In this document: positions 1-64,000 of the stretch, piece by piece
Numbering within the stretch: position 1 is the stretch's first letter
How the letters are laid out: each line of letters opens with the position of its first letter
NCBI RefSeq assembly: GCF_000374645.1
Contig: NZ_KB894800.1
Coordinates: 416,589 to 480,588 of the forward strand
Reading direction: 5' to 3'
DNA: 64,000 nt
Origin: Arhodomonas aquaeolei DSM 8974
GTDB taxonomy: Bacteria; Pseudomonadota; Gammaproteobacteria; Nitrococcales; Nitrococcaceae
Program-made: the position numbers and the translations under genes
Notes under the pieces: generated by a model
What the model was told of the DNA's origin: nothing
Seen by the model: only the letters and a program-made list of their open reading frames with translations
Databases searched by the model: none

Positions 1-705
1 CTGCTCGGGGCCGACTCGCAGCAGTGGGCCGCGCAAATGGTGGGGCAGCGCCGGGTACGGCGCTACACCACCTCCTATGGTGCCGATGGGCGCTCGGTGA
101 GCGAGCAGGTTGGCGATGAGGCGGTCATCCCACCGGACGAGTGGGGTGGACTCGGCCGGGTGCGCGACGGTATCGAGGCCGTGCTGATCCGCGGCGGTCG
201 CACCGTGCACCGCGTGGTCTGGCCGTTTCCCGACCGCCGCCAATGGCGCAAGGTGACACCGCCCCATCGCCCGGCGGCCTGGACCGATACCCTCCAGACT
301 GCACCGACGCCCTCGGGCGGTGACAGCGACCCGGATCCCACGGCGTCACCGCGCCCGGCAGCGGAATCGGCCCCTTCCCACCGCCCGGCCCCGGAGGGTG
401 GGGATCACGGCTCCCCGCCGGCGGCCGAGGCCCGCGCGGCTCAGGAGGATCGCACCGGTGGCGGTTCGCGCAGCGGCGAAGCCGGAAAGCCGTCCGGCAG
501 AGCGGGGCCCGCAGCACCGCACGACGGGAATGCCGCCTCCGGGAGCGGAGCGATTAAGGTTCCGGAGGAGCCGGCGATGGCCCCGGAGATCCCGGCGCAT
601 ACCCAGGGGCCCGACACCGGTGACACCACGCCCCGGCCGCGCCGACGGCTGGTCATCCGCCGTCCGCGCGGGGACGGCGCCGGCCCCGAGCGGGACGATC
701 GCTGA
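1..705 (+). CDS. TraD/TrwB-like type IV coupling protein, C-terminal part (5' truncated by window)
   Basis: The frame is open from base 1 to the stop at 703-705, so only the last 234 codons are present. The first 100 residues resemble the C-terminal end of conjugative coupling ATPases: a WAAQMVGQRRV stretch followed by a SYGADGRSVSEQ-type segment and a conserved WPFP region. The last ~120 residues are Pro/Ala/Gly/Asp-rich low complexity ending in Arg-rich sequence, as in many TraD tails that contact relaxase or DNA. Coupling proteins pump the relaxase-DNA complex into a type IV secretion channel. The ATPase domain with Walker motifs would lie upstream of the window. The stop overlaps the relaxase start by one base (TGATG), so the two are translationally linked. 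The identification rests on the tail and on the neighbour. Confidence 0.65.
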   Translation: MLGADSQQWAAQMVGQRRVRRYTTSYGADGRSVSEQVGDEAVIPPDEWGGLGRVRDGIEAVLIRGGRTVHRVVWPFPDRRQWRKVTPPHRPAAWTDTLQTAPTPSGGDSDPDPTASPRPAAESAPSHRPAPEGGDHGSPPAAEARAAQEDRTGGGSRSGEAGKPSGRAGPAAPHDGNAASGSGAIKVPEEPAMAPEIPAHTQGPDTGDTTPRPRRRLVIRRPRGDGAGPERDDR

Positions 706-3416
706 TGCTCTCGATCTCCGCGCGCGGATCCGCCACCGAGGCCATGGGCTACTACGTCCATCTCGCCGCCGGCGACGGCCCGGAGGACTACTACGCCGCC
801 GAGGCCGCGGGGGTCTGGCAGGGCGCCGGGGCCGCCGCCCTGGGCCTCGCCGGTCCGGTCACCGGCGAGGCCTTCCGGAGCGCGGCGGAGGGGTGCGCGC
901 CGGACGGAGCGGCCCTGGTGCAGGGCACCGGTGAGGCGCACCGCGCCGGCTGGGACCTCACCTTCTCGGCGCCGAAGTCGGTATCCGCGATCTGGGCCGT
1001 CGCCGATCCCACCGAGCGCACCGCCATCGCCGACGCTCACGACCAGGCGGTGCAGCAGGCCCTCGCCTACATCGAGTCCGGCTTCCCCCTGGCCCGCCGG
1101 GGCCGCGGCGGCCTCGAGCGGGAGCGGGCAGGGCTGGTGATCGCCACCTATCAGCACGGCACCTCCCGGGCCCTGGACCCGCAGCTGCACACGCATGCGT
1201 TTCTCCACAATCTCGCGCAGCGCGCCGATGGCACCTGGGGCGGCCTGGAAGTGCGTGATCTCTATCGGTGGAAACACGCGCTGGGGGCGATCTACCGGGC
1301 GGCGCTCGCCGCGGAGCTCGCCGCACAGGGCTACGCCATTGCCGCCGATGGCCCCTCCTTCGCCATCGCCGGCGTACCGGAGGCGGTGACCGACCGGTTC
1401 TCGACGAGACGCCAGCAGATCGAGGCCGCCCTTGCCGAGCGCGGTATCTCCGGGGCGAAGGCCAGCGAGGTCGCCGCGCTGGACACGCGGGCCGCGAAGA
1501 CCGAGATCCCGGACCACGACACCCTGCACGCCCGCTGGACGACGGAGGCCCAGGCCGCCGGTTTCACCCCCGCGGACGCCCATGGCGCCGCCGCCGCGGC
1601 CCCGTCACCGGAGCCCATGCCGACGCCAGAGACGTTGCTCCGGCAGGCCACCGAGCACGAGGCGGTCATCGAGACACGCCATATCTGGCAGGCCGTGGCC
1701 GTCGCCGCCCAGCACCGCGGCCTCGGCCTCGACACCATCCGCGAGCAGGTCGGCGTGGTACTCAGCGATCCGGAGTGCCTGCGCCTGGTCGGTGCCGACG
1801 GGACCGTCCGCTACACCACCCGCGAGCTCTACCGGATGGAGCGTGCGGTGATGGCCTCGGCGCGGGCGCGGGCCGCCGAGACCCACCACGCCGTCGACGC
1901 CGCGACGGTGACCATCGCGCTCGCCCGCCACGCCAGAGAGGAGGGATTTCCGCTCAGTGACGAGCAGGCCGCGGCGGTGCGCCATGTAACCGCCGCCCCC
2001 GGCGCGGTGCAGGTCGTCATCGGCGACGCCGGCACCGGCAAGTCGGCGGCCCTCAGCGCCGCCCGCCGGGCCTGGACGGCCGCCGGCCAGCGGGTCATCG
2101 GATGTGCACCGTCGGGCAAGGCGGCCGCCGGGCTCGAGGCCGGTAGCGGCATCGAAAGCCGCACCCTGGCATCGCTACTCCTGGCGCTGGAGGGCTACAC
2201 GGACGAGGAAGGCATCGGTCACCCGCCCCGGGAGCAACTCACCGCCCGCGATGTCGTGGTGGTCGACGAGGCCGGCATGGTCGACTCGCGCACTCTGGCC
2301 CGGCTGATGCGCCACGCCGACGACGCGGGCGCGCGGGTGGTCCTGGTCGGCGATCACAAGCAGCTCCAGGCCGTGGGCGCCGGGGGCGTCTTCCGCCACC
2401 TCGCCGGCGAGGATGCGGCGGAGATCACGGCGATCCGCCGCCAGCGCGATCCCTGGGCGCGCGCGGCCACCCGGGCCTTCGCCGCCGGCGAGGCCGCGGA
2501 GGCCCTGTCCCACTATCTGGAGCGCGGCCGGGTCCATCTCACCGATGGCCAGCCCCAGGCCGTGGCCTGTGCGGTGGCGCGTTGGGCCGAGCACGTCCGC
2601 GATGCGGGGGCCGCCGAGACGCTGCTCATGGCCGGAACCAACGCGGAGGTGGCGGCCCTCAACGCCGCCACCCGGGCGCGGATGGAGGCCGACGGCCGAC
2701 TCATCGGCCATGAGACCGAGATTCAAACCCGCGAGCGCTCCGGGCGCGCCGCGGGCCGGATCGCCGTCGCCGCGGGGGAGCGATTGCTCGCGAAGCGGAA
2801 CGATCGGGAGACGGGGCTGCGCAATGGCGATCTGCTCACCGTCGAACGCCTCCGCTACACCGGGACAGGCGTGCAACTCGTCGTGCGCGTTGACCGCACC
2901 GGCGAGGCGGTGACCATCGACCCGCGGCGCTATGCCCAGCTTCGCTACGGCTACGCGGTGACCACCCACGCCGCCCAGGGCGCGACAGTGGAACGCGCGG
3001 TGGTGCTTGCCGGCGGCTCGATGACCTCGCGGGAGAGCACCTACGTACAGATGAGCAGGCACCGCGATTCCGCCGAGATCATCGCGACACGCCAGCAGCT
3101 CCGGGCGGCCGCGGAACAGCTTGCGCCGAGCGAGCCGCTGCTCGGGCGGGTGCGCGCACTCGCCGAGGCCCGGGGCCTGGAGCGGCCCAGGGAGATCACC
3201 GAGAGCCTGGCCGCCGCACAGGCCTGGCTCGCCGCCCAGGGCGAGCCAACCACCGACCTTCGCGAGCTTTGTGATCTGGTCGAGGCGATGGGCGAGAGCC
3301 GGCCCGCGGTGACCACACTCGACTATGTCGCGTCTGAGCAGGCACGGCACGACGCGGATGTGACGGCGGACACTGCCGCGATAAACCGCGACACTACTCA
3401 TGCGGCGGGGCAGTAA
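705..3416 (+). CDS. MobF-family conjugative relaxase-helicase (TraI/TrwC type)
   Basis: 903 aa, close to TrwC (about 966 aa). Residues 1-300 are the relaxase: N-terminal tyrosines at 16-17 and 28-29 (candidate nicking Tyr), the LTFSAPKSVS motif near 90, and the three-histidine metal motif in DPQLHTHAFLHN near 158-169. Residues ~420-850 are a RecD-like superfamily 1 helicase with Walker A GDAGTGKS near 440, Walker B VVVDEAGM near 520, a GDHKQLQAVG motif and a C-terminal YAVTTHAAQGAT motif. The protein nicks oriT, stays covalently bound to the DNA and unwinds it during conjugative transfer. It directly follows the coupling protein, so the island is, or was, mobilisable or conjugative. No mating-pore genes are visible here. 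The C-terminal extension is shorter than in F TraI. Confidence 0.93.
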   Translation: MLSISARGSATEAMGYYVHLAAGDGPEDYYAAEAAGVWQGAGAAALGLAGPVTGEAFRSAAEGCAPDGAALVQGTGEAHRAGWDLTFSAPKSVSAIWAVADPTERTAIADAHDQAVQQALAYIESGFPLARRGRGGLERERAGLVIATYQHGTSRALDPQLHTHAFLHNLAQRADGTWGGLEVRDLYRWKHALGAIYRAALAAELAAQGYAIAADGPSFAIAGVPEAVTDRFSTRRQQIEAALAERGISGAKASEVAALDTRAAKTEIPDHDTLHARWTTEAQAAGFTPADAHGAAAAAPSPEPMPTPETLLRQATEHEAVIETRHIWQAVAVAAQHRGLGLDTIREQVGVVLSDPECLRLVGADGTVRYTTRELYRMERAVMASARARAAETHHAVDAATVTIALARHAREEGFPLSDEQAAAVRHVTAAPGAVQVVIGDAGTGKSAALSAARRAWTAAGQRVIGCAPSGKAAAGLEAGSGIESRTLASLLLALEGYTDEEGIGHPPREQLTARDVVVVDEAGMVDSRTLARLMRHADDAGARVVLVGDHKQLQAVGAGGVFRHLAGEDAAEITAIRRQRDPWARAATRAFAAGEAAEALSHYLERGRVHLTDGQPQAVACAVARWAEHVRDAGAAETLLMAGTNAEVAALNAATRARMEADGRLIGHETEIQTRERSGRAAGRIAVAAGERLLAKRNDRETGLRNGDLLTVERLRYTGTGVQLVVRVDRTGEAVTIDPRRYAQLRYGYAVTTHAAQGATVERAVVLAGGSMTSRESTYVQMSRHRDSAEIIATRQQLRAAAEQLAPSEPLLGRVRALAEARGLERPREITESLAAAQAWLAAQGEPTTDLRELCDLVEAMGESRPAVTTLDYVASEQARHDADVTADTAAINRDTTHAAGQ

Positions 3417-3441
3417 GGCAACCACGACGGAGGAAACGACA

Positions 3442-3963
3442 ATGCTCAGGCGATGCAATATTCCACATAGCGGCCAACCACTGCTGCCACTTGCCAACGG
3501 AAAAACGGTCTCCCTTGTCGCCGCGCTCGACTGGCGTGGGCGCCGCATCGACCATTACGAGGCCATCTGGGATGAAACGGCGATCTCGCCGCTCGCCGAC
3601 GATGAAGACTTCGATCCCAACGATATTGAGCAATTGGAGCGCCTCCCCGGGCGGAAGCTGCGCGACGGCGTGGGCTGGCTCGAATCCGGCCACATTGAAC
3701 CGCCGCTAATACCGGAGGACCTCGTGCTGATCGCCGGGACCGATGTGCTTGCCGGGGCTGATAGCACCACCGCGACCGGCGTCTACGTCTCGCCGTGGCT
3801 TGAAGACGTGTGGGCGGCAATCACCGCCGACGATGGGTATTGCTACGCCCGTCGCCTGCCGACCTGGCCGAACCGGCGTAGCGCACGACGGGCCGCCCGC
3901 GCAGCCGGCGCCGGCGAGGTGATGCTTCTACGCCTCGGTGAGGGCGTATGGATTTGGATGTGA
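3442..3963 (+). CDS. Hypothetical protein of the mobile island
   Basis: 173 aa from the ATG at 3442, which has a clear GGAGG-type ribosome site (3429-3434). A longer in-frame start at 3400 would overlap the relaxase end and lacks such a site. The protein is acidic in the middle, has no signal peptide or membrane segment, and carries an Arg-rich patch (NRRSARRAARAAG) before the C-terminal LRLGEGVWIWM. I do not recognise a family. It lies 25 bp after the relaxase gene and before the BREX promoter region, so it may belong to the transfer module rather than to defence. Confidence 0.7.
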   Translation: MLRRCNIPHSGQPLLPLANGKTVSLVAALDWRGRRIDHYEAIWDETAISPLADDEDFDPNDIEQLERLPGRKLRDGVGWLESGHIEPPLIPEDLVLIAGTDVLAGADSTTATGVYVSPWLEDVWAAITADDGYCYARRLPTWPNRRSARRAARAAGAGEVMLLRLGEGVWIWM

Positions 3964-4002
3964 CGAGGCTTCGCCATGATCCACTGCCCGTTAGCCCTCA
4001 AA

Positions 4003-4046
4003 CCGACAATCGTCTAAAGTGGCAAAGACTCCGACAGAATCGTCTA
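4003..4046 (+). promoter_or_regulatory. Direct repeat upstream of the BREX operon (candidate operator)
   Basis: CCGACAATCGTCTA (4003-4016) and CCGACAGAATCGTCTA (4031-4046) are two nearly identical direct copies, 28 bp apart start to start. Each is followed by a similar xGGCA sequence. They lie 30-75 bp before the start of the HTH gene that opens the operon. Two helical turns plus a few bases between copies is a plausible arrangement for cooperative binding of a small repressor. Binding by the neighbouring HTH protein is inference. Confidence 0.45.
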
Positions 4047-4076
4047 TATCGGCACTCACAGCGGTGGTAGCAATTG

Positions 4077-4271
4077 ATGGATGGCCGTTGGCTCTCCGTA
4101 GATGAGATCAGTGTGTACCTAGGCGTTAAGCGCGACACAGTCTATCGGTGGATTGCCCAGCGCAGTATGCCCGCGCACCGAGTCGGACGGCTCTGGAAAT
4201 TTAAGAGTGACGAGGTAGATGCGTGGGTCCGCAGCGGGGGGACGCGTGCGAGTGGCAAGCCCGATGCGTGA
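4077..4271 (+). CDS. Small excisionase/MerR-type helix-turn-helix protein, first gene of the BREX operon
   Basis: 64 aa from ATG 4077 (an upstream in-frame TTG at 4074 adds one residue). Almost the whole protein is a winged HTH of the excisionase-family DNA-binding domain: WLSVDEISVYLGVKRDTVYRWIAQ forms the HTH, followed by the typical MPAHRVGRLWKFK wing and DEVDAWV end. Such proteins serve as excisionases (Xis) or as small repressors. It overlaps the brxA start, and the repeated sequence upstream (4003-4046) is a natural target, so operon control is the likelier role. An excision role cannot be excluded because this is a mobile island. It is unrelated in size and fold to the WYL-domain regulator BrxR of other BREX loci. 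Confidence 0.8.
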   Translation: MDGRWLSVDEISVYLGVKRDTVYRWIAQRSMPAHRVGRLWKFKSDEVDAWVRSGGTRASGKPDA

Positions 4272-5073
4272 TGAAACCACTCTGCAACGCCTCGGCTTCA
4301 TGACTCATACCGGCGGTGTACACGCCTCTCGCACCATCATGCTCACCGAGCTATCCACGCTCTTCGACTGCGTTGGCGCGGACGCGCCACCATCCGCGTA
4401 TCGTGATGCGATTTGCCAGCAGAACTGTCTCGCCAAGCGTTCCGGGCGGAGCCGACTTCTTACGGCGCGACACCTTGCTGAAGCGTACGCGTTGGATCCC
4501 GCCAATCCGGTTTATGCAGGGCTGCGTTACTTCTGGGCTCGTGATGTATCCGCCCGCCCTCAACTAGCCTTGCTCGCAGCCGCCGCCCGGGACAGCCTGC
4601 TGCGCGACACCGCTCCCGCGATACTCGCTAGGCCACCGGGCACGCGTATCGAACGGGAGTGGGTGGAGGAACGAATCGAGTCACGCTGGCCCGAGCGCTT
4701 TAGCTCGGCGACCCGTAGGTCGGTCGCACAGAACCTCAACAGCAGCCTAACGAAGGCGGGCCTCCTTGGCGGCCGGCGAACCAAGATCCGCCGGCAGTTG
4801 AATCCCGCGATAGGCGCTGTTGCCTTCGCCTTCTACCTTGCATGGTTGCAGGGAGATAGAGGTGAGATCCTGCTACAGAATGTCTACTGCAAGCTGTTGA
4901 ACGTTACCAGTGAGCGCCTGCTGGAACTCGCAGGTCAGGCGTCGGCCAAGGGGTGGATGGTCATGCGCCGCGTGGATAACGTGGTAGATGTCGATTTTCC
5001 CGCTCTAACGGATGTGGTTACTCAGGCCATGCAAACCTCCGACAAGGGAACCGCACAGAGAATCAATCCATGA
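4264..5073 (+). CDS. brxA: BREX protein BrxA (DUF1819 family)
   Basis: 269 aa from ATG 4264, which overlaps the HTH stop by 8 bases. An in-frame ATG at 4219 would overlap much more. BrxA is a small, NusB-like, DNA-binding component of type 1 BREX. The match is by overall DUF1819 pattern: an early HTGGVHASRTIMLTELSTLF segment, a central ARHLAEAYAL segment, ERFSSATRRSVAQNLNSSLTKAGLL and a C-terminal LLNVTSERLLELAGQASAKGWM segment, followed directly by BrxB. Its ATGA junction with brxB (5070-5073) indicates translational coupling. Its exact biochemical role in restriction is unsettled in the family. Confidence 0.85.
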   Translation: MRDETTLQRLGFMTHTGGVHASRTIMLTELSTLFDCVGADAPPSAYRDAICQQNCLAKRSGRSRLLTARHLAEAYALDPANPVYAGLRYFWARDVSARPQLALLAAAARDSLLRDTAPAILARPPGTRIEREWVEERIESRWPERFSSATRRSVAQNLNSSLTKAGLLGGRRTKIRRQLNPAIGAVAFAFYLAWLQGDRGEILLQNVYCKLLNVTSERLLELAGQASAKGWMVMRRVDNVVDVDFPALTDVVTQAMQTSDKGTAQRINP

Positions 5074-5621
5074 GCAAGGTTAAGCGACTGATCGAGTCGT
5101 ATGCCCAGTTTATCCAGCTGCCTTGGCGGGACGACGCTGCTGCTGCGCAGCGGGTAGCGTTCTGCGTCTACCCGGAGACCGAGGAACTCCGCATCCGGGC
5201 CAACCTCGGGGAGTTCGAGCTGACGACCCGACAAAGCGGGCATGACTGGATCGCTTTTGACCTGAGTGACACCTTTGCGCGGTGGATGGCCGAACAGAAG
5301 TACGCGGAGGGATACTTCCGCTCTCCGTCAAAATTGCCCACGGTACTGCACCGCTACCTCGAGTGGCTGGTTGACGGCTTCGTCGCAAACCTCGACGCCA
5401 ATGAAGTTGATGACAACCATGTGGTCATGATCTACGGCGTTGGCAGTCTGTTCGGGCTGCTCAAGGTAAAGGAGGTTGTCGACCGCCTCGCACCCCATGT
5501 GCCTGGCAGACTGGTCGTGCTGTTTCCGGGCAGCTTCGAGCAAAACAACTACCGACTCCTGGATGGCTACGACGGCTGGAACTATCTCGCCACGCCGATC
5601 CTTCCCGATGGCGCAAGGTGA
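5070..5621 (+). CDS. brxB: BREX protein BrxB (DUF1788 family)
   Basis: 183 aa, of usual BrxB length. DUF1788 hallmarks are the central VVMIYGVGSLFGLLKVKEVVDRL segment and the C-terminal LVVLFPGSFEQNNYRLLDGYDGWNYLA segment, where P-G-x-x-x-x-N-x-Y-R-L-x-D is typical. BrxB is a core type 1 BREX protein required for defence and thought to act in a complex with BrxC and PglZ; it has no known enzymatic motif. The start overlaps the brxA stop (ATGA) and its own stop overlaps a GTG that could start a longer brxC. Confidence 0.92.
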   Translation: MSKVKRLIESYAQFIQLPWRDDAAAAQRVAFCVYPETEELRIRANLGEFELTTRQSGHDWIAFDLSDTFARWMAEQKYAEGYFRSPSKLPTVLHRYLEWLVDGFVANLDANEVDDNHVVMIYGVGSLFGLLKVKEVVDRLAPHVPGRLVVLFPGSFEQNNYRLLDGYDGWNYLATPILPDGAR

Positions 5622-5668
5622 GCTTGCAACCGAGACCGACTGCCTCCTGTACCGCAAGGAAAGGACGC

Positions 5669-8600
5669 ATGCGAAACCGCGAAATCTATGCCAAGGACCC
5701 ATCCCAGCAACGCTTGGAGAACGAGGGAGTGGCGTACGTCAACGACGACGCCAGCGACCGCGCCCAATCAGTACTCCGCTACGAGCTGGAGACCTTCGTC
5801 TGCGACGGCCAGTATGCCCGTGGCATGCAGGACATCCTAGACACCTACCTGCGCAACCTCAGCGGCGGTGCCTCACAGCAACCCGGTGTATGGATTAGCG
5901 GCTTCTTCGGGTCGGGCAAGTCGCACCTGGCCAAAGTGCTTCGCAACGTTTGGGAAGACTTCACCTTCGACGACGGCGCCACTGCGCGGGGGATCACTAC
6001 GCTGCCCCAAGAGATTGGTGACCAACTCAAAGAGTTGTCTACCCAGGGCAGGCGCCATGGAGGGCTGTTCGCCGCCTCAGGTACTTTGGGTGCGAGCTCG
6101 CGCGACAAGAGCGTGCGCCTTGCACTCCTGTCCGTCATTTTCCGCGCTGCCGGTCTCCCGCGGCAGTACCCCGTCGCACGTTTCGTCATGTGGCTGCGGG
6201 ATGAAGGCATTCTCGACGAGGTACGGAATGACGTCGAGGCTCGTGGCGATGACTGGCAGGAAGAGCTGGACAACTTCTACGTGGCGGAGTCGCTCCACGA
6301 GGCGCTGGTCAAGGCGAAGCCGAGGACGTTCAGCAGCGTAGAATCTTGTGCCGAGACGCTGAGCCACCTTTACCCGCACGTCACTGACGTCAGCAGCGAC
6401 GACATGCTCGAGGCGATTCGTCAGGCCATAAGTCGTGACGGCAAGATGCCCCTCACGTTGGTGGTGCTGGACGAAGTACAGCAGTACATCGGCTCCGATG
6501 GCCAACGCTCCATCGAGGTCCAGGAAGCCGTCGAGGCGTGTTGCAAGGAGCTCGGCAGCCGACTCATGTTCGTCGCAACCGGCCAGACCGCGATCACCGG
6601 CACCAGTAACCTGGCGCGCTTGCAGGGCCGCTTCACTACCCGCATCGAGCTCTCGGACGCCGACGTGGACGCAGTCATTCGCCAGGTGGTGCTGGCCAAG
6701 AAGCCCGATGCGAAGGGCCCCGTCACTGAGGTGATGGAGGAGAACCTAGGCGAGATTTCCCGTCACCTCGCTGATACTTCCATCGCGCATCGCCAGGAGG
6801 ATACCAGGCACTTCGCGCAGGACTATCCCATCCTGCCCGTACGTCGGCGCTTCTGGGACGCTGCGCTGCGGGTTCTCGACCAGACCGGCACTGATAGTCA
6901 GCTTCGCAACCAGCTGAGCATGATCCACAAGGCGATCCAGACCAACCTGGACGCGCCCTTGGGCAACATCATCCCGGCTGACTACCTCTACTTCGACGCC
7001 GCCGACCGGCTGTTACAGGCACGCATGCTGCCGCGCAAGCTGCATGACGCCACTCTGCGCTGGCTCGAGGGCAGCGAGGATGAGCACCTGATGGCGCGCG
7101 CCTGCGCGCTCGTGTTTCTGATCAACAAGGTGGCCGGCACCAATACCGAGCTCGGGCTGAAGCCGACGCTGAGCAACATCGCCGATCTGCTGGTGGACGA
7201 TCTTACGGCCGGAAGCAGCTCGCTGCGCGGTCACCTGCCAACATTGCTCGATCAATGCGAGTTCATCATTAAGGTCGGTGACCAATACCGCATTCAGACG
7301 GAGGAAAGCGCCGCTTGGAATGACGCCTTTCTCAGCCACAAGAACACGCTCGGCAACGCAACGCATCAGATCGAGACCGAGCGGGAAGACCTGATTCGGC
7401 AGCATTTCGCCAAACAGGTCGGGAATCTCTCATTGGCCCACGGGGAGGCGAAGGTTCCGCGGCCACTGTCCCCAGTATTCGACACGGTGCTGCCTGGCGA
7501 CGCGCCTGAGAAGCTCTACGTGTGGGTTCGCAACGGCTGGTCGGACGACGTGAGCCAGTTACGAGCCGACGCGCGTCAGGCGGGATCGGAATCTCCCACG
7601 TTATTCGTCTTTATCCCGAAGCGTTCTGCCGATGAGCTGCGAAATCAGCTGATCGAATACAAGGCGGCGACGGCCACCCTTGAGACCCGCGGCACGCCGG
7701 GTACCCCAGAGGGCCAGGAAGCTCAGGCCGCCATGCAGACCACGCGCGACACCGCCCAGCGACGGATCAACGAGTTGTTGGACGAGGCCTTCAGCGGCGC
7801 CCAGGTCTTCCAGGGCGGCGGTAACGAGCTCGTTGGTGCCACGCTGCGAGAAGCCATCCTCGAGGGGGCTGAAAATGCCCTGACGCGGCTTCACCCCAAG
7901 TTCCACCAGGCCGACCACTCGAACTGGGACAAGGTGTATGCCAAGGCCAAACAGGGTGCGCCCGACGCACTGAAGGCCGTGGGTCACGACGGTGAGCCGC
8001 AGGCCCATCCGGTCTGCAAGGCCATTCTCGGCTATCTAGGCAACGGTAAGAAGGGCAGCGAGATCCGCGAGCACTTCGAGCATGGCGAGTACGGCTGGCC
8101 ACAAGACGCCGTAGACGGCGCCCTGCAGGTGCTCCTGGTCGCCGGCCAGATCCGCACGGTCGATGGGACAGCGCCCCAGGACCTGGATCGCCGCGCCATT
8201 GGCAGGACCGAGTTCCGCGTGGAAGCCACCACAATATCCGCCAGCGAGCGCATCAAGATCCGTAAAGTGATGCAGAAGCTGGGCGTCCAGGCCAAAGCTG
8301 GGGAAGAGTCGCCCAAGGCGCCCGAGTTCGTCGAGAAGCTACGATCTCTGGCGGACCGTGCCGGTGGTGGTGCCCCACTACCACCTCCCCCTAGCACCGA
8401 TGCCCTCGAGGCAATACGCCTGAGCAGTGGCAATGACCAGCTCAAGGCCATCGTCACCAATCAGGACGAACTCCTCACTGCGATCGATGAGTGGCAGGCC
8501 ATCGCGGACAAGATTGCGCAGCGCCAGCCCGCCTGGGCAACTCTCATGCACCTGGCGAATTACGCCAGGGGCGAGCAAGACGCCGAGCCGCTGCTGGCTC

Positions 8601-9103
8601 AGGTGGATCAGATCCGTGAGCACCGCTCCCTGCTCGATGACCCGGACCCCATCCAACCCCTGCTGAGCAACCTCACGCAGTACTTCCGTGACGCCTTGAA
8701 TACCTTGCGGGAACGCTACGAAGCGGAGCATGCAGCGGGTATGGCGCGGCTGGAAGCAGATGAAAACTGGCAGCAATTGTCCCCCGAACAGCGCCATGAT
8801 CTCCTGGAACCGAAGCGCCTCACCAACGCCCACGCGCCGAAGATCGCACTCGGCTCCACCGACGAGGTACTGGAGACGTTAGAACGCGTGCGCCCGGAGG
8901 CCTTGGCCGACCGCATCGCCGCGCTGTCCAGCCGCTTCGATGAGGTTTTGACAGCGGCCGCGGAGGCCATGGAGCCCCAAGCCCAGTTCGTCAGGCTGCC
9001 GCGCCGCACACTCAAAAGCGAGGCCGAGATCGATGCCTGGCTGGAGGAAGCGCGCGATCAGCTCCAGCAGGCCCTGCAGGCCGGACCCGTGATCACCCAA
9101 TAG
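5669..9103 (+). CDS. brxC: BREX P-loop ATPase BrxC
   Basis: 1144 aa from ATG 5669, preceded by an AAGGAAAGGA ribosome site. A GTG at 5618 overlapping the brxB stop would add 17 unconserved residues. The N-terminal region has NREIYAKDP and then the P-loop GFFGSGKSHLAKVL near residues 78-91. A Walker B-like LTLVVLDEVQQYIG follows near 268-281 and an ATGQTAI sensor-like motif near 305. The long C-terminal half is helical with coiled-coil character. BrxC is the large AAA-type ATPase of the BREX complex, needed both for PglX-dependent host methylation and for phage exclusion. Length is typical for type 1 (about 1200 aa). Confidence 0.93.
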   Translation: MRNREIYAKDPSQQRLENEGVAYVNDDASDRAQSVLRYELETFVCDGQYARGMQDILDTYLRNLSGGASQQPGVWISGFFGSGKSHLAKVLRNVWEDFTFDDGATARGITTLPQEIGDQLKELSTQGRRHGGLFAASGTLGASSRDKSVRLALLSVIFRAAGLPRQYPVARFVMWLRDEGILDEVRNDVEARGDDWQEELDNFYVAESLHEALVKAKPRTFSSVESCAETLSHLYPHVTDVSSDDMLEAIRQAISRDGKMPLTLVVLDEVQQYIGSDGQRSIEVQEAVEACCKELGSRLMFVATGQTAITGTSNLARLQGRFTTRIELSDADVDAVIRQVVLAKKPDAKGPVTEVMEENLGEISRHLADTSIAHRQEDTRHFAQDYPILPVRRRFWDAALRVLDQTGTDSQLRNQLSMIHKAIQTNLDAPLGNIIPADYLYFDAADRLLQARMLPRKLHDATLRWLEGSEDEHLMARACALVFLINKVAGTNTELGLKPTLSNIADLLVDDLTAGSSSLRGHLPTLLDQCEFIIKVGDQYRIQTEESAAWNDAFLSHKNTLGNATHQIETEREDLIRQHFAKQVGNLSLAHGEAKVPRPLSPVFDTVLPGDAPEKLYVWVRNGWSDDVSQLRADARQAGSESPTLFVFIPKRSADELRNQLIEYKAATATLETRGTPGTPEGQEAQAAMQTTRDTAQRRINELLDEAFSGAQVFQGGGNELVGATLREAILEGAENALTRLHPKFHQADHSNWDKVYAKAKQGAPDALKAVGHDGEPQAHPVCKAILGYLGNGKKGSEIREHFEHGEYGWPQDAVDGALQVLLVAGQIRTVDGTAPQDLDRRAIGRTEFRVEATTISASERIKIRKVMQKLGVQAKAGEESPKAPEFVEKLRSLADRAGGGAPLPPPPSTDALEAIRLSSGNDQLKAIVTNQDELLTAIDEWQAIADKIAQRQPAWATLMHLANYARGEQDAEPLLAQVDQIREHRSLLDDPDPIQPLLSNLTQYFRDALNTLRERYEAEHAAGMARLEADENWQQLSPEQRHDLLEPKRLTNAHAPKIALGSTDEVLETLERVRPEALADRIAALSSRFDEVLTAAAEAMEPQAQFVRLPRRTLKSEAEIDAWLEEARDQLQQALQAGPVITQ

Positions 9104-9118
9104 GAGCGGCGACAGGGC

Positions 9119-10831
9119 ATGAGATCACGCCGCGATATCGAAGCGCTGCTGGAGGAGCTGGAGCACTACATCGCCGACGACCTGGAAGACCAGGACCTGG
9201 ACTTCAAGCAGTGGGACACCCAGAGCCTCGCCAAGGCCGTGAAGACGGTCGTCGACATGGCCATCTGCATGGTCAACGGTGGAGGCGGCAGCGTGGTGTT
9301 CGGCGTCGCTGACCGTATCTCGGGGCGCCAGCAGGCCGTGCTGGGCGTGCCGCCGGAAATCGACGTCAATGTGCTGAAGCGGGCCGTCTATGACCAGACT
9401 GACCCCCACATTACCCCGGTATTCGAGGAGCTCCATGTGCCGGAGGGCACCGGCCGGGTGCTGATCATGCAGGTGCATCCGGGCATGCCGCCCCATACCG
9501 ATACCAAGGGGGGCGGTACCATACGCATCGGCAAGGAGTGTAAACCGCTCACCGGCACCCAGCGCCGCAAGATCGGCGTGGAGACCGGCGATACCGATTA
9601 CACCGCCGAGACGCTGGGTCCCGTCGACGATGCCCTCTTCTCGCCTGTCGCCATGGAAGCGCTTCGCCACCTGGCACAGCGTGAAAGAGCCCCGGATGAA
9701 CTCCTGCGTCGCTCCGACCGGGAGTTGCTCGATACCCTGGGACTGATCCGCAAGGGACAGGTTACCCGCGCCGCTATCCTGTTGGCCGGTACCGAAGAAG
9801 CCCTGCGCGAGCACGTGCCGGGCCACCTGTGGACCTTCCTGCAGATGCGCTCCGATACCGACTACGGCGTTCGCGAGGACCGCGTCAGCGCCCTGCCCCT
9901 ATCGGTGCAGCGTATCGAGGAGCTGCTGGTGCCCTTCAACCCCATCACCACCGTGCAGCAGGGCATGTTTCACTTCGAGTACCGCACTTGGCCCGAGGTC
10001 GCGGTGCGCGAGGCGCTGATGAACGCCTTCTGTCACGGAGACCTGCGCCTCGCCGGCCCCGTGATGGTCAAGCTCTACCCCCAGCGCCTGGAGGTCAGCA
10101 ACAACGGTGGCTTCATCGCGGGGATCAGCGAGCACAACATCCTCCACCACCAGCCGGCCGCCCGAAACCCGCTGCTGGTCGATGCGCTGGTCAAGCTGCG
10201 CCTGGTCAACCGCAGCAACCTCGGGGTCAGCCGCATGTTTGAGGCCATGCTGATGGAAGGTAAGGAGCCCCCGGTGATCCGCGAGATTGGCGACTCCGTC
10301 TCGGTGATCTTCCAGAAGCGGGAGATCAATGCCGCGTTTCGGCGGTTCGTGGCCGAAGAGAGCGAGCGCGGCCGCAACCTCGGGGTCGATCAGCTGCTGC
10401 TACTGCAGTATTTCCTGCAGCACCCCGAGGTGGATACCGGCACAGCGGCGGGGCTCTGCCAGCGCACCGAGCCAGAAACCCGAGAGCTGCTCGCCGATAT
10501 GGAGCGACAGGGCTACGTCGAGCATGGGGGAAGCGGTCGCGGGGCCTACTGGAGCATTCACCCCGAACTCTATGCACGGCTTCGTGCCGATGGCAACGCG
10601 GAGACACGCCGCCGCATCGATTGGGATGCCGCCAAGACCCGGGTACTCAGCATCCTGATCGAACGCGCCAAGCGCGGCGAGGAGGGTCTGAGCAACAAGG
10701 AGATCCGCCAGATCACCCGCTTCGACCGCAACCACGCCTATCGCTTGATGCGCGAGCTACGGGAAGAAAACCCGCAGATCCAGCCCCCCGGGAAGGGCAA
10801 GCACGCCCGTTACGAATACCGCAATACGTAG
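9119..10831 (+). CDS. AlbA_2 (Schlafen AAA_4-like) and GHKL ATP-binding protein, BREX accessory
   Basis: 570 aa, 15 bp after brxC. Residues ~20-160 are an AlbA_2/divergent AAA_4 domain (LDFKQW, VDMAICMVNGGGGSVVFGV and GTIRIGKECKPLT). This is followed by a RecG-like ATP-binding C-terminal domain with a GHKL-type N box VREALMNAFCHGD near 295 and a VSNNGGFIAG motif near 326. The last 150 residues contain two winged-helix-like segments (440-500 and 520-560), consistent with DNA binding. Relatives are usually annotated as transcriptional regulators or RNA-binding ATPases; some occur in defence loci. It is not one of the six core BREX proteins. Its position inside the operon, between brxC and pglX, argues for regulation or modulation of BREX. 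Function is inferred, not known. Confidence 0.75.
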   Translation: MRSRRDIEALLEELEHYIADDLEDQDLDFKQWDTQSLAKAVKTVVDMAICMVNGGGGSVVFGVADRISGRQQAVLGVPPEIDVNVLKRAVYDQTDPHITPVFEELHVPEGTGRVLIMQVHPGMPPHTDTKGGGTIRIGKECKPLTGTQRRKIGVETGDTDYTAETLGPVDDALFSPVAMEALRHLAQRERAPDELLRRSDRELLDTLGLIRKGQVTRAAILLAGTEEALREHVPGHLWTFLQMRSDTDYGVREDRVSALPLSVQRIEELLVPFNPITTVQQGMFHFEYRTWPEVAVREALMNAFCHGDLRLAGPVMVKLYPQRLEVSNNGGFIAGISEHNILHHQPAARNPLLVDALVKLRLVNRSNLGVSRMFEAMLMEGKEPPVIREIGDSVSVIFQKREINAAFRRFVAEESERGRNLGVDQLLLLQYFLQHPEVDTGTAAGLCQRTEPETRELLADMERQGYVEHGGSGRGAYWSIHPELYARLRADGNAETRRRIDWDAAKTRVLSILIERAKRGEEGLSNKEIRQITRFDRNHAYRLMRELREENPQIQPPGKGKHARYEYRNT

Positions 10832-10833
10832 AG

Positions 10834-10893
10834 CAATGCGCTGCGCATTGGGGTGAGCATTAAACCCAGCTCAATGCGCGCTGCAATGCTCAC
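10834..10893. promoter_or_regulatory. Cluster of inverted repeats between the AlbA_2 gene and pglX
   Basis: CAATGCGC (10834-10841) and GCGCATTG (10843-10850) form a perfect 8-bp dyad with a one-base centre. GTGAGCATT (10853-10861) and AATGCTCAC (10885-10893) form a second, 9-bp dyad around a 23-bp spacer that itself holds another CAATGCGC (10872-10879). The shared AATGC core occurs about five times in 60 bp. This is the only sizeable gap inside the operon core (120 bp) and is a candidate operator, internal promoter control site or mRNA structure controlling pglX, the methyltransferase that must precede restriction. Confidence 0.5.
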
Positions 10894-10951
10894 GCGCAAT
10901 AAACACGCATTCGCAGGGAGAACGTTGGAAGGGATAAACAAGGACGGCAGC

Positions 10952-13900
10952 ATGCAGCCACTCGACAAGACACTCCGCAACCAGCTCGACCGCACCGTGC
11001 GCACGGCCCGCCCGGTAGCCGAACAGGCCGCCGAGGCGGCCCTGGAGCAGCTCGGCCTCGGCGAGGAGAACCCGCCCAGCTACCTCGGTGAAGACCAGCG
11101 CGCTCTGCGCCGTCGGCTGCGCGCCCACGCCCGTAGCCTCGGCGACCCGCTTAAGGACGGCACCCAGGCGACGACCCGCCTGATCCATGAGGTCGCCTAT
11201 GAGCACTGGCACCGCATGATCTTCGCCCGCTTTCTGGCCGAGAACGAGCTGCTGATGTACGACGGCGTGGCCATCACCCTGGAAGAGTGCGAGGAGCTGG
11301 CCGAGGAAGAAGCGGAACAGGGCGAGCGCACCAACGGCTGGGCCCTGGCCGCCCAGCTGGCCAGCACCATGCTGCCCCAGGTGTTCCGCGTCGACAGCCC
11401 GGTGTTCGAGCTGACCTTGGCCGCCGAGTATCAGCGCGAGCTGGAGGACCTGCTGGCCGACCTGTCGGTGGAGGTCTTCCACGCCAGCGACAGCCTGGGC
11501 TGGGTCTACCAGTTCTGGCAGACCGACAACAAGGAGCGCATCAACCGCTCCGAGGTGACGATCGGCGCCGACGAGCTACCCGCCGTCACCCAACTCTTCA
11601 CCGAGCCCTACATGGTCAGCTTTCTGCTGGACAACAGCCTGGGGGCCTGGTGGGCCGCCCGCCGCCTGTCTGAGGCCGACCTGGCCAGCGCCGAGAGCGA
11701 GCAGGAGCTGCGCGACAAGGCCAGCCTGCCGGGCGTGCCACTGGAGTACCTGCGCTTCGTCAAGGACGAGGAGACCGGACACTGGACACCCGCCGCCGGC
11801 ACCTTCGATGCCTGGCCGCAGAGCCTCGCCGAGCTCAAGACCCTGGACCCCTGCTGCGGCAGCGGCCACTTCCTGGTCGCCGCCCTGCTGATGCTGGTCC
11901 CCATGCGCATGGAGATGGAGGGTCTCAGCCCCCGCGACGCCGTGGATGCGGTGCTGCGCGACAATCTGCACGGCCTGGAGATCGACCAGCGCTGCGTCGA
12001 GCTAGCCGCCTTCGCCCTCGCCCTCACCGCCTGGCGTTATCCGGATGCCGGCGGCTATCGCCCCCTTCCTGAACTGCACCTGGCCTGCTCCGGCCTGCCC
12101 ATCAGCGTGGCCAAGGAGGAATGGAAGGCCCTGGGGCTGGGAAGGAAGAACCTCACCATCGCCCTGGACTGGCTCTACGACAGCTTCAAGGACGCCCCCA
12201 TCCTTGGCAGCCTGCTCGATCCCACACGCACCCGCGCCGCCAAGATCGCCCACTGGGAGGAGCTCTCAGAGGCGCTTAACCAAGCGCTCAGCCAAGAGAA
12301 CAGCGATGAGGAGCTTGAAGCTGCGGTGACCGCCCAAGGCTTGGCCAAGGCTGCCACCCTGCTAGGCGATCGTTACCACTGGGTCATCACCAACGTGCCG
12401 TATTTGGCGCGAGGCAAGCAGCATCCGAAACTGCAGCAATTCTGCGCCGACCACTACCCGGCCGCCAAAAATGATCTGGCCACGGTCTTTCTCGACCGCT
12501 GTCTGGAGCTGTGCGTAGAGGGTGGCACCACCAGCAATGTGCTGCCTCAGAACTGGCTGTTTTTAAGCAGAAACTCCCTATTCCGAAAAAAATTACTGGA
12601 AAGTGAGGTTTGGCAAGTAATTGCGAGGTTAGGGCCCGGTGCATTTGAAACCATTAGTGGAGAAGTTGTAAAAGCGATTCTCATTGCCATTAGCAGAGGC
12701 AACAACACCGTCCATTCCCAGGAAGGCTTATTTAAGGCAGTTAGAAGAAACTTGATCTGCGGGCTAGATGTTGCTGAATCACGCACAATAGAAGAAAAGT
12801 CAGAAAAGCTGCGTAAAGACGGTCTATCTGTTGTCTCGCAAGCTCAGCAATTAAGCAACCCAGGATTCGCCATTGAAATCCAAAACCTTTCAGATATTTC
12901 TCGTGTCAATGATTTAGCGTATGTGAGGGGTGGCATAACTACTGGTGACTCACCTAAATATAGACAGGCGTTTTGGGAGCAAAAACGTAAAAGCAATCTA
13001 TTCTCATTCCAGCAAAGTACAGTAAAAAGTACTCAGGACTTCTCGGGAAGAGAGTTTTGCCTGTTGTGGCAGAATGGAGATGGGGCGCTCTCATGGGCAG
13101 CCCAGAATGCTGGAGCCACTATTGCAGGGAGAGACGCCTGGGGAAAAAAGGGAATAGCAGTAACTTACACCGGTTCACTAAAGTGCAGCATTTATAGTGG
13201 CGAATTATTTGAAAACGTAATATGTACAATGGTGCCAAATAAACCAGAACATATGCCGATATTGTGGAGTTTCTGCAGATCGCCTGAATTCGAAGAGGCG
13301 GTTAGAACCGTAAATCAGAAGCTGAGTGTAGATGTCCGATATTTTGAAAAGGCTCCAATTGACCTTAGTCGCTGGACAAAAGTCGCCGAAGAAAAATATC
13401 CTCACGGCCTCCCCGAGCCCTACTCCAACGATCCAACCCAGTGGATCTTCCACGGGCACCCGTGCGGCTCGGTAATCTGGGACGAAGCAGTCAAATGGAC
13501 CGCCCATGGCCCGCTTCGCACCGATGACACCGTGCTGCAGGTGGCCGTGGCTCGGCTGCTGGGCTATCGCTGGCCGGCGGAGCTGGACCCGGAGATGGAA
13601 CTGGCCGAGGAGCAGCGCGAATGGGTCAGGCGTTGCGAGGCGCTGCTGGGCCATGCCGACCGCGATGGAATCGTCTGCCTGCCCGCCGTGCGCGGCGAGC
13701 GTCGCGCCGTGGATCGGCTGGAGGCCCTGCTGGCCGATGCCTATGACGACCAGTGGTCCGCCACCACCCGCGGCAAGCTGCTGGAGAGCGTCGACCACAC
13801 CGGCAAGGACCTGGAAAGCTGGTTGCGAGACAAGTTCTTCGCCCAGCACTGCAAGCTGTTCCAGAACCGCCCCTTCATCTGGCACATCTGGGATGGCCTC

Positions 13901-14419
13901 AAGGACGGCTTCTTGGCGCTGGTGAACTACCACAAGCTCGACTACAAGGCCCTGGAAACCCTCACCTACACCTACCTGGGCGACTGGATCACCCAGCAGA
14001 AGAAGCAGATCAGCGAGGGCATCGATGGCGCCGAGGCCCGCCTCGCCGCCGCCGAGGCGTTGCAGAAGAGCCTGGAGCTGATCCTCGAAGGCGAAGAGCC
14101 CTACGACATCTTCGTGCGCTGGAAGCCCCTGGAGGAGCAGCCCATAGGCTGGGATCCGGACCTCAATGATGGTGTGCGCCTCAACATTCGCCCCTTTATG
14201 ACTGCGCCAGACGTGAAGAAGAAGGGGGCCGGAGTCCTTCGCGATAAGCCCAACATCCACTGGAAGAAGGACCGCGGCAAGGACGTGGAATCCGCGCCGT
14301 GGTACGACCTAGGCCCCGAGCTGGGCGAGGCCAAGGGCGCCCGCATCAATGACCACCACCTGACGCTCGCGGAGAAGCGCAGGGCGAGAACGCAAGCAGG
14401 GAGCAACCGAGCAGGATGA
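10952..14419 (+). CDS. pglX: BREX adenine-specific DNA methyltransferase PglX
   Basis: 1155 aa from ATG 10952, which has AAGGA 7 bases upstream; a GTG at 10853 would lie inside an inverted repeat. Motif I is DPCCGSGHF near residue 300 (SAM binding) and the catalytic motif IV is N-V-P-Y at 481-484 instead of the commoner N-P-P-Y. PglX methylates the sixth-type adenine in the BREX recognition site of host DNA, marking self; phage DNA lacks the mark. The DNA between about 12,560 and 13,400 is clearly more AT-rich than the rest, and this part should be the target recognition domain. The C-terminal third returns to normal GC. The stop overlaps the next gene (ATGA, 14416-14419). Confidence 0.93.
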   Translation: MQPLDKTLRNQLDRTVRTARPVAEQAAEAALEQLGLGEENPPSYLGEDQRALRRRLRAHARSLGDPLKDGTQATTRLIHEVAYEHWHRMIFARFLAENELLMYDGVAITLEECEELAEEEAEQGERTNGWALAAQLASTMLPQVFRVDSPVFELTLAAEYQRELEDLLADLSVEVFHASDSLGWVYQFWQTDNKERINRSEVTIGADELPAVTQLFTEPYMVSFLLDNSLGAWWAARRLSEADLASAESEQELRDKASLPGVPLEYLRFVKDEETGHWTPAAGTFDAWPQSLAELKTLDPCCGSGHFLVAALLMLVPMRMEMEGLSPRDAVDAVLRDNLHGLEIDQRCVELAAFALALTAWRYPDAGGYRPLPELHLACSGLPISVAKEEWKALGLGRKNLTIALDWLYDSFKDAPILGSLLDPTRTRAAKIAHWEELSEALNQALSQENSDEELEAAVTAQGLAKAATLLGDRYHWVITNVPYLARGKQHPKLQQFCADHYPAAKNDLATVFLDRCLELCVEGGTTSNVLPQNWLFLSRNSLFRKKLLESEVWQVIARLGPGAFETISGEVVKAILIAISRGNNTVHSQEGLFKAVRRNLICGLDVAESRTIEEKSEKLRKDGLSVVSQAQQLSNPGFAIEIQNLSDISRVNDLAYVRGGITTGDSPKYRQAFWEQKRKSNLFSFQQSTVKSTQDFSGREFCLLWQNGDGALSWAAQNAGATIAGRDAWGKKGIAVTYTGSLKCSIYSGELFENVICTMVPNKPEHMPILWSFCRSPEFEEAVRTVNQKLSVDVRYFEKAPIDLSRWTKVAEEKYPHGLPEPYSNDPTQWIFHGHPCGSVIWDEAVKWTAHGPLRTDDTVLQVAVARLLGYRWPAELDPEMELAEEQREWVRRCEALLGHADRDGIVCLPAVRGERRAVDRLEALLADAYDDQWSATTRGKLLESVDHTGKDLESWLRDKFFAQHCKLFQNRPFIWHIWDGLKDGFLALVNYHKLDYKALETLTYTYLGDWITQQKKQISEGIDGAEARLAAAEALQKSLELILEGEEPYDIFVRWKPLEEQPIGWDPDLNDGVRLNIRPFMTAPDVKKKGAGVLRDKPNIHWKKDRGKDVESAPWYDLGPELGEAKGARINDHHLTLAEKRRARTQAGSNRAG
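12560..13400 (+). other. AT-rich target-recognition segment inside pglX
   Basis: Within an otherwise GC-rich gene, this stretch suddenly uses AAA, AAT, TTA, ATA and AGA codons and the coding frame stays open throughout. It begins just after the LPQNWLFLSRNS segment that follows the methyltransferase motifs and ends before SNDPTQWIFHGHP. In PglX and type I/IIG-like enzymes, this part holds the specificity domain. The compositional break suggests a module acquired by recombination from a lower-GC source. Limits are judged by eye. Confidence 0.6.
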
Positions 14420-16104
14420 CCAAGAAGATCAGTGGCGCGGAGTATCCGCTCGCCAAAATATTCAGTTCCGAGTTCGAGTACCGGATCCCGTCTTATCAGC
14501 GACCTTATGCATGGACCGTGGATCAGGCATCCGAGTTGTTTGATGACCTGTACGACTTCCATGTCAGTGAGGACGAGGAGGGTTACTTCCTGGGCAGCAT
14601 CGTGCTGATCAAGGAGGAGGGGAGGGCCGAAGCCGACGTGATTGATGGTCAGCAACGACTGACCAGCCTGACTGTCCTGCTGGCGGCTATTGCATCCCTG
14701 ATCGAGGGCGAGGAACATCGATCCACTCTCAACAAGTACATCATGGAGCCAGGCAACCCGTTTGAGGGACTTGAACCCAAACCGCGACTCACGCTGCGAG
14801 GGAAGGACCAAGACTTCTTCGCCCGGTACGTGCAGGGTATGCGCTTCGACGATCTCTTGGCGCTGGGCTCGCACACGCTGGAGAACGAAGCGCAAAAGAA
14901 CATTCAGGTGAACAGTCAGTTGTTTTTGAGCCGGGTTACCGATCGGTTTGGCAACGACCAGCAAGCGCTGCACCGGTTTGTAGGGTTTCTGCTACAACGC
15001 TGCTTTCTTGTTGCGGTATCCACACCCAGCCAGAAGTCGGCCTTTCGGGTGTTTTCGGTGATGAACAGTCGGGGGCTGGATTTGCAGCCGACCGACATTA
15101 TCAAGGCGGATGTTATCGGACAGCTGCCGTCCGAGGAAATGCAGGAGGTGTACAACGCGCGTTGGGAAGACATGGAGGTGGAGCTGGGGCGTTCCGGGTT
15201 CAACGATTTGTTCGCCTACGTGCGGATGATCTATGCCCAAGAGAAAGCGAAACGCGCGCTACTGGAAGAATTCCGGGATCATGTCCTCACACGAACCACC
15301 GGTGCGACGGCGTTGATCGAAGATGTTCTTGAGCCCTATGCGGAAACCCTCTCTACGTTGCGAGAGGTCAATTACGTCGCCGAAACCGATGCGGACAAAG
15401 TCAATCGCTATCTGCGTTGGCTTAACCGTATTGATAACTCCGACTGGATGCCGCCGGCGATGACCTTTCTCGCCGAACACAAGGATGACCCGACCTATGT
15501 CGAGTGGTTTTTCAACCGGCTCGAGCGACTTGCTGCGTATATGCACATCTGCGCACACAATGTAAACCAGCGGATCGAAAGGTATGCGCAGTTGATCGCT
15601 GCGTTGCAGCGGACCCATAGCCGGGACGATCGGGTGCAGGCCGTCGAATTAACAGAAGAGGAGAAGGCCGCAATGCGGCGCGCCTTGGATGGCGACATCT
15701 ACACCCTGACCGCGCGGCGCCGCAATTACCTGATGTTGCGGCTGGACTCGTTTGTCTCGGATGGCGCGGCCTCCTACGACCCGACGCTTCTCACCATCGA
15801 ACATGTTCTGCCTCAATCGGTACCGGAGTCCAGTGAGTGGGAGAAACACTGGCCGACGCCGGAGAAGAGAGCACAGTGGGTGCACCGTCTAGCCAACCTG
15901 GTGCCCTTGAACAAGCGGCGGAATTCCCAGGCGCAGAACTTCGACTTTGAGAGGAAGAAGAATGCCTATTTTCGCGGACGTAGCAATGTATCTTCTTATG
16001 CGCTGACCAGTCAGGTACTGGGACAGGAGGAATGGACGCCGGACGTTGTCCAGGAACGGCAGAAGTACCTGGTGGACGCGCTGGTCGACGGGTGGGATCT
16101 CTGA
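14416..16104 (+). CDS. brxU: DUF262-DUF1524 fusion enzyme, GmrSD/BrxU-like type IV restriction factor
   Basis: 562 aa. The N-terminal DUF262 (GmrS-like) domain has IPSYQRPYAW near 28-37 and the nucleotide-site motif VIDGQQRLTSLTVLLAAI near 75-92. The C-terminal DUF1524 (GmrD-like, HNH/beta-beta-alpha-Me nuclease) domain has LTIEHVLPQS near 459-468, then HRLANLVPLNKRRNSQAQN and KKNAYF. This arrangement, S and D parts in one chain, is that of BrxU, a nucleotide-dependent enzyme that cuts DNA with modified cytosines and is encoded inside some BREX loci. It sits between pglX and pglZ and overlaps pglX by 4 bp, so it is made with the BREX proteins. It would cover phages whose modified DNA escapes BREX. 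Substrate range here is unknown. Confidence 0.8.
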   Translation: MTKKISGAEYPLAKIFSSEFEYRIPSYQRPYAWTVDQASELFDDLYDFHVSEDEEGYFLGSIVLIKEEGRAEADVIDGQQRLTSLTVLLAAIASLIEGEEHRSTLNKYIMEPGNPFEGLEPKPRLTLRGKDQDFFARYVQGMRFDDLLALGSHTLENEAQKNIQVNSQLFLSRVTDRFGNDQQALHRFVGFLLQRCFLVAVSTPSQKSAFRVFSVMNSRGLDLQPTDIIKADVIGQLPSEEMQEVYNARWEDMEVELGRSGFNDLFAYVRMIYAQEKAKRALLEEFRDHVLTRTTGATALIEDVLEPYAETLSTLREVNYVAETDADKVNRYLRWLNRIDNSDWMPPAMTFLAEHKDDPTYVEWFFNRLERLAAYMHICAHNVNQRIERYAQLIAALQRTHSRDDRVQAVELTEEEKAAMRRALDGDIYTLTARRRNYLMLRLDSFVSDGAASYDPTLLTIEHVLPQSVPESSEWEKHWPTPEKRAQWVHRLANLVPLNKRRNSQAQNFDFERKKNAYFRGRSNVSSYALTSQVLGQEEWTPDVVQERQKYLVDALVDGWDL

Positions 16105-16109
16105 CACTC

Positions 16110-18443
16110 ATGGTACTGATCGAGCGGTTGGCCGAGGCGATTCGGCGAGCCTCCGCACATAACCCGGACGTGCAAGCGGCACCGGCCTGCATACTCTGGC
16201 CTGACCGGGAGCGCCTCTGGGAGCCGGTGATCGCGCAAATCCAGGCGCAGCTGCCGGAGCTTTTGGTGCTCGGTGACTATGCGCCGGAGGCGCGACGTGG
16301 TCCGGCGATCTGGCTGCGCTGCGCCATCGCCGGCACGCTGGACGACGTGACGGTCGATCCGGAAACGCCGCCAGTCATTTATCTGCCCGGCGTCGGCCGA
16401 CAGGACCTGCGCGCCATCAGCGAGTGTCCGGACTCCCTCAAACCGCTGGCGGAATTGCAGTATCGGGGCGTGCTGTGGTCGCAGGTGAACGCCAAGGACT
16501 GGACGCCGCGCGCCTTTCTCTCGTCCCAGCAGGGGGGCCTCGGGTTGGACATCCCAGGCGACAGTGCCACGCGCCAGGCCCTGCTGGCGGCGTTGCCCCG
16601 GCTGCTGAACGAAGAAGTCGAGGATCTGCAGGGCCAGCACCTGGACGTCGATGCGCTGAACACGCTGCTCACCGGGGGCGATCCCGTTCGCGACCTGCTG
16701 GACTGGCTCAGCCAACCGGAGGGCGTGAAGGCCAGCTTGCCAGCCGATGAATGGAAGGCCTTCTGCCATGTCTGCGCATCCCGCTATGGCGTACACCCCG
16801 AACAACACAGTGCGCTGGAAGCCGTCGAGAAACTCACCCAGCGACAGGGCACGTGGAAAACGGTGTGGACGCGCTTCGCGGAGGCGCCGCACCGTTATCC
16901 GGAGCTTATCCGGCAGATTCGCCAGCTTACGCCCCCAGACCTGGGGCTCTTTCCGGCTCCGGAAGACATGGAGGTCTGGCCGCAGCTCAACCGACAGGAG
17001 GAGGACAGGCTCTATGACGCCCTGTCCAGGTTGAGTGATCTGCCGGCCCACGAGGCTCGGGATCGGCTCGAGATGCTGGAGCGCGAGCATGGTATGCGCC
17101 GGGCGTGGGTGTGGGCCGAGCTGGGTGAAAGTCCTTTAGCCGTCGCCCTGGCGCCACTCGCCCAGCTTGCCCAGGTGACCCGGCGCAGCCTGGCCGGTGG
17201 CGAGCCCGAGGACATGCGCCAGGCCTATGCCGCCGACGGGTGGAAGGCGGATGATGCGCTGCTGACCACGCTGGCGGCAGTGAATGGGCAGCGTGAGCAG
17301 GAGGCCGTCTTCACCGCGATACGTACCGTCTACATGCGATGGGCCGACGAGGCGGCCCGTCACCTACAGCAAACCTGGCGGCCAGGAGTGGATGGGCTCA
17401 AACGGGGGGCCACCTCCCCTCGCGCACACGAAGAGGAGTGCGTGCTGTTCGTGGATGGCCTGCGGCTGGATTGCGGCAAGCGATTGGCCAAGAGGCTTGC
17501 CAGTCTGGGATTGGCGGTCGAGGAGCACACCGCCTGGGCGGCGTTGCCCAGTGTGACCGGGACCGGGAAATACGCGGTGGCACCCGTCCTGAATAGCGAT
17601 ACTCTCCACGAAGAACCCGCTGGTTATCAGTTCACGCCGATCACTCAGCACCTGTTCAAGAAGCTACTGCACGAGCACGGGTGGCAGGTGCTCGAGCGAC
17701 GCCAGGTGGAACGCCTGCACAAGGAGACACTGGACACCTCAAGGCCCGCCTGGTGTGAGTTTGGAGATATCGACCACGCCGGACACGAGCGCGGCTGGAA
17801 GCTGGCCCAGCATGTCGATGACATGTTGGCCGAGGTAGCGGAGCGCATCGAAGCCTTGCTGGCCCAGGGCTGGCCGCAGGTACGAGTGGTCACCGATCAC
17901 GGGTGGCTGCTTCTCCCTGGAGACCTGCCAAAGACGGAACTGTCTGCCAGCCTGGTAGAGACCAAGTGGGGACGCTGCGCGCAGCTAAAGCCCGGCGCGC
18001 GCACCGATGCGGTGCGCTTCCCCTGGTACTGGAATGAGCAGGCGCACTTCGCCCTCGCAGAGAGCATTCACTGTTTCAAGGCGGGCGAAAGCTATGCTCA
18101 TGGGGGCCTCAGCGTCCAGGAATGTGTCACGCCGGAGCTCGTCGTAACTGGTACCACCGGTCCTAGGCCCTCGGTATTGATTGACGATCTGGTGTGGAAA
18201 GGGCTGCGCTGCACACTGGCTGTGGAGGGAGACACCGACGGAATGACGTTGGACGTACGCCATCACGCTGGCGATCCGACAAGCAGCCTCGCTCTCTCCC
18301 CCAAGCCCTTCAAGACAGGTGGCAAGGCTTCGGTCGTGGTCGCCGATGACGATCGTGAGGGAGAGACAGCCCAGGCCGTCATTCTCGACAGCGCGGGACG
18401 GGTGATTGCGCAGCGCTCGACTACCGTCGGCGGCGAGCACTGA
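16110..18443 (+). CDS. pglZ: BREX PglZ, alkaline phosphatase superfamily protein
   Basis: 777 aa from ATG 16110, 5 bp after the previous stop; an in-frame start at 16032 would lie inside the upstream gene. The PglZ domain is in the C-terminal half: metal-binding motif VLFVDGLRLDCG near 445-456 and VVTDHGWLLLPG near 593-604, the Asp/His pair expected in alkaline-phosphatase-fold enzymes. PglZ is a core BREX protein required for defence and, in most systems, for methylation; nuclease or phosphatase-like activity has been proposed for the family. The N-terminal half is helical and less conserved, as in other type 1 proteins. Confidence 0.92.
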   Translation: MVLIERLAEAIRRASAHNPDVQAAPACILWPDRERLWEPVIAQIQAQLPELLVLGDYAPEARRGPAIWLRCAIAGTLDDVTVDPETPPVIYLPGVGRQDLRAISECPDSLKPLAELQYRGVLWSQVNAKDWTPRAFLSSQQGGLGLDIPGDSATRQALLAALPRLLNEEVEDLQGQHLDVDALNTLLTGGDPVRDLLDWLSQPEGVKASLPADEWKAFCHVCASRYGVHPEQHSALEAVEKLTQRQGTWKTVWTRFAEAPHRYPELIRQIRQLTPPDLGLFPAPEDMEVWPQLNRQEEDRLYDALSRLSDLPAHEARDRLEMLEREHGMRRAWVWAELGESPLAVALAPLAQLAQVTRRSLAGGEPEDMRQAYAADGWKADDALLTTLAAVNGQREQEAVFTAIRTVYMRWADEAARHLQQTWRPGVDGLKRGATSPRAHEEECVLFVDGLRLDCGKRLAKRLASLGLAVEEHTAWAALPSVTGTGKYAVAPVLNSDTLHEEPAGYQFTPITQHLFKKLLHEHGWQVLERRQVERLHKETLDTSRPAWCEFGDIDHAGHERGWKLAQHVDDMLAEVAERIEALLAQGWPQVRVVTDHGWLLLPGDLPKTELSASLVETKWGRCAQLKPGARTDAVRFPWYWNEQAHFALAESIHCFKAGESYAHGGLSVQECVTPELVVTGTTGPRPSVLIDDLVWKGLRCTLAVEGDTDGMTLDVRHHAGDPTSSLALSPKPFKTGGKASVVVADDDREGETAQAVILDSAGRVIAQRSTTVGGEH

Positions 18444-18456
18444 CAAAGGGGACTTC

Positions 18457-20517
18457 ATGGAACTCGATGAGCTCGATCGTAAGGCCGCCGAGCAACTGGA
18501 TGGTTTCTTGGTCCGCAAGGACCTGGTGCGGACCTTTGCCCGCCAGTTCCCAGTGCCGACTTACGTGGTGGAGTTTCTGCTCGGACGTTACTGCGCGAGC
18601 ACCGACCCGGAAGAAATCGAGGAGGGACTCGAGGTTGTCCAGCGACAGCTTCAGTCGCGCACCATCAAGGCTGGAGAGGAGGAGTTATTCAAGGCGCGCG
18701 CCCGGGAGAAGGGAGACATCAAGATCATTGACCTCATCCAGGCGCGGCTGGATACCAAGAGCGATAGCTACCTCGCCACCCTCCCGAGCCTGCGCCTGAA
18801 CGATGTGCGTATCCCCGAGGAATTGGTAAGCGAGCACGAGCGGATGCTGACCGGCGGCTTCTATGCGGAGGTCACCCTTGCGTATGACTCCGGTGTTGCC
18901 CAGGAACAGGGCGGACGCCCATTTGGTATTCGGGCGTTGCGCGAAATCCAGCTCTCCAAGCGCAATGTGCTCGAAGAGCTGGCACGGGCCCGGAGCGGCT
19001 TCACGACAGAGGAGTGGAAGGCGTTTCTGCTGCGCTCCACCGGCATCGAGCCCGCCGGGCTCACGGAGCGGCAGAAGGACGCGATACTGCTGCGAATGGT
19101 CCCCTTCGTGGAGCGCAACTATAACCTCGTCGAGCTGGGACCTCGAGGCACCGGGAAGAGCCACCTATTTCAGCAGGTGTCCCCTTACGCCCACCTGATC
19201 TCTGGCGGCAAGGCGACCGTGGCAAAGATGTTCGTCAACAACTCCAATGGCCAGCGTGGTCTGGTCTGCCAGTATGACGTGGTTTGTTTCGACGAGGTCT
19301 CCGGCATTTCCTTCGACAACAAGGATGGCGTCAACATCATGAAGGGCTACATGGAGTCCGGCGAATTCTCTCGAGGCAAGGAGAGTATCCGTGCGGACGG
19401 TTCGCTGGTGATGGTCGGGAACTTCGATGTGGACGTCGAGCATCAGCAGCGTATCGGGCATCTATTCGGTCCGCTCCCGGAGGAGATGCGCTACGACACC
19501 GCCTTTATGGACCGTATCCACGCCTTTTTGCCGGGCTGGGACGTACCCAAAGTTGGCAAAGACTTGCTGACCGATCATTTCGGTCTGGTAAGCGACTTCC
19601 TCTCCGAATGCTGGAGCCAACTACGCAACCAGAGTCGCGTCTCCCAGTGGCAGGGTCGAGTGTTCTTCGGTGGTGCCCTTTCAGGGCGAGACAGCAATGC
19701 CGTGAACAAGACGGCGAGCGGACTACTGAAGCTACTGTACCCGGGCCCCGAGTCGACGCCCAGTGATGAGGACCTCGAGTGGGCGATCCATATCGCCATG
19801 GAGGCGCGTCGACGCGTCAAGGAGCAGCAGAAACGCATCGGCGCCGCTGAGTTCCGTAACACACACTTCAGTTACACCATGGGCGAGGACGGCGTCGAGA
19901 AGTTCGTGGCAACCCCCGAGCTGCAGAGCGACAATAGCATTGGTAGCGACCCGCTGGAGCCCGGGCAGGTTTGGGCCATTAGTCCCGGCGGGCAGGCCAG
20001 TGGCGGCCAGGAAGAACATCCCGGCCTGTTCCGTATCGAGGTCAACGAAGCCCCCGGGTCGGGGGTGAAAATCCTGAATAAACCGATACCGCCAGCGTTT
20101 CGCGAGAGCGTCGGCTATGCCGAGCAAAATCTCTATAGCCGTTCGGCACAGCTTGTCGGCGACAAGGACCCCCGTCAGCATGAGTTTGCCGTCCAGCTTC
20201 GCGCGTTCGATGCGGCCAAAAGCGGTAGCAAATTGGGTGTCGCCGCCCTGATCGCCATGAGTTCGTCGTTGCTCAAGCGCAGCCTACGCGGAGGGCTAAT
20301 CGTAGTCGGGGAGATCAACTTGGGAGGCTCAATCGAACCAGTCCACAACCCAGTCACTCTGGTGGAGATTGCTGTCGAGAAGGGGGCCAGCGCCATTCTC
20401 ATGCCGGTCACCTGTCGAAAGCTGCTGTTCGACCTATCTGACGAGATGGCGACTAAGGTCGACATTCAGTTCTATTTGGATGCGCGTGATGCCCTGCTTA
20501 AGTCTTTAGGGGAATGA
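18457..20517 (+). CDS. brxL: BREX BrxL, AAA+ protein with Lon-like C-terminal domain
   Basis: 686 aa from ATG 18457 with an AAAGGGG ribosome site; a start at 18406 would overlap pglZ. Residues ~225-450 are the AAA+ core: LGPRGTGKSHLFQQ Walker A near 228-241, CFDEVSGISF Walker B near 278-287 and a VMVGNFDVDVEH sensor region. The last ~110 residues resemble the Lon protease fold (VAALIAMSSSLLKRS and VVGEINLGGSIEPVHNPVTLVEIA). The helix that carries the catalytic Lys in Lon reads HNPVTLVEIA here, so proteolysis is doubtful. BrxL forms a DNA-binding ATPase ring and marks the type 1 class of BREX. It is the last gene of the operon. Confidence 0.93.
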   Translation: MELDELDRKAAEQLDGFLVRKDLVRTFARQFPVPTYVVEFLLGRYCASTDPEEIEEGLEVVQRQLQSRTIKAGEEELFKARAREKGDIKIIDLIQARLDTKSDSYLATLPSLRLNDVRIPEELVSEHERMLTGGFYAEVTLAYDSGVAQEQGGRPFGIRALREIQLSKRNVLEELARARSGFTTEEWKAFLLRSTGIEPAGLTERQKDAILLRMVPFVERNYNLVELGPRGTGKSHLFQQVSPYAHLISGGKATVAKMFVNNSNGQRGLVCQYDVVCFDEVSGISFDNKDGVNIMKGYMESGEFSRGKESIRADGSLVMVGNFDVDVEHQQRIGHLFGPLPEEMRYDTAFMDRIHAFLPGWDVPKVGKDLLTDHFGLVSDFLSECWSQLRNQSRVSQWQGRVFFGGALSGRDSNAVNKTASGLLKLLYPGPESTPSDEDLEWAIHIAMEARRRVKEQQKRIGAAEFRNTHFSYTMGEDGVEKFVATPELQSDNSIGSDPLEPGQVWAISPGGQASGGQEEHPGLFRIEVNEAPGSGVKILNKPIPPAFRESVGYAEQNLYSRSAQLVGDKDPRQHEFAVQLRAFDAAKSGSKLGVAALIAMSSSLLKRSLRGGLIVVGEINLGGSIEPVHNPVTLVEIAVEKGASAILMPVTCRKLLFDLSDEMATKVDIQFYLDARDALLKSLGE

Positions 20518-20736
20518 CCGCTGGTAAAGTCACCTCTCCGTTCGACCAGATATCACCGAGAGCTGGTGTAGGGTGTCGGCCTCACCCCTTCCGCTCGCTG
20601 GTGGCGTTTCCCTGCGCCGGGTGCGTTCGGCAGCTGGGTCGATTCTGATGGCCACAGGGGGGGGGTCAAAAGCGCGATGGCCATTGGCACCCGGCTTTCC
20701 CGTCGGGCGGCCCGGCTCTTAGCGGGCCGTGTCACA
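20518..20736. other. Non-coding gap after brxL with a nine-G run
   Basis: I see no credible gene here. The segment holds a run of nine G (20657-20665) flanked by two copies of GATGGCCA (20646-20653 and 20676-20683), and near its end a hairpin serving the minus-strand gene. The brxL operon and the minus-strand pair converge here. The sequence may be leftover island DNA. Confidence 0.5.
20708..20729 (-). terminator. GC hairpin, probable terminator of the minus-strand pair
   Basis: CGGCCCG (20708-20714) pairs with CGGGCCG (20723-20729) around an 8-base loop, just downstream of the 154-aa gene stop. There is no U-run, so termination strength is uncertain. Confidence 0.35.
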
Positions 20737-21201
20737 TTATTGCGGCGGGAAGAAGATCGCCATGATCGGCACGCCGATTAACAGGCCAAGAATAACAAGC
20801 GCAAAGATACCGTTCATGATCTGCCACGGCGTTTTCTTTCCGGTTTCCGCGTAATACTGCCGGCGCTCGCGGTTTTTCTGAACGACGCGGTTCGGGTGCG
20901 GGTACGGCTCAACATCGCGAAACCCGCGGCCGATTTCATACAGCGATTGCGCTGACTTCTCCGCGTGCACAACCGCTTCGCGCTGTTTCTGTACATTCTT
21001 GTCGGCCATGATTTCCGATTGCGGAATGCCTCGCTCCTCGGCCGCGTGAACTATCGCATCGCGAAGCCGCCCGAGTTCGCGGTAACACGCGTGCAGCTCG
21101 TTAATTGCGTTCCCCTGTTCCGCCAAGGCCCTATTTTGCCGCTTTATCTGATTGTGGCGGCCGCCGGCCATGCCGGCCCAGAAATAAGCATCAGAATCCA
21201 T
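20737..21201 (-). CDS. Hypothetical coiled-coil protein with C-terminal membrane anchor
   Basis: 154 aa. The start at 21201 has a strong GGGAGGTG ribosome site 5 bases upstream on the minus strand, so expression is credible. Residues 15-110 are charged and helical (KRQNRALAEQ, ELGRLRDAIVHAAEERG), likely coiled coil. Residues ~128-150 (IMNGIFALVILGLLIGVPIMAIFF) form one membrane segment at the very C-terminus. A tail-anchored protein with the bulk in the cytoplasm fits. No family recognised. It lies on the opposite strand to BREX, at the island edge, in an apparent two-gene operon. Confidence 0.7.
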   Translation of the reverse strand: MDSDAYFWAGMAGGRHNQIKRQNRALAEQGNAINELHACYRELGRLRDAIVHAAEERGIPQSEIMADKNVQKQREAVVHAEKSAQSLYEIGRGFRDVEPYPHPNRVVQKNRERRQYYAETGKKTPWQIMNGIFALVILGLLIGVPIMAIFFPPQ

Positions 21202-21203
21202 TC

Positions 21204-21432
21204 CTACACCTCCCGTTCCGCCGCCGCGCTCTCGATGCGCTCGGCGTATTCCGTCAGCGTGTCCGGCGAGATTGCACCGTCGCGCGCCATCATTGCTACA
21301 ACCGCCGACCAGGCTACGGCCTTCTCCCGCGCCTGGCGGTCGTCGTCGTAGGGCTCAGTCGCGCGCGACGGTGCTATCTCGCCGCACTGCTGACGCCAGA
21401 CGCTCGAACTCAAGAGGATGCACAGCGGCCAT
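21204..21432 (-). pseudogene. Small orphan gene, apparently frameshifted
   Basis: The ATG at 21432 has a good AAGGAG ribosome site (about 8 bases upstream) but its frame stops after 25 codons (TGA at 21357-21355). The +1 frame continues with a plausible acidic, helical 50-residue stretch (EPYDDDRQAREKAVAWSAVV, then ARDGAISPDTLTEYAERIES) and ends two bases before the start of the 154-aa gene. The continuing frame alone has only a TTG start (21413) without a ribosome site. Either one base has been lost or gained in a ~75-aa gene, or the ribosome shifts +1 at GAC-TGA, or these are a leader peptide and a separate short protein. Family unknown. Confidence 0.45.
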
Positions 21433-21499
21433 AACGTATACTCCTTGGAGGTGACCAGAAGGAACGCCGCTGTGACTTTGCTGTGACTCGGAGGGAATC

Positions 21500-21527
21500 G
21501 GCAGTTACGCGGATTCGCGTAACTGCC
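21500..21527. repeat. Perfect 12-bp hairpin beside the tRNA-Phe 3' end
   Basis: GGCAGTTACGCG (21500-21511), loop GATT, CGCGTAACTGCC (21516-21527). It starts 8 bp beyond the encoded CCA end of the tRNA, so it may terminate tRNA transcription, though no T-run follows on that strand, or be part of the island attachment region. A direct GCTGTGACT pair lies just outside it (about 21469-21488). Confidence 0.5.
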
Positions 21528-21535
21528 TGATTTTA

Positions 21536-21611
21536 TGGTGGCCAGGGAGAGAATCGAACTCCCGACACGGGGATTTTCAATCCCCTGCTCTACCGACTGA
21601 GCTACCTGGCC
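21536..21611 (-). tRNA. tRNA-Phe (GAA), CCA encoded
   Basis: 76 nt including the genomic CCA. Read on the minus strand: acceptor GGCCAGG pairs with the 3' CCTGGCC, D-arm GCTCAGTCGGTAGAGC, anticodon stem GGGGA/TCCCC with loop TTGAAAA (anticodon GAA), and T-arm GGGAGTTCGATTCTCTCCC-like. The 3' end faces the island, the usual geometry for integration into a tRNA gene. Confidence 0.97.
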
Positions 21612-21622
21612 CGAGGTCGGGT

Positions 21623-21651
21623 ATTCAACCGAATTAGGGCACCGGCGTCAA
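21623..21651 (-). promoter_or_regulatory. Sigma-70 promoter of tRNA-Phe
   Basis: On the minus strand, TTGACG (21651-21646) and TTGAAT (21628-21623) are separated by 17 bp, placing transcription start a few bases before the mature tRNA 5' end at 21611. The -35 box overlaps the stop codon of the upstream hydrolase gene. Confidence 0.6.
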
Positions 21652-22661
21652 GGGGCGGTAAAGACCCACGCGCCGTCCCTCTCGCGCCGCGCCACGGCGC
21701 CGGTATGCCAGAGCCGGTTGAGGTGGGCGACGGCCTCGCCCATGGCGAAAAACAGGCTGTGGCTGTCCAGGCTGCGATCGAAGAGCAGCGGCAGTGCGTC
21801 CGCCGCGGTGAGCGGCCGCCGCCGGGCCTCGGCGAGGAGCACCTCGAGATGATGCCCGTGGTGGGCACGGAGCTCGGCGGTGCGAGCATGCAGACCGCGG
21901 AACGGCCGGCCATGGGACGGCAGCACCAGGGTATCCGCCGGCAGGGTGTCGAGGGTGTCCAGCGAGTCCAGGAATGCCCCGAGCGGATCGGCGTCCGGCG
22001 CGGCCGGCGGGACACTGACGTTGCTGGAGATCCGCGGCAGGAGCTGATCGCCGGCGATCAGCACACCGTCCTCCGCGCGGTAGAGACAGGCGTGCTCCGG
22101 GGCGTGGCCGCGGCCGACGATCACGCGCCAGTCCGCGCCGGCGAGGTCGAGCGTGTCACCGTCCGCGATGCAGCACCCGATCTCCGGCATGCCGTCGACC
22201 AGGGGGCTGTACGTGTTGCCACGCCGACGCAGGGCGTCGGCCCGCCCGGCGTCGAGTCCGTGCCGGCGGTAGAACGCCGCCACCGACTCGCCCGCCTCGT
22301 CGTCGGAGCTGGCCAGCAGCCGTGCCGCGGTGTCGCGCTCCGCGCGGCTCATCCAGACGGCGGCCCCCGTCGCGGCCTGCAGCCACCGCGCCAGACCCAT
22401 GTGGTCCGGGTGGAAGTGGGTCACCACGATGCACCCCGGCGACCACGCATCCAGCAGCACCTGCCAGTGGGCGCGGTTGTCGGGCGAATCCACGCCGGTA
22501 TCCACGAGCACGCGCTCGCCACCGCCGTCCAGCAGCCAGAGATTGATGTGGTCCAGGGCGAAGGGCAGCGGCAGGCGCAGCCAGCGCACGCCCCCGGCGA
22601 CCGGTACCGGCTCGCCGAGGGCCGGACGCGGCAGGGGGTAGTCCAGTGCCGCGGCGCTCAC
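21648..22661 (-). CDS. MBL-fold metallo-hydrolase
   Basis: 337 aa from a GTG at 22661 that overlaps the yggX stop (GTGA); longer in-frame starts would run through yggX. The metallo-beta-lactamase signature THFHPDHMG is at ~90-98, with downstream ligands in [12 protein letters not shown] and a terminal [10 protein letters not shown]. The C-terminal ~80 residues form a helical winged domain as in LACTB2-like hydrolases. It probably hydrolyses a thioester or phosphodiester; the substrate is not predictable. Last gene of the asmA-mutY-yggX operon. Confidence 0.85.
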
Positions 22662-22927
22662 GCGTCCGGGCGGTAGTCCGGGGGCAGCTCGGAGCCCGAG
22701 CCGAAGAAGAACTTCTCCATCTCCTTCTCCAGGAACTCCCGCGCCTTGGGGTCCATCGGCGAGAGGCGGTACTCGTTGATGAGCATGGTCTGGTGCTGCA
22801 GCCACATCTGCCAGGCCTCCTTGGAGACCTGCTCGTAGATCCGGCGCCCGAGGTCACCGGGATAGGGCTGCCTGGACAGGCCCTCGGCCTCGCGGCCGAG
22901 CTTCACGCAGTTAACGGTTCGAGTCAT
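22658..22927 (-). CDS. yggX: Probable Fe(2+)-trafficking protein YggX
   Basis: 89 aa. The family pattern is complete: [17 protein letters not shown] with the single conserved Cys7, then [33 protein letters not shown] and EKFFFG. YggX protects iron-sulfur clusters and limits damage by labile iron. The start overlaps the mutY stop (4 bp), matching the classical gammaproteobacterial mutY-yggX operon; MutY itself carries an Fe-S cluster. Confidence 0.97.
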
Positions 22928-24000
22928 GGATCCTCCAGGCCCTTGAGCAGTCGCGCGACCGGCGCGGCGAGGCCGCGGGCGTCGCCGGAGCCGGCGTTAT
23001 ACCAGACGAGGTCGGCGTCATCCATGACGGCCGTGCCCGGGCCGGCATCCGCGCGCACCGGGTGTATGTCCAGCGCGAAGTGGGTGAATACGTGCCGCAG
23101 CGGCCGCCACTCGTGCACACCGTACAGCGTGAGGCCGAAGCGCCGGGACGCCTCCGCCGCCGGGTCCGCGTCGACGTCGCATTCCGGCGGACACCACAGC
23201 CCGCCCCAGATCCCGGTGGGCGGACGACGCTGGAGCAGCACCCGGCCGTCGTTCCGGGTGATGAGCAGCATGCGCGTCGCCCGCACGGGTTTGTCACGCT
23301 TTGGCCGGCGCCCCGGGAAGGCCTCCGGCGTCCCGGCGGCGCGGGCGTGGCAGTCCGCCGCCAGCGGGCAGGCGCCGCAGAGCGGGCGGCGGCGCAGGCA
23401 CACCGTCGCCCCCAAGTCCATCATGGCCTGGTTGAAGGCGTCCGGACGGGTATCCGGCGTGTGCGCCTCGGACCAGGCCCACAGCTCGCGGGCCACGGCG
23501 GTGCGCCCGGGCCAGCCGTCGATGCCGTGGTAGCGCGCGAGCACCCGTTTGACGTTGCCGTCGAGGATGGGATGGCGCTCGCCGCGGGAGAGCGAGAGGA
23601 TCGCCCCGGCGGTGGAGCGCCCGATCCCGGGCAGGGACTCGACGGCATCGATGTCGGCAGGGAACTCGCCGCCGTGATCCTCGACCAGCCGCTGCGCCGC
23701 CCGGTGGAGATTGCGCGCCCGCGCGTAGTAGCCGAGCCCGGACCACAGGTGCAGGACCTCGTCCACGTCCACCGAGGCCAGGGCATGGACGTCCGGGAAG
23801 CGCGCCATGAAACGCTCGAAGTACGGGATCACCGTGGTGACCTGGGTCTGCTGGAGCATCACCTCGGAGACCCACACCCGGTACGGCGTGGCCGGGCGCT
23901 GCCACGGCAGGTCATGGCGACCATGGACATCGAACCACTCCAGGACACGGGCGGCGACGTCCGCCGCCGCGGCGTCCCGTTGTGCCGACAGCCCTGCCAT
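22924..24000 (-). CDS. mutY: A/G-specific adenine DNA glycosylase MutY
   Basis: 358 aa. Helix-hairpin-helix region [14 protein letters not shown] near 117-130 with the catalytic Asp in [13 protein letters not shown]. The [4Fe-4S] site is C-x6-C-x2-C-x5-C ([17 protein letters not shown], ~197-213). The C-terminal NUDIX-like 8-oxoG recognition domain contains [11 protein letters not shown]. The enzyme removes adenine opposite 8-oxoguanine. Start 24000 overlaps the asmA stop by one base on the minus strand, and the stop overlaps yggX. Confidence 0.97.
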
Positions 24001-26150
24001 CAGTCGCCGAACAGCCCCTTGAGGCGATCACCGACCTTCTTCTCGATCTCCTCCTTGGCCTTGGTCTTCACCTCCGCCTTCTTCTCGTCGACCTTCTCCT
24101 TGACCCGGCCCTGGGCGGCGCGCTGGAGCGCCTCGCCCACCGCGAGCTCGACACTGGGGCCGGTGAGCGGGCCATGGAAGCGCAGCGGCACGGGCACACG
24201 TTTGAGCGCCGCGAGCTCGTCGCCGCCCTGGCCCTCCAGCGAGCTGACGACATTCACCGTGAGGTTGTAATCCATCTCGCGACTGACCAGGTTCACGTCA
24301 CCGTCGCCGTCGAGCCGCAGCAGCGGCGTCTTGGCCTGGAGGTCCTGGTTGCGGAGCATGCCGCCATCGATCTGAACCGTGCCGGTGAGGCTGCTGAAGT
24401 CCGTCCTGCGCTCCCCGCCGGCGTCGCCCACGGACCCGCCACGAAAACGCGCCACGGCCTCGCGCAGCATCTGCGCGATGTTGATGCCCTTGACCGCGCC
24501 GTCGGTGAACTCGAAACGCGCCTGGCCCTGTAGCGCCTTGATCAGCGCGTCCGTCTGGCGCCCGGCGGTGCTCGCCTGCAGGCTCAGGCTGGCGGTGCCG
24601 AGCAGCCGCTCGAACCCGGCCATGTCGGTGAGCAGCGGCCCGGCGCTGACGCCGCTTAGCCGCTCGTCCACCTGGACCCTGGGCTCCTCGCCGGTGGCGT
24701 CGACGCGCACGTCGCCCTGGTAGTTGCCGCCGTAGAGCGCGGCGTTCAGCGGATGGACGCGGAGTTTGCCGTCCGCGGCCCTGACCACGACCTCCACGTC
24801 GCTGAGCTTGAGGCCGGAGACCGTGAGCTGGCCCACGGCGAGGCGGCCGTCCAGGTTGAGCGCCCGCAGGGTGTCCACGGGGATCTCGCCCGCCCCCTTG
24901 GCCGCGGCGCCGCCGGGGGTACCCGCCTGCTGCCCGCCCTCGGAGGCCGGCGGCAGGTAACGGTCCACGTTCAGGGACTCGGTGGAGAGATCGAAGGCGA
25001 TCGCAGGGTCGGCGAAGTCGCTCACCGAGGCGGTCCCCTTCACCGTGGTGTCGTCCAGAGTGAGGTTCAGCGGGTCCGCGCGCAGCGTGCCGCCGCTGTA
25101 GCGCAGCTCGGTGCTCGCCTCCAGCCGCTTGAGGACGTCCGGATCACGGGTCTCCGGCACGGCCATGTCGAGGGCGTCCATCACCTCCCGCGGGCTCACC
25201 GCCGGCACGTTCAGCGACGCGGCGGCGACCGGGCCCTGATCCGTGGTGCGTACCTCGGCGTTACCGTGGAGCTCGGCACCCGCGCCGGCCACGCTCAGCT
25301 CGGGGATCCGGTAGGTCCCGCCGGCGAGGTCGGCACGGGCCTCGCCGCTGACGGTGACCGTCTGCTCCCCGGCAGGCACGCCGTCGCCGCTGGCGGTCAG
25401 ATCGAGGGCGATACCGGTGACGGTCGCCTCACGCAGGGCATCGTCAACCTGCAGGGTCGCGGCGAGCTCACCGGCGAGCGACACCCCCTCGCCCAGCGAG
25501 GCCTGCCAGTCCGCCTCCAGGGGCACCGGCGCACCGAAGCGCACGTCCTCCAGCGATAGATTGAGCGGCTCCACGGCAAAGGCCGTGCCCGCGCCCTCGT
25601 CGCGGTAGCTGATGCGGGCGTCGCTCACCTCCACACCGTCGAGCCGGGCGTTGCGCACCATGGCCGGCAGCGCCGGGGCAGCGCCATCCTGCTGAACCGG
25701 GGTCAGCGAGACCGGTACCACCTGCCCCGCCGCGGCCTTCTGCGCCGGCGGCGTGAACTGCTCCCAGTTGGCCTCGCCGTCGGCGTTACGGATCAGGCGC
25801 AGCCTCAACCCCTCCAGGGTGATGGTGTCGAGACGGGGCTCGCCGGAGATCAGCGAGCTCAGGCCGACACCGAGCGTCACGCGCCCCACCTCGGCGAACG
25901 GCTCCTCGCCGAATCCGGGCGCGTCCGCCAGGGCGACGTCGTTGACGGCGAGCCCGAGGCGGGGAAAGAAGCTCAGCTCGATGTCGCCGTCTATGGCCAG
26001 GGAGCGACCGGTGTTGCGCTCGACAACGGCGGCGATGTCCTCGCGGTAGTCGTTGGGGTCAACGAACGCGACCACGGCGAGCGCCGCCGCCACGACGAGG
26101 GCGATCAACGCGATCACGACGATCACCACCCACTTCAGTAGCTTGCCCAT
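24000..26150 (-). CDS. asmA: AsmA-family outer-membrane biogenesis protein
   Basis: 716 aa from ATG 26150, which has an AGGAGG ribosome site. Residues 5-30 ([26 protein letters not shown]) are a single N-terminal membrane anchor, followed by the family start [19 protein letters not shown] and a long periplasmic beta-rich, AsmA/TamB-like body. The C-terminal tail is Lys/Glu-rich ([21 protein letters not shown]). AsmA-like proteins are bridge-type lipid transfer proteins affecting phospholipid traffic to the outer membrane. First gene of a four-gene operon with mutY, as in many gammaproteobacteria. Confidence 0.9.
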
Positions 26151-26208
26151 ACCGGTCCTCCTGACGGTGTCATGCCGACATTCTAGCCACATGGCCGGGG
26201 CGTTGTAT

Positions 26209-26238
26209 TGCCCGTGCCGAGGGCTCGGCTCCTATACT
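26209..26238 (+). promoter_or_regulatory. Candidate promoter for the host-attachment family gene
   Basis: TTGCCC (26209-26214), 18-bp spacer, TATACT (26233-26238). An 18-bp perfect palindrome with core GGGGCGTTAACGCCCC follows at 26255-26272 and could be an operator. The gene starts at 26409, leaving a leader of about 165 bases. Confidence 0.4.
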
Positions 26239-26408
26239 GCGAAAAGGGGTTGACCGGGGCGTTAACGCCCCGATCCTTGAACCAAGGGACAAAAGGACAG
26301 GATGCGCCGGGCATCCTGCACTGTGTCATGGGGGTAAGGCCCGCGGGCGGCGCCGCCGCGGCGGGCCGAGGGGCCATGAATCACACGGCGTCATTACAGG
26401 AGACGACC

Positions 26409-26924
26409 ATGACGAAGACCTGCGTTGTCGTTGCCGAGGGGGCCCGCGCCCGTTTCTTCACCCTGGAGCACGCGGAGGTGCCGGAGCTCGACGGCGGCCC
26501 GGACCTCGTCGAGCGCAACACCCTGATCAACCCGCGCCACCGAGCCCACGACGAGCACGTCTACAGCGACGGGCGCAGCGGCCGGAACCGCGGCCCGTCC
26601 GGCCAGGCCGTCACCTACGACGAGCACCGGGACGGCTTCGACGCCGAGCTCGAGGGACGCTTCGCCCGGGAGATCGTCACCGAGCTGCGCACGCTGCTCG
26701 AGAATACCGGCGCCGAGCGGGTCATTCTCTGTGCGGAGAAGCGGATGCTCGGTTTCGTACGCCAGGCCCTGAACGGCAGCACCCCGGAAGGCGCGCGGAT
26801 CGTCGAGGTCCCCAAGGACCTCACCCGTCTTTCCGCCCGCCAGCTCCACGCCCGGCTGACCGAGGACGGGCTGCTGCCGGCACGGCGCAGCGGCGGCAAC
26901 GGCGCGCGTCCCGGCGCCGGCTGA
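26409..26924 (+). CDS. Host attachment family protein (PF10116-type)
   Basis: 171 aa from ATG 26409 with AGGAG upstream; a longer frame exists but lacks a ribosome site. Family traits: N-terminal VVVAEGARARFFTLE, a central GRFAREIVTELRTLL, then ERVILCAEKRMLGFVRQAL and VEVPKDLTRLSARQL. The name derives from Agrobacterium attachment mutants; the fold is related to archaeal release factor-like proteins and the true role is unclear, possibly stress-related. No signal peptide, so a cytoplasmic protein. It is followed by a ferritin-like gene. Confidence 0.8.
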   Translation: MTKTCVVVAEGARARFFTLEHAEVPELDGGPDLVERNTLINPRHRAHDEHVYSDGRSGRNRGPSGQAVTYDEHRDGFDAELEGRFAREIVTELRTLLENTGAERVILCAEKRMLGFVRQALNGSTPEGARIVEVPKDLTRLSARQLHARLTEDGLLPARRSGGNGARPGAG

Positions 26925-27019
26925 CCCGGCTCCGCGCCGTCGCCGGATGACCGGCGGCGGCGCGGATAATAGGATGAACACTACCCGCAATCAAAGACAC
27001 GGAAAGGAGAACGGCAATC

Positions 27020-27319
27020 ATGGCAGCTGGAAGCGACAGCTATCACGAGCCACTCGAAGAGCTCAGCCGGGAGACGCGGCTGCATCACCAGGCGGTGGTA
27101 TCACTGCAGGAAGAGCTGGAGGCGGTGGACTGGTACCGCCAGCGCGCGGACGCCTGCGGCGACGACGAACTGCGCGGGATCCTGCTGCACAACATGCGCG
27201 AGGAGCTCGAGCACGCCTGCATGTGCCTGGAGTGGCTGCGCCGTAACTACCCGGATTTCGACAGCCACCTGCGTGAATATCTCTTCAAGGACGGCCCCAT
27301 CGTCGGCCACGACCACTGA
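27020..27319 (+). CDS. EncFtn-type ferritin-like protein without encapsulin
   Basis: 99 aa, start with an AAAGGAGA ribosome site. The sequence follows the encapsulated ferritin (EncFtn) family closely: HEPLEELSRET, EELEAVDWYRQR and REELEHACMCLEWLRRNYP. The ferroxidase residues fall exactly at E32, E62 and H65, with entry-site E31 and E34 and W38-Y39. In that family two subunits pair to build the di-iron centre and the assembly is packed into an encapsulin shell. Here the chain ends at residue 99 (DGPIVGHDH) with no C-terminal cargo-loading peptide, and no encapsulin gene is adjacent. It is either a free ferroxidase or depends on a shell encoded elsewhere. Confidence 0.88.
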   Translation: MAAGSDSYHEPLEELSRETRLHHQAVVSLQEELEAVDWYRQRADACGDDELRGILLHNMREELEHACMCLEWLRRNYPDFDSHLREYLFKDGPIVGHDH

Positions 27320-27361
27320 TCACCCCGCGCCCGCCGGGCGCGGCCACACCGGGGGCACTCC

Positions 27362-28345
27362 ATGGAGGAGAGCAGGGCGACGGACGGACTGATCTGCGCA
27401 TACGCCGCCGGCACACGCGGGCGGCTCGAACCCGCCGACGCCGCGGCCGTTGCCGGGTGGCAGGCGGGGGACGGCACGCTCTGGACCCACCTCGACCGCA
27501 CCGCGCCGGACATGCACCGGTGGCTCGGTCAGACCGCTGGGCTGCCGCCCCTGCTGGTGGAGGCCCTGCTCGCCGAGGAGACCCGCCCGCGGCTCGCGCC
27601 CATGCACGACGGTCTGCTCGTCATCCTCCGCGGCGTGAACCTCAACCCCGGCGCCGACCCGGAGGACATGGTCTCGATCCGCATGTGGCTGGATCACGAG
27701 CGCCTGATCTCCCTGCGCGGCCCGCGCCTCCAGGCGGTGGAGGACGTCCGCACCGCCCTGGACGCCCCCGGTGCGCCGCGCACCCCCGGCGGACTGCTCA
27801 CCGCCCTCGCCGCGGGCCTGGTGGCACGCATGGGTCCCATCATCGCCGGGCTGGAGGAGGACCTGGACGCCCTGGAGGAGCAGCTCGTCGACCGCCAGGG
27901 CCGCGAGATGCGCCAGCAGCTCGTCGCCATCCGCCGCCAGGGCATCATCCTGCGCCGTTTCATCGCCCCCCAGCGCGACGTCATGCAACGCCTCGCCACC
28001 GAGGCCCTGCCCTGGCTGGACGAGACCGACCGCGGTCGCCTGCGCGAGACCGCGGACCGCATCACCCGTTACGTGGAGGATCTCGAGGCCCTGCGCGACC
28101 GTGCCGCCGTGGCCCAGGAGGAACTGGCCACGCGGCTGTCCGACCAGATGAACCGCACCATCTACGTGCTCTCGCTGGTGGCGACGCTGTTTCTGCCGCT
28201 GGGCTTCATCACCGGCCTGCTGGGGGTCAACGTCGGCGGCCTCCCCGGCACCGAGGACCCCGGCGCGTTCATCCTGCTCTGCGTCGTCCTCGGCGTGCTC
28301 GCCGTCGCCGAGCTGGTGCTCTTCCGCCTGCGCCGCTGGCTCTGA
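27362..28345 (+). CDS. zntB: CorA/ZntB-type divalent metal transporter
   Basis: 327 aa. A long N-terminal cytoplasmic domain with coiled helices is followed by two C-terminal membrane segments (~263-286 and ~300-320). The family signature between them is G-V-N in ITGLLGVNVGGLPG; ZntB members share this motif with Mg-type CorA. Fold is the pentameric 2-TM channel. It probably moves Zn2+ or another divalent cation across the inner membrane. The preceding ferritin-like gene (43 bp away) makes a metal-homeostasis pair plausible. Confidence 0.85.
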   Translation: MEESRATDGLICAYAAGTRGRLEPADAAAVAGWQAGDGTLWTHLDRTAPDMHRWLGQTAGLPPLLVEALLAEETRPRLAPMHDGLLVILRGVNLNPGADPEDMVSIRMWLDHERLISLRGPRLQAVEDVRTALDAPGAPRTPGGLLTALAAGLVARMGPIIAGLEEDLDALEEQLVDRQGREMRQQLVAIRRQGIILRRFIAPQRDVMQRLATEALPWLDETDRGRLRETADRITRYVEDLEALRDRAAVAQEELATRLSDQMNRTIYVLSLVATLFLPLGFITGLLGVNVGGLPGTEDPGAFILLCVVLGVLAVAELVLFRLRRWL

Positions 28346-28366
28346 GCCCTCGCCCCGCGGGCGCAG

Positions 28367-29254
28367 TCACCCGCCGTCCGCCGCGGCGACCAGCCAGTCA
28401 CGCAGGACCACCGCCTCCGCGCGCAGCTCGCGGTCGGCGGGCCATACCGCATAGAACGCCTCGTTCGACGGCAGCACCGCCCGGAACGGGGCCACCAGCG
28501 ATCCCCGTGCGATCCGCCCCTCGACCATGGACCAACGCCCCAGCGCCACGCCCAGTCCCTCCTCGGCGAGCTTGGTCGGGAGGATCGCCGTGTCGAAGTG
28601 CGAGCCGGATCCGCCGTCCACCACCGCGGACACACCGGCATGGTCCAGCCACTCGGGCCAGCCGGTGCGAAAACCGTCCACGTGCAGCAGCCGCTCGCCG
28701 GCCAGTCGCTCCGGCGCGCCACCGAGCCGCTCCGCGAGCCCCGGCGAGCACACCGGCATGAGGTATTCCCGGGTGAGGCGGACCGTCTCCAGCTCCGGCC
28801 ATTCGTCGCTGCCGTAGCGGATCTCCAGGTCAACGCCGGACTCCACCACGTCCGTGTTCCAGATGGTCGAGACGATGCGCAGCTCGAGCTCGGGGTGAGC
28901 CGCGTACAGCGCGTGCAGCCGGGGCGCCAGCCAGAACTCGCCGAATCCGGGCGTGGCGCGGATCGTCACCTGGCCGGTGCGCTCGTAGCCGAACAGCGCC
29001 TCGGTGCCGTAGGACAGGCGCTCGAAGGCGTCCCGCACCACCGGCAGATAGGCCTTGCCCGCCTCGGTGAGCTGCAGGCTCTGCGGGAGGCGGTGGAACA
29101 GCGGCTCGCCGAGCCGGTCCTCGAGCAGCCGGATCTGCTGGCTGACCGCAGACTGGGTCACGTGCAGCTCGCGCGCGGCGCGGGTGAAGCTCATGTGGCG
29201 GGCTGCGGCAGCGAACGTGCGCAACCAGCTCGGCGGTGGCAGGCGGCTGTACAT
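28367..29254 (-). CDS. LysR-family regulator (GcvA-like), divergent from betC
   Basis: 295 aa. The N-terminal HTH (FTRAARELHVTQSAVSQQIRLLEDRLG, ~24-50) is of the GcvA/AmpR subgroup, with WLRTFAAAARHMSFTRAA start. The remainder is a periplasmic-binding-like effector domain. It is transcribed away from choline-sulfatase, and the shared 129-bp gap holds a palindrome with T-N11-A spacing (29274-29286), the typical LysR site. It likely controls betC, probably in response to choline sulfate or choline; the inducer is inferred. Confidence 0.9.
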   Translation of the reverse strand: MYSRLPPPSWLRTFAAAARHMSFTRAARELHVTQSAVSQQIRLLEDRLGEPLFHRLPQSLQLTEAGKAYLPVVRDAFERLSYGTEALFGYERTGQVTIRATPGFGEFWLAPRLHALYAAHPELELRIVSTIWNTDVVESGVDLEIRYGSDEWPELETVRLTREYLMPVCSPGLAERLGGAPERLAGERLLHVDGFRTGWPEWLDHAGVSAVVDGGSGSHFDTAILPTKLAEEGLGVALGRWSMVEGRIARGSLVAPFRAVLPSNEAFYAVWPADRELRAEAVVLRDWLVAAADGG

Positions 29255-29273
29255 CGAGCCTCCGGGCGGGTCA

Positions 29274-29286
29274 TTAGCTGAGCTAA
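29274..29286. promoter_or_regulatory. LysR-type operator between regulator and betC
   Basis: TTAGCTGAGCTAA is a perfect 13-bp palindrome with the T-N11-A layout of LysR boxes, 20 bp upstream of the regulator start and 98 bp upstream of betC. Confidence 0.6.
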
Positions 29287-29383
29287 GGCTAACATGCCGG
29301 ATTCATCGATTGAGGCCCCGCGGCGGCCACCCGAGACTGGAGCGATTCAAAAAAACCGCCCTGACAACCCGCGGAGGGCATCC

Positions 29384-30976
29384 ATGCCAGCCAAACAGCC
29401 GAACATCCTGTTCATCATGGCCGACCAGCTCGGCTCGCCGGTCCTGCCGGCGTACGGCCACCCGGTAGTGAAGACGCCCAACATCGACCGCATCGCCGCG
29501 GCCGGCACGGTCTTCGAGAACCCCTACTGCAACTCGCCGCTGTGCTCGTCATCGCGGGCATCGATGCTCTCCGGCCGGCTGCCCTCGGAGTTCAACGCCT
29601 TCGACAACGCCACCGAGTTCCCGTCGTCGACGCCGACCTTCGCCCACTATCTGCGCGCGCTCGGCTACCGCACCTGCCTCAGCGGCAAGATGCACCTGGT
29701 CGGGCCGGACCAGCTCCACGGTTTCGAGGAACGGCTGAACACCGACTTCTACCCGGTGGACTTCGGCTGGACGCCGGACTGGGAGAAGCCCGAGGAGCAA
29801 CTGGAGTTCTTCCACACCATGGAGAGCGTGACCCACTCCGGCGTGGTCGCACGCAGCATGCCCATCGACTACGACGACGAGACCACCTGGCGGGCCGTGC
29901 GCCACATTTATGACGTCAGGCGCGACCCGCACGACGAGCGCCCGTTCTTCATCGCGGCCTCGCTGACACATCCCCACGACCCGTACCTGACCACCCGCGA
30001 GTACTACGACCTCTACCGCGACGACGAGATCGACATGCCGCGGGTACCGTTCATCCCCGTGGAGGAACGCGACGCACACAGCGCGCGGCTGTACTACCAC
30101 TATGGCATGCACCGGGAATCACACACCGATGAGGACATCCGGCGCACCCGCCACGCCTACTACGGGATGATCAGCTACGTGGACGCCCGCGTCGGCGAGC
30201 TGCTGGACGCGCTGGAGCGCACCGGTCAGGCGGACAACACCATCGTGATATTCACCGCCGACCACGGCGACATGCTCGGCGAGCGGGGCATGTGGTACAA
30301 GATGAGCATGTACGAACGCTCCGCCTCGGTGCCGTTCATCGTCAGCCACCCCGACATCGCCGGCGGCCGCCGGATCAGCCAGAACATGTCCCTGGTGGAC
30401 CTGTTCCCGACACTGGTAGAGTTCGCCTCCGGCGAGACCCCGGACCCGGTCGTCGCCCCGCGGCTCGACGGCAGCAGCCTGGTGCCGCTGATGGAGGGCC
30501 GCACGGACGGCTGGCCGGACACGGTCTACTCCGAATACATGGGCGAGGGCACCGCCGGCCCCTGCCTGATGGTGCGCCGCGGGCGCTACAAGTACGTCCA
30601 CAGCGACGGCGAGGCCGATGCCCCCGCCGATCCGCCCCAGCTCTTCGACCTGGAGGCAGACCCGGACGAGCTCGACAACCTGGCCGGCCGCGATGAGCTG
30701 CAGGACGTCGAGCGCGAGCTCGCCGCGCTCGTCCACGAGCGCTGGGACGCCGACAACCTGCGCGAGCGCGTGCTGGATACCCAGAAGCGGCGCCGGTTCA
30801 TCTACTCCGCGCTGTCGAAGGGACGCTTCCAGCCCTGGGACTACGAGCCGCGCTACGACGCCGCGAACAGATACATCCGTAACGGCGAGGTACTGGCCGA
30901 GCGCGAGGCCCGCGCCCGGCTGGAAGAACAGAACAATCCCAAGCTGGCCGCCGCCGCGGGAGGACGGCAGGCCTGA
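29384..30976 (+). CDS. betC: Choline-sulfatase
   Basis: 530 aa from ATG 29384 with GGAGG upstream. Sulfatase fold: N-terminal PNILFIMADQLGS metal site, the active-site segment SPLCSSSRASMLSGR near 49-63, the choline-sulfatase marker SGKMHLVGPDQLHGFEERL, and TADHGDMLGERGMWYKM near 291-307. The C-terminal ~100 residues resemble the oligomerisation tail of BetC. It hydrolyses choline-O-sulfate to choline and sulfate, feeding betaine synthesis and sulfur supply. The nucleophile Cys (formylglycine precursor) is present, but the family C-x-P-x-R reads C-S-S-S-R, lacking Pro. No signal peptide: cytoplasmic. betA/betB are not in the window. Confidence 0.95.
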   Translation: MPAKQPNILFIMADQLGSPVLPAYGHPVVKTPNIDRIAAAGTVFENPYCNSPLCSSSRASMLSGRLPSEFNAFDNATEFPSSTPTFAHYLRALGYRTCLSGKMHLVGPDQLHGFEERLNTDFYPVDFGWTPDWEKPEEQLEFFHTMESVTHSGVVARSMPIDYDDETTWRAVRHIYDVRRDPHDERPFFIAASLTHPHDPYLTTREYYDLYRDDEIDMPRVPFIPVEERDAHSARLYYHYGMHRESHTDEDIRRTRHAYYGMISYVDARVGELLDALERTGQADNTIVIFTADHGDMLGERGMWYKMSMYERSASVPFIVSHPDIAGGRRISQNMSLVDLFPTLVEFASGETPDPVVAPRLDGSSLVPLMEGRTDGWPDTVYSEYMGEGTAGPCLMVRRGRYKYVHSDGEADAPADPPQLFDLEADPDELDNLAGRDELQDVERELAALVHERWDADNLRERVLDTQKRRRFIYSALSKGRFQPWDYEPRYDAANRYIRNGEVLAEREARARLEEQNNPKLAAAAGGRQA

Positions 30977-30996
30977 CCCCCAGCACGTCACCGAAA

Positions 30997-31018
30997 CCCG
31001 GCCCGCCACCGGGCCGGG
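30997..31018 (+). terminator. GC hairpin after betC
   Basis: CCCGGCCC (30997-31004), loop GCCACC, GGGCCGGG (31011-31018). No T-run follows, so either a weak or Rho-assisted terminator. Confidence 0.4.
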
Positions 31019-31140
31019 GGGCGTAGTCGCGCACGCTCGCTCGACTACCCGGACCGGACCGGGCGCCACACACGATCAACGAAGCGCCCGTGCCGGCACG
31101 ATTCGGTGAGATCACGCGGGCTGACACCCGCCTTCACCAC

Positions 31141-31164
31141 GGTGCCCCCGCTCCTGGGGGCACC
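31141..31164 (+). repeat. Hairpin in the leader of the betaine-type binding-protein gene
   Basis: GGTGCCCCC (31141-31149), loop GCTCCT, GGGGGCACC (31156-31164): perfect 9-bp stem ending about 10 bases before the ribosome site GGGGAGGA. It may stabilise the mRNA or modulate translation; no known riboswitch fold is recognised. Confidence 0.4.
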
Positions 31165-31186
31165 CGGAAACCGGGGAGGACCCACC

Positions 31187-32143
31187 ATGATCCACCATAA
31201 CAACCGCCGCCTGCGTGCGGCCTTGATCACGATCATCGTCGCCGCTGTCACGGCCCTCGCGCCGCTCGGCGCGTCCGCGCAGCAGCAGGCACCCATCCGC
31301 TTCGCGATCCAGACCTGGCCCGGCGTGACCGTCAAGACCGAGGTCGCCCGCCAGATCCTGGACGCCATGGGCTACCCGAGCACCCTCCAGGAGCTCAGCC
31401 CGCAGTTCGTCTACCAGGGCATCCGCACGGGCGACGTCGACGTCTCCCTGGGTGCGTGGATGCCGGCACACAAGGACATGGTCCAGCCGCTGCTCGACGA
31501 CGGCGTGGCCGTCAAGTACGCCGCCAACCTGGAGGGCGCCGTACAGGGGCTGGCCGTGCCGTCCTATGTCTACGAGCAGGGCATCCACAGCGTAGAGGAC
31601 TTGGTCGCCAACGGCGACGCCTTCAACCACAAGATCTACGCGATCGGCTCCGGGGCGGCCATGACCCGCGCCTTCCAGGACGCGGTCAAGGACGACTACA
31701 TGGGGCTCGGCGACTGGAGCGTCGTGCCGAGCAGCGTCGCGGGCATGCTCGCCCAGGTGAAGCGCAAGACCGGCCGCAAGGAGGCCATCGTCTTCCACGG
31801 CTGGAAGCCGCACTGGATGGACATCGCCTACGACATCCGCTTCCTGGAGGCCGACCCCGAAGGCAGGCTCGCCGGCATGAAGACCACGGTCTACACCATC
31901 GTCGCCACGGGCTGGCCCGGGGATCACGCCCAGCCGGCGCGCTTCCTGCGGCAGTTCAACGTGCCCACGGACGCCCAGAGCCTTTGGATCGACCGCTACA
32001 ACCGCCAGGACCAGCCGGTGGACGAGGTCGCCACCACCTGGATCCGCGAGAACATGGACCTCGTCGGGCAGTGGGTGGACGGCGTCCGCACGCCCGACGG
32101 TACCCCCGGCATCGAGGCCGTGCGCGCGCACTTCAGCGACTGA
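31187..32143 (+). CDS. Glycine betaine/choline-type ABC substrate-binding protein (orphan)
   Basis: 318 aa from ATG 31187 with GGGGAGGA upstream. Residues 1-30 form a signal peptide (NRRLRAALITIIVAAVTALAPLGASA-QQ). The mature protein is an OpuAC-type binding protein: IRFAIQTWPGVTVKTEVARQIL, VDVSLGAWMPAHKDM, EAIVFHGWKPHWMD and a late TGWPGDH. Trp/Tyr-rich loops fit an aromatic cage for quaternary amines such as choline, betaine or choline sulfate. It follows betC but has no permease or ATPase beside it, so it must serve a transporter encoded elsewhere. Confidence 0.88.
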   Translation: MIHHNNRRLRAALITIIVAAVTALAPLGASAQQQAPIRFAIQTWPGVTVKTEVARQILDAMGYPSTLQELSPQFVYQGIRTGDVDVSLGAWMPAHKDMVQPLLDDGVAVKYAANLEGAVQGLAVPSYVYEQGIHSVEDLVANGDAFNHKIYAIGSGAAMTRAFQDAVKDDYMGLGDWSVVPSSVAGMLAQVKRKTGRKEAIVFHGWKPHWMDIAYDIRFLEADPEGRLAGMKTTVYTIVATGWPGDHAQPARFLRQFNVPTDAQSLWIDRYNRQDQPVDEVATTWIRENMDLVGQWVDGVRTPDGTPGIEAVRAHFSD

Positions 32144-32156
32144 CGTGTCCGGATCC

Positions 32157-32182
32157 CGGCCCGGGCGGTACCGCCCGGGCCG
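32157..32182 (+). terminator. 26-bp perfect palindrome after the binding-protein gene
   Basis: The arms GGCCCGGGCGG and CCGCCCGGGCC around a central TA make a full palindrome (32157-32182), 14 bp after the stop. It is a strong hairpin and likely 3' mRNA stabiliser or terminator, though no T-run follows. Confidence 0.5.
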
Positions 32183-32331
32183 CGGCCCTGCCCCTGCCTG
32201 GAACCCGTCCTGTCCCTGCACGACACCCCGCCCGGGGTTGTTCCGTTCCCCGAGATACCGGATGATGCCGCGGGAGCGGCACCCACAACGATACATCGAC
32301 ACGCCGCCGCCTCAGCCCCGGGACAACGCCT

Positions 32332-33921
32332 ATGCGTGCCTTGCAGACCCATCGCCTGCTGCTCATGGGCCTGGTCGGTCTGGTGACCGCGCTGGGCGTC
32401 ATCCTCGCCGGCTCGTCACTGTACGTGCTCGACCAGGCGCAGAAGCTGGAAACGGTGACGGAGAAGGCGCTGTTCGCGGGCATACGCGGTGAGCTGCGCG
32501 GCGCCTACGGCGCACTGGAGCGCCGGCTCGAGGACCGCCACGACACCTTCCTTGCCCTGCACCGCAGGGCCCGGGAATGGCTGCGCAAGCATGGCCGCGA
32601 CGCCGACCTCGGGCCGCTGCAGGAGACGCTGTCGCGGGCTGCCGGGCACCGGGTGGACATCTACGTGATCTCGCCGGACTGGCACGTCACCCACACCACC
32701 TACCCCCCGGACCGCGGACTGGACTTCAACCAGCCTGCGCTTCGGGACGGCCAGTACTACCTCGAGCGGGCCCACCAGCAGGACGATACCCTGATCAGCC
32801 CGCCGACGCTGGAGGCGGTGTCCCGGCGTTTCCGCGTCTACAGCTACTCACCCCTGGGTGACGACGGCTACAGCCTCGAGCTCGGCTTCTCCGATCCGGC
32901 CATCGACCGCTTCTTCAACCGTCTGCAGGGTACCGCCGAGGGCAACGACGCCTACTCCGCGCGACTGTACTTCCTGCTCTGGGACCACCTGCTGCTGAGC
33001 CTGCGCGAACCCTGGCAGAGCGGCACGGACCCGGACGGAAAGGCGAGACTGCTCGCCCGGGGCGGGGAGCGGGAACAGCGCATGGCACGTATTCGCGAGG
33101 TCATTGCCAGCGGCAAGCCGGCGGTGACCGCCACCGAAGACGGCGACCGGCGTTACCTGATCTACGTCGCCGACATCCCCTACGGCGAATCGCTGACCAC
33201 ACACATACTCGCCGAGGTGGACCTCACCGCGGACATCGCCGGCGCGGCCCAGAAGCGCTTCACCATCGCCCTGGGGCTCGCCGGCGCGGCCGCCCTCGTG
33301 GTTATCCTGCTCGCCTACCTGGCGGCCCGCAACGCCCTGGTCCGACCGCTGCACCACGCCGTCGCGGCCATCGAGCGCGGCCGGCCGATCCGGCTGCACG
33401 GCCCGGGCCGGCACGTCCACGAGCTGCAGATGCTGAGCACCCACTACAACGCGCTGCTCGGCAGCACCCACGCCCGCATCCGCGGCCTCGACCGCCGCGC
33501 CAGCACGGACGCACTCACCGGCCTCGCCAACCGCGACGCCATCGAGGGCGAGCTCCGCGCCGCCGTCGCCGGCGCCCGGGCCGCCGGTGAGCAGCTCGCC
33601 GTTATCTTCCTCGACATCGACCACTTCAAGGCCATCAACGACGCCCACGGCCACCTCGCCGGCGACCACCTGGGCCGCTGGGGCGGCGAGGAGTTCATCA
33701 TCGTGTGCCCGCGCACGGGCCTGGACGGTGCCTGCACCCTCGCCGGACATCTGCGCGAGCAGCTCGCACGCACCCCGATCCCGGAGATCGGACGGTGCTC
33801 GGCAAGCTTCGGGGTCGCCGCGCTCGGCGAGGAGGACGACGAGCACACCCTCGTCGCCCGCGCGGACCAGGCCCTCTACCGCGCGAAGGCCGACGGGCGC
33901 AACTGCGTACGCCTGGAATGA
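32332..33921 (+). CDS. Membrane-bound GGDEF protein with shortened catalytic domain
   Basis: 529 aa. Membrane segments near 8-32 (LLLMGLVGLVTALGVILAGSSLYV) and 305-330 enclose a ~270-residue periplasmic sensor part with a dCache/PAS-like look (IYVISPDWHVTHTTYPP). A linker then leads to the GGDEF domain (~385-529), beginning STDALTGLANRDAIEGEL. The metal Asp of FLDIDHFKAIND is present and the active loop is RWGGEEF. Between HGHLAGD and GRWGGEEF only two residues remain where diguanylate cyclases have a further helix of about 20 residues plus the RxxD inhibitory site. The product may thus be inactive or act as a c-di-GMP-independent sensor. It follows the betaine-type genes, but no co-regulation is evident. 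Confidence 0.85.
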   Translation: MRALQTHRLLLMGLVGLVTALGVILAGSSLYVLDQAQKLETVTEKALFAGIRGELRGAYGALERRLEDRHDTFLALHRRAREWLRKHGRDADLGPLQETLSRAAGHRVDIYVISPDWHVTHTTYPPDRGLDFNQPALRDGQYYLERAHQQDDTLISPPTLEAVSRRFRVYSYSPLGDDGYSLELGFSDPAIDRFFNRLQGTAEGNDAYSARLYFLLWDHLLLSLREPWQSGTDPDGKARLLARGGEREQRMARIREVIASGKPAVTATEDGDRRYLIYVADIPYGESLTTHILAEVDLTADIAGAAQKRFTIALGLAGAAALVVILLAYLAARNALVRPLHHAVAAIERGRPIRLHGPGRHVHELQMLSTHYNALLGSTHARIRGLDRRASTDALTGLANRDAIEGELRAAVAGARAAGEQLAVIFLDIDHFKAINDAHGHLAGDHLGRWGGEEFIIVCPRTGLDGACTLAGHLREQLARTPIPEIGRCSASFGVAALGEEDDEHTLVARADQALYRAKADGRNCVRLE

Positions 33922-34090
33922 GCCCCGCCGCCCACGATTGTGACACGGGGGTTTACGCGCCCGCGTTTTAGTCGCACACTCTGGCGCCTTGATGCGCTGC
34001 GGCATTGCCATGGCGCACGCGGGGTCCGGGCCCGAACGATCGGGCGTGAGTGTTCAACAGGCAGACGAGAATCTGCGGCAGGAGGTAGCC

Positions 34091-34273
34091 ATGCCGGCGA
34101 CTCAGCAAGAGAGCTGCCGTGTGGAATACCGTGGCAAGGAAATCGTCATCCGCGGGCCATCGAACGAGATCCGCCGCGAGGCGAACCGCATCATCAAGCG
34201 TTTCGCGTGCAGCGCGACGCCCTACCGCCTGGCCCAGTCCTCGGACGGACAGGTCGTGCTCAAGCCCGAGTAA
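34091..34273 (+). CDS. Small conserved-looking hypothetical protein
   Basis: 60 aa from ATG 34091 with GGAGG six bases upstream; a longer in-frame start at 33989 lacks one. It is basic and compact: CRVEYRGKEIVIRGPSNEIRREANRIIKRF followed by PYRLAQSSDGQVVLKPE, suggesting a beta-beta-alpha-beta mini-domain. Family not recognised. It is followed by a strong bidirectional hairpin. Confidence 0.65.
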   Translation: MPATQQESCRVEYRGKEIVIRGPSNEIRREANRIIKRFACSATPYRLAQSSDGQVVLKPE

Positions 34274-34281
34274 CCCCGGGC

Positions 34282-34305
34282 GCCGGGCGGCGTCCGCCGC
34301 CCGGC
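34282..34305. terminator. Bidirectional hairpin between the 60-aa gene and the hydroxyproline cluster
   Basis: GCCGGGCGGC (34282-34291), loop GTCC, GCCGCCCGGC (34296-34305): a perfect 10-bp stem between two convergent genes. Confidence 0.55.
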
Positions 34306-34315
34306 TTCGACACCC

Positions 34316-35887
34316 TCAGGACTGCCACTGACCGTCGACGAACCGCCGCAGGCCGAGCGGATTGTCGTCGCGCAGCGCCTCGGGCAGCGCCCCTGCCGGG
34401 AAGTCCTGGTAGCACACCGGGCGCAGGAAGCGCTCGATCGCCCGTGTACCCACCGAGGTGGTGCGCGAATCCGTGGTCGCCGGATACGGCCCGCCGTGGA
34501 CCATGGAGTGGCTGACCTCCACGCCCGTGGGGAAACCGTTGACCAGCACCCGGCCGGCCCGCGCCTCCAGCGCCGCCACCAGCTCCGCGTGATCCACCAG
34601 CTCGGCATCGGTGGCCTGGATGGTCGCCGTCAGCTGGCCCGGCAGGCCCAGGGCGGCCACGCTCAGGTCCGCCTCGGAATCCACCGTCACCAGCAGCGAC
34701 ACCGGGCCGAAGACCTCCTCGGCGAGCTGCGGGTTGGCACGGAAGGTCTCGTAGTCGGTACGGAACAGCCGCACGCTGGCGCGCCCGTCACCCGACTCGC
34801 CGCAAGCGACCTCCGTCACCCCGGGCACCGACTCCAGGCGGCGCACGCCGGCCTCGTAGGCCTCCAGGATCCCGCCGTGGAGCATCACGCCCGGCGCGGC
34901 ACCGGCGACCGCGTCCCCGGCCGCCTTGACGAAGCGCTCGAAGTCATCACCGGCGACACCGAAGACCAGCCCCGGGTTGGTGCAAAACTGTCCGCAGCCG
35001 AGCCCGACGGAACCCGCAAGCCCGCTACCCAGGGACTCGGCCCGCTCCGCCGCCGCGGCCGGCATCACGAACATCGGGTTCACGCTGCCCATCTCGGCGT
35101 ACACCGGGATCGGTTCCGGGCGCGTTGCGGCCAGCCGCGCCAGCGCCGTGCCGCCGCCGAAGGAGCCGGTGAAGCCCACCGCCTTGATCGCCGGGTGCTG
35201 CACCAGCGCACCGCCGAGCTCATGGCCACCGCCGTGGAGCAGCGAGAACACCCCCGGCGGAACCTCGCAGCGCGCCACCGCGCGCATCACCGCCTCCGCG
35301 GTGATCGCCGCGGTCCCCGGATGGCCGGGATGCCCCTTGACCACCACGGGGCAGCCCGCGGCCCAGGCCGAGGCGGTATCGCCGCCGGTGGTGGAAAACG
35401 CCAGCGGGAAGTTGCTGGCACCGAACACCGCCACCGGGCCCAGCGGCACCAGGCAGGAGCGGACGTCGGGCTTCGGCGCCGGGCTGCGGTCGGGATCGCC
35501 GTGATCGATGCGTGCACCGAGGAAATCACCGGCACGCACCACCGTGGCGAACAGCCGGAGCTGCCCGGAAGTGCGGCCGAGCTCGCCGCGGATACGCGCC
35601 TCGGGCAGACCGGTCTCTGCGGGCGCACGCTCGACGAACGCCTCCACCGAGGCGTCCAGCTCCTCGGCCACCGTCTCCAGGAACGCCGCCCGGCGCTCCA
35701 GGCTCAGCGCCCGCCAGGCCGGGGCGGCCTCGGCCGCGGCGCGGCAGGCGCGGTCCACGGCGTCCGTGGTGGCCTCGTGGAAGACCGGCGCCAGCGCCTC
35801 GCCGCTGGCGGCGTTCACAGCCTGCAGCGGCTGACTGCCGTCTGCCTCGTGGCGGCTGGCGATGACGTGATCGGGATTGATCTGCAT
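34316..35887 (-). CDS. 2-oxoglutarate semialdehyde dehydrogenase (hydroxyproline pathway)
   Basis: 523 aa aldehyde dehydrogenase of the NADP-type ketoglutarate-semialdehyde group. Visible motifs: PLGPVAVFGASNFPLAFS, nucleotide-binding VVVKGHPGHPGT, FTGSFGGG, the general-base Glu in YAEMGSVNPMFV and the catalytic Cys in GQFCTNPGLVF, then EEVFGPVSLLV. It oxidises 2-oxoglutarate semialdehyde to 2-oxoglutarate, the last step of trans-4-hydroxyproline breakdown. It lies 20 bp after the 2-epimerase gene in a minus-strand operon with the deaminase, so this substrate is well supported; sugar-acid pathways also use the same reaction. Confidence 0.92.
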   Translation of the reverse strand: MQINPDHVIASRHEADGSQPLQAVNAASGEALAPVFHEATTDAVDRACRAAAEAAPAWRALSLERRAAFLETVAEELDASVEAFVERAPAETGLPEARIRGELGRTSGQLRLFATVVRAGDFLGARIDHGDPDRSPAPKPDVRSCLVPLGPVAVFGASNFPLAFSTTGGDTASAWAAGCPVVVKGHPGHPGTAAITAEAVMRAVARCEVPPGVFSLLHGGGHELGGALVQHPAIKAVGFTGSFGGGTALARLAATRPEPIPVYAEMGSVNPMFVMPAAAAERAESLGSGLAGSVGLGCGQFCTNPGLVFGVAGDDFERFVKAAGDAVAGAAPGVMLHGGILEAYEAGVRRLESVPGVTEVACGESGDGRASVRLFRTDYETFRANPQLAEEVFGPVSLLVTVDSEADLSVAALGLPGQLTATIQATDAELVDHAELVAALEARAGRVLVNGFPTGVEVSHSMVHGGPYPATTDSRTTSVGTRAIERFLRPVCYQDFPAGALPEALRDDNPLGLRRFVDGQWQS

Positions 35888-35906
35888 TGCGTGCCTCCTG
35901 GCGGAC

Positions 35907-36908
35907 CTACTTCACCGTAAAGCCGTGGGCGAAGGGGTCGCGGTCGTCGATGAACAGGGTGTTGTAGCCGGTGATCCGGGCCCAGCCGGCGATACTCGGC
36001 ATGATGCCGTCGTGCTCGCCGACCCGGGTCCGGGACTCGATCCGGCCCTCGAAAAGGCTGCCGATGATGCTCTCGTGGACGAAGGTATCGCCCACGCCAA
36101 GGCGGCCCCGGCCATAGAGCTGGGCCATGCGCGCCGAGGTGCCCGTGCCGCAGGGGGAGCGGTCGATGGCGCGCTCGCCGTAGAACACGGCGTTGCGGGC
36201 ATCGGCACCCGCCTCGCGGGCAGGACCGGTCCACATGACGTGGCTGACCCCGCGGATGGTCGGGTTGTCCGGGTGCACCGGCTCGATGATGGCGTTGAGG
36301 CGCTCGCGCACCACGGGCGAGAGGCGGAGGATCTCGTCCACGCTCAGCGCGTCCAGCCCCTCGAAGCCGGGCTGGGGATCGAAGATCGCATAGTAATTGC
36401 CGCCGTAGGCGATGTCGCAGGTGAGCTCGCCGAAACCCGGCACCTCGACGGCCACGTCCGTGGCGGCGAGGTAGGCGCCGACGTTGAACAGCCGCACGCG
36501 CTCGACATAGCGGCCGTCGCTCTCGTACTCGACGCCGACGAATCCCGCCGGAGTCTCGAGGTTCAGCCGCCCGGGCTGCGACGGCGTGACGAAACCCTCC
36601 TCCAGGGCCACCGTGACCGTGCCGATGGTGCCGTGCCCGCACATGGGCAGACAGCCGGAGGTCTCGATGAACAGCACACCCAGATCGCAGTCCTCGCGCA
36701 GCGGCGGGTAGAGGATCGAGCCGGACATCATGTCGTGGCCGCGGGGCTCGAACATCAGGCCCTGGCGGATCCAGTCGTACTCGGCGAGGAAGTGCTGCCG
36801 GTACTCGGACAGCGAGGCGCCCTTCAGCGGCGGGCCGCCGCCGGCGACCACGCGCACCGGGTTGCCGCAGGTGTGCGCGTCCACGCACATGAAGGTATGT
36901 CGGGCCAT
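35907..36908 (-). CDS. 4-hydroxyproline 2-epimerase (proline racemase family)
   Basis: 333 aa from ATG 36908. Two catalytic cysteines are visible: MCGHGTIGT near 86-94 and SPCGTGTSA near 250-258. Two Cys identify a true racemase/epimerase, because the dehydratase branch has Thr in place of the second. It converts trans-4-hydroxy-L-proline to cis-4-hydroxy-D-proline, the entry step. The neighbouring dehydrogenase, deaminase and semialdehyde dehydrogenase genes settle the substrate as hydroxyproline rather than proline. An upstream in-frame start at 37031 is not needed. Confidence 0.93.
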   Translation of the reverse strand: MARHTFMCVDAHTCGNPVRVVAGGGPPLKGASLSEYRQHFLAEYDWIRQGLMFEPRGHDMMSGSILYPPLREDCDLGVLFIETSGCLPMCGHGTIGTVTVALEEGFVTPSQPGRLNLETPAGFVGVEYESDGRYVERVRLFNVGAYLAATDVAVEVPGFGELTCDIAYGGNYYAIFDPQPGFEGLDALSVDEILRLSPVVRERLNAIIEPVHPDNPTIRGVSHVMWTGPAREAGADARNAVFYGERAIDRSPCGTGTSARMAQLYGRGRLGVGDTFVHESIIGSLFEGRIESRTRVGEHDGIMPSIAGWARITGYNTLFIDDRDPFAHGFTVK

Positions 36909-37057
36909 GGGCAGGAACTCCTGACAACGTGCGGGGCCGCCCGGCGGGCGGCCCCTGATGACGGAAGGACATAACGCCGGTACCGCCATGCTAATGCCCT
37001 GACCCGCCTGAGTCAGGGCCTTCGGACACATGGCGCGTCACCGCGGCGCGGGCGCGC

Positions 37058-37960
37058 TCAGTCGATGGACGGCCGGTTGGCCAGCAGCCGCTCGATGGTG
37101 GAGACCACGTACTCCCGCTCCTCGCCCTCCAGGCGCAGGCGCGGGGCCCGCACGGTCTCGCTGCCGCGGCCGGCCACCTGCTCGGAGAGCTTGATCATCT
37201 GCACCAGCTTGGGGTGAACGTCCATGTGCAGCGCCGGCATCATCCAGCGGTAGATCTCGCGGGCCTTCTCGATCCGCCCGGCCTGCAGGTGATCGTAGAT
37301 GGCGACGCTCTCCGCCGGGAAGACGTTGGCGAAGCCGGAGACCCAGCCCTGGCAGCCCAGGATCATGCACTCCATGGCCACGTCGTCGACGCCGGACATG
37401 AGCGCGAGCGCGTCCGGATCGATGTTGATGATGTCGGTGACACGGCGCGGGTCCTCGGAGGACTCCTTCACCGCGACCACGTTCTTCGTGCTCCGGGCGA
37501 GCTCCACCAGCGCATCGGGCTTGATGTCGATGCCGTACACCCCGGGGTTGTTGTAGATCTGCACCGGCAGGTTCGCGGCCTCCGCGGTGGCGCGGATGTG
37601 GGCGACTACCTCGCGCTGGTCGGCCTTGTAGACCATCGCCGGCAGCGCCATCAGGCCGTCGGCGCCGAGCTTCTCCACGTCACGGGCATACTCCTGCGCA
37701 AGGGCGGTGGTGTACTCCGCCACGCCGGAGATCACCGGCACGCGGCCGTTGACGACCTCGACGGTGGAGGCGATCACGCGGCGCTTCTCCTCCGCGCTCA
37801 GCGAGGTGTTCTCACCGACACTGCCGAGCATGACCAGGCCGTGAACGCCGTCATCGATCATCTGCTCGACCATCTTCTGATTCGCCTCCAGGTCCAGGGA
37901 CCCGTCGGCCTTCATCTGCGTGGTGGCGGCCGGGTAGATGCCGCGCCAGTCGACCTTCAT
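37058..37960 (-). CDS. 1-pyrroline-4-hydroxy-2-carboxylate deaminase (DapA family)
   Basis: 300 aa from ATG 37960, with GGAGGAG upstream on the minus strand. It is a DHDPS/NAL-fold TIM barrel: GENTSLSAEEKRRV near 50, IYNNPGVYG (catalytic Tyr) near 137 and NVVAVKESSEDPRR with the Schiff-base Lys near 165. In this context it removes ammonia from 1-pyrroline-4-hydroxy-2-carboxylate to give 2-oxoglutarate semialdehyde. It is the first gene of the minus-strand operon, divergent from the GntR gene. Confidence 0.9.
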   Translation of the reverse strand: MKVDWRGIYPAATTQMKADGSLDLEANQKMVEQMIDDGVHGLVMLGSVGENTSLSAEEKRRVIASTVEVVNGRVPVISGVAEYTTALAQEYARDVEKLGADGLMALPAMVYKADQREVVAHIRATAEAANLPVQIYNNPGVYGIDIKPDALVELARSTKNVVAVKESSEDPRRVTDIINIDPDALALMSGVDDVAMECMILGCQGWVSGFANVFPAESVAIYDHLQAGRIEKAREIYRWMMPALHMDVHPKLVQMIKLSEQVAGRGSETVRAPRLRLEGEEREYVVSTIERLLANRPSID

Positions 37961-38026
37961 GGACTTGCTCCTCCAGGAGGTGTTGGGTTGAGGCGGATGG
38001 TTTGCGTCTTCCGCCGAGCGACGTAT

Positions 38027-38041
38027 ATTGTATAAAATATA
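38027..38041. promoter_or_regulatory. GntR operator-like site, divergent deaminase/GntR gap
   Basis: ATTGTATAAAATATA lies in the 107-bp gap between the two divergent starts and is identical over 15 bp to 39145-39159 upstream of the transporter operon. This AT-rich block in very GC-rich DNA probably contains overlapping promoters and the site of the regulator encoded next to it. Confidence 0.65.
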
Positions 38042-38067
38042 TATCGAACCCCGGGGACGCAAGGACG

Positions 38068-38775
38068 ATGAAAGGGCCTATGGCGAGCACGGGACTCAAA
38101 CGCCAGACGATGTCCGCCGCGCTGACCGACGAGCTGCGCGAGCGCATCCTCAATCTCGACATCCCGGAGGGGGAGCAGCTGCGCCAGGATACCCTGGCGG
38201 CTGAGTTCGGCGTCAGCCGCATCCCCGTGCGCGAGGCCCTGCTCCAGCTCGAGGGAGAGGGGCTGGTGACCCTCTCCGCCCACAAGGGCTACACGGTCAC
38301 GGCGCTGTCGCTCGACGAGATACGCGAGCTCTTCGACCTGCGTGCACTCATCGAGGTCGACCTGCTCCAGCGCGCCATCCCGCGCCTGGAGACCCATCAC
38401 ATCGAGCGTGCGCGCGAGATTCTCGCCACCTTCGACGAGATGCTCTCCCGCGGCTCACAGGAGCGGGACTGGGGCCAGCTCAACTGGGAGCTTCACGCCG
38501 TGCTCTACGAACCCGCGGAGCGTCCCCGAGCCCTGTCCATCGTGCGCAACCTCCACCGCAACGCAGACCGCTACCTGCGCCTGCAGCTCAAGCTCACGCA
38601 GCGCACGAACGAGCGCGCGCGCGAGGAGCACAACCGGCTGGTCAACCTGTGCGCGGACCGCGATGTCATCGAGGCCAGCCGCCTGCTCAACGAGCACGTC
38701 CTGGCCGCCCGCGACGATCTGCTAGCCTTTCTTGCAGAACGCCGGGGCAGCGGCGAGAACACGCACGAGGAGTAG
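38068..38775 (+). CDS. GntR/FCD-family regulator of hydroxyproline catabolism
   Basis: 235 aa from ATG 38068; an ATG at 38080 (AAAGGG upstream) is equally possible. The N-terminal winged helix (LRERILNLDIPEGEQLRQDTLAAEF and VSRIPVREALLQLEGEGLV) is followed by an FCD ligand domain: LFDLRALIEVDLLQRAI, a His in ELHAVLYE and another in REEHNRLV, the pattern of FCD metal/ligand pockets. Regulators of this class repress catabolic genes until the substrate or an intermediate binds. Two matching AT-rich sites flank both halves of the cluster. Confidence 0.9.
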   Translation: MKGPMASTGLKRQTMSAALTDELRERILNLDIPEGEQLRQDTLAAEFGVSRIPVREALLQLEGEGLVTLSAHKGYTVTALSLDEIRELFDLRALIEVDLLQRAIPRLETHHIERAREILATFDEMLSRGSQERDWGQLNWELHAVLYEPAERPRALSIVRNLHRNADRYLRLQLKLTQRTNERAREEHNRLVNLCADRDVIEASRLLNEHVLAARDDLLAFLAERRGSGENTHEE

Positions 38776-39464
38776 CGGCTTGCGCATCACCGTCACCACC
38801 CGGGCACCGCAGACGGACACACCCGTCCAGGGGCGCGATCGCCAGTGGCCGGGCGATGACCGCAGCGGACACGCCTGCCCGGCGGTGACAGCGGCACGTG
38901 CGGACACGGTGCCCGCCACGGGCCCGGGCGCACCCGTACCGCCGGGGACACTCGCCGACGGGACCACGGACGTGGTAAATATCAGGATCGCTGAAGCGGG
39001 CGGGTGCGACGGGGACGCTCCCCCCGCCCGGAGACCAGGATCGCGGCTTCCCCCGCAAAGCGCTCCGGACGTCGGGCCATCGCCCCCGGAGCGGGGGAGC
39101 CGGCCATCCACCTGCCGCGACAGGCTTGCGGCTGGCAGCCTTGAATTGTATAAAATATACCAATAAGCATGATAACCACGGCTCTGCGCCGTGGCGGAGG
39201 AGGGGCCGACAATCATGGAACGGGGACAGCACAGGGGAGCACCGATCTCCCGCCCGGGCCGCGGAGCGTGCCCGGTCATCATAAACGATCCCCGCCTCGC
39301 CCTCTCCGGCAGCCCCACCCCCGTGAACACCGGCGCCGGCGGCCACCGCCGTGCGGACGCCGGCCGGATTGCGTCCCCGGACAGCCACCGGGGACCTTTA
39401 CGCGGTGGCACGACAGGCCACCCCTGTTGCAACGGCTCTACAACGCGTTAACGGAGAGAGCACT
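38776..39464 (+). other. Long non-coding leader region upstream of the transporter operon
   Basis: About 690 bases without a convincing gene; frames that stay open lack family features. It holds the promoter/operator at 39126-39160. Beyond it the leader has a small CCACGGC/GCCGTGG hairpin (about 39177-39195) followed by a GGAGGAGG with an ATG at 39215 that could start a 78-codon reading frame of odd composition, which I do not call. The real ribosome site of the binding protein is ACGGAGAG at 39451-39458. Confidence 0.5.
39126..39160 (+). promoter_or_regulatory. Promoter and GntR operator of the transporter/dehydrogenase operon
   Basis: TTGCGG (39126-39131), 17-bp spacer, TATAAA (39149-39154). 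The -10 box sits inside the operator-like palindrome GTATA-AAA-TATAC (39148-39160), part of the 15-bp sequence repeated at 38027-38041. A repressor bound here would cover the -10 box. The transcript leader would be about 300 bases. Confidence 0.6.
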
Positions 39465-40583
39465 ATGTCCAAACGTCTCACCCATCTCGCCGCGGCGGCG
39501 ACCATCGCGCTGGCCGCGAGCGGTGCCGGCCATGCCCAGGAGCCGATCACCGTGGGCGTCCAGGTGCCCACCACCGGTTCCGAGGCCACTTACGGCGTCG
39601 ACATGAAGAACGCGATCCAGATCGCGGTCGACGAGATCAACGCCGACGGCGGCCTGCTCGGCCGTCAGGTGGAGATCCTTGTCGGCGACTCCGCCTGTGA
39701 CCCGCAGCAGTCGGTGAACGCGGCGAGCAAGCTCGCCTCCGCCGACGTCGCCGGTGTGGTCGGCGGCTACTGCTCCGGCGCCACCCTGCCGACGCTGAAG
39801 ACCTACGGCGATGCCAACATCCCGTTCGTCATCACCGCGGCCAACTCGACCAAGCTCATCCCGGCGAACCCGGGCAACGCCTTCATGATCAACTCCACCG
39901 GCTACGACCAGGTGCGCAAGGCGGTGGACTTCTTCAAGAGCCAGGGCGCGAAGACGCTGGCGATCGTCGACCAGGGCGACGCCTATTCCCAGGACCTCGC
40001 CAACCTGACCGCGAAGGAGTGGAAGAAGGCCGGCCTCGAGGTCACCGTGCAGGAGACGGTGAGCAAGGGCGAGCAGAGCTTCAGCTCGCTGGTGACCAAG
40101 ATCCGCTCCGAGGGCGCGGACGCGGTGTTCTGGACCGCCTACTACGCCGACGGCGGCCTGCTCATCCGCCAGCTCCGCCAGGGCGGCTACCAGGGCATCA
40201 TCGCGGTGGGCGACGGCTCCAACTCGCCGAAGCTCTTCGAGATCGCCGGCCGCGCGGCCGACGGCGTGTACTGCTTCTCCAACCCGATCGCGGAGTTCCT
40301 CCCCGAGGCGAAGCAGTTCATCGAGTCCTACGGCAACAAGTACAAGGGCCGCAGCCCGGGACCGTACTCGACCCTGTCCTACGACGGCATGAAGCTGCTC
40401 GGCTGGGCCATCGAGAAGGCCGGCTCCACCGACCCGGACGCGGTGATCGACGCACTCGCCTCGGCGGACGGCGAGGCCTGGCTCACCGGCCCGATCTCGT
40501 TCACGGACAAGAACACGCTGGCGCGTTCCAACTTCATCATCCTCAAGGGTGAGCAGGGCGGCTGGACCCTGCATTCCAAGTAA
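39465..40583 (+). CDS. Liv-type ABC substrate-binding protein (likely hydroxyproline)
   Basis: 372 aa. Signal peptide at 1-24 (LAAAATIALAASGAGHA-QE). The mature part has the periplasmic-binding type 1 fold of LivJ-like proteins: ITVGVQVPTTGSEATYGVDMKNAIQIAVDEIN, a disulfide-type pair (Cys in GDSACDPQQ and GGYCSGA) and a late YSTLSYDGMKLLGWAIEKA. As first gene of an operon ending in D-hydroxyproline dehydrogenase, it most likely captures trans-4-hydroxyproline or a related imino acid instead of branched-chain amino acids. Confidence 0.92.
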   Translation: MSKRLTHLAAAATIALAASGAGHAQEPITVGVQVPTTGSEATYGVDMKNAIQIAVDEINADGGLLGRQVEILVGDSACDPQQSVNAASKLASADVAGVVGGYCSGATLPTLKTYGDANIPFVITAANSTKLIPANPGNAFMINSTGYDQVRKAVDFFKSQGAKTLAIVDQGDAYSQDLANLTAKEWKKAGLEVTVQETVSKGEQSFSSLVTKIRSEGADAVFWTAYYADGGLLIRQLRQGGYQGIIAVGDGSNSPKLFEIAGRAADGVYCFSNPIAEFLPEAKQFIESYGNKYKGRSPGPYSTLSYDGMKLLGWAIEKAGSTDPDAVIDALASADGEAWLTGPISFTDKNTLARSNFIILKGEQGGWTLHSK

Positions 40584-40655
40584 CCGTTGCCCCAACGGCC
40601 GGCGGGGCACCCGCCCCGCCGGCCCCTACCGGAATCCGCCGGGAGACCGTTTTCC

Positions 40656-41570
40656 ATGTCACTGACCGACATACTCATCCAGCAGCTGGTCAACGGCCTG
40701 GTGCTGGGGTCGTTCTATGCCCTGGTGGCGCTGGGCTACACCATGATCTTCGGCGTCATCAAACTGCTCAACTTCGCCCACGGCGATATCTACATGGTCG
40801 GCGCGTTCGTCGGCTTCGGCGCGCTCTCCCTCGTCTCGGGCACCATCGGTGCCGGCTGGATGGGGATATTCGTGGCGATGTTCGTCGCCATGATCGCGGT
40901 GGGCTTCCTCGGCGTGGTGATCGAGCAGGTGGCCTACCGCCCGATGCTCTCCGCGCCCAGGCTGTCCATACTGATCACCGCGCTCGCCGTCTCCCTCGTG
41001 CTGCAGAACGCCGCGCTCGCGCTCACCGACGGCCAGGTCACCGCCTTCCGCACGGACCTCGGCTTCGGCGGCGTCTCGCTCGGGGCGGTATTCGTCAACT
41101 ACACCCAGATCGTGCTCGTGGCCTCCGCGATCGTGCTCATGATCGGCCTGGAGCTGTTCGTCTCGCGCACGATGTACGGCAAGGCCATGCGCGCCGTCTC
41201 CCTGGACAAGGACATGTGCCGGCTGATGGGCATCAACGTCCAGCGCGTCATCGCCGTGACCTTCTTCGCCGGCTCGGCACTGGCGGCAGCGGCCGGCGTG
41301 ATGGCCGGCGTGCAGTACGGCCGCATCTGGTACTTCATGGGCTTTCTCATCGGCCTGAAGGCCTTCACCGCCGCGGTCATCGGCGGCATCGGCAGCATCA
41401 CCGGCGCCATGCTCGGCGGCCTCATACTCGGCCTGCTCGAGGCGTTCGCCACCCAGATCCCGCATATCGGCGGTGAATGGAAGGACGTGTTCACCTTCGG
41501 CGTGCTCATCCTGGTGCTGGTGTTCAAACCCACGGGGCTTCTCGGCAAGTCCGAAGTGGAGCGGATGTAA
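40656..41570 (+). CDS. livH: Branched-chain-type ABC permease, LivH
   Basis: 304 aa from ATG 40656. About eight hydrophobic helices; family motif VNGLVLGSFYALVALGYTMIFGVIKLLNFAHGD at the start and GVNVQ-like coupling region INVQRVIAVTFF later. It forms the membrane channel with LivM. Its substrate follows the operon context (hydroxyproline). The stop is followed 2 bp later by livM. Confidence 0.93.
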   Translation: MSLTDILIQQLVNGLVLGSFYALVALGYTMIFGVIKLLNFAHGDIYMVGAFVGFGALSLVSGTIGAGWMGIFVAMFVAMIAVGFLGVVIEQVAYRPMLSAPRLSILITALAVSLVLQNAALALTDGQVTAFRTDLGFGGVSLGAVFVNYTQIVLVASAIVLMIGLELFVSRTMYGKAMRAVSLDKDMCRLMGINVQRVIAVTFFAGSALAAAAGVMAGVQYGRIWYFMGFLIGLKAFTAAVIGGIGSITGAMLGGLILGLLEAFATQIPHIGGEWKDVFTFGVLILVLVFKPTGLLGKSEVERM

Positions 41571-41572
41571 TC

Positions 41573-42553
41573 ATGGCGACGAACAAGGTCACGACCCGGC
41601 CGGCACCGGGCGCCATCGAGCGCCTGTACGCGGCCTTCGACGACCCGCGGCGGCGCTGGGCGCTGTACGCGGTGATCATCGCGCTGCTGCTGCTCGCCCC
41701 GCCCGTCGTGGGCCGCTACGGCACGGTGATCCTCACCAACGCCCTCCTCTACGTCATCCTCGCGCTGGGGCTGAACGTGGTCGTGGGCTTCGCGGGACTG
41801 CTCGACCTCGGCTACGCCGCGTTCTTCGCGGTGGGGGCCTACACCACGGGCATACTCACCCAGCAGTTCGGCTTCAACTTCTGGCTGACGATCCCCTTCG
41901 CCCTGTGCGCGGCGGCGATCGCGGGGGTGATCATCGGCGGACCGACGCTGCGGCTGCGCAGCGACTATCTCGCCATCGTCACCCTGGGCTTCGGGGAGAT
42001 CGTGCGCATCGGCGCGCGCAACCTGGAGATCACCGGCCAGGCCAGCGGCCTGACGGGCATCCCCTCGCCGAGCGTGTTCGGCTATACCCTGACCGGCCCG
42101 ACCACCTACTACTACATCTTCGCGGCCCTCGCGGTGCTCGCGGTCATCGCCGCACAGCGGCTGCTGCACTCGCGCCTGGGCCGGGCCTGGCTGTACGTGC
42201 GCCACGACGAGGACGCCGCCGAGGCCATGGGCATCAATCGCGTGCGCGTCAAGCTCGCCGCCTACATCACCGGGGCGGTCTTCGGCGCCATAGGCGGGGT
42301 GTTCTTCGCGGCCAACCTCGGGGCGATCTCGCCGCAGAGCTTCAGCTTTCAGCAGTCCGTGCTGGTGCTCATGGCGGTGATCCTCGGCGGCATGGGCAAG
42401 ATCCCCGGGGTCATCCTGGGCGCGTTCATCGTCATCCTCGGCCCCGAGCTGCTGCGCGACATCGGTTCGCTGCGGCTGCTGGTCTTCGCCGTGATCCTTC
42501 TGCTCATCATGCTCTTCCGGCCCAGCGGTATCTGGCCGGGACGGCGTTCGTAG
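41573..42553 (+). CDS. livM: Branched-chain-type ABC permease, LivM
   Basis: 326 aa from ATG 41573. A ~25-residue cytoplasmic start precedes about nine membrane helices. Typical motifs: ILALGLNVVVGFAGLLDLGYAAFFAVGAYT, LAIVTLGFGEIVRI and the coupling helix DEDAAEAMGINRVRVKL. Partner of LivH in the channel. Confidence 0.93.
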   Translation: MATNKVTTRPAPGAIERLYAAFDDPRRRWALYAVIIALLLLAPPVVGRYGTVILTNALLYVILALGLNVVVGFAGLLDLGYAAFFAVGAYTTGILTQQFGFNFWLTIPFALCAAAIAGVIIGGPTLRLRSDYLAIVTLGFGEIVRIGARNLEITGQASGLTGIPSPSVFGYTLTGPTTYYYIFAALAVLAVIAAQRLLHSRLGRAWLYVRHDEDAAEAMGINRVRVKLAAYITGAVFGAIGGVFFAANLGAISPQSFSFQQSVLVLMAVILGGMGKIPGVILGAFIVILGPELLRDIGSLRLLVFAVILLLIMLFRPSGIWPGRRS

Positions 42554-42563
42554 GGAGACCACC

Positions 42564-43343
42564 ATGCTCTTGCAGCTCGACGACGTGGTCCTGCGCTTCG
42601 CAGGCAACACCGTGCTCGAGAACATCCGCTTCGGTGTCGAGGAGAACAGCGTGGCGAGCCTCATCGGCCCGAACGGGGCGGGCAAGACGTCACTGTTCAA
42701 CTGCATCACCGGCTTCTACCGCCCCCAGCAGGGCTCGATCACCTTCGGCGGCGAGGAACTGCTCAAGCGCAAACCCCATGCCGTGACCAGGCTCGGGATC
42801 GCGCGCACGTTCCAGAACGTGCGCCTGTTCCGCGAGATGTCCGTGCTCGACAACGTGATGGCCGGCCAGCACTGCCGCAGCCGCGCCGGGGCGTTCTCCG
42901 CGATCCTCGGCCTGCCCTCCCAGCGCGCGGAGGAACGCCGGGTGCGCGAGATCTGCGAGGAGTGCCTCGAGTTCGTCGGCATCGCCGACGAGGCCGACCG
43001 CATCGCCACCAACCTCGCCTACGGCCACCAGCGCCTGGTCGAGATCGCCCGCGCCCTGGCCACACAGCCCCGGCTGTTGCTGCTCGACGAGCCCGCCGCC
43101 GGGCTGAACAGCAGCGAGAAGACCGAGCTCGTGCGGCTGATCCGCCGCATCCGCGACGAGCGCGGGGTGGCGGTGCTGCTCATCGAGCACGACATGGGCC
43201 TGGTCATGGAGGTCTCCGAGCACATCAGCGTGCTCGACCACGGGCGCATCATCGCCGAGGGCAACGCCGAGACCATCCAGAACGACCCGGCGGTGATCGA
43301 GGCCTATCTGGGCCAGGACGAAGACGAACTGGAGCTGACATGA
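42564..43343 (+). CDS. livG: Branched-chain-type ABC ATPase, LivG
   Basis: 259 aa. Walker A GPNGAGKTSLFN near 36-47, Q-loop, signature-like LAYGHQRLVEIARAL near 150-165, Walker B LLLLDEPAAGLN and H-loop in LIEHDMGLVMEV. The LivG subgroup is shown by the long insertion and GHQR form of the signature. It powers the transporter together with LivF, whose start it overlaps (ATGA). Confidence 0.95.
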   Translation: MLLQLDDVVLRFAGNTVLENIRFGVEENSVASLIGPNGAGKTSLFNCITGFYRPQQGSITFGGEELLKRKPHAVTRLGIARTFQNVRLFREMSVLDNVMAGQHCRSRAGAFSAILGLPSQRAEERRVREICEECLEFVGIADEADRIATNLAYGHQRLVEIARALATQPRLLLLDEPAAGLNSSEKTELVRLIRRIRDERGVAVLLIEHDMGLVMEVSEHISVLDHGRIIAEGNAETIQNDPAVIEAYLGQDEDELELT

Positions 43344-44062
43344 GCGAGACCGTACTCAGCGTCCGCGATATCGAGTCCTTCTACGGCAAGATCCAGGCCC
43401 TGCACGGCGTCACCCTGGAGGTCCGCAAGGGCCAGATCGTCGCCCTGCTCGGCAGCAACGGCGCGGGCAAGACCACGACGCTCAAGACCATCTCCGGGCT
43501 GGTGCGCGCCGCGGCCGGCGAGGTCCAGCTCCAGGGCAAGCCCATCACCTCCCTGGCCGCACACACCATCGCCCGGCTGGGCGTGGTCCACGTGCCGGAG
43601 GGCCGGCACGTGCTCAAGGGCCTGTCGGTGAAGGAGAACCTGGAGCTCGGCGCATTCACGGTACGTGACGCCCACGTGCGCGCCGAGCGCATGGCCCACG
43701 TCTTCGAGCTGTTCCCGCGGATGGCCGAGCGCCGCCACCAGGACGCCTCGCTGCTCTCCGGCGGCGAGCAGCAGATGCTCGCCATCGGCCGCGCGCTCAT
43801 GCACGGCCCCGAGGTGCTGCTCCTCGACGAGCCCTCCATGGGACTGGCGCCGAAGCTGGTGACCGATACCATGCGCATCGTCAAACGTCTCAACGAGACC
43901 GGTGTGACCATCCTGCTCGTGGAGCAGAACGCCCGGCTCGCGCTGCGGCTCGCCCACTACGGCTACGTGCTGGAGAACGGGCAGGTACGCATGCAGGGCA
44001 GCGGCGAGGAGCTGCGCGCCGACGAGCGCATCATCCAGGCCTACCTCGGCGGGGCCGAATGA
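43340..44062 (+). CDS. livF: Branched-chain-type ABC ATPase, LivF
   Basis: 240 aa from ATG 43340. Walker A GSNGAGKTTTLKTISG, FYGKIQALHGV start, VPEGRHVLKGLSVKENLELG (LivF-type), signature LLSGGEQQMLAIGRAL, Walker B LLLDEPSMGLAP and VEQNARLALR. Overlaps both neighbours by 4 bp, so the transporter and dehydrogenase genes are translationally coupled. Confidence 0.95.
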   Translation: MSETVLSVRDIESFYGKIQALHGVTLEVRKGQIVALLGSNGAGKTTTLKTISGLVRAAAGEVQLQGKPITSLAAHTIARLGVVHVPEGRHVLKGLSVKENLELGAFTVRDAHVRAERMAHVFELFPRMAERRHQDASLLSGGEQQMLAIGRALMHGPEVLLLDEPSMGLAPKLVTDTMRIVKRLNETGVTILLVEQNARLALRLAHYGYVLENGQVRMQGSGEELRADERIIQAYLGGAE

Positions 44063-45339
44063 GCGCGACCCGCCACATCGCCATCGTCGGCACCGGCCCG
44101 GCCGGCGGGAGCGCCGCTGCGCGGCTGCTCGACGCCGGCTGGACGGTGACCGCGTTCGACGAGCAGCCGCGCAGCGGCGGGAACATCACCCGCGTGCGCC
44201 GTGACGCGCCGGCGACGGCGCTCGAGCAGCGCCTCGGCGACGCGCTGATCTGCGGTGCCGCCGTCCTCGGCGTGACCGGCGACGGCCGGGTGACCTGGCG
44301 CGAGGGCGCCACCGGCGCGGTACGGGAGGCCCGGTTCGACGCCGTGGTGCTCGCCTGCGGGGCCTACGACCTGCACGCCCCAGTCCCGGGCACGCCGGCA
44401 CCGGGGGTGACCAGCGCCGGCGCGCTCCAGGCCCTGCTCAAGGGCCACGGCGCGGTGCCCACCGGCGACGTCGTCGTCGCCGGTGCCGGGCCGTTCCTGT
44501 ACGTCGCCGCCGCCGGCCTGTGCCGCGCCGGCGCGCGGGTCTCCGCGGTGATCGACCGTCTTGGCCTTTGGGACTACGCCCGGCTCGCCCCCGCGGGCGC
44601 GGCGATCCCGGGCAACGCGGTGGAGTTCGCCCGCGACCGCACCACCCTCGCCCGGCACGGCGTCACCGTGCTGCGCGGGCGGGGAGCGGCGGCGGTGGAG
44701 AACGGACGCCTGCGCCTGGACGATGGCCGGCGCCTCGCCTTCGACCGCCTCGGGCTGACTGACGCCTTCATCGCCCAGAGCCAGCTCCCGCGCACCGCGG
44801 GCTGCCGCCTGCGCTGGCACGCCCCGGGCGGTTACTTCGTCGCCGAGACGGACGAGTGGGGGCGCAGCTCCGTGGCCAACGTGCTCGTCTGCGGCGAAGG
44901 CCAGGGCGTACGCGGCTGGCGCCACGCCCGGGTCTCCGGCGAGCTCGCCGCGCTGGCGCTGCTCGGCGACGCCGGCAAACGCATCGATACCGGCCGGGCA
45001 CGCCGGCTGCTCCGGTGGCGGGCGCTGTACGCGCGTTTCGGCGAGGCCCTGGAGACACGGATGCGCGCCCGGGAACCGGTGCCGCCGGCGGCGGCGACGG
45101 TGTGCGCCTGCGAGTCGGTGCCCCTGGCCCGCGTCGACGAGGCCGTGTCCCTCGGTCTGACGGACCTCTCCTCCATCAAGGTGGTGACCCGCTGCGGCAT
45201 GGGCCCCTGCCAGGGCCGCTACTGCGAGCCCCAGGTCGGCCGGGCCATCGAGCAGGCCGGGGCGGTACCGCGCAGCGCGCTCAACCAGCGCACCCTAACG
45301 CGGCCGGTCGGGGCCGGGGAGTTCGCCCGTGGCGGTTGA
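44059..45339 (+). CDS. D-hydroxyproline dehydrogenase, HcnB-like FAD/[2Fe-2S] subunit
   Basis: 426 aa. The FAD-binding start IAIVGTGPAGGSAAARLLDAGW and a second dinucleotide site VVVAGAGPFLYVAAAGLC are clear. The C-terminal 70 residues are a BFD-like Fe-S domain with four cysteines (VCACESVP and RCGMGPCQGRYCEP). This layout is that of the HcnB/NoxA-like alpha subunit in three-part amino-acid dehydrogenases. With the next two genes it oxidises cis-4-hydroxy-D-proline to the pyrroline and passes electrons to the respiratory chain. The stop overlaps the next gene by 11 bp. Confidence 0.88.
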   Translation: MSATRHIAIVGTGPAGGSAAARLLDAGWTVTAFDEQPRSGGNITRVRRDAPATALEQRLGDALICGAAVLGVTGDGRVTWREGATGAVREARFDAVVLACGAYDLHAPVPGTPAPGVTSAGALQALLKGHGAVPTGDVVVAGAGPFLYVAAAGLCRAGARVSAVIDRLGLWDYARLAPAGAAIPGNAVEFARDRTTLARHGVTVLRGRGAAAVENGRLRLDDGRRLAFDRLGLTDAFIAQSQLPRTAGCRLRWHAPGGYFVAETDEWGRSSVANVLVCGEGQGVRGWRHARVSGELAALALLGDAGKRIDTGRARRLLRWRALYARFGEALETRMRAREPVPPAAATVCACESVPLARVDEAVSLGLTDLSSIKVVTRCGMGPCQGRYCEPQVGRAIEQAGAVPRSALNQRTLTRPVGAGEFARGG

Positions 45340-46471
45340 TTGCATCGTTATCGGCACTGGGATCATCGGCAGCTTCACCGCGCTGGCGCTGCACGAGCGC
45401 GGTCTGTCCGTCGCCGTGGCGGACCGGGGCGGGCTCGCCCCCGGGACCTCGCGCAGCAGCGACGGCAACCTGCTGTCCTCGGACAAGTCCGGCGGCGTGA
45501 TGCTCACCCTCTCCGAGCGCAGCCTCGTGCTGTGGTCGGACTTCGCCGCGCGCCACGGCAACCACTGCGAGTACGACCCCAAGGGCTCTACCGTGGTCGC
45601 CCGCGGCGCGGACCAGGCCGAGGCGCTCGCGGAGCACGTGGCCGGCCACCAGACGGCAGGGGTGACCTGCGAGTTCGTCGATGCCGGCTGGGAGCGCTAC
45701 GAGCCGCACCTGGGACCGGACACCAGCGCCATCGGCCACTGGCCGCGGGATGCGCAGGTCCAGCCCATGCTCGCCTGCTACCAGATCGCGCGCAGCCTCA
45801 GCGAGGCGAACGTGCCCTACCGCTTCTACGACGAGATCACCGCGCTGGAACCCGGCGCCGACGCCGTGACCGTCCGCTTCGCCAACGGCGACACCTGGAG
45901 CGCGGGGCACGTGGTCCTCGCCACCGGCGTGTGGAGCAACGAGCTCCTCGAGCCCCTGGGGCTGTCGGTCCCGGTGCGCCCGCGCAAGGGCCATATCTGC
46001 GTGCTCGAGCGCGGTGACGTCGAGGTCAACTCCAAGATCGCGGATTTCGGCTACAACGCCACCGCCGAGGACACCAGCGGCGACGACGCCGCGGTGCAGA
46101 CGGCGGCAATCATCGAGTCCACGCGCAGCGGCACCATCCTCTGCGGCAGCTCCCGGGAGTTCGCCGGCTTCGACCGCAGCGTCAGCACCGACACCCTGCG
46201 GCGGGTGATGGCGGACTGCATCGGCATCGTGCCGGACCTCGCCCGCCTCCGGGTGCTCCGCGCCTATGCCGGGCTGCGACCGTTCTCGCCCGACGGGCTG
46301 CCGATCATCGGCCCGGTGGACCCGGACGGCCGGATCGTGGTGGCCACCGGCCACGAGGGTGCGGGCCACGGCCTCGCGCCGGTCACCGGCGAGCTGGTGG
46401 CGGACCTCATCGCCGCCGGCGTCACCCACCCCTACGACGGGGCACTGCACCCGGAGCGTTTCACGGTATGA
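45329..46471 (+). CDS. D-hydroxyproline dehydrogenase, DAO-family catalytic subunit
   Basis: 380 aa from a GTG at 45329. N-terminal FAD site VDCIVIGTGIIGSFTALAL, the VVLATGVWSNELLEPLG segment and the C-terminal DGLPIIGPV followed by ATGHEGAGHGLAPVTGELVADLI are typical of the D-amino-acid oxidase/DadA/HcnC fold. It carries the substrate site of the heteromeric dehydrogenase. Like the partners, it is cytoplasmic and membrane-associated at most through the complex. Context excludes a role in cyanide synthesis. Confidence 0.9.
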   Translation: MAVDCIVIGTGIIGSFTALALHERGLSVAVADRGGLAPGTSRSSDGNLLSSDKSGGVMLTLSERSLVLWSDFAARHGNHCEYDPKGSTVVARGADQAEALAEHVAGHQTAGVTCEFVDAGWERYEPHLGPDTSAIGHWPRDAQVQPMLACYQIARSLSEANVPYRFYDEITALEPGADAVTVRFANGDTWSAGHVVLATGVWSNELLEPLGLSVPVRPRKGHICVLERGDVEVNSKIADFGYNATAEDTSGDDAAVQTAAIIESTRSGTILCGSSREFAGFDRSVSTDTLRRVMADCIGIVPDLARLRVLRAYAGLRPFSPDGLPIIGPVDPDGRIVVATGHEGAGHGLAPVTGELVADLIAAGVTHPYDGALHPERFTV

Positions 46472-46734
46472 GCGAGCGAGGGTTCCGGTTCATCGACACC
46501 CCGGAGACGGCGATCGAGGTCACGGTCGACGGCGCCCTCAGGCACCTGCCCGCGGGGCGCAGCCTGCTGGCCGGTCTGCTCGCCACGGCGGACGGGGCCC
46601 CGGACTTCTTCTGCGCGATCGGCCAGTGCCAGCGCTGCCGGGTACGGGTAAACGGCACCAGCGAGGTCGCCTGTCTGTATACGCCGCGAGACGGGGATAC
46701 GGTAGAGACGCCGGAGACCGGCGGGCGGGCATAG
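46468..46734 (+). CDS. D-hydroxyproline dehydrogenase, small [2Fe-2S] subunit (HcnA-like)
   Basis: 88 aa. A plant-type ferredoxin core with Cys spaced C-x4-C-x2-C (FCAIGQCQRCRV) and a fourth Cys in EVACLYTP. It starts inside the previous stop (ATGA). The gamma subunit relays electrons between flavin subunits. Last gene of the operon; a hairpin follows. Confidence 0.9.
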   Translation: MSERGFRFIDTPETAIEVTVDGALRHLPAGRSLLAGLLATADGAPDFFCAIGQCQRCRVRVNGTSEVACLYTPRDGDTVETPETGGRA

Positions 46735-46759
46735 GCCGGGCACGGGGCCGGAACGCCGC

Positions 46760-46785
46760 GCGGCGGCCTCCGGGAAGGCCGCCGC
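46760..46785. terminator. Bidirectional hairpin between the dehydrogenase operon and rpoD
   Basis: GCGGCGGCC (46760-46768), loop TCCGGGAA, GGCCGCCGC (46777-46785), between convergent genes whose stops lie 25 and 13 bp away. Confidence 0.55.
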
Positions 46786-46797
46786 GGGAGTGGGGCG

Positions 46798-48621
<1,824 letters not shown>

Positions 48622-48686
48622 ATTTCGTAAATTGATGTCAGCTTGATGAATATGGGGTAGCGGCTGCGAGCGCGACTGAACCGGGC

Positions 48687-48714
48687 ATTATAGCCCGAAT
48701 TGCCGGGATAACAA
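48687..48714 (-). promoter_or_regulatory. Internal sigma-70 promoter for rpoD
   Basis: Minus strand: TTGTTA (48714-48709), 16-bp spacer, TATAAT (48692-48687), a perfect -10 box. Transcription would start near 48680, about 58 bases before the rpoD ATG, allowing rpoD expression apart from dnaG. Confidence 0.75.
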
Positions 48715-48736
48715 CTGTCTGCCGCCTCCGCTGCTG

Positions 48737-50476
48737 TCAGCCGCGTTTGAGCGCGACCCACTCGTTCCATTCGTCCCGGGTCAGATCGCCGCTCTGCAAC
48801 CTCTCGTTCAAGTATTGCAGGCGCTTGTCGTTCCTCAATGCCCGGATCCGGCCGAGCGCATCGGCGAACTCCTGCGCCAGGCCGTCCTCCGGGACCAGGT
48901 GATCCCACGTCGCCAGCCGCCAGAGCGCCGCCTCGTGCTCCGAGTCGCGGAAACGCTCCAGCAGCGCGCCTGTGGTGATGTGCGGTTCATCCCGCGTGAT
49001 TTCAAGCAGCTGTGCGAGCAGCGGCGCCCCCGGGAGGTCGCTGTCGGCGAGCGCCGCATCCGTCTCGCTCACGCCGGCCCCGAGCGCCGGACGCTGGAGC
49101 AGCAGCGCCACCGCCAGACGCACCGGCGTGCGCCGCACCGCCGGCTCCTCCGGCGTGCTCCGCGCCGGGCGCGACGGTGTCCGTGACGGCGCCGACTCCC
49201 GGCCCTCGATCACCGCCTCCAGGTAATCGTGCTCCAGCCGCGCCAGGCCGGCGAGCCGATCGACGATCATGCGCCGGTAGACATCCGGCGGCAGGCGCCG
49301 TATCAACGGAATGGCCCGCTCCACCAGCCTCGCCCGGCCGTCCATGCTGGCGAGGTCGACCTCGGCGGTGAGCCGCTCGAACAGCCAGTCCGACAGCGGC
49401 GCCGCATCGGCGAGCAGCCGCTCGAAGCCCTCCGGGCCGTCGCGGCGCACGAGGCTGTCCGGGTCCTCGCCCTCGGGCAGGAACAGGAACCGCACCTGGC
49501 GACCCTCGCGCAGCGCCGGCAGGCTCGACTCCAGCGCCCGCCAGGCCGCCTGACGCCCGGCCTCGTCGCCGTCGAAGCAGAACACCAGGTCGCCGGTGAC
49601 CCGGAACAGCCGCTCCACCTGGCGGGTGCCGGTGGACGTGCCCAGGGTGGCCACCGCGCGGGTGATGCCGAACTGGGCCAGCGCGACCACGTCCATGTAG
49701 CCCTCCACCACCACGATGTCCGGCGGGTGGCGGTCCGCCTCCAGCGCCTCGTAGAGCCCGTACAGGCCCTGCCCCTTGTGGAAGACCGGGGTCTCCGGGG
49801 AATTGAGGTACTTGGGCTCGCCGTCGCCGAGTACCCGCCCGCCGAAGCCGATGATGCGGCCGCGGCGGTCGCGGATGGGGAACATGATGCGGTCGCGGAA
49901 GCGGTCGTACCCCCGGCCGCCCTCGCGCTCGACCAGCAGCCCGGCCCGGGCAAGGTTGTCCCGCTCGCCGAGCTCGCGCAGGAGGTTGTCCCAGCCCGGC
50001 GGTGCGAAGCCCAGCGCGTAGCGCGCCGCGATCTCGCCGCTCAGACCGCGGCGGCGGAGGTAGTCGACGGCGCGGTCGCGATCGGGATGACGGCGCAGCC
50101 ACCGCCGGTAGCACTCGCCGGCCCGCTCAAGCACGCGGTAGAGCGGCTCGTGGCTCTCCACGGGACCCTCGCGGGCCGACTCCGGCAGCTCCATGCCCGC
50201 CATCTGGGCCAGCGAGGCCACGGCCTCGCGGAAGTCCATCCGGTCGTACTCCATGAGGAAGCGGATGGCGGTGCCGTGCGCACCACAGCCAAAGCAGTGG
50301 TAGAACTGCTTGCTCTGGCTGACGGTGAAGGACGGGGTCTTCTCGCTGTGGAACGGGCAGAGGGCGTGGTGATTCGCGCCGGCACGCTTCAACTGGACGC
50401 GCTCGCCCACCACGTCGACGATGTCGACGCGCGCGAGCAACTCGTCAATGAACTGGTCGGGTATGCGACCGGCCAT
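48737..50476 (-). CDS. dnaG: DNA primase DnaG
   Basis: 579 aa. Zinc site C-x2-H...C-x2-C (ALCPFHSEKTPSF and FYHCFGCGAHG, ~39-66), the catalytic core with a FPIRDRRGRIIGFGGRVL segment, TOPRIM motifs VVVEGYMDVVAL and FCFDGDEAG, and a helical C-terminal DnaB-binding domain. Synthesises RNA primers at the replication fork. A 252-bp gap without a gene separates its start from yqeY; it holds a 12-bp palindrome CATCGGCCGATG (50514-50525). Confidence 0.98.
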   Translation of the reverse strand: MAGRIPDQFIDELLARVDIVDVVGERVQLKRAGANHHALCPFHSEKTPSFTVSQSKQFYHCFGCGAHGTAIRFLMEYDRMDFREAVASLAQMAGMELPESAREGPVESHEPLYRVLERAGECYRRWLRRHPDRDRAVDYLRRRGLSGEIAARYALGFAPPGWDNLLRELGERDNLARAGLLVEREGGRGYDRFRDRIMFPIRDRRGRIIGFGGRVLGDGEPKYLNSPETPVFHKGQGLYGLYEALEADRHPPDIVVVEGYMDVVALAQFGITRAVATLGTSTGTRQVERLFRVTGDLVFCFDGDEAGRQAAWRALESSLPALREGRQVRFLFLPEGEDPDSLVRRDGPEGFERLLADAAPLSDWLFERLTAEVDLASMDGRARLVERAIPLIRRLPPDVYRRMIVDRLAGLARLEHDYLEAVIEGRESAPSRTPSRPARSTPEEPAVRRTPVRLAVALLLQRPALGAGVSETDAALADSDLPGAPLLAQLLEITRDEPHITTGALLERFRDSEHEAALWRLATWDHLVPEDGLAQEFADALGRIRALRNDKRLQYLNERLQSGDLTRDEWNEWVALKRG

Positions 50477-50728
50477 CGCGCCCTCCGCGCCGCCCGATGC
50501 GGCGTTCGGCGATCATCGGCCGATGCCCGCCGCGGAAACGGCCAGGGCCGGTGGTCGATTCACGCCCGCACCGTCCCGCCGGCCATTCTCCCGAACCCGC
50601 GGGGCGGGCGCACCGCGTGGACCCGCCACGCCGGCGTACGGAAGAATGGAAGCGGAACGAACCCTGGGACTCGCGCCCCACCCCGGTCCCGGGCAGCGGC
50701 GCGGCGCGCGCGGGAACCGGTGATGGCC

Positions 50729-51178
50729 CTAACCGGAAAGGCGTGCCTTCACCCGGGCACTGACCGCGCCCATGTCGGCACGGCCCTGAACCCTGGGCTT
50801 GAGCACGCCCATGACCTGCCCCATCGACCGGACGTCCGATGCACCGGTCTCGGCGATGGCGGCATCCACCATCCCGTCGAGCTCCGCGTCCGACAGCGGC
50901 TGGGGCAGGAACTCGGCAATAATCTCGAGCTCGCTGCGTTCCTTCGCGGCCAGGTCGTCGCGGCCAGCCTGCTCGTACTGCTCGAGGGCCTCACGCCGCT
51001 GCTTGACCATCTTCGAGAGCACCTGCAGGACCTCGGCATCCGAGAGCTCGGCCCGGCTGTCGACCTCCTGCTGTTTGATCGCCGCGGTCACCATCCGCAG
51101 TGCCGAGACGCGGGGCTTGTCGCCCGCGCGCATGGCCTGCTTGACGGCATCGGTGATCGCGGTCTTGATGGCGCTCAC
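50729..51178 (-). CDS. yqeY: GatB/YqeY domain protein
   Basis: 149 aa from a GTG at 51178; an in-frame ATG at 51226 would lie inside rpsU. Family motifs: ALRMVTAAIKQQEVDSR, LSKMVKQRREALEQYEQAGR, ERSELEIIAEFLPQPLSDAEL and MGQVMGVLKPRVQGRADM. Homologous to the tail domain of the GatB amidotransferase subunit and thought to act on tRNA; exact role unknown. It sits between rpsU and dnaG, as in many gammaproteobacteria outside the enterics. Confidence 0.95.
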   Translation of the reverse strand: MSAIKTAITDAVKQAMRAGDKPRVSALRMVTAAIKQQEVDSRAELSDAEVLQVLSKMVKQRREALEQYEQAGRDDLAAKERSELEIIAEFLPQPLSDAELDGMVDAAIAETGASDVRSMGQVMGVLKPRVQGRADMGAVSARVKARLSG

Positions 51179-51197
51179 GTAGTGCGTCTCCGCGGAG

Positions 51198-51410
51198 CTA
51201 GTACATCCGCATCCGGCGCTGCTCACGCTGGATCCGCTTCATGTGGCGCTTGACCGCCGCGGCCTGCTTGCGCTTGCGCACCTGCGTCGGCTTCTCGTAG
51301 GACTCGCGCCGGCGGATCTCGGAGAGGACACCGGCCTTCTCGCAGGAGCGCTTGAAACGACGCAGAGCAACCTCGAAGGGCTCGTTCTCGCGAACCTTTA
51401 CGTGCGGCAT
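51198..51410 (-). CDS. rpsU: 30S ribosomal protein S21
   Basis: 70 aa, standard length, with [39 protein letters not shown] and an Arg/Lys-rich tail. Small-subunit protein aiding translation initiation and first gene of the macromolecular synthesis operon (rpsU-yqeY-dnaG-rpoD), divergent from tsaD as in Escherichia coli. Confidence 0.98.
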
Positions 51411-51495
51411 GTACTGATCACCTTCCAGGAATCGGTTTTCACGATAGAATGTATGGCCTCACGCCGGGTATTCGGCGCTCGCCGAGGCGCGTAAG

Positions 51496-51522
51496 TGTAT
51501 ACGCGCCCCCGGGTAAATGCAA
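51496..51522 (-). promoter_or_regulatory. Candidate rpsU operon promoter
   Basis: Minus strand: TTGCAT (51522-51517), 15-bp spacer, TATACA (51501-51496). The -10 box lies inside an inverted repeat GGCGCGT/ACGCGCC (51486-51507), which could bind a regulator shared with the divergent tsaD. Spacer is short, so the assignment is tentative. Confidence 0.4.
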
Positions 51523-51565
51523 AATCCGGCCGTTGCGCCGGGCCATCTGTCGGAACCGCCCCGCC

Positions 51566-52639
51566 ATGCGCGTACTCGGCATCGAGACCTCCTGCGACGA
51601 AACCGGCGTCGCCGTCCACGACAGCGCCCGCGGGCTGCTCGCGCACTGCCTGCACAGTCAGATCGAGACCCACGCCCGTTACGGCGGGGTGGTCCCCGAG
51701 CTGGCCTCCCGGGATCACGTGCGCAAGCTCGCGCCGCTCATCCGGGAGGCCCTGGAGCGGGCGCAGACCCCGCGCACCGCCCTCGACGGTATCGCCTATA
51801 CCCGCGGCCCCGGCTTGGCCGGCGCACTGCTCGTGGGCGCTGCGACGGCGAGGGCCATGGCCTTCGCCCTGGACATCCCCGCAGTGGGCGTCCACCACAT
51901 GGAGGCGCACCTGCTCGCGCCGCTGCTGGAGGCGGACCCGCCGGCCTTCCCGTTCGTCGCCCTGCTGGTCTCCGGCGGCCACACCATGCTGGTGCAGGTG
52001 GCCGGCGTCGGCCGCTACCGGCTGCTCGGCGAGAGCCTGGACGACGCCGCCGGCGAGGCCTTCGACAAGACCGCCAAGCTCCTCGGCCTCGGCTACCCGG
52101 GCGGCCCGGCCGTGGAGCGCGCGGCCCGCGACGGCGACCCCGGGCGCTTCAGATTCCCCCGGCCCATGACCGACCGCCCGGGGCTCGACTTCAGTTTCAG
52201 CGGGCTCAAGACCCACACCCTCAACACCGCCCGGCGCGAGGGCGACGCCCCGCAGACCGTCGCCGACATCGCCCGCGCCTTCCAGGACGCGGTGATCGAC
52301 ACCCTGGCGATCAAGTGCCGCCGGGCGCTGGACGAGACCGGCGTACGCCGGCTGGTGGTGGCCGGCGGCGTCGGCGCCAACGCGGCGCTGCGCGAACGCC
52401 TGGCGGAGGTCGCCCGGCGCCGCGACGCCCGCGTGCATTACCCGCGCATCGAGTTCTGCACCGACAACGGCGCCATGGTCGCCCATGCCGGCTGCCTGCG
52501 GCTGCCCGGCGAGGGCAGCCGGGACGACGCGTTCGACATCGCGCCGCGCTGGGACCTCGAATCACTTGCCCCTCCCGGGGACGCGGTTACGGCACCAGCC
52601 GCTGGAGCCAGCGCACCAGGCGCCGGGTCCCGGGGCTGA
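51566..52639 (+). CDS. tsaD: tRNA threonylcarbamoyladenosine transferase TsaD
   Basis: 357 aa from ATG 51566. [17 protein letters not shown] start, [15 protein letters not shown], the metal-binding HHMEAHL near 109-115 (H-x3-H), [22 protein letters not shown] and the late [14 protein letters not shown] with the third metal ligand. Completes the t6A modification of ANN-decoding tRNAs with TsaB/E. The last ~25 residues (Ala/Gly/Pro-rich) are beyond the usual end and overlap the convergent flavoprotein gene by 53 bp. Confidence 0.97.
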
Positions 52640-54002
52640 ACAGCCGTCCGGAATAGGCGGTGTTCGCCGCCCGCCGGTGAATCTGTGCCAGCGTCGGATA
52701 GGCGTGGACGGCGCTGGAGAGGCGGTCCAGGCGGACGCCGGCCTGCATGGCGAGCACGATCTCGTGGAGCAGCTCGCCGGCATGGGGCCCGAGCAGCGTC
52801 GCCCCCAGGATGCGCCCACGCCGCACCACCAGCCGGATGCCGCCGGCCGGGACGCCATCGATCAGCGCCCGGTCCACCGCCGTGAACCGGTAGGTCAGTA
52901 CGCGCGCGTCCGGGTAACGGGCGTGTGCCTCGGTCTCGGACAGGCCCACCGCGGCCAGCTCCGGGTCCGTGTAGGTCACCCGCGGCACCACCCGGTAGTC
53001 CGCGCGCTTCGGCCAGCGGAACACCGCGTTGGCGATCACGATGCCGGCCTGGTACTCGGCCATGTGGGTGAACGGATACAACCCGGTGACGTCGCCGCAG
53101 GCGAAGATATGGCGCCGCGAGGTGCGCATGCGCGCGTCCACGCGGATCCCGGCGGGTCCGTGCTCGACACCGGCGGCCTCCAGGCCGAGCCCCCCGGCGT
53201 TGGCCTCGCGCCCCACGGCGACGAGGATGCGGTCCGCCACCACCGGCAGGTGCTCGGTGCCCTGGTGGACCTGCAGCGTCAGTCCGCCGGGCTCGCGCTC
53301 GACGCGCTCCAGCCTCGCCCCGAGACGGAAGCGCACCCCCTCGGCCTCCAGCGCCTCGCGGAGCTCGCCGGCGACCGCCGGCTCCTCCCGCGGCAGGATC
53401 TCGCCGGCGGCCTCGATGACGGTCACTGCCGAGCCCAGCCGCGCGAAGGCCTGGGCCAGCTCCACACCCACCGGGCCGGCGCCGACCACCGCGAGGCGCT
53501 CCGGCAGCCCGTCCAGGTCGAACACGTCCTCGTTGGTGAGGTACCCCGCCTCGGCGAGGCCGGGCACCGCCGGCACCGCCGGGCGCGAGCCCGTGGCGAT
53601 GACGAACCGCCGGGCACGGATACGCTCGCCCTTGACGCTCACCTCGTCCGGCGCGGTGAACCGGGCCTCGCCGAAGAGGACGTCCACGCCATAGCCGCGG
53701 AAGCGCTCCGGGTCGTCGTGGGCCTGGATCGTGTCGATGACCTCATGCACCCGGCGGCGCACGTCGGCGAAGACCGCCGGCCGCGCCGTCGCGGGCAGAC
53801 CGAAGTCGGGGGCCCGGCGCATCAGGTGGGCGACCTGGGCGGAGCGCAGCAGGGTCTTGCTCGGCACGCAGCCGTGGTGCAGGCAGTCGCCGCCGAGTCG
53901 CGCGCTGCGCTCCACCAGCACCACGTCGAGGCCGAGCTGGCCGGCGACGCTCGCCGTCACCAGGCCGCCGACGCCCCCGCCGATGACCACCAGATCCCGC
54001 AT
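52587..54002 (-). CDS. MerA-like FAD-dependent disulfide oxidoreductase
   Basis: 471 aa from ATG 54002; longer in-frame starts run through the membrane gene. FAD site [18 protein letters not shown], redox pair [13 protein letters not shown] (C-x4-C), NAD site [30 protein letters not shown] and the dimerisation domain ending [18 protein letters not shown] with the acid-base His. It lacks the N-terminal heavy-metal domain and C-terminal Cys pair of real mercuric reductases, so the substrate is not mercury by evidence here. Family members are very often next to TVP38/TMEM64 proteins, as is the case here (TGATG overlap), pointing to membrane-linked redox chemistry. Confidence 0.85.
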
Positions 54003-54676
54003 CACGCGCCGTCCCTGTCCGCCGCTGGCTGAGAACGGTAGCGTCTCACCAGCCGGGGCAGGAACGCCACCGCGGCGAACACCCCCAGCGCGATCAGCAC
54101 CGCCTGCACGGCACCGCGCCCACCGGCGATGGCGGCGGCCCCGGCATGCCCCACCCAGGCATAGGCGAAAGCCCCCGGGGCCATGAACACCAGGCTGGCC
54201 AGCACGAAGTGCGCCAGCGGGATGCGGGTCACCCCGAGCGCGTAGTTGAGCAGGTTGAAGGGGATGAGCGGCACCAGCCGGGTGAAGGCGACGAAGCGCC
54301 AGCCCTCTGCCTCCACCCCGTCGACCAGTCGGCGCAGCCGTCCGCCGGTGCGCCGGGCCACCCAGTCCGCGGCGAGGTAACGGGCGACGAGAAAGGCGAT
54401 GCTCGCCCCGGTGGTGGCACCGAGCAGGGCGTAGAGCGTGCCCGCCCATGGCCCGAAAAGGACCCCGGCCGCCAGGGTGAACACCAGCCCGGGCAGGAAG
54501 AGCACCGTCGCCGCCGCATACAGCACCATGAACGCCAGCGGCGCCCAGGCCCCGAAGTCGTCCAGGCGCGCGCGCAGGGCCGCCACCGTGAACGCATCGC
54601 GGTACCACAGCGCAACCGCTACGGCGGCGAGCATCCCGAGCAGCAGCAGTGCCCTGGCGGTGTTTCTCGCGTTCAA
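54002..54676 (-). CDS. TVP38/TMEM64 (DedA-like) membrane protein
   Basis: 224 aa from a TTG at 54676 that directly follows GGGAGGGGG; an ATG at 54742 would give a longer unconserved start. About five to six hydrophobic segments; the family core is FLPGLVFTLAAGVLFGPWAGTLYALLGATTGASIAFLVARYLA and FVAFTRLVPLIPFNLLNYALGVTRI. Such proteins are suspected lipid scramblases or small-molecule transporters. Stop overlaps the start of the flavoprotein gene, a widespread pairing of unknown purpose. Confidence 0.85.
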   Translation of the reverse strand: MNARNTARALLLLGMLAAVAVALWYRDAFTVAALRARLDDFGAWAPLAFMVLYAAATVLFLPGLVFTLAAGVLFGPWAGTLYALLGATTGASIAFLVARYLAADWVARRTGGRLRRLVDGVEAEGWRFVAFTRLVPLIPFNLLNYALGVTRIPLAHFVLASLVFMAPGAFAYAWVGHAGAAAIAGGRGAVQAVLIALGVFAAVAFLPRLVRRYRSQPAADRDGA

Positions 54677-54796
54677 GCCCCCTCCCGGCAGGATCGAATG
54701 GCGGATGCCCGCAGTCTGCCCGCCCGCCCGCGCCGGCGCCATCCGTAATCCCCGCTACCCGCCCTTGGGGGCGGACGTGATAAATCGGCATAATGA

Positions 54797-55876
<1,080 letters not shown>

Positions 55877-55881
55877 CGCCC

Positions 55882-56724
55882 ATGGCCGAGGCGACAGGAG
55901 GGGAGGCGCGGGTGGACCGCTACGCCGTGATGGGCAACCCCATCGCCCATTCGCGCTCGCCGGAGATCCACCGGCGCTTCGCCGAGCAGACCGGCGAGGC
56001 CATCCGCTACGAGCGCATCCTGGTGCCCGAGGGCGGCTTCGCCGGGGCGGTCGCGGAGTTCGAGGCCGCCGGCGGCGCCGGCCTCAACGTGACCGTGCCC
56101 TTCAAGGGCGACGCCTGGGCCCTGGCCGACACCCTCTCGGACCGCGCCGAGCGGGCGCGGGCGGTGAACACGTTGATCATCAGCGACGCCGGGCTCTACG
56201 GCGACAACACCGACGGCATCGGCCTGGTCCGGGACCTGCGCGACAACCACGGCGTGACCCTCGCCGGCGCCCGGGTGCTGATCCTGGGCGCCGGCGGTGC
56301 CGCCCGCGGTGCCCTGCCCTCGCTCCTCGAGGAGGCCCCCGCGTCGGTCCACGTCGCCAACCGCACGGCGGAGCGCGCGCGCGAGCTCGCGGCCGCCTTC
56401 GCGGACCTCGGCACCGTCACCGGCAGCGGCTACGAGACCCTCGCGGAGATGCGTTTCGACGTGGTCATCAATGCCACCTCCGCCGGGCTGACCGGTGAGC
56501 TGCCGCCGCTGCCGGACACCCTGCTCGCCCCCGGGGCGTGCTGCTACGACATGGTCTATGCCGACGAGCTCACGGCCTTCGTGCGCTGGGCGCGGACCCA
56601 CGGCGCCGCCGTCGCCGCGGACGGGCTCGGCATGCTCGTCGAGCAGGCCGCTGAGTCGTTCTTCCTCTGGCGCGGCCACCGACCCCGCACCGCACCGGTG
56701 ATAGAGGCACTGCGCGGCGCATGA
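55882..56724 (+). CDS. aroE: Shikimate dehydrogenase AroE
   Basis: 280 aa from ATG 55882, 5 bp after hemB. Substrate site RYAVMGNPIAHSRSPEIHRRFA, catalytic Lys/Asp in NVTVPFKGDAW and GDNTDGIGLVRDL, NADP site VLILGAGGAARGALPSL with VANRT (phosphate-binding Arg), and NATSAGLTGE. Reduces 3-dehydroshikimate. The stop overlaps the antiporter gene by 4 bp. Confidence 0.97.
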   Translation: MAEATGGEARVDRYAVMGNPIAHSRSPEIHRRFAEQTGEAIRYERILVPEGGFAGAVAEFEAAGGAGLNVTVPFKGDAWALADTLSDRAERARAVNTLIISDAGLYGDNTDGIGLVRDLRDNHGVTLAGARVLILGAGGAARGALPSLLEEAPASVHVANRTAERARELAAAFADLGTVTGSGYETLAEMRFDVVINATSAGLTGELPPLPDTLLAPGACCYDMVYADELTAFVRWARTHGAAVAADGLGMLVEQAAESFFLWRGHRPRTAPVIEALRGA

Positions 56725-57950
56725 GCGAGGCGCTCCAGGCCGCGGACCTCAACGCCCTGCTGGTCCTGCTCATCGGCGTGGCCACCGCCGCCGCCATGGG
56801 CCTGCGCGCCGGCTGCGAACGCCTCGGCCTGCCGCCGCTGGTGGGCTATCTCCTGCTCGGCGTCGCGATCAGCAGCGTCGACCAGGGCCTGCCGGTGCTC
56901 TCCGACCCGGTAATCGAGGGCTTCGACCTGCTCGCCAACCTGGGCCTGGTGGCCCTGCTCTTCCGGGTCGGCCTCGGGCTCGACCCCCGCACCCTGCTCG
57001 CCAAACTCCCCGGCGCGAGCGTGGTCTGGGTCGGCGACGTGACCGTCTCCGGGCTGATCGGCTTCGCCACCGCGCACTGGCTCCTCGGGCTCGCGCTGAT
57101 CCCGTCGCTGATCATCGGCGTGGCGCTCACCGCCACCAGCATCGGCGTGGTGATGCCCGTGTGGCAGGACGCCGACGCCCTGGACGGGGAGGCCGGCTCA
57201 CTCACGGTGGACGTCGCCGAGCTCGACGACATCTCCGGGGTCATGCTGATGGCGGTGCTGTTCGCCGTGCTGCCGGTGCTGCAGTCCGGCAACGGTGCGC
57301 TCTGGGGGTCGCTGGCGAGCGCCGCCGGCGGCCTGGCGGTCCGCTTCGCCGGCTTCGCCGTGCTGTGCTGGCTGTTCGCGCGCTTCGCCGAGCCGGCCCT
57401 GCACCAGTTCCTGCAACGCTGGGAGAATCCGCCGGAGCGGCTGCTCACGGTGGTCGGCGTGGGCTCGGCGATCGCCGCCGTGGCCGGTGTGCTCGGCTTC
57501 TCGCTGGCGATCGGCGCGCTGTTCGCCGGCCTGGTGTTCAGCGCCTTCCCCGAGCGGGTGCAGTCGCAGAACACCTACCACGCGCTGTACGACTTCCTCA
57601 CCCCGTATTTCTTCATCGGCATCGGGCTGAAGTTCAACCCGACTCTGCTCCTGCCCGCCCTGGGCATCGGCGCCGTGCTGGTCGTCGCCGCCGCGGCGGG
57701 CAAGCTCGCAGGCCCCTACCTCGCCGCCCGGCTGACCACGGACCGCGACTCCGCGCGGCTGCTCGCCGTGAGCATGGTGCCCCGCGCGGAGATCGCCATG
57801 GTCGTCATCCACCAGGCCCACGCCCTCGGCCCGTGGGCGATCAGCGATCACCTCTACGGCGCCATGGCCGTGGTCAGTCTCGTGACCTGCGTGGTCACGC
57901 CGCCACTGCTCGGGCGGATGCTGGCACGGCGGCGCGACAGCCGGGCATAG
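56721..57950 (+). CDS. CPA2-type cation:proton antiporter
   Basis: 409 aa, about 11-12 hydrophobic helices and no RCK/TrkA-N domain. Early GLPPLVGYLLLGVAI and GLVALLFRVGLGLD are typical of the KefB/NapA type; a helix with VDVAELDDISGVMLM carries Asp residues suited for ion exchange. Probably a Na+ or K+/H+ antiporter, useful in saline habitat; ion specificity is not readable. Translationally coupled to aroE. Confidence 0.88.
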   Translation: MSEALQAADLNALLVLLIGVATAAAMGLRAGCERLGLPPLVGYLLLGVAISSVDQGLPVLSDPVIEGFDLLANLGLVALLFRVGLGLDPRTLLAKLPGASVVWVGDVTVSGLIGFATAHWLLGLALIPSLIIGVALTATSIGVVMPVWQDADALDGEAGSLTVDVAELDDISGVMLMAVLFAVLPVLQSGNGALWGSLASAAGGLAVRFAGFAVLCWLFARFAEPALHQFLQRWENPPERLLTVVGVGSAIAAVAGVLGFSLAIGALFAGLVFSAFPERVQSQNTYHALYDFLTPYFFIGIGLKFNPTLLLPALGIGAVLVVAAAAGKLAGPYLAARLTTDRDSARLLAVSMVPRAEIAMVVIHQAHALGPWAISDHLYGAMAVVSLVTCVVTPPLLGRMLARRRDSRA

Positions 57951-58001
57951 CCGGCCCCGGCGGCGCATGATGAGGACCGGGCTCCGCAGGGGAGACAGGC
58001 A

Positions 58002-58637
58002 ATGACCGGGATCGAGGCGCTCGCCGCCTTCACCGTGACGGCCGGGCTGATCACACTCACCCCGGGGCTCGATACGGCCCTGGTGCTGAGGACGGCCGCG
58101 GTGGAAGGCGGCCGGCGGGCGCTGTGCGCCGGGCTCGGGGTGGCCGCGGGCTGCCTCGCCTGGGGACTGGCGGTCGCGCTGGGCCTGGGCGCGGTGCTGG
58201 CCGCCTCGGAACTGGCGTACACCGTCCTCAGGTGGACCGGCGCGGCCTACCTGGTCTGGCTCGGCATCCGCCTGATCCGGGGCGCCGGTGCGGGCCCTGA
58301 CGTCCAGGATGCCGTAACGGGCCCGCACACCGGAGCCCCCGGCTGGTTCCTGCGCGGGCTGACCACCAACCTGCTCAACCCCAAGGTGGGGGTGTTCTAC
58401 GTGACATTCCTGCCGCAGTTCGTGCCCGCCGGCGCCGACGTCGTGGTCTTCTCCGCGCTGCTCGCGACGGTCCACGCCGTCGAGGGGATCGCCTGGTTCA
58501 CGCTGCTGGTGGCCGCCACGCGGCCGCTCACCGCCGCGCTGCGGCGGCCCCGGGTGACGCGGGTTCTGGACACCGTCACCGGCGGCGTGCTCCTGGCCTT
58601 CGGCCTGCGCCTGGTCACCGGCTCTCCGCGGGCGTGA
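58002..58637 (+). CDS. LysE/RhtB-family amino-acid exporter
   Basis: 211 aa with AGGGGAGA upstream. Six hydrophobic helices; family marks ITLTPGLDTALVLRTA near 18-33, GAAYLVWLGIRLIRG and TNLLNPKVGVFYVTFLPQFVP. Exports amino acids such as threonine, homoserine lactone or lysine; substrate open. Convergent with the next gene. Confidence 0.9.
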   Translation: MTGIEALAAFTVTAGLITLTPGLDTALVLRTAAVEGGRRALCAGLGVAAGCLAWGLAVALGLGAVLAASELAYTVLRWTGAAYLVWLGIRLIRGAGAGPDVQDAVTGPHTGAPGWFLRGLTTNLLNPKVGVFYVTFLPQFVPAGADVVVFSALLATVHAVEGIAWFTLLVAATRPLTAALRRPRVTRVLDTVTGGVLLAFGLRLVTGSPRA

Positions 58638-58661
58638 CCCGCCCCCGCGCGGGCCTGCCGG

Positions 58662-59714
58662 TCACACGATCGGCGGCTCCGGGTCACTGCCCTGCCAGTC
58701 CTGGTCCTCCTCGAGCTCGCGGTTGAAGGCCTGGACGTAGCGGGCCACGCGGTGCACCGAGTCGAAACGGGCGACGTGGAACAGCGCCTCGCCCTCGTGG
58801 ACCAGGGGCAGGTTGTTGCGGCCGATGACGATACCGCTCGCCCCCGCCTCCACGGGGATCTCGCGGTCGCCGAAGGGATCGGCGATGTAGCCGAGGATCT
58901 GGCCCTCCTCCACGTACTCGCCCAGGGGGACGATCGCGCGGAACATGCCGTCCTGCTCGGCCCGGGTCCAGCTGCTGTTGTTGGCGGCGTAGCTGTTGCG
59001 TGGGCGACGGCGCACGCGACTGGCCGCGACCATGCCGAGGTGCCACATGACCTGGAGCACACCCTGCACGCCGGCCTTGATCGAGGACTCGTCGAAACGC
59101 AGCGCCTCACCGGCCTCGTAGGTGATCACCGGCCGACCCTCGTCGCTGCAGGTCTTGCGCAGGCTGCCCTCGATCAGCGGGGTGTTGACGATCACCGGCG
59201 TGGCGAAGGCCTTGGCCATCGCGGTGCAGTCCGGGTCGTCCAGGTTGGCCCGGATCTGGGGCAGGTTCTCGCGGTGGATCGCCGCGGTGTGCAGGTCGAT
59301 GACGTGGCTGGCGTGGCTGAGGATTTCCGTGCGGAAGAGGTTCGCCAGGCGCCCGGCGAGCGAGCCGCGCTCGCTGCCCGGGAACGCGCGGTTGAGATCG
59401 CGCCGGTCCGGAAGATAGCGCGAGCGGTCGGTGAAACCGAAGACGTTGACGATGGGGACCGCCAGCAGTGTCCCCCGCAGGCGCCGCAGGGCCGGCAGCT
59501 GGAGCAGCCGGCGGATGATCTCCACGCCGTTGATCTCGTCGCCGTGGATGGCGGCGTTGACCAGCAGCACCGGGCCGTCGCGCCTGCCGTGGATGACCTG
59601 CACCGGCAGTGTCACCGGCGCGTGGGTATAGAGCAGGGCCGCCGGGATATCGATGGTACGCCGCTCGCCGGGACGCACCGTGGTCCCGGCGAGGGTCAGG
59701 GCCTGACGCGCCAT
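58662..59714 (-). CDS. Succinylglutamate desuccinylase/aspartoacylase-family protein
   Basis: 350 aa. Zinc carboxypeptidase-like fold: VNAAIHGDEINGVEIIRRLL supplies H-x2-E and SHVIDLHTAA the later His; Arg in FPGSERGSLAGRLA fits substrate binding. The C-terminal ~90 residues form a biotinyl/lipoyl-like barrel (EGQILGYIADPFGDREIPVEAGASGIVIGRNNLPLV). The family includes enzymes acting on N-acyl amino acids and on ectoine precursors (DoeB-like), but specificity cannot be assigned. Its start overlaps the stop of the gamma carbonic anhydrase gene by one base. Confidence 0.85.
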   Translation of the reverse strand: MARQALTLAGTTVRPGERRTIDIPAALLYTHAPVTLPVQVIHGRRDGPVLLVNAAIHGDEINGVEIIRRLLQLPALRRLRGTLLAVPIVNVFGFTDRSRYLPDRRDLNRAFPGSERGSLAGRLANLFRTEILSHASHVIDLHTAAIHRENLPQIRANLDDPDCTAMAKAFATPVIVNTPLIEGSLRKTCSDEGRPVITYEAGEALRFDESSIKAGVQGVLQVMWHLGMVAASRVRRRPRNSYAANNSSWTRAEQDGMFRAIVPLGEYVEEGQILGYIADPFGDREIPVEAGASGIVIGRNNLPLVHEGEALFHVARFDSVHRVARYVQAFNRELEEDQDWQGSDPEPPIV

Positions 59715-60244
59715 CAGAGCCGCCCCTCGTGCTTCTCCTTGACCCGGACGTAGTGGTGGGCGGAGTAGACGAGCTGCTCGCGCTCCTCGGCACTGAGCTC
59801 GCGCGCCGCTTTCGCGGGTGAGCCGACATAGAGATAGCCGGCGTCCAGGCGCCGGCCCGGCGGCACCAGCGTGCCCGCGGCGATGATGCAGTCGTCCTCG
59901 ACCACGGCACCGTCCATGATGATCGCGCCCATGCCCACGAGCACCCGGCTGCCCACGGTGCAGGCATGCACCACGGCGCGGTGTCCGATGGTGACGTCCT
60001 CGCCGACCACGGTGGGGAAGCCACCGGGGCTGTAGGGCCCGTCATGGGCGACGTGGATCACCGTGCCGTCCTGGACGTTGCTGCGGTCGCCGATGGCGAT
60101 GCGGTTGACGTCGCCACGGATCACGGCGGTCGGCCACACCGAGACGTCATTACCGAGGGTCACGTCGCCGATGATCACGGCGCTCTCGTCGATCCACGCG
60201 CTGTCGGCGACGCGCGGCCACTTCTCGTCGAACGGTCGAATCAT
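59714..60244 (-). CDS. Gamma carbonic anhydrase family protein
   Basis: 176 aa from ATG 60244. Left-handed beta-helix hexapeptide repeats run through DVTLGNDVSVWPTAVIRGDVNRIAIGDRSNVQDGTVIHV. Zinc ligands fit TVIHV and TIGHRAVVHACTVG, the three-His pattern of Cam/YrdA proteins. Trimeric; many members have little CO2-hydrating activity. Upstream gap to gorA 88 bp. Confidence 0.93.
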   Translation of the reverse strand: MIRPFDEKWPRVADSAWIDESAVIIGDVTLGNDVSVWPTAVIRGDVNRIAIGDRSNVQDGTVIHVAHDGPYSPGGFPTVVGEDVTIGHRAVVHACTVGSRVLVGMGAIIMDGAVVEDDCIIAAGTLVPPGRRLDAGYLYVGSPAKAARELSAEEREQLVYSAHHYVRVKEKHEGRL

Positions 60245-60332
60245 GTCCTCGCTCCCTGGCTGCGGCACGGGGCGGCGACGCTCCGCCGTCCGCCGTGCGC
60301 TCTTCGGCCGCAAGATACCGCCCTTCGCGGCC

Positions 60333-61691
60333 TCAGGCCATGGTGACCACTTCCTCGGCACTGGTGGGGTGGATGGCCACGGTGTCGTCGAGGTCCGCCT
60401 TGCTCGCCCCCATGCGCACCGCGACGGCGAAGCCCTGGAGCATCTCGTCCGCCCCCAGGCCAAACAGGTGCACCCCCACCACCTGGCGGGCGTCGCCGAC
60501 GCAGACCAGCTTCATCGCGCTGCGACGCTTGGCCGCGGCGTCGGCAAGGGCATACTCCATGGGCACGAACCGGGTGCTGTGCACCGTCACCGCCTCGTCG
60601 CCGTACTCCGCCCGGGCCTGGTCCTCGGTGAGGCCGACGGTGCCGATCGGCGGGTGGGTGAACACCACCGTGGGGATCGTCTCGTAGACGAGATGGCGCT
60701 CCGGCTGCCCGCCCCAGAGCCGGTCAGCGAGACGGCGGCCGGCGGCGATGGCCACCGGCGTGAGCGGAAAGGCGTTGCCGGTGACGTCGCCCAGTGCATA
60801 GATGTGGTGGGCGTTGGTGGCCTGGTACGCGTCCACCGGGATGCTGCCGTCGGCGCGGACATCCACGCCCGCGGCGTCGGGGCGCAGCGCCGCCGTCGCC
60901 GGCGTCCGCCCGATGGCCCAGATGACCTCGTCGAGGCCGTCGAGGTGACGGCCGTCCTCGGCGTGCAGCGAGAGCCTCTCGCGCCGGCGCTCCAGGCGCG
61001 CGGGGACGAAGTGGTTCACCACCTCGATGCCGTCGGCGGCCGCCGCCTCCAGGTAGGCCTCGCGGATGATCGGGTCGAAGGCGCGCAGCGGCGAGTCCCG
61101 GCGCACCACCAGGCGCACCCGCGCCCCGAGCTGGTGGAGCACGCCCGCGAGCTCCACGGCGATGTAGCCGGCACCGACCACCGCCACCTCGTCCGGGCAG
61201 GCGGTGAGCTCGAAGAAGCCGTTGGAGTCGATGCCGAGCTCCGCGCCGGGGATGTCCGGGTACATCGGCGTGCCGCCCACGGCGATGACGAAGCGGTCCG
61301 CGGTGTAGCGCTCGCCGCGCACCTCGATGGTGTGCGGGTCGACGAAACGCGCCTCGCCGCGCAGCACCGCGACGTCAGAGTTGTCCAGGTTGCGGGCGTA
61401 GATGCCGTTCAGGCGCTGGATGTAGGCCTCGCGGTTGGCCACCAGGGCGCCCCAGTCCAGGCCGTTGACGGTGACGTCGAAGCCGTAATCCCCGGCATGG
61501 CGGAGCGCCTCCGCGGCATTGGCGGCGTTCCACATCACCTTCTTGGGCACGCAGCCGACGTTCACGCAGGTGCCGCCGAGGCGCTCGCGCTCGACCACCG
61601 CGCAGTTCGCCCCGTAGCTCGCGGCCCGGCGCGCGGTGGCGATACCGCCGCTGCCGCCGCCGATACAGATCAGATCGAAATGGTTGCTCAT
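60333..61691 (-). CDS. gorA: Glutathione-disulfide reductase
   Basis: 452 aa from ATG 61691. FAD site [18 protein letters not shown], redox motif [16 protein letters not shown] (C-x4-C), second nucleotide site [21 protein letters not shown] with [14 protein letters not shown], and terminal HPTSAEEVV with the acid-base His. The second nucleotide-binding segment shows the Arg pair (RLVVRRD) expected for NADPH preference. Keeps the glutathione pool reduced. Confidence 0.95.
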
Positions 61692-61860
61692 GCGACTCTC
61701 TGCCCCAACACTTAGCATTCAGGCCGGCGGCGCCGTCCGGTACCGGCCCTAATCTACTGCGCTGCGGCGCCGCGGCAAAGCACCGCCACCGCGACGAACC
61801 AGGTGGCAAGGCGACCGCGCCGCCCACCGGCGACGCCCCGAACGGAGAAACAGCACCCGA

Positions 61861-63903
61861 ATGGACAACCCCCTGCTCGCCACCGACCGCCTCCCGGCGT
61901 TCCATGCCATCGAGCCGGCCCACGTGGAGCCGGCGATAGACACCGTGCTCGCGGAGAACCGCGCCACGCTGGAGCGGCTGCTCGCCGACGGCGGGCCGTA
62001 CACCTGGGAGGGCCTGGTCGCCCCGGTCGAGGCCATGAACGAGCGGCTGATGCGCGTGTTCTCACCGGTCTCCCACCTCAACAGCGTCATGGACAGCGAG
62101 GCCCTGCGCGCGGCATACAACGCCTGCCTGCCCAGGCTCTCGGCCTACGACACCGAGCTGCGGCAGAACACCGCGCTCTACGAGGCGTACCGGGCGGTGG
62201 CCGGGCGCGACGATTTCACCGCCCTGCCCGCCGAACGGCGCGCCGCGGTGGAGCACGCCCTGCGCGACTTCCGCCTCGCCGGCGTAGCGCTCGCCCCGCA
62301 GGCCAAGCGCCGCTACGCGGAGATCGCCAGCCGTCTGAGCGAGCTCTCCGCCCGCTTCCAGGAGCAGCTCCTCGACGCCACCGGCGCCTGGCACCGGGAC
62401 CTGGGGGACGCGGGGGCGCTGGCCGGCCTGCCCGAGTCCGCCCTGGGCGTGGCGCGGCAGGCCGCGGAGCAGGCCGGCGTGTCCGGCTACCGGCTGACGC
62501 TGGAGTTCCCCTCGGTGCAGGCGGTGCTGACCCACGCCGACGATCGCGCCCTGCGCCGCGAGGTCTACGAGGCCTTTACCACCCGGGCCTCCGAGGTCGG
62601 CCCCCATGCCGGGCAGTTCGACAACGGCCCGGTCATGGACGAGATCCTCGCCCTCCGCCACGAGCAGGCACAGCTGCTCGGCTTCGACAACTACGCCGAG
62701 CTCGCCCTGGAGCCGCGCATGGCGCGCAGCGTCGACGAGGTGATGGGCTTTCTCGAGGACCTCGCCCGGCGCAGCGTGCCCCGCGCCCGCGAGGAGTTCG
62801 CGGAGCTGGAGGCGTTCGCCCGCGAGCGCGACGGCCTCGAACGGCTGGAGGCCTGGGACGCCACCTACTACTCGGAGAAACTGCGCCAGGCGCGCTTCGG
62901 CCTCTCGCCCGAGGACCTGCGCCCGTGGTTCCCCGCCTCCCGGGTGATGGACGGGCTGTTCCGGGTGGTCGAGCGCCTCTACGGCCTGCACATCACCCCC
63001 GGCGACGGCGGTGTGGAGACCTGGCACCCGGACGTGGGCTTCCACGAGATCCGCGACGCGGACGGCGGCCTGGTCGGCCAGTTCTACACCGACCTCTACG
63101 CCCGCGCCCACAAGCGCGGCGGCGCGTGGATGGACGTGTGCCGCTCGCGCAACGCCCTCGCCGACGCGGTCCAGGTGCCGGTGGCCTATCTCACCTGCAA
63201 CTTCACCCCGCCGGTGGGGGGCACCGAGGCGCTGCTCACCCACGACGAGGTCCAGACCCTGTTCCACGAGTTCGGCCACGGCCTGCACCACATGCTCACC
63301 CGCGTGGGCGTGCCCAGCGTCGCCGGCATCTCCGGCGTGCCGTGGGACGCCGTGGAGCTGCCGAGCCAGTTCATGGAGAACTGGACCTGGGAGCGCGAGG
63401 CCCTGGACGCCTTCGCCCGCCACCACGAGACCGGCGAGCCCCTGCCGGAATCGCTGTTCGAGCGCATGCGCGCGGCGCGGACGTTCCAGTCCGCCATGCA
63501 GATGGTCCGCCAGCTCGAGTTCTCGCTGTTCGACATGCGGCTGCACGCGGAATACGACCCGGACGCCGGGGCCCGCGTCCAGGCGATGCTCGACGAGGTG
63601 CGCGGGCAGGTCGCGGTGATGCGCCCGCCGGCGTTCAACCGCTTCGCCAACGGCTTCGCCCACATCTTCGCGGGCGGCTACGCCGCCGGCTACTACAGCT
63701 ACAAGTGGGCGGAGGTGCTCTCCGCGGACGCGTTCTCGCGCTTCGAGGAGGAGGGGCTGTTCAGCCAGGAGGCGGGCGGCGCCTTCCGTCACTGGATCCT
63801 GGAGCGGGGCGGCAGCGAGGACTTCATGACGCTCTACCGCGGCTTCCGCGGCCGCGAGCCCAGCATCGAGGCGCTGCTGCGCCACAGCGGGCTCGCCGCC
63901 TGA
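61861..63903 (+). CDS. prlC: Oligopeptidase A (M3 metallopeptidase)
   Basis: 680 aa, full length. The zinc site is LFHEFGHGLHHML (HExxH, near 470) with the downstream Glu in the PSQFMENWTWE segment. YSEKLRQARFGLSPEDLRPWFP and the C-terminal FAGGYAAGYYSYKWAEVLSADAF are typical of the M3A family. Cytoplasmic enzyme degrading short peptides, including signal-peptide fragments. Divergent from gorA across a 169-bp gap. Confidence 0.97.
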   Translation: MDNPLLATDRLPAFHAIEPAHVEPAIDTVLAENRATLERLLADGGPYTWEGLVAPVEAMNERLMRVFSPVSHLNSVMDSEALRAAYNACLPRLSAYDTELRQNTALYEAYRAVAGRDDFTALPAERRAAVEHALRDFRLAGVALAPQAKRRYAEIASRLSELSARFQEQLLDATGAWHRDLGDAGALAGLPESALGVARQAAEQAGVSGYRLTLEFPSVQAVLTHADDRALRREVYEAFTTRASEVGPHAGQFDNGPVMDEILALRHEQAQLLGFDNYAELALEPRMARSVDEVMGFLEDLARRSVPRAREEFAELEAFARERDGLERLEAWDATYYSEKLRQARFGLSPEDLRPWFPASRVMDGLFRVVERLYGLHITPGDGGVETWHPDVGFHEIRDADGGLVGQFYTDLYARAHKRGGAWMDVCRSRNALADAVQVPVAYLTCNFTPPVGGTEALLTHDEVQTLFHEFGHGLHHMLTRVGVPSVAGISGVPWDAVELPSQFMENWTWEREALDAFARHHETGEPLPESLFERMRAARTFQSAMQMVRQLEFSLFDMRLHAEYDPDAGARVQAMLDEVRGQVAVMRPPAFNRFANGFAHIFAGGYAAGYYSYKWAEVLSADAFSRFEEEGLFSQEAGGAFRHWILERGGSEDFMTLYRGFRGREPSIEALLRHSGLAA

Positions 63904-63911
63904 GTCACTGT

Positions 63912-63943
63912 CGCCGCCCGGGGACGTCACGCCCCGGGCGGCG
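63912..63943 (+). terminator. Strong hairpin after prlC
   Basis: CGCCGCCCGGGG (63912-63923), loop ACGTCACG, CCCCGGGCGGCG (63932-63943): perfect 12-bp stem 9 bases after the stop, no T-run. Confidence 0.6.
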
Positions 63944-64000
63944 GCACACACGGACTCCCGCCTCACCGCGTGCCTGAGCACGTGCATCCGGCTGGTGCTC

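Follow-up and report, generated by a model that had tools for sequence, protein, structure and literature searches.

A complete type 1 BREX operon with a type B PglZ and two accessory genes at recurrent junctions, carried by a tRNA-Phe element of Arhodomonas aquaeolei

The window analysed here, a stretch of 64,000 nucleotides from Arhodomonas aquaeolei DSM 8974, holds a run of BREX genes among which lie two that do not belong to the core. It raises the question of what such additional genes are: working parts of the defence system, or passengers that happen to share its operon.

A nine-gene operon on an integrated element

The nine genes that span ∼4077–20517 (Table 1) are a complete type 1 BREX operon with a type B PglZ, all read from the plus strand in the order HTH–BrxA–BrxB–BrxC–Schlafen–PglX–GmrSD–PglZ–BrxL. 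An initial annotation had described the six type 1 core proteins as intact and collinear, and this description is borne out: nine genes were found with no broken frame, no core gene is inactivated by mutation, and PADLOC, the check proposed with that annotation, matched every core protein (Table 1). A motif check found the catalytic and ATP-binding motifs of the type 1 core retained; Walker, SAM-binding, PglZ metal, DGQQR and HNH motifs are all present in the operon. The span of 4003–20517 given earlier is right as to gene order, but 4003 is not a gene start, there being stops in that frame. Several open reading frames probably start too early: the PADLOC profile alignments begin inside them, at residue 17 (BrxA), 18 (BrxC), 34 (PglX), 28 (PglZ) and 18 (BrxL), which suggests true starts near 4264, 5669, 10952, 16110 and 18457. 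With these likely starts the genes are tightly packed, but rather than mostly overlapping, as had been claimed, they overlap at some pairs only (BrxA/BrxB and PglX/GmrSD by 4 nt, HTH/BrxA by 8 nt). The spacing alone suggests that the operon may be transcribed as one unit; in the Salmonella BREX system StySA an incomplete terminator lies between brxC and pglX, and there are at least two transcripts (PMC9009780).

Among curated models, BrxC passes the type-specific NF033441 and PglZ passes NF033450, that of type B; Pfam PF08665 does not detect this PglZ. PglX reaches 338 bits against NF033452 (cut-off 500) and BrxL 615 bits against TIGR02653 (cut-off 628), although BrxL passes TIGR02688 (440 against 329); BrxA and BrxB have no NCBIfam match. 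Across the operons compared below, BrxC Walker A and Walker B are kept in 34/34 and the PglZ metal motifs in 32/32. PglX motif IV reads NVPY in the window, in contrast to NPPY in the Salmonella structure (PMC11341690), but NVPY or NVPF is found in 32 of 33 members of the clade, which rules it out as a sign of decay.

The six core genes and their order are those of the type 1 BREX systems of E. coli HS, Salmonella StySA and pEFER, and the likeness to type 1 extends to a PglX with methylase and TRD regions and a BrxL without the Lon serine. The type B PglZ sets the window apart from these three systems, which we take to carry another form of the protein. The operon leader also differs, being a small HTH_17 gene here and a WYL-type BrxR in pEFER (PMC8565348).

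It is possible that the small HTH protein regulates the operon. By tblastn its gene is intact in 17 of 34 operons and missing or damaged in the other 17. Intact copies occur in 15/19 operons with the Schlafen gene as against 2/15 without it, but a functional pairing of the two was rejected, the association not being significant on the tree (4–6 independent contrasts on supported branches, sign test median p 0.625). A conserved operator was likewise rejected: the direct repeat with ATCGTCTA upstream of the HTH gene is confined to the window and absent from 33 other upstream stretches. Nor is membership of MADS upheld, since the HTH protein scores 74.9 bits against MAD1 (cut-off 80) and, among the PADLOC matches listed for the scanned operon proteins, no mad model appears for the other eight.

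The operon is cargo of a ∼29-kb relaxase-bearing element integrated at tRNA-Phe; the earlier proposal of a transfer-related island is thus supported by the att repeat, the integrase and the TrwC relaxase. The left att copy repeats 51 bp of the tRNA 3′ end exactly and adjoins the integrase, ∼7.5 kb outside the left edge of the window; no tRNA is present on L167, the stretch on this side. Pfam identified no conjugation-pore gene in nine further open reading frames of the element.

Table 1. Genes of the BREX operon and features of its host element (window positions unless prefixed L167)
Feature	Position	Strand	Remarks
TrwC-type relaxase-helicase	705..3416	+	Pfam TrwC 273 bits
HTH_17 / excisionase-type DNA-binding protein, MAD1-like, 64 aa	4077..4271	+	ORF from TTG 4074 or ATG 4077
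BrxA	4264..5073	+	ORF from 4219, likely start 4264; PADLOC 289 bits
BrxB	5070..5621	+	PADLOC 243 bits; Pfam PF08747
BrxC ATPase	5618..9103	+	Likely start 5669; PADLOC 1584 bits; NF033441 955 bits
Schlafen AlbA_2 + GHKL (HATPase_c_4) + winged-helix protein, 570 aa	9119..10831	+	Pfam; brxC–pglX junction
PglX adenine methyltransferase + specificity protein	10853..14419	+	Likely start 10952; PADLOC 1783 bits; Eco57I domain
GmrSD / DUF262-HNH endonuclease, BrxU-type	14416..16104	+	Pfam GmrSD_N + GmrSD_C; pglX–pglZ junction
PglZ type B	16110..18443	+	ORF from 16032; PADLOC 995 bits; NF033450 897 bits
BrxL	18457..20517	+	ORF from TTG 18406; PADLOC 982 bits; Pfam BrxL_ATPase + BrxL_N
Right att copy, 51 bp	21536..21586	.	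Identical left copy at L167:12462-12512
tRNA-Phe(gaa), element integration site	21536..21611	-	ARAGORN
Integrase of element	L167:12665-13885		Adjoins left att copy

Contents of the two junctions among relatives

A single pattern scan with the window's PglZ as query gave 69 loci, which are therefore near relatives only. Junction contents were counted in those longer than 6 kb; full operons were compared for 33 of the 69 loci plus the window, picked for long flanks and spread and including most Schlafen carriers. Of 38 loci readable at brxC–pglX, 11 have the Schlafen gene in this junction and 22 have nothing there, the count of 11 omitting loci in which a Schlafen gene lies just upstream of pglX and brxC falls outside the stretch (L033, L038, L039, L070, L077 and L082) and one with a distant Schlafen relative only (L076). 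Among the 34 chosen operons (window counted) 19 carry the gene at this place, a figure that overstates its share because most carriers had been picked; 11/38 is the content-blind figure. Many relatives lack the Schlafen gene, so that it is not required in all of them. The pglX–pglZ junction is occupied in 49/53 readable loci, by GmrSD, Septu PtuAB, AIPR or other genes; in a distant PglZ-B group (∼41% identity) 3 of 8 places are without cargo, pglX lying 73–93 bp from pglZ. Of the 32 operons visible in full, two show exactly the nine-gene order of the window. The concern that the extra genes might be unlinked to BREX was not realised: each is found again, at its own junction, in relatives.

Near-identical relatives differ at the PglX target-recognition region and often in their pglX–pglZ cargo; some pairs differ also in the C-terminal half of the Schlafen protein. 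In one comparison PtuAB takes the place of GmrSD between two relatives that are ∼83–99% alike in DNA outside the PglX TRD. Because no operon compared reached 85% BrxC identity to the window, such swaps are documented among relatives and not at the window itself. Loci L135 and L144, with no visible pglX–pglZ junction, were dropped; L139, whose short PglX open reading frame (428 aa) blurs the pglX–pglZ content, was left out of PglX comparisons (6 of 68 near pairs), and L166, the same place as L133, was not counted.

BREX systems with either accessory family are already in the literature (PMC12839542, PMC8565348), and each junction has its precedent; what the present analysis adds is a comparison of the junctions and a Schlafen gene inherited together with the core. 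The pEFER operon also contains a DUF262-HNH enzyme of GmrSD type, but there brxU occupies the brxC–pglX junction, which in the window holds the Schlafen gene, GmrSD being placed between pglX and pglZ; BREX and BrxU are described as complementary layers of defence (PMC8565348). StySA, like the window, has accessory genes between pglX and pglZ (an ATPase and DUF4435, a later acquisition), but its cargo is other, and the word ‘Schlafen’ is absent from its text (PMC9009780). Schlafen RNases linked to BREX and joined to a minimal histidine kinase and a wHTH, an architecture identical to that in the window, are reported from at least 1017 taxa (PMC12839542). The parts of that text covered give no fixed junction, exchange of the C-terminal half or co-divergence with the core, and its main text, figures and supplements apart, does not use the words ‘swap’, ‘slot’, ‘mosaic’ or ‘Septu’. 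A literature search for Septu embedded in BREX with PglX and PglZ returned no match.

The two accessory proteins

The 570-aa protein, in which Pfam recognises SLFN_AlbA_2 (58 bits) and HATPase_c_4, had been taken for an AlbA_2/GHKL ATP-dependent modulator. That reading is less supported because the Schlafen acidic triad is intact, and the protein is better read as a putative RNase of Schlafen type to which GHKL and winged-helix parts are fused. In an alignment to PDB 5yd0 (rSLFN13-N), residues E23, D28 and D65 coincide with the catalytic E205, E210 and D248 of SLFN13 (PMC5862951), and acidic residues occupy all three positions in 19/19 Schlafen operons. At the second carboxylate all 19 have Asp in place of Glu, and this could weaken or abolish activity. 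Moreover, a complete triad is no proof of RNase activity, because the tRNAs assayed were not cleaved by human SLFN5-N or mouse SLFN1, in which the key residues are retained (PMC5862951). The GHKL boxes, too, are kept in 19/19. The AlphaFold model is poor over the catalytic domain (pLDDT <50 at residues 1–160) and the active site is therefore predicted from sequence alone; C-terminal winged helices are present in the model. The best match by profile (5e-42) and by fold is PDB 3lmm (DIP2311 of Corynebacterium diphtheriae), alike over nearly the whole chain, but at ∼20% identity, with a profile match that begins at position 39, past the first two triad positions, and listed as uncharacterized.

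Both extra genes had been called insertions, a term that does not do justice to the Schlafen gene, because its divergence has kept pace with that of the core. Divergence of its AlbA_2 domain tracks that of BrxC (Spearman 0.88 over 171 non-independent pairs), and this domain follows the BREX core best among the parts of the protein; between distant loci it is 75% conserved as against 64% for BrxC (60 pairs, three operons of exchanged type left out). Of 398 genomes from across the phylum, two, that of the window included, have close members of the family, both times between brxC and pglX. The other nine phylum-wide matches do not exceed 32% identity, and their flanks of ∼1.5 kb contain no window-type BREX gene; no match at 1e-30 indicating plasmid carriage was found in 72,556 records.

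The presence of a GmrSD/BrxU-type gene within the operon, noted at the outset, is upheld by Pfam (GmrSD_N and GmrSD_C) and by motifs: DUF262 with DGQQR and a DUF1524-type HNH are present, the HNH motif reading EHVLP as against DHIYP in BrxU. PADLOC assigns the protein 551 bits under the model ‘Orf5’.

A proposed mode of action and its alternatives

We consider it fairly probable that this complete PglZ-B type 1 BREX, on its tRNA-Phe element, works together with two accessory anti-phage enzymes placed in two recurrent junctions, and we infer the enzymatic and immune steps, with their trigger, as follows. The TRD of PglX would define a non-palindromic motif at which the enzyme marks host DNA, and BrxA, BrxB and BrxC with PglZ and BrxL would block phage DNA that lacks the mark. 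GmrSD, from the swappable pglX–pglZ junction, would cut phage DNA whose modified bases evade BREX. The Schlafen–GHKL–winged-helix protein at brxC–pglX, apparently a long-standing co-inherited component of part of the BREX lineage, is most likely a metal-dependent RNase that would halt translation once phage, or the failure of BREX, is sensed by its GHKL/winged-helix part.

The AlbA_2/GHKL protein might instead be a DNA-binding, ATP-dependent regulator or modulator of the operon and no nuclease. Its conserved GHKL boxes and modelled winged helices would suit such a role, as would the Asp at the second carboxylate, the tRNA left uncut by some SLFNs that keep the key residues (PMC5862951) and a nearest solved protein that is uncharacterized; we nonetheless regard it as unlikely, given that the three catalytic positions are acidic throughout, that the AlbA_2 domain is the part that tracks the core best and that a small HTH gene is already in the operon. 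It is conceivable, if doubtful, that Schlafen and GmrSD are both unrelated passengers, defending independently of BREX from junctions that are merely permissive places between translation units. The content of pglX–pglZ does change freely, BREX-linked BrxU (PMC8565348) and BxaP (PMC10799925) each protect alone, and for GmrSD the passenger reading is quite plausible; the Schlafen gene, however, is conserved, co-diverges with the core and has close members seen only at brxC–pglX. That GmrSD is the cutting arm of the BREX lineage, reading BREX methylation state rather than acting as a type IV enzyme, seems very improbable: window-type copies, 61–76% identical, do occupy pglX–pglZ in nine other loci (Pseudomonadota and one Bacteroidetes bin), but among 32 operons the window type is found in 7, any GmrSD in 15 and an empty junction in 3, and a diverged copy has replaced GmrSD in operons otherwise near-identical.

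A broader extension of the proposed two-enzyme BREX is offered tentatively. The PglZ-B lineage might be a modular platform whose seventh subunit, inherited along with the core and placed at brxC–pglX, is a Schlafen RNase dedicated to BREX and having an exchangeable, sensor-like GHKL/winged-helix half. The pglX–pglZ junction would be a docking port for whole defence systems (Septu PtuAB, AIPR/AbiU, GmrSD, pairs of ATPase and nuclease), recombination exchanging them while the core remains almost unchanged, and the Schlafen protein would guard the core and fire when phages disable BREX.

The literature lists nucleases that accompany BREX; the comparison made here adds their position within a lineage and what changes against a near-constant background. 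Halomonas halodenitrificans and H. campaniensis, and the bin02 MAG and Salinicola salarius, provide natural allele swaps in nearly constant operons, and the Schlafen C-terminal half and each cargo are therefore testable one by one. Residual immunity under PglZ inhibition has been ascribed to uncharacterized compensatory mechanisms (PMC12839542); if the Schlafen protein is indeed a guard subunit, it might help to explain that immunity.

A BREX operon with an intact core and two variable junctions

The operon comprises nine plus-strand genes (4077-20517) encoding, in order, HTH_17, BrxA, BrxB, BrxC, Schlafen, PglX, GmrSD, PglZ and BrxL. PADLOC recognises all six core proteins, with NCBIfam and Pfam concordant wherever they match; PglZ is of type B (NF033450, 897 bits) and is not matched by Pfam's PglZ model. 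Among the window and its relatives the Walker A/B motifs of BrxC (34/34) and BrxL (30/30), the PglZ metal sites (32/32) and, with small variants, PglX motif I (33/33) are all kept. By our reading of the motif alignment the Lon serine is absent at the expected place in BrxL, a family published as lacking it (PMC12839542). PglX motif IV (window residues 512-519) reads NVPY or NVPF, not NPPY, in 32 of the 33 PglX proteins of the clade. Operon GC (0.56-0.66) is below that of the rest of the window (∼0.67-0.76, except 20001-22000).

Features of the operon and of the surrounding element (window coordinates; L167 is own-genome DNA left of the window)
Feature	Position	Strand	Size	Context
HTH_17 protein		+	64 aa	first gene of the operon
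SLFN_AlbA_2/HATPase_c_4 protein (Schlafen)		+	570 aa	between BrxC and PglX genes
GmrSD protein		+	562 aa	between PglX and PglZ genes
TrwC relaxase-helicase	705-3416			within element
tRNA-Phe gene	21536-21611	-		
Phage-type integrase, Arm-DNA-bind_3	L167:12665-13885			directly inside left 51-bp copy

A single scan with the window PglZ returned 69 related loci. Judged by record titles, gammaproteobacteria form the largest group (Halomonas, Kushneria, Marinobacter, Salinicola, Microbulbifer and others), the remainder including betaproteobacteria, Desulfobacterota, Chlorobiaceae, Bacteroidetes, Synergistaceae and Bacillaceae. The brxC-pglX junction was readable in 38 loci: 22 are empty (13-42 bp), 11 carry Schlafen, three another gene pair and two a short stretch. 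The pglX-pglZ junction is occupied in 49 of 53 loci and empty in four, and its genes cluster into many recurrent families, with representatives matching models of GmrSD, PtuA and PtuB (Septu), HEC-01A, HEC-02A, PDC-S19/DUF3644, AIPR/AbiU and Ppl; two representatives (∼1080 aa and 431 aa) match neither Pfam nor PADLOC. A control of eight more distant PglZ-B places (∼41% identity, from 369 genomes of the class) counts against the generality of an occupied pglX-pglZ junction: pglX lies just 73-93 bp from pglZ in three, and was not seen within 1.5 kb in the other five.

Several pglX-pglZ genes are worth recording. Proteins of 1079-1179 aa form a family found in five loci (L055, L034, L076, L077 and L027); at 0.001 neither Pfam nor PADLOC matches the one from L034, and the family is a candidate new defence gene. 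A 428-432 aa protein adjoins a member of the DUF3644/PDC-S19 cluster in five of five loci (L041, L053, L084, L086 and L035), the L086 protein having no family match in Pfam or PADLOC. Three further loci (L023, L030 and L031) pair a 431-438 aa protein with a 617-659 aa partner that, to our reading of its sequence, looks Hsp70/DnaK-like.

Schlafen as a probable part of the lineage, GmrSD as probable cargo

Whole operons were compared for 33 of the 69 loci plus the window. At brxC-pglX, 17 of the 34 carry Schlafen alone, two Schlafen with an ATPase pair, two an ATPase pair without Schlafen and two a short stretch, and 11 are empty. In L135, L138 and L139 Schlafen is replaced or accompanied by an ATPase of the HEC-01A-like cluster and a ∼153-aa protein that we read as PIN-like. 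The pglX-pglZ junction, visible in 32 operons, is occupied in 29 and empty in three; GmrSD of any kind is present in 15 of the 32 and window-type GmrSD in seven. Only the window and Microbulbifer sp. HZ11 (2/32) have exactly the window's content at both junctions, and in HZ11 the HTH gene is a broken remnant. Of the 34 operons, 17 have this gene intact by tblastn and two have it damaged. It is degraded upstream of brxA in L138 and L145 (also in L105 and L116) with brxA to brxC still open; in Kushneria it has an internal deletion, and in Microbulbifer it is reduced to a short, stop-containing remnant.

Distance correlations and identities are descriptive here because operon pairs are non-independent: across the 19 Schlafen-bearing operons AlbA_2 distance follows BrxC distance with a Spearman coefficient of 0.88, the corresponding values being 0.96 for PglZ, 0.95 for BrxA and -0.04 for the PglX target-recognition region (TRD). 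The middle and C-terminal parts of Schlafen track BrxC more weakly than AlbA_2 (0.50 and 0.47), rising to 0.75 each when three exchanged-type operons are left out; with these omitted, distant pairs are 75-76% identical in AlbA_2 and the middle part versus 64% in BrxC and 56% in PglZ. Among 398 phylum-wide genomes, 11 have any Schlafen match at 1e-20. Two exceed 90% identity (one being the window) and both lie between brxC and pglX; the other nine reach at most 32%, with no window-type BREX gene in ∼1.5 kb flanks. The same kind of search with GmrSD gave ten matches at 1e-60. Two belong to BREX loci, namely the window's own and one at 75% identity; the remaining eight reach no more than 55% and adjoin no window-type BREX gene. 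The Schlafen gene thus behaves as a component of the BREX lineage, GmrSD as exchangeable cargo.

Exchange is seen between operons whose BrxC is at least 85% identical (68 pairs, none including the window). In 61 of 62 comparable pairs the PglX TRD (residues 600-800) has 21-54% identity, against 94% in the remaining one, variation that fits the published account of specificity determination (PMC11341690). Schlafen residues 1-99 are 77-100% identical in all 42 comparable pairs; for residues 400-564 identity is 24-28% in 12 of these pairs and 71-100% in the other 30. The clearest swap is that of H. halodenitrificans versus H. campaniensis: BrxC (99%), PglZ (97%), BrxL (100%) and the Schlafen N-terminus (95%) are nearly identical, the Schlafen C-terminus (27%) and PglX TRD (26%) are not, and the pglX-pglZ genes are unrelated. 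The bin02 MAG and Salinicola salarius differ by an exchange of GmrSD for PtuAB, the operon DNA being otherwise ∼83-99% alike with the PglX TRD apart. Cargo does not always differ between near pairs: bin02 and an Alcanivorax MAG have both cargo genes in common.

A tRNA-Phe-associated element

The tRNA-Phe gene lies on the minus strand, and its 3′ end therefore points towards the BREX operon. An exact second copy of its last 51 bp is found at L167:12462, ∼7.5 kb left of the window, where no tRNA gene was found. The ∼29.1 kb between the copies include an AAA_25 gene (RepA-like by our reading), the relaxase-helicase and the BREX operon. Since Pfam detected no conjugation-pore gene among nine further ORFs checked, a subset of those in the element, it looks mobilisable rather than self-transmissible. 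The genome has a second BREX system, of type 2, on another contig (C26:22001-37882), with PglX, PglY/BrxC, PglZ, BrxD and BrxHI.

The Schlafen protein and its place in BREX

A profile built from 18 relatives aligns with PDB 3lmm along most of its length (5e-42) and also matches the Schlafen domain in several SLFN entries; Foldseek with the AlphaFold model returned 3lmm again. In that model residues before 160 are unreliable, and the C-terminal helix-strand patterns may be read as two winged-helix units. The GHKL region keeps its N-box, G1 and G2. In an alignment to 5yd0, the structure of rSLFN13-N (PMC5862951), E23, D28 and D65 stand opposite E205, E210 and D248 (chain offset 13, by our count), residues described as required for tRNA cleavage by rSLFN13 (PMC5862951). 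The triad E, D, D is kept in 19 of 19 members; in three more distant ones, taken from other BREX loci, the second position is E. The triad is no proof of RNase activity, because two proteins that retain the key residues, human SLFN5-N and mouse SLFN1, left the tested tRNAs uncut (PMC5862951).

Following established work on type 1 BREX, PglX would direct m6A marking and the core would exclude unmarked DNA. GmrSD may add a complementary layer against modified DNA, on the precedent of BrxU on pEFER (PMC8565348). For Schlafen we favour a predicted RNase that would serve as a backup, abortive layer, a reading put forward in PMC12839542. That account reports Schlafen fusions with wHTH and a minimal histidine kinase, counted in at least 1017 BREX-linked taxa, and already covers GmrSD and ATPase-nuclease pairs, with BREX genes often on either side. 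Both junctions are in use in other type 1 BREX systems: in pEFER brxU lies between brxC and pglX (PMC8565348), and in StySA an ATPase-DUF4435 pair is listed between pglX and pglZ (PMC9009780). Because both accessory families and junctions are already published, the locus is no new kind; it is a further example of type 1 BREX with accessory genes. Beyond these accounts, the comparison indicates that the Schlafen gene has a fixed position and is co-inherited, that its C-terminal half is exchangeable, and that cargo is swapped directly, one for one, among relatives.
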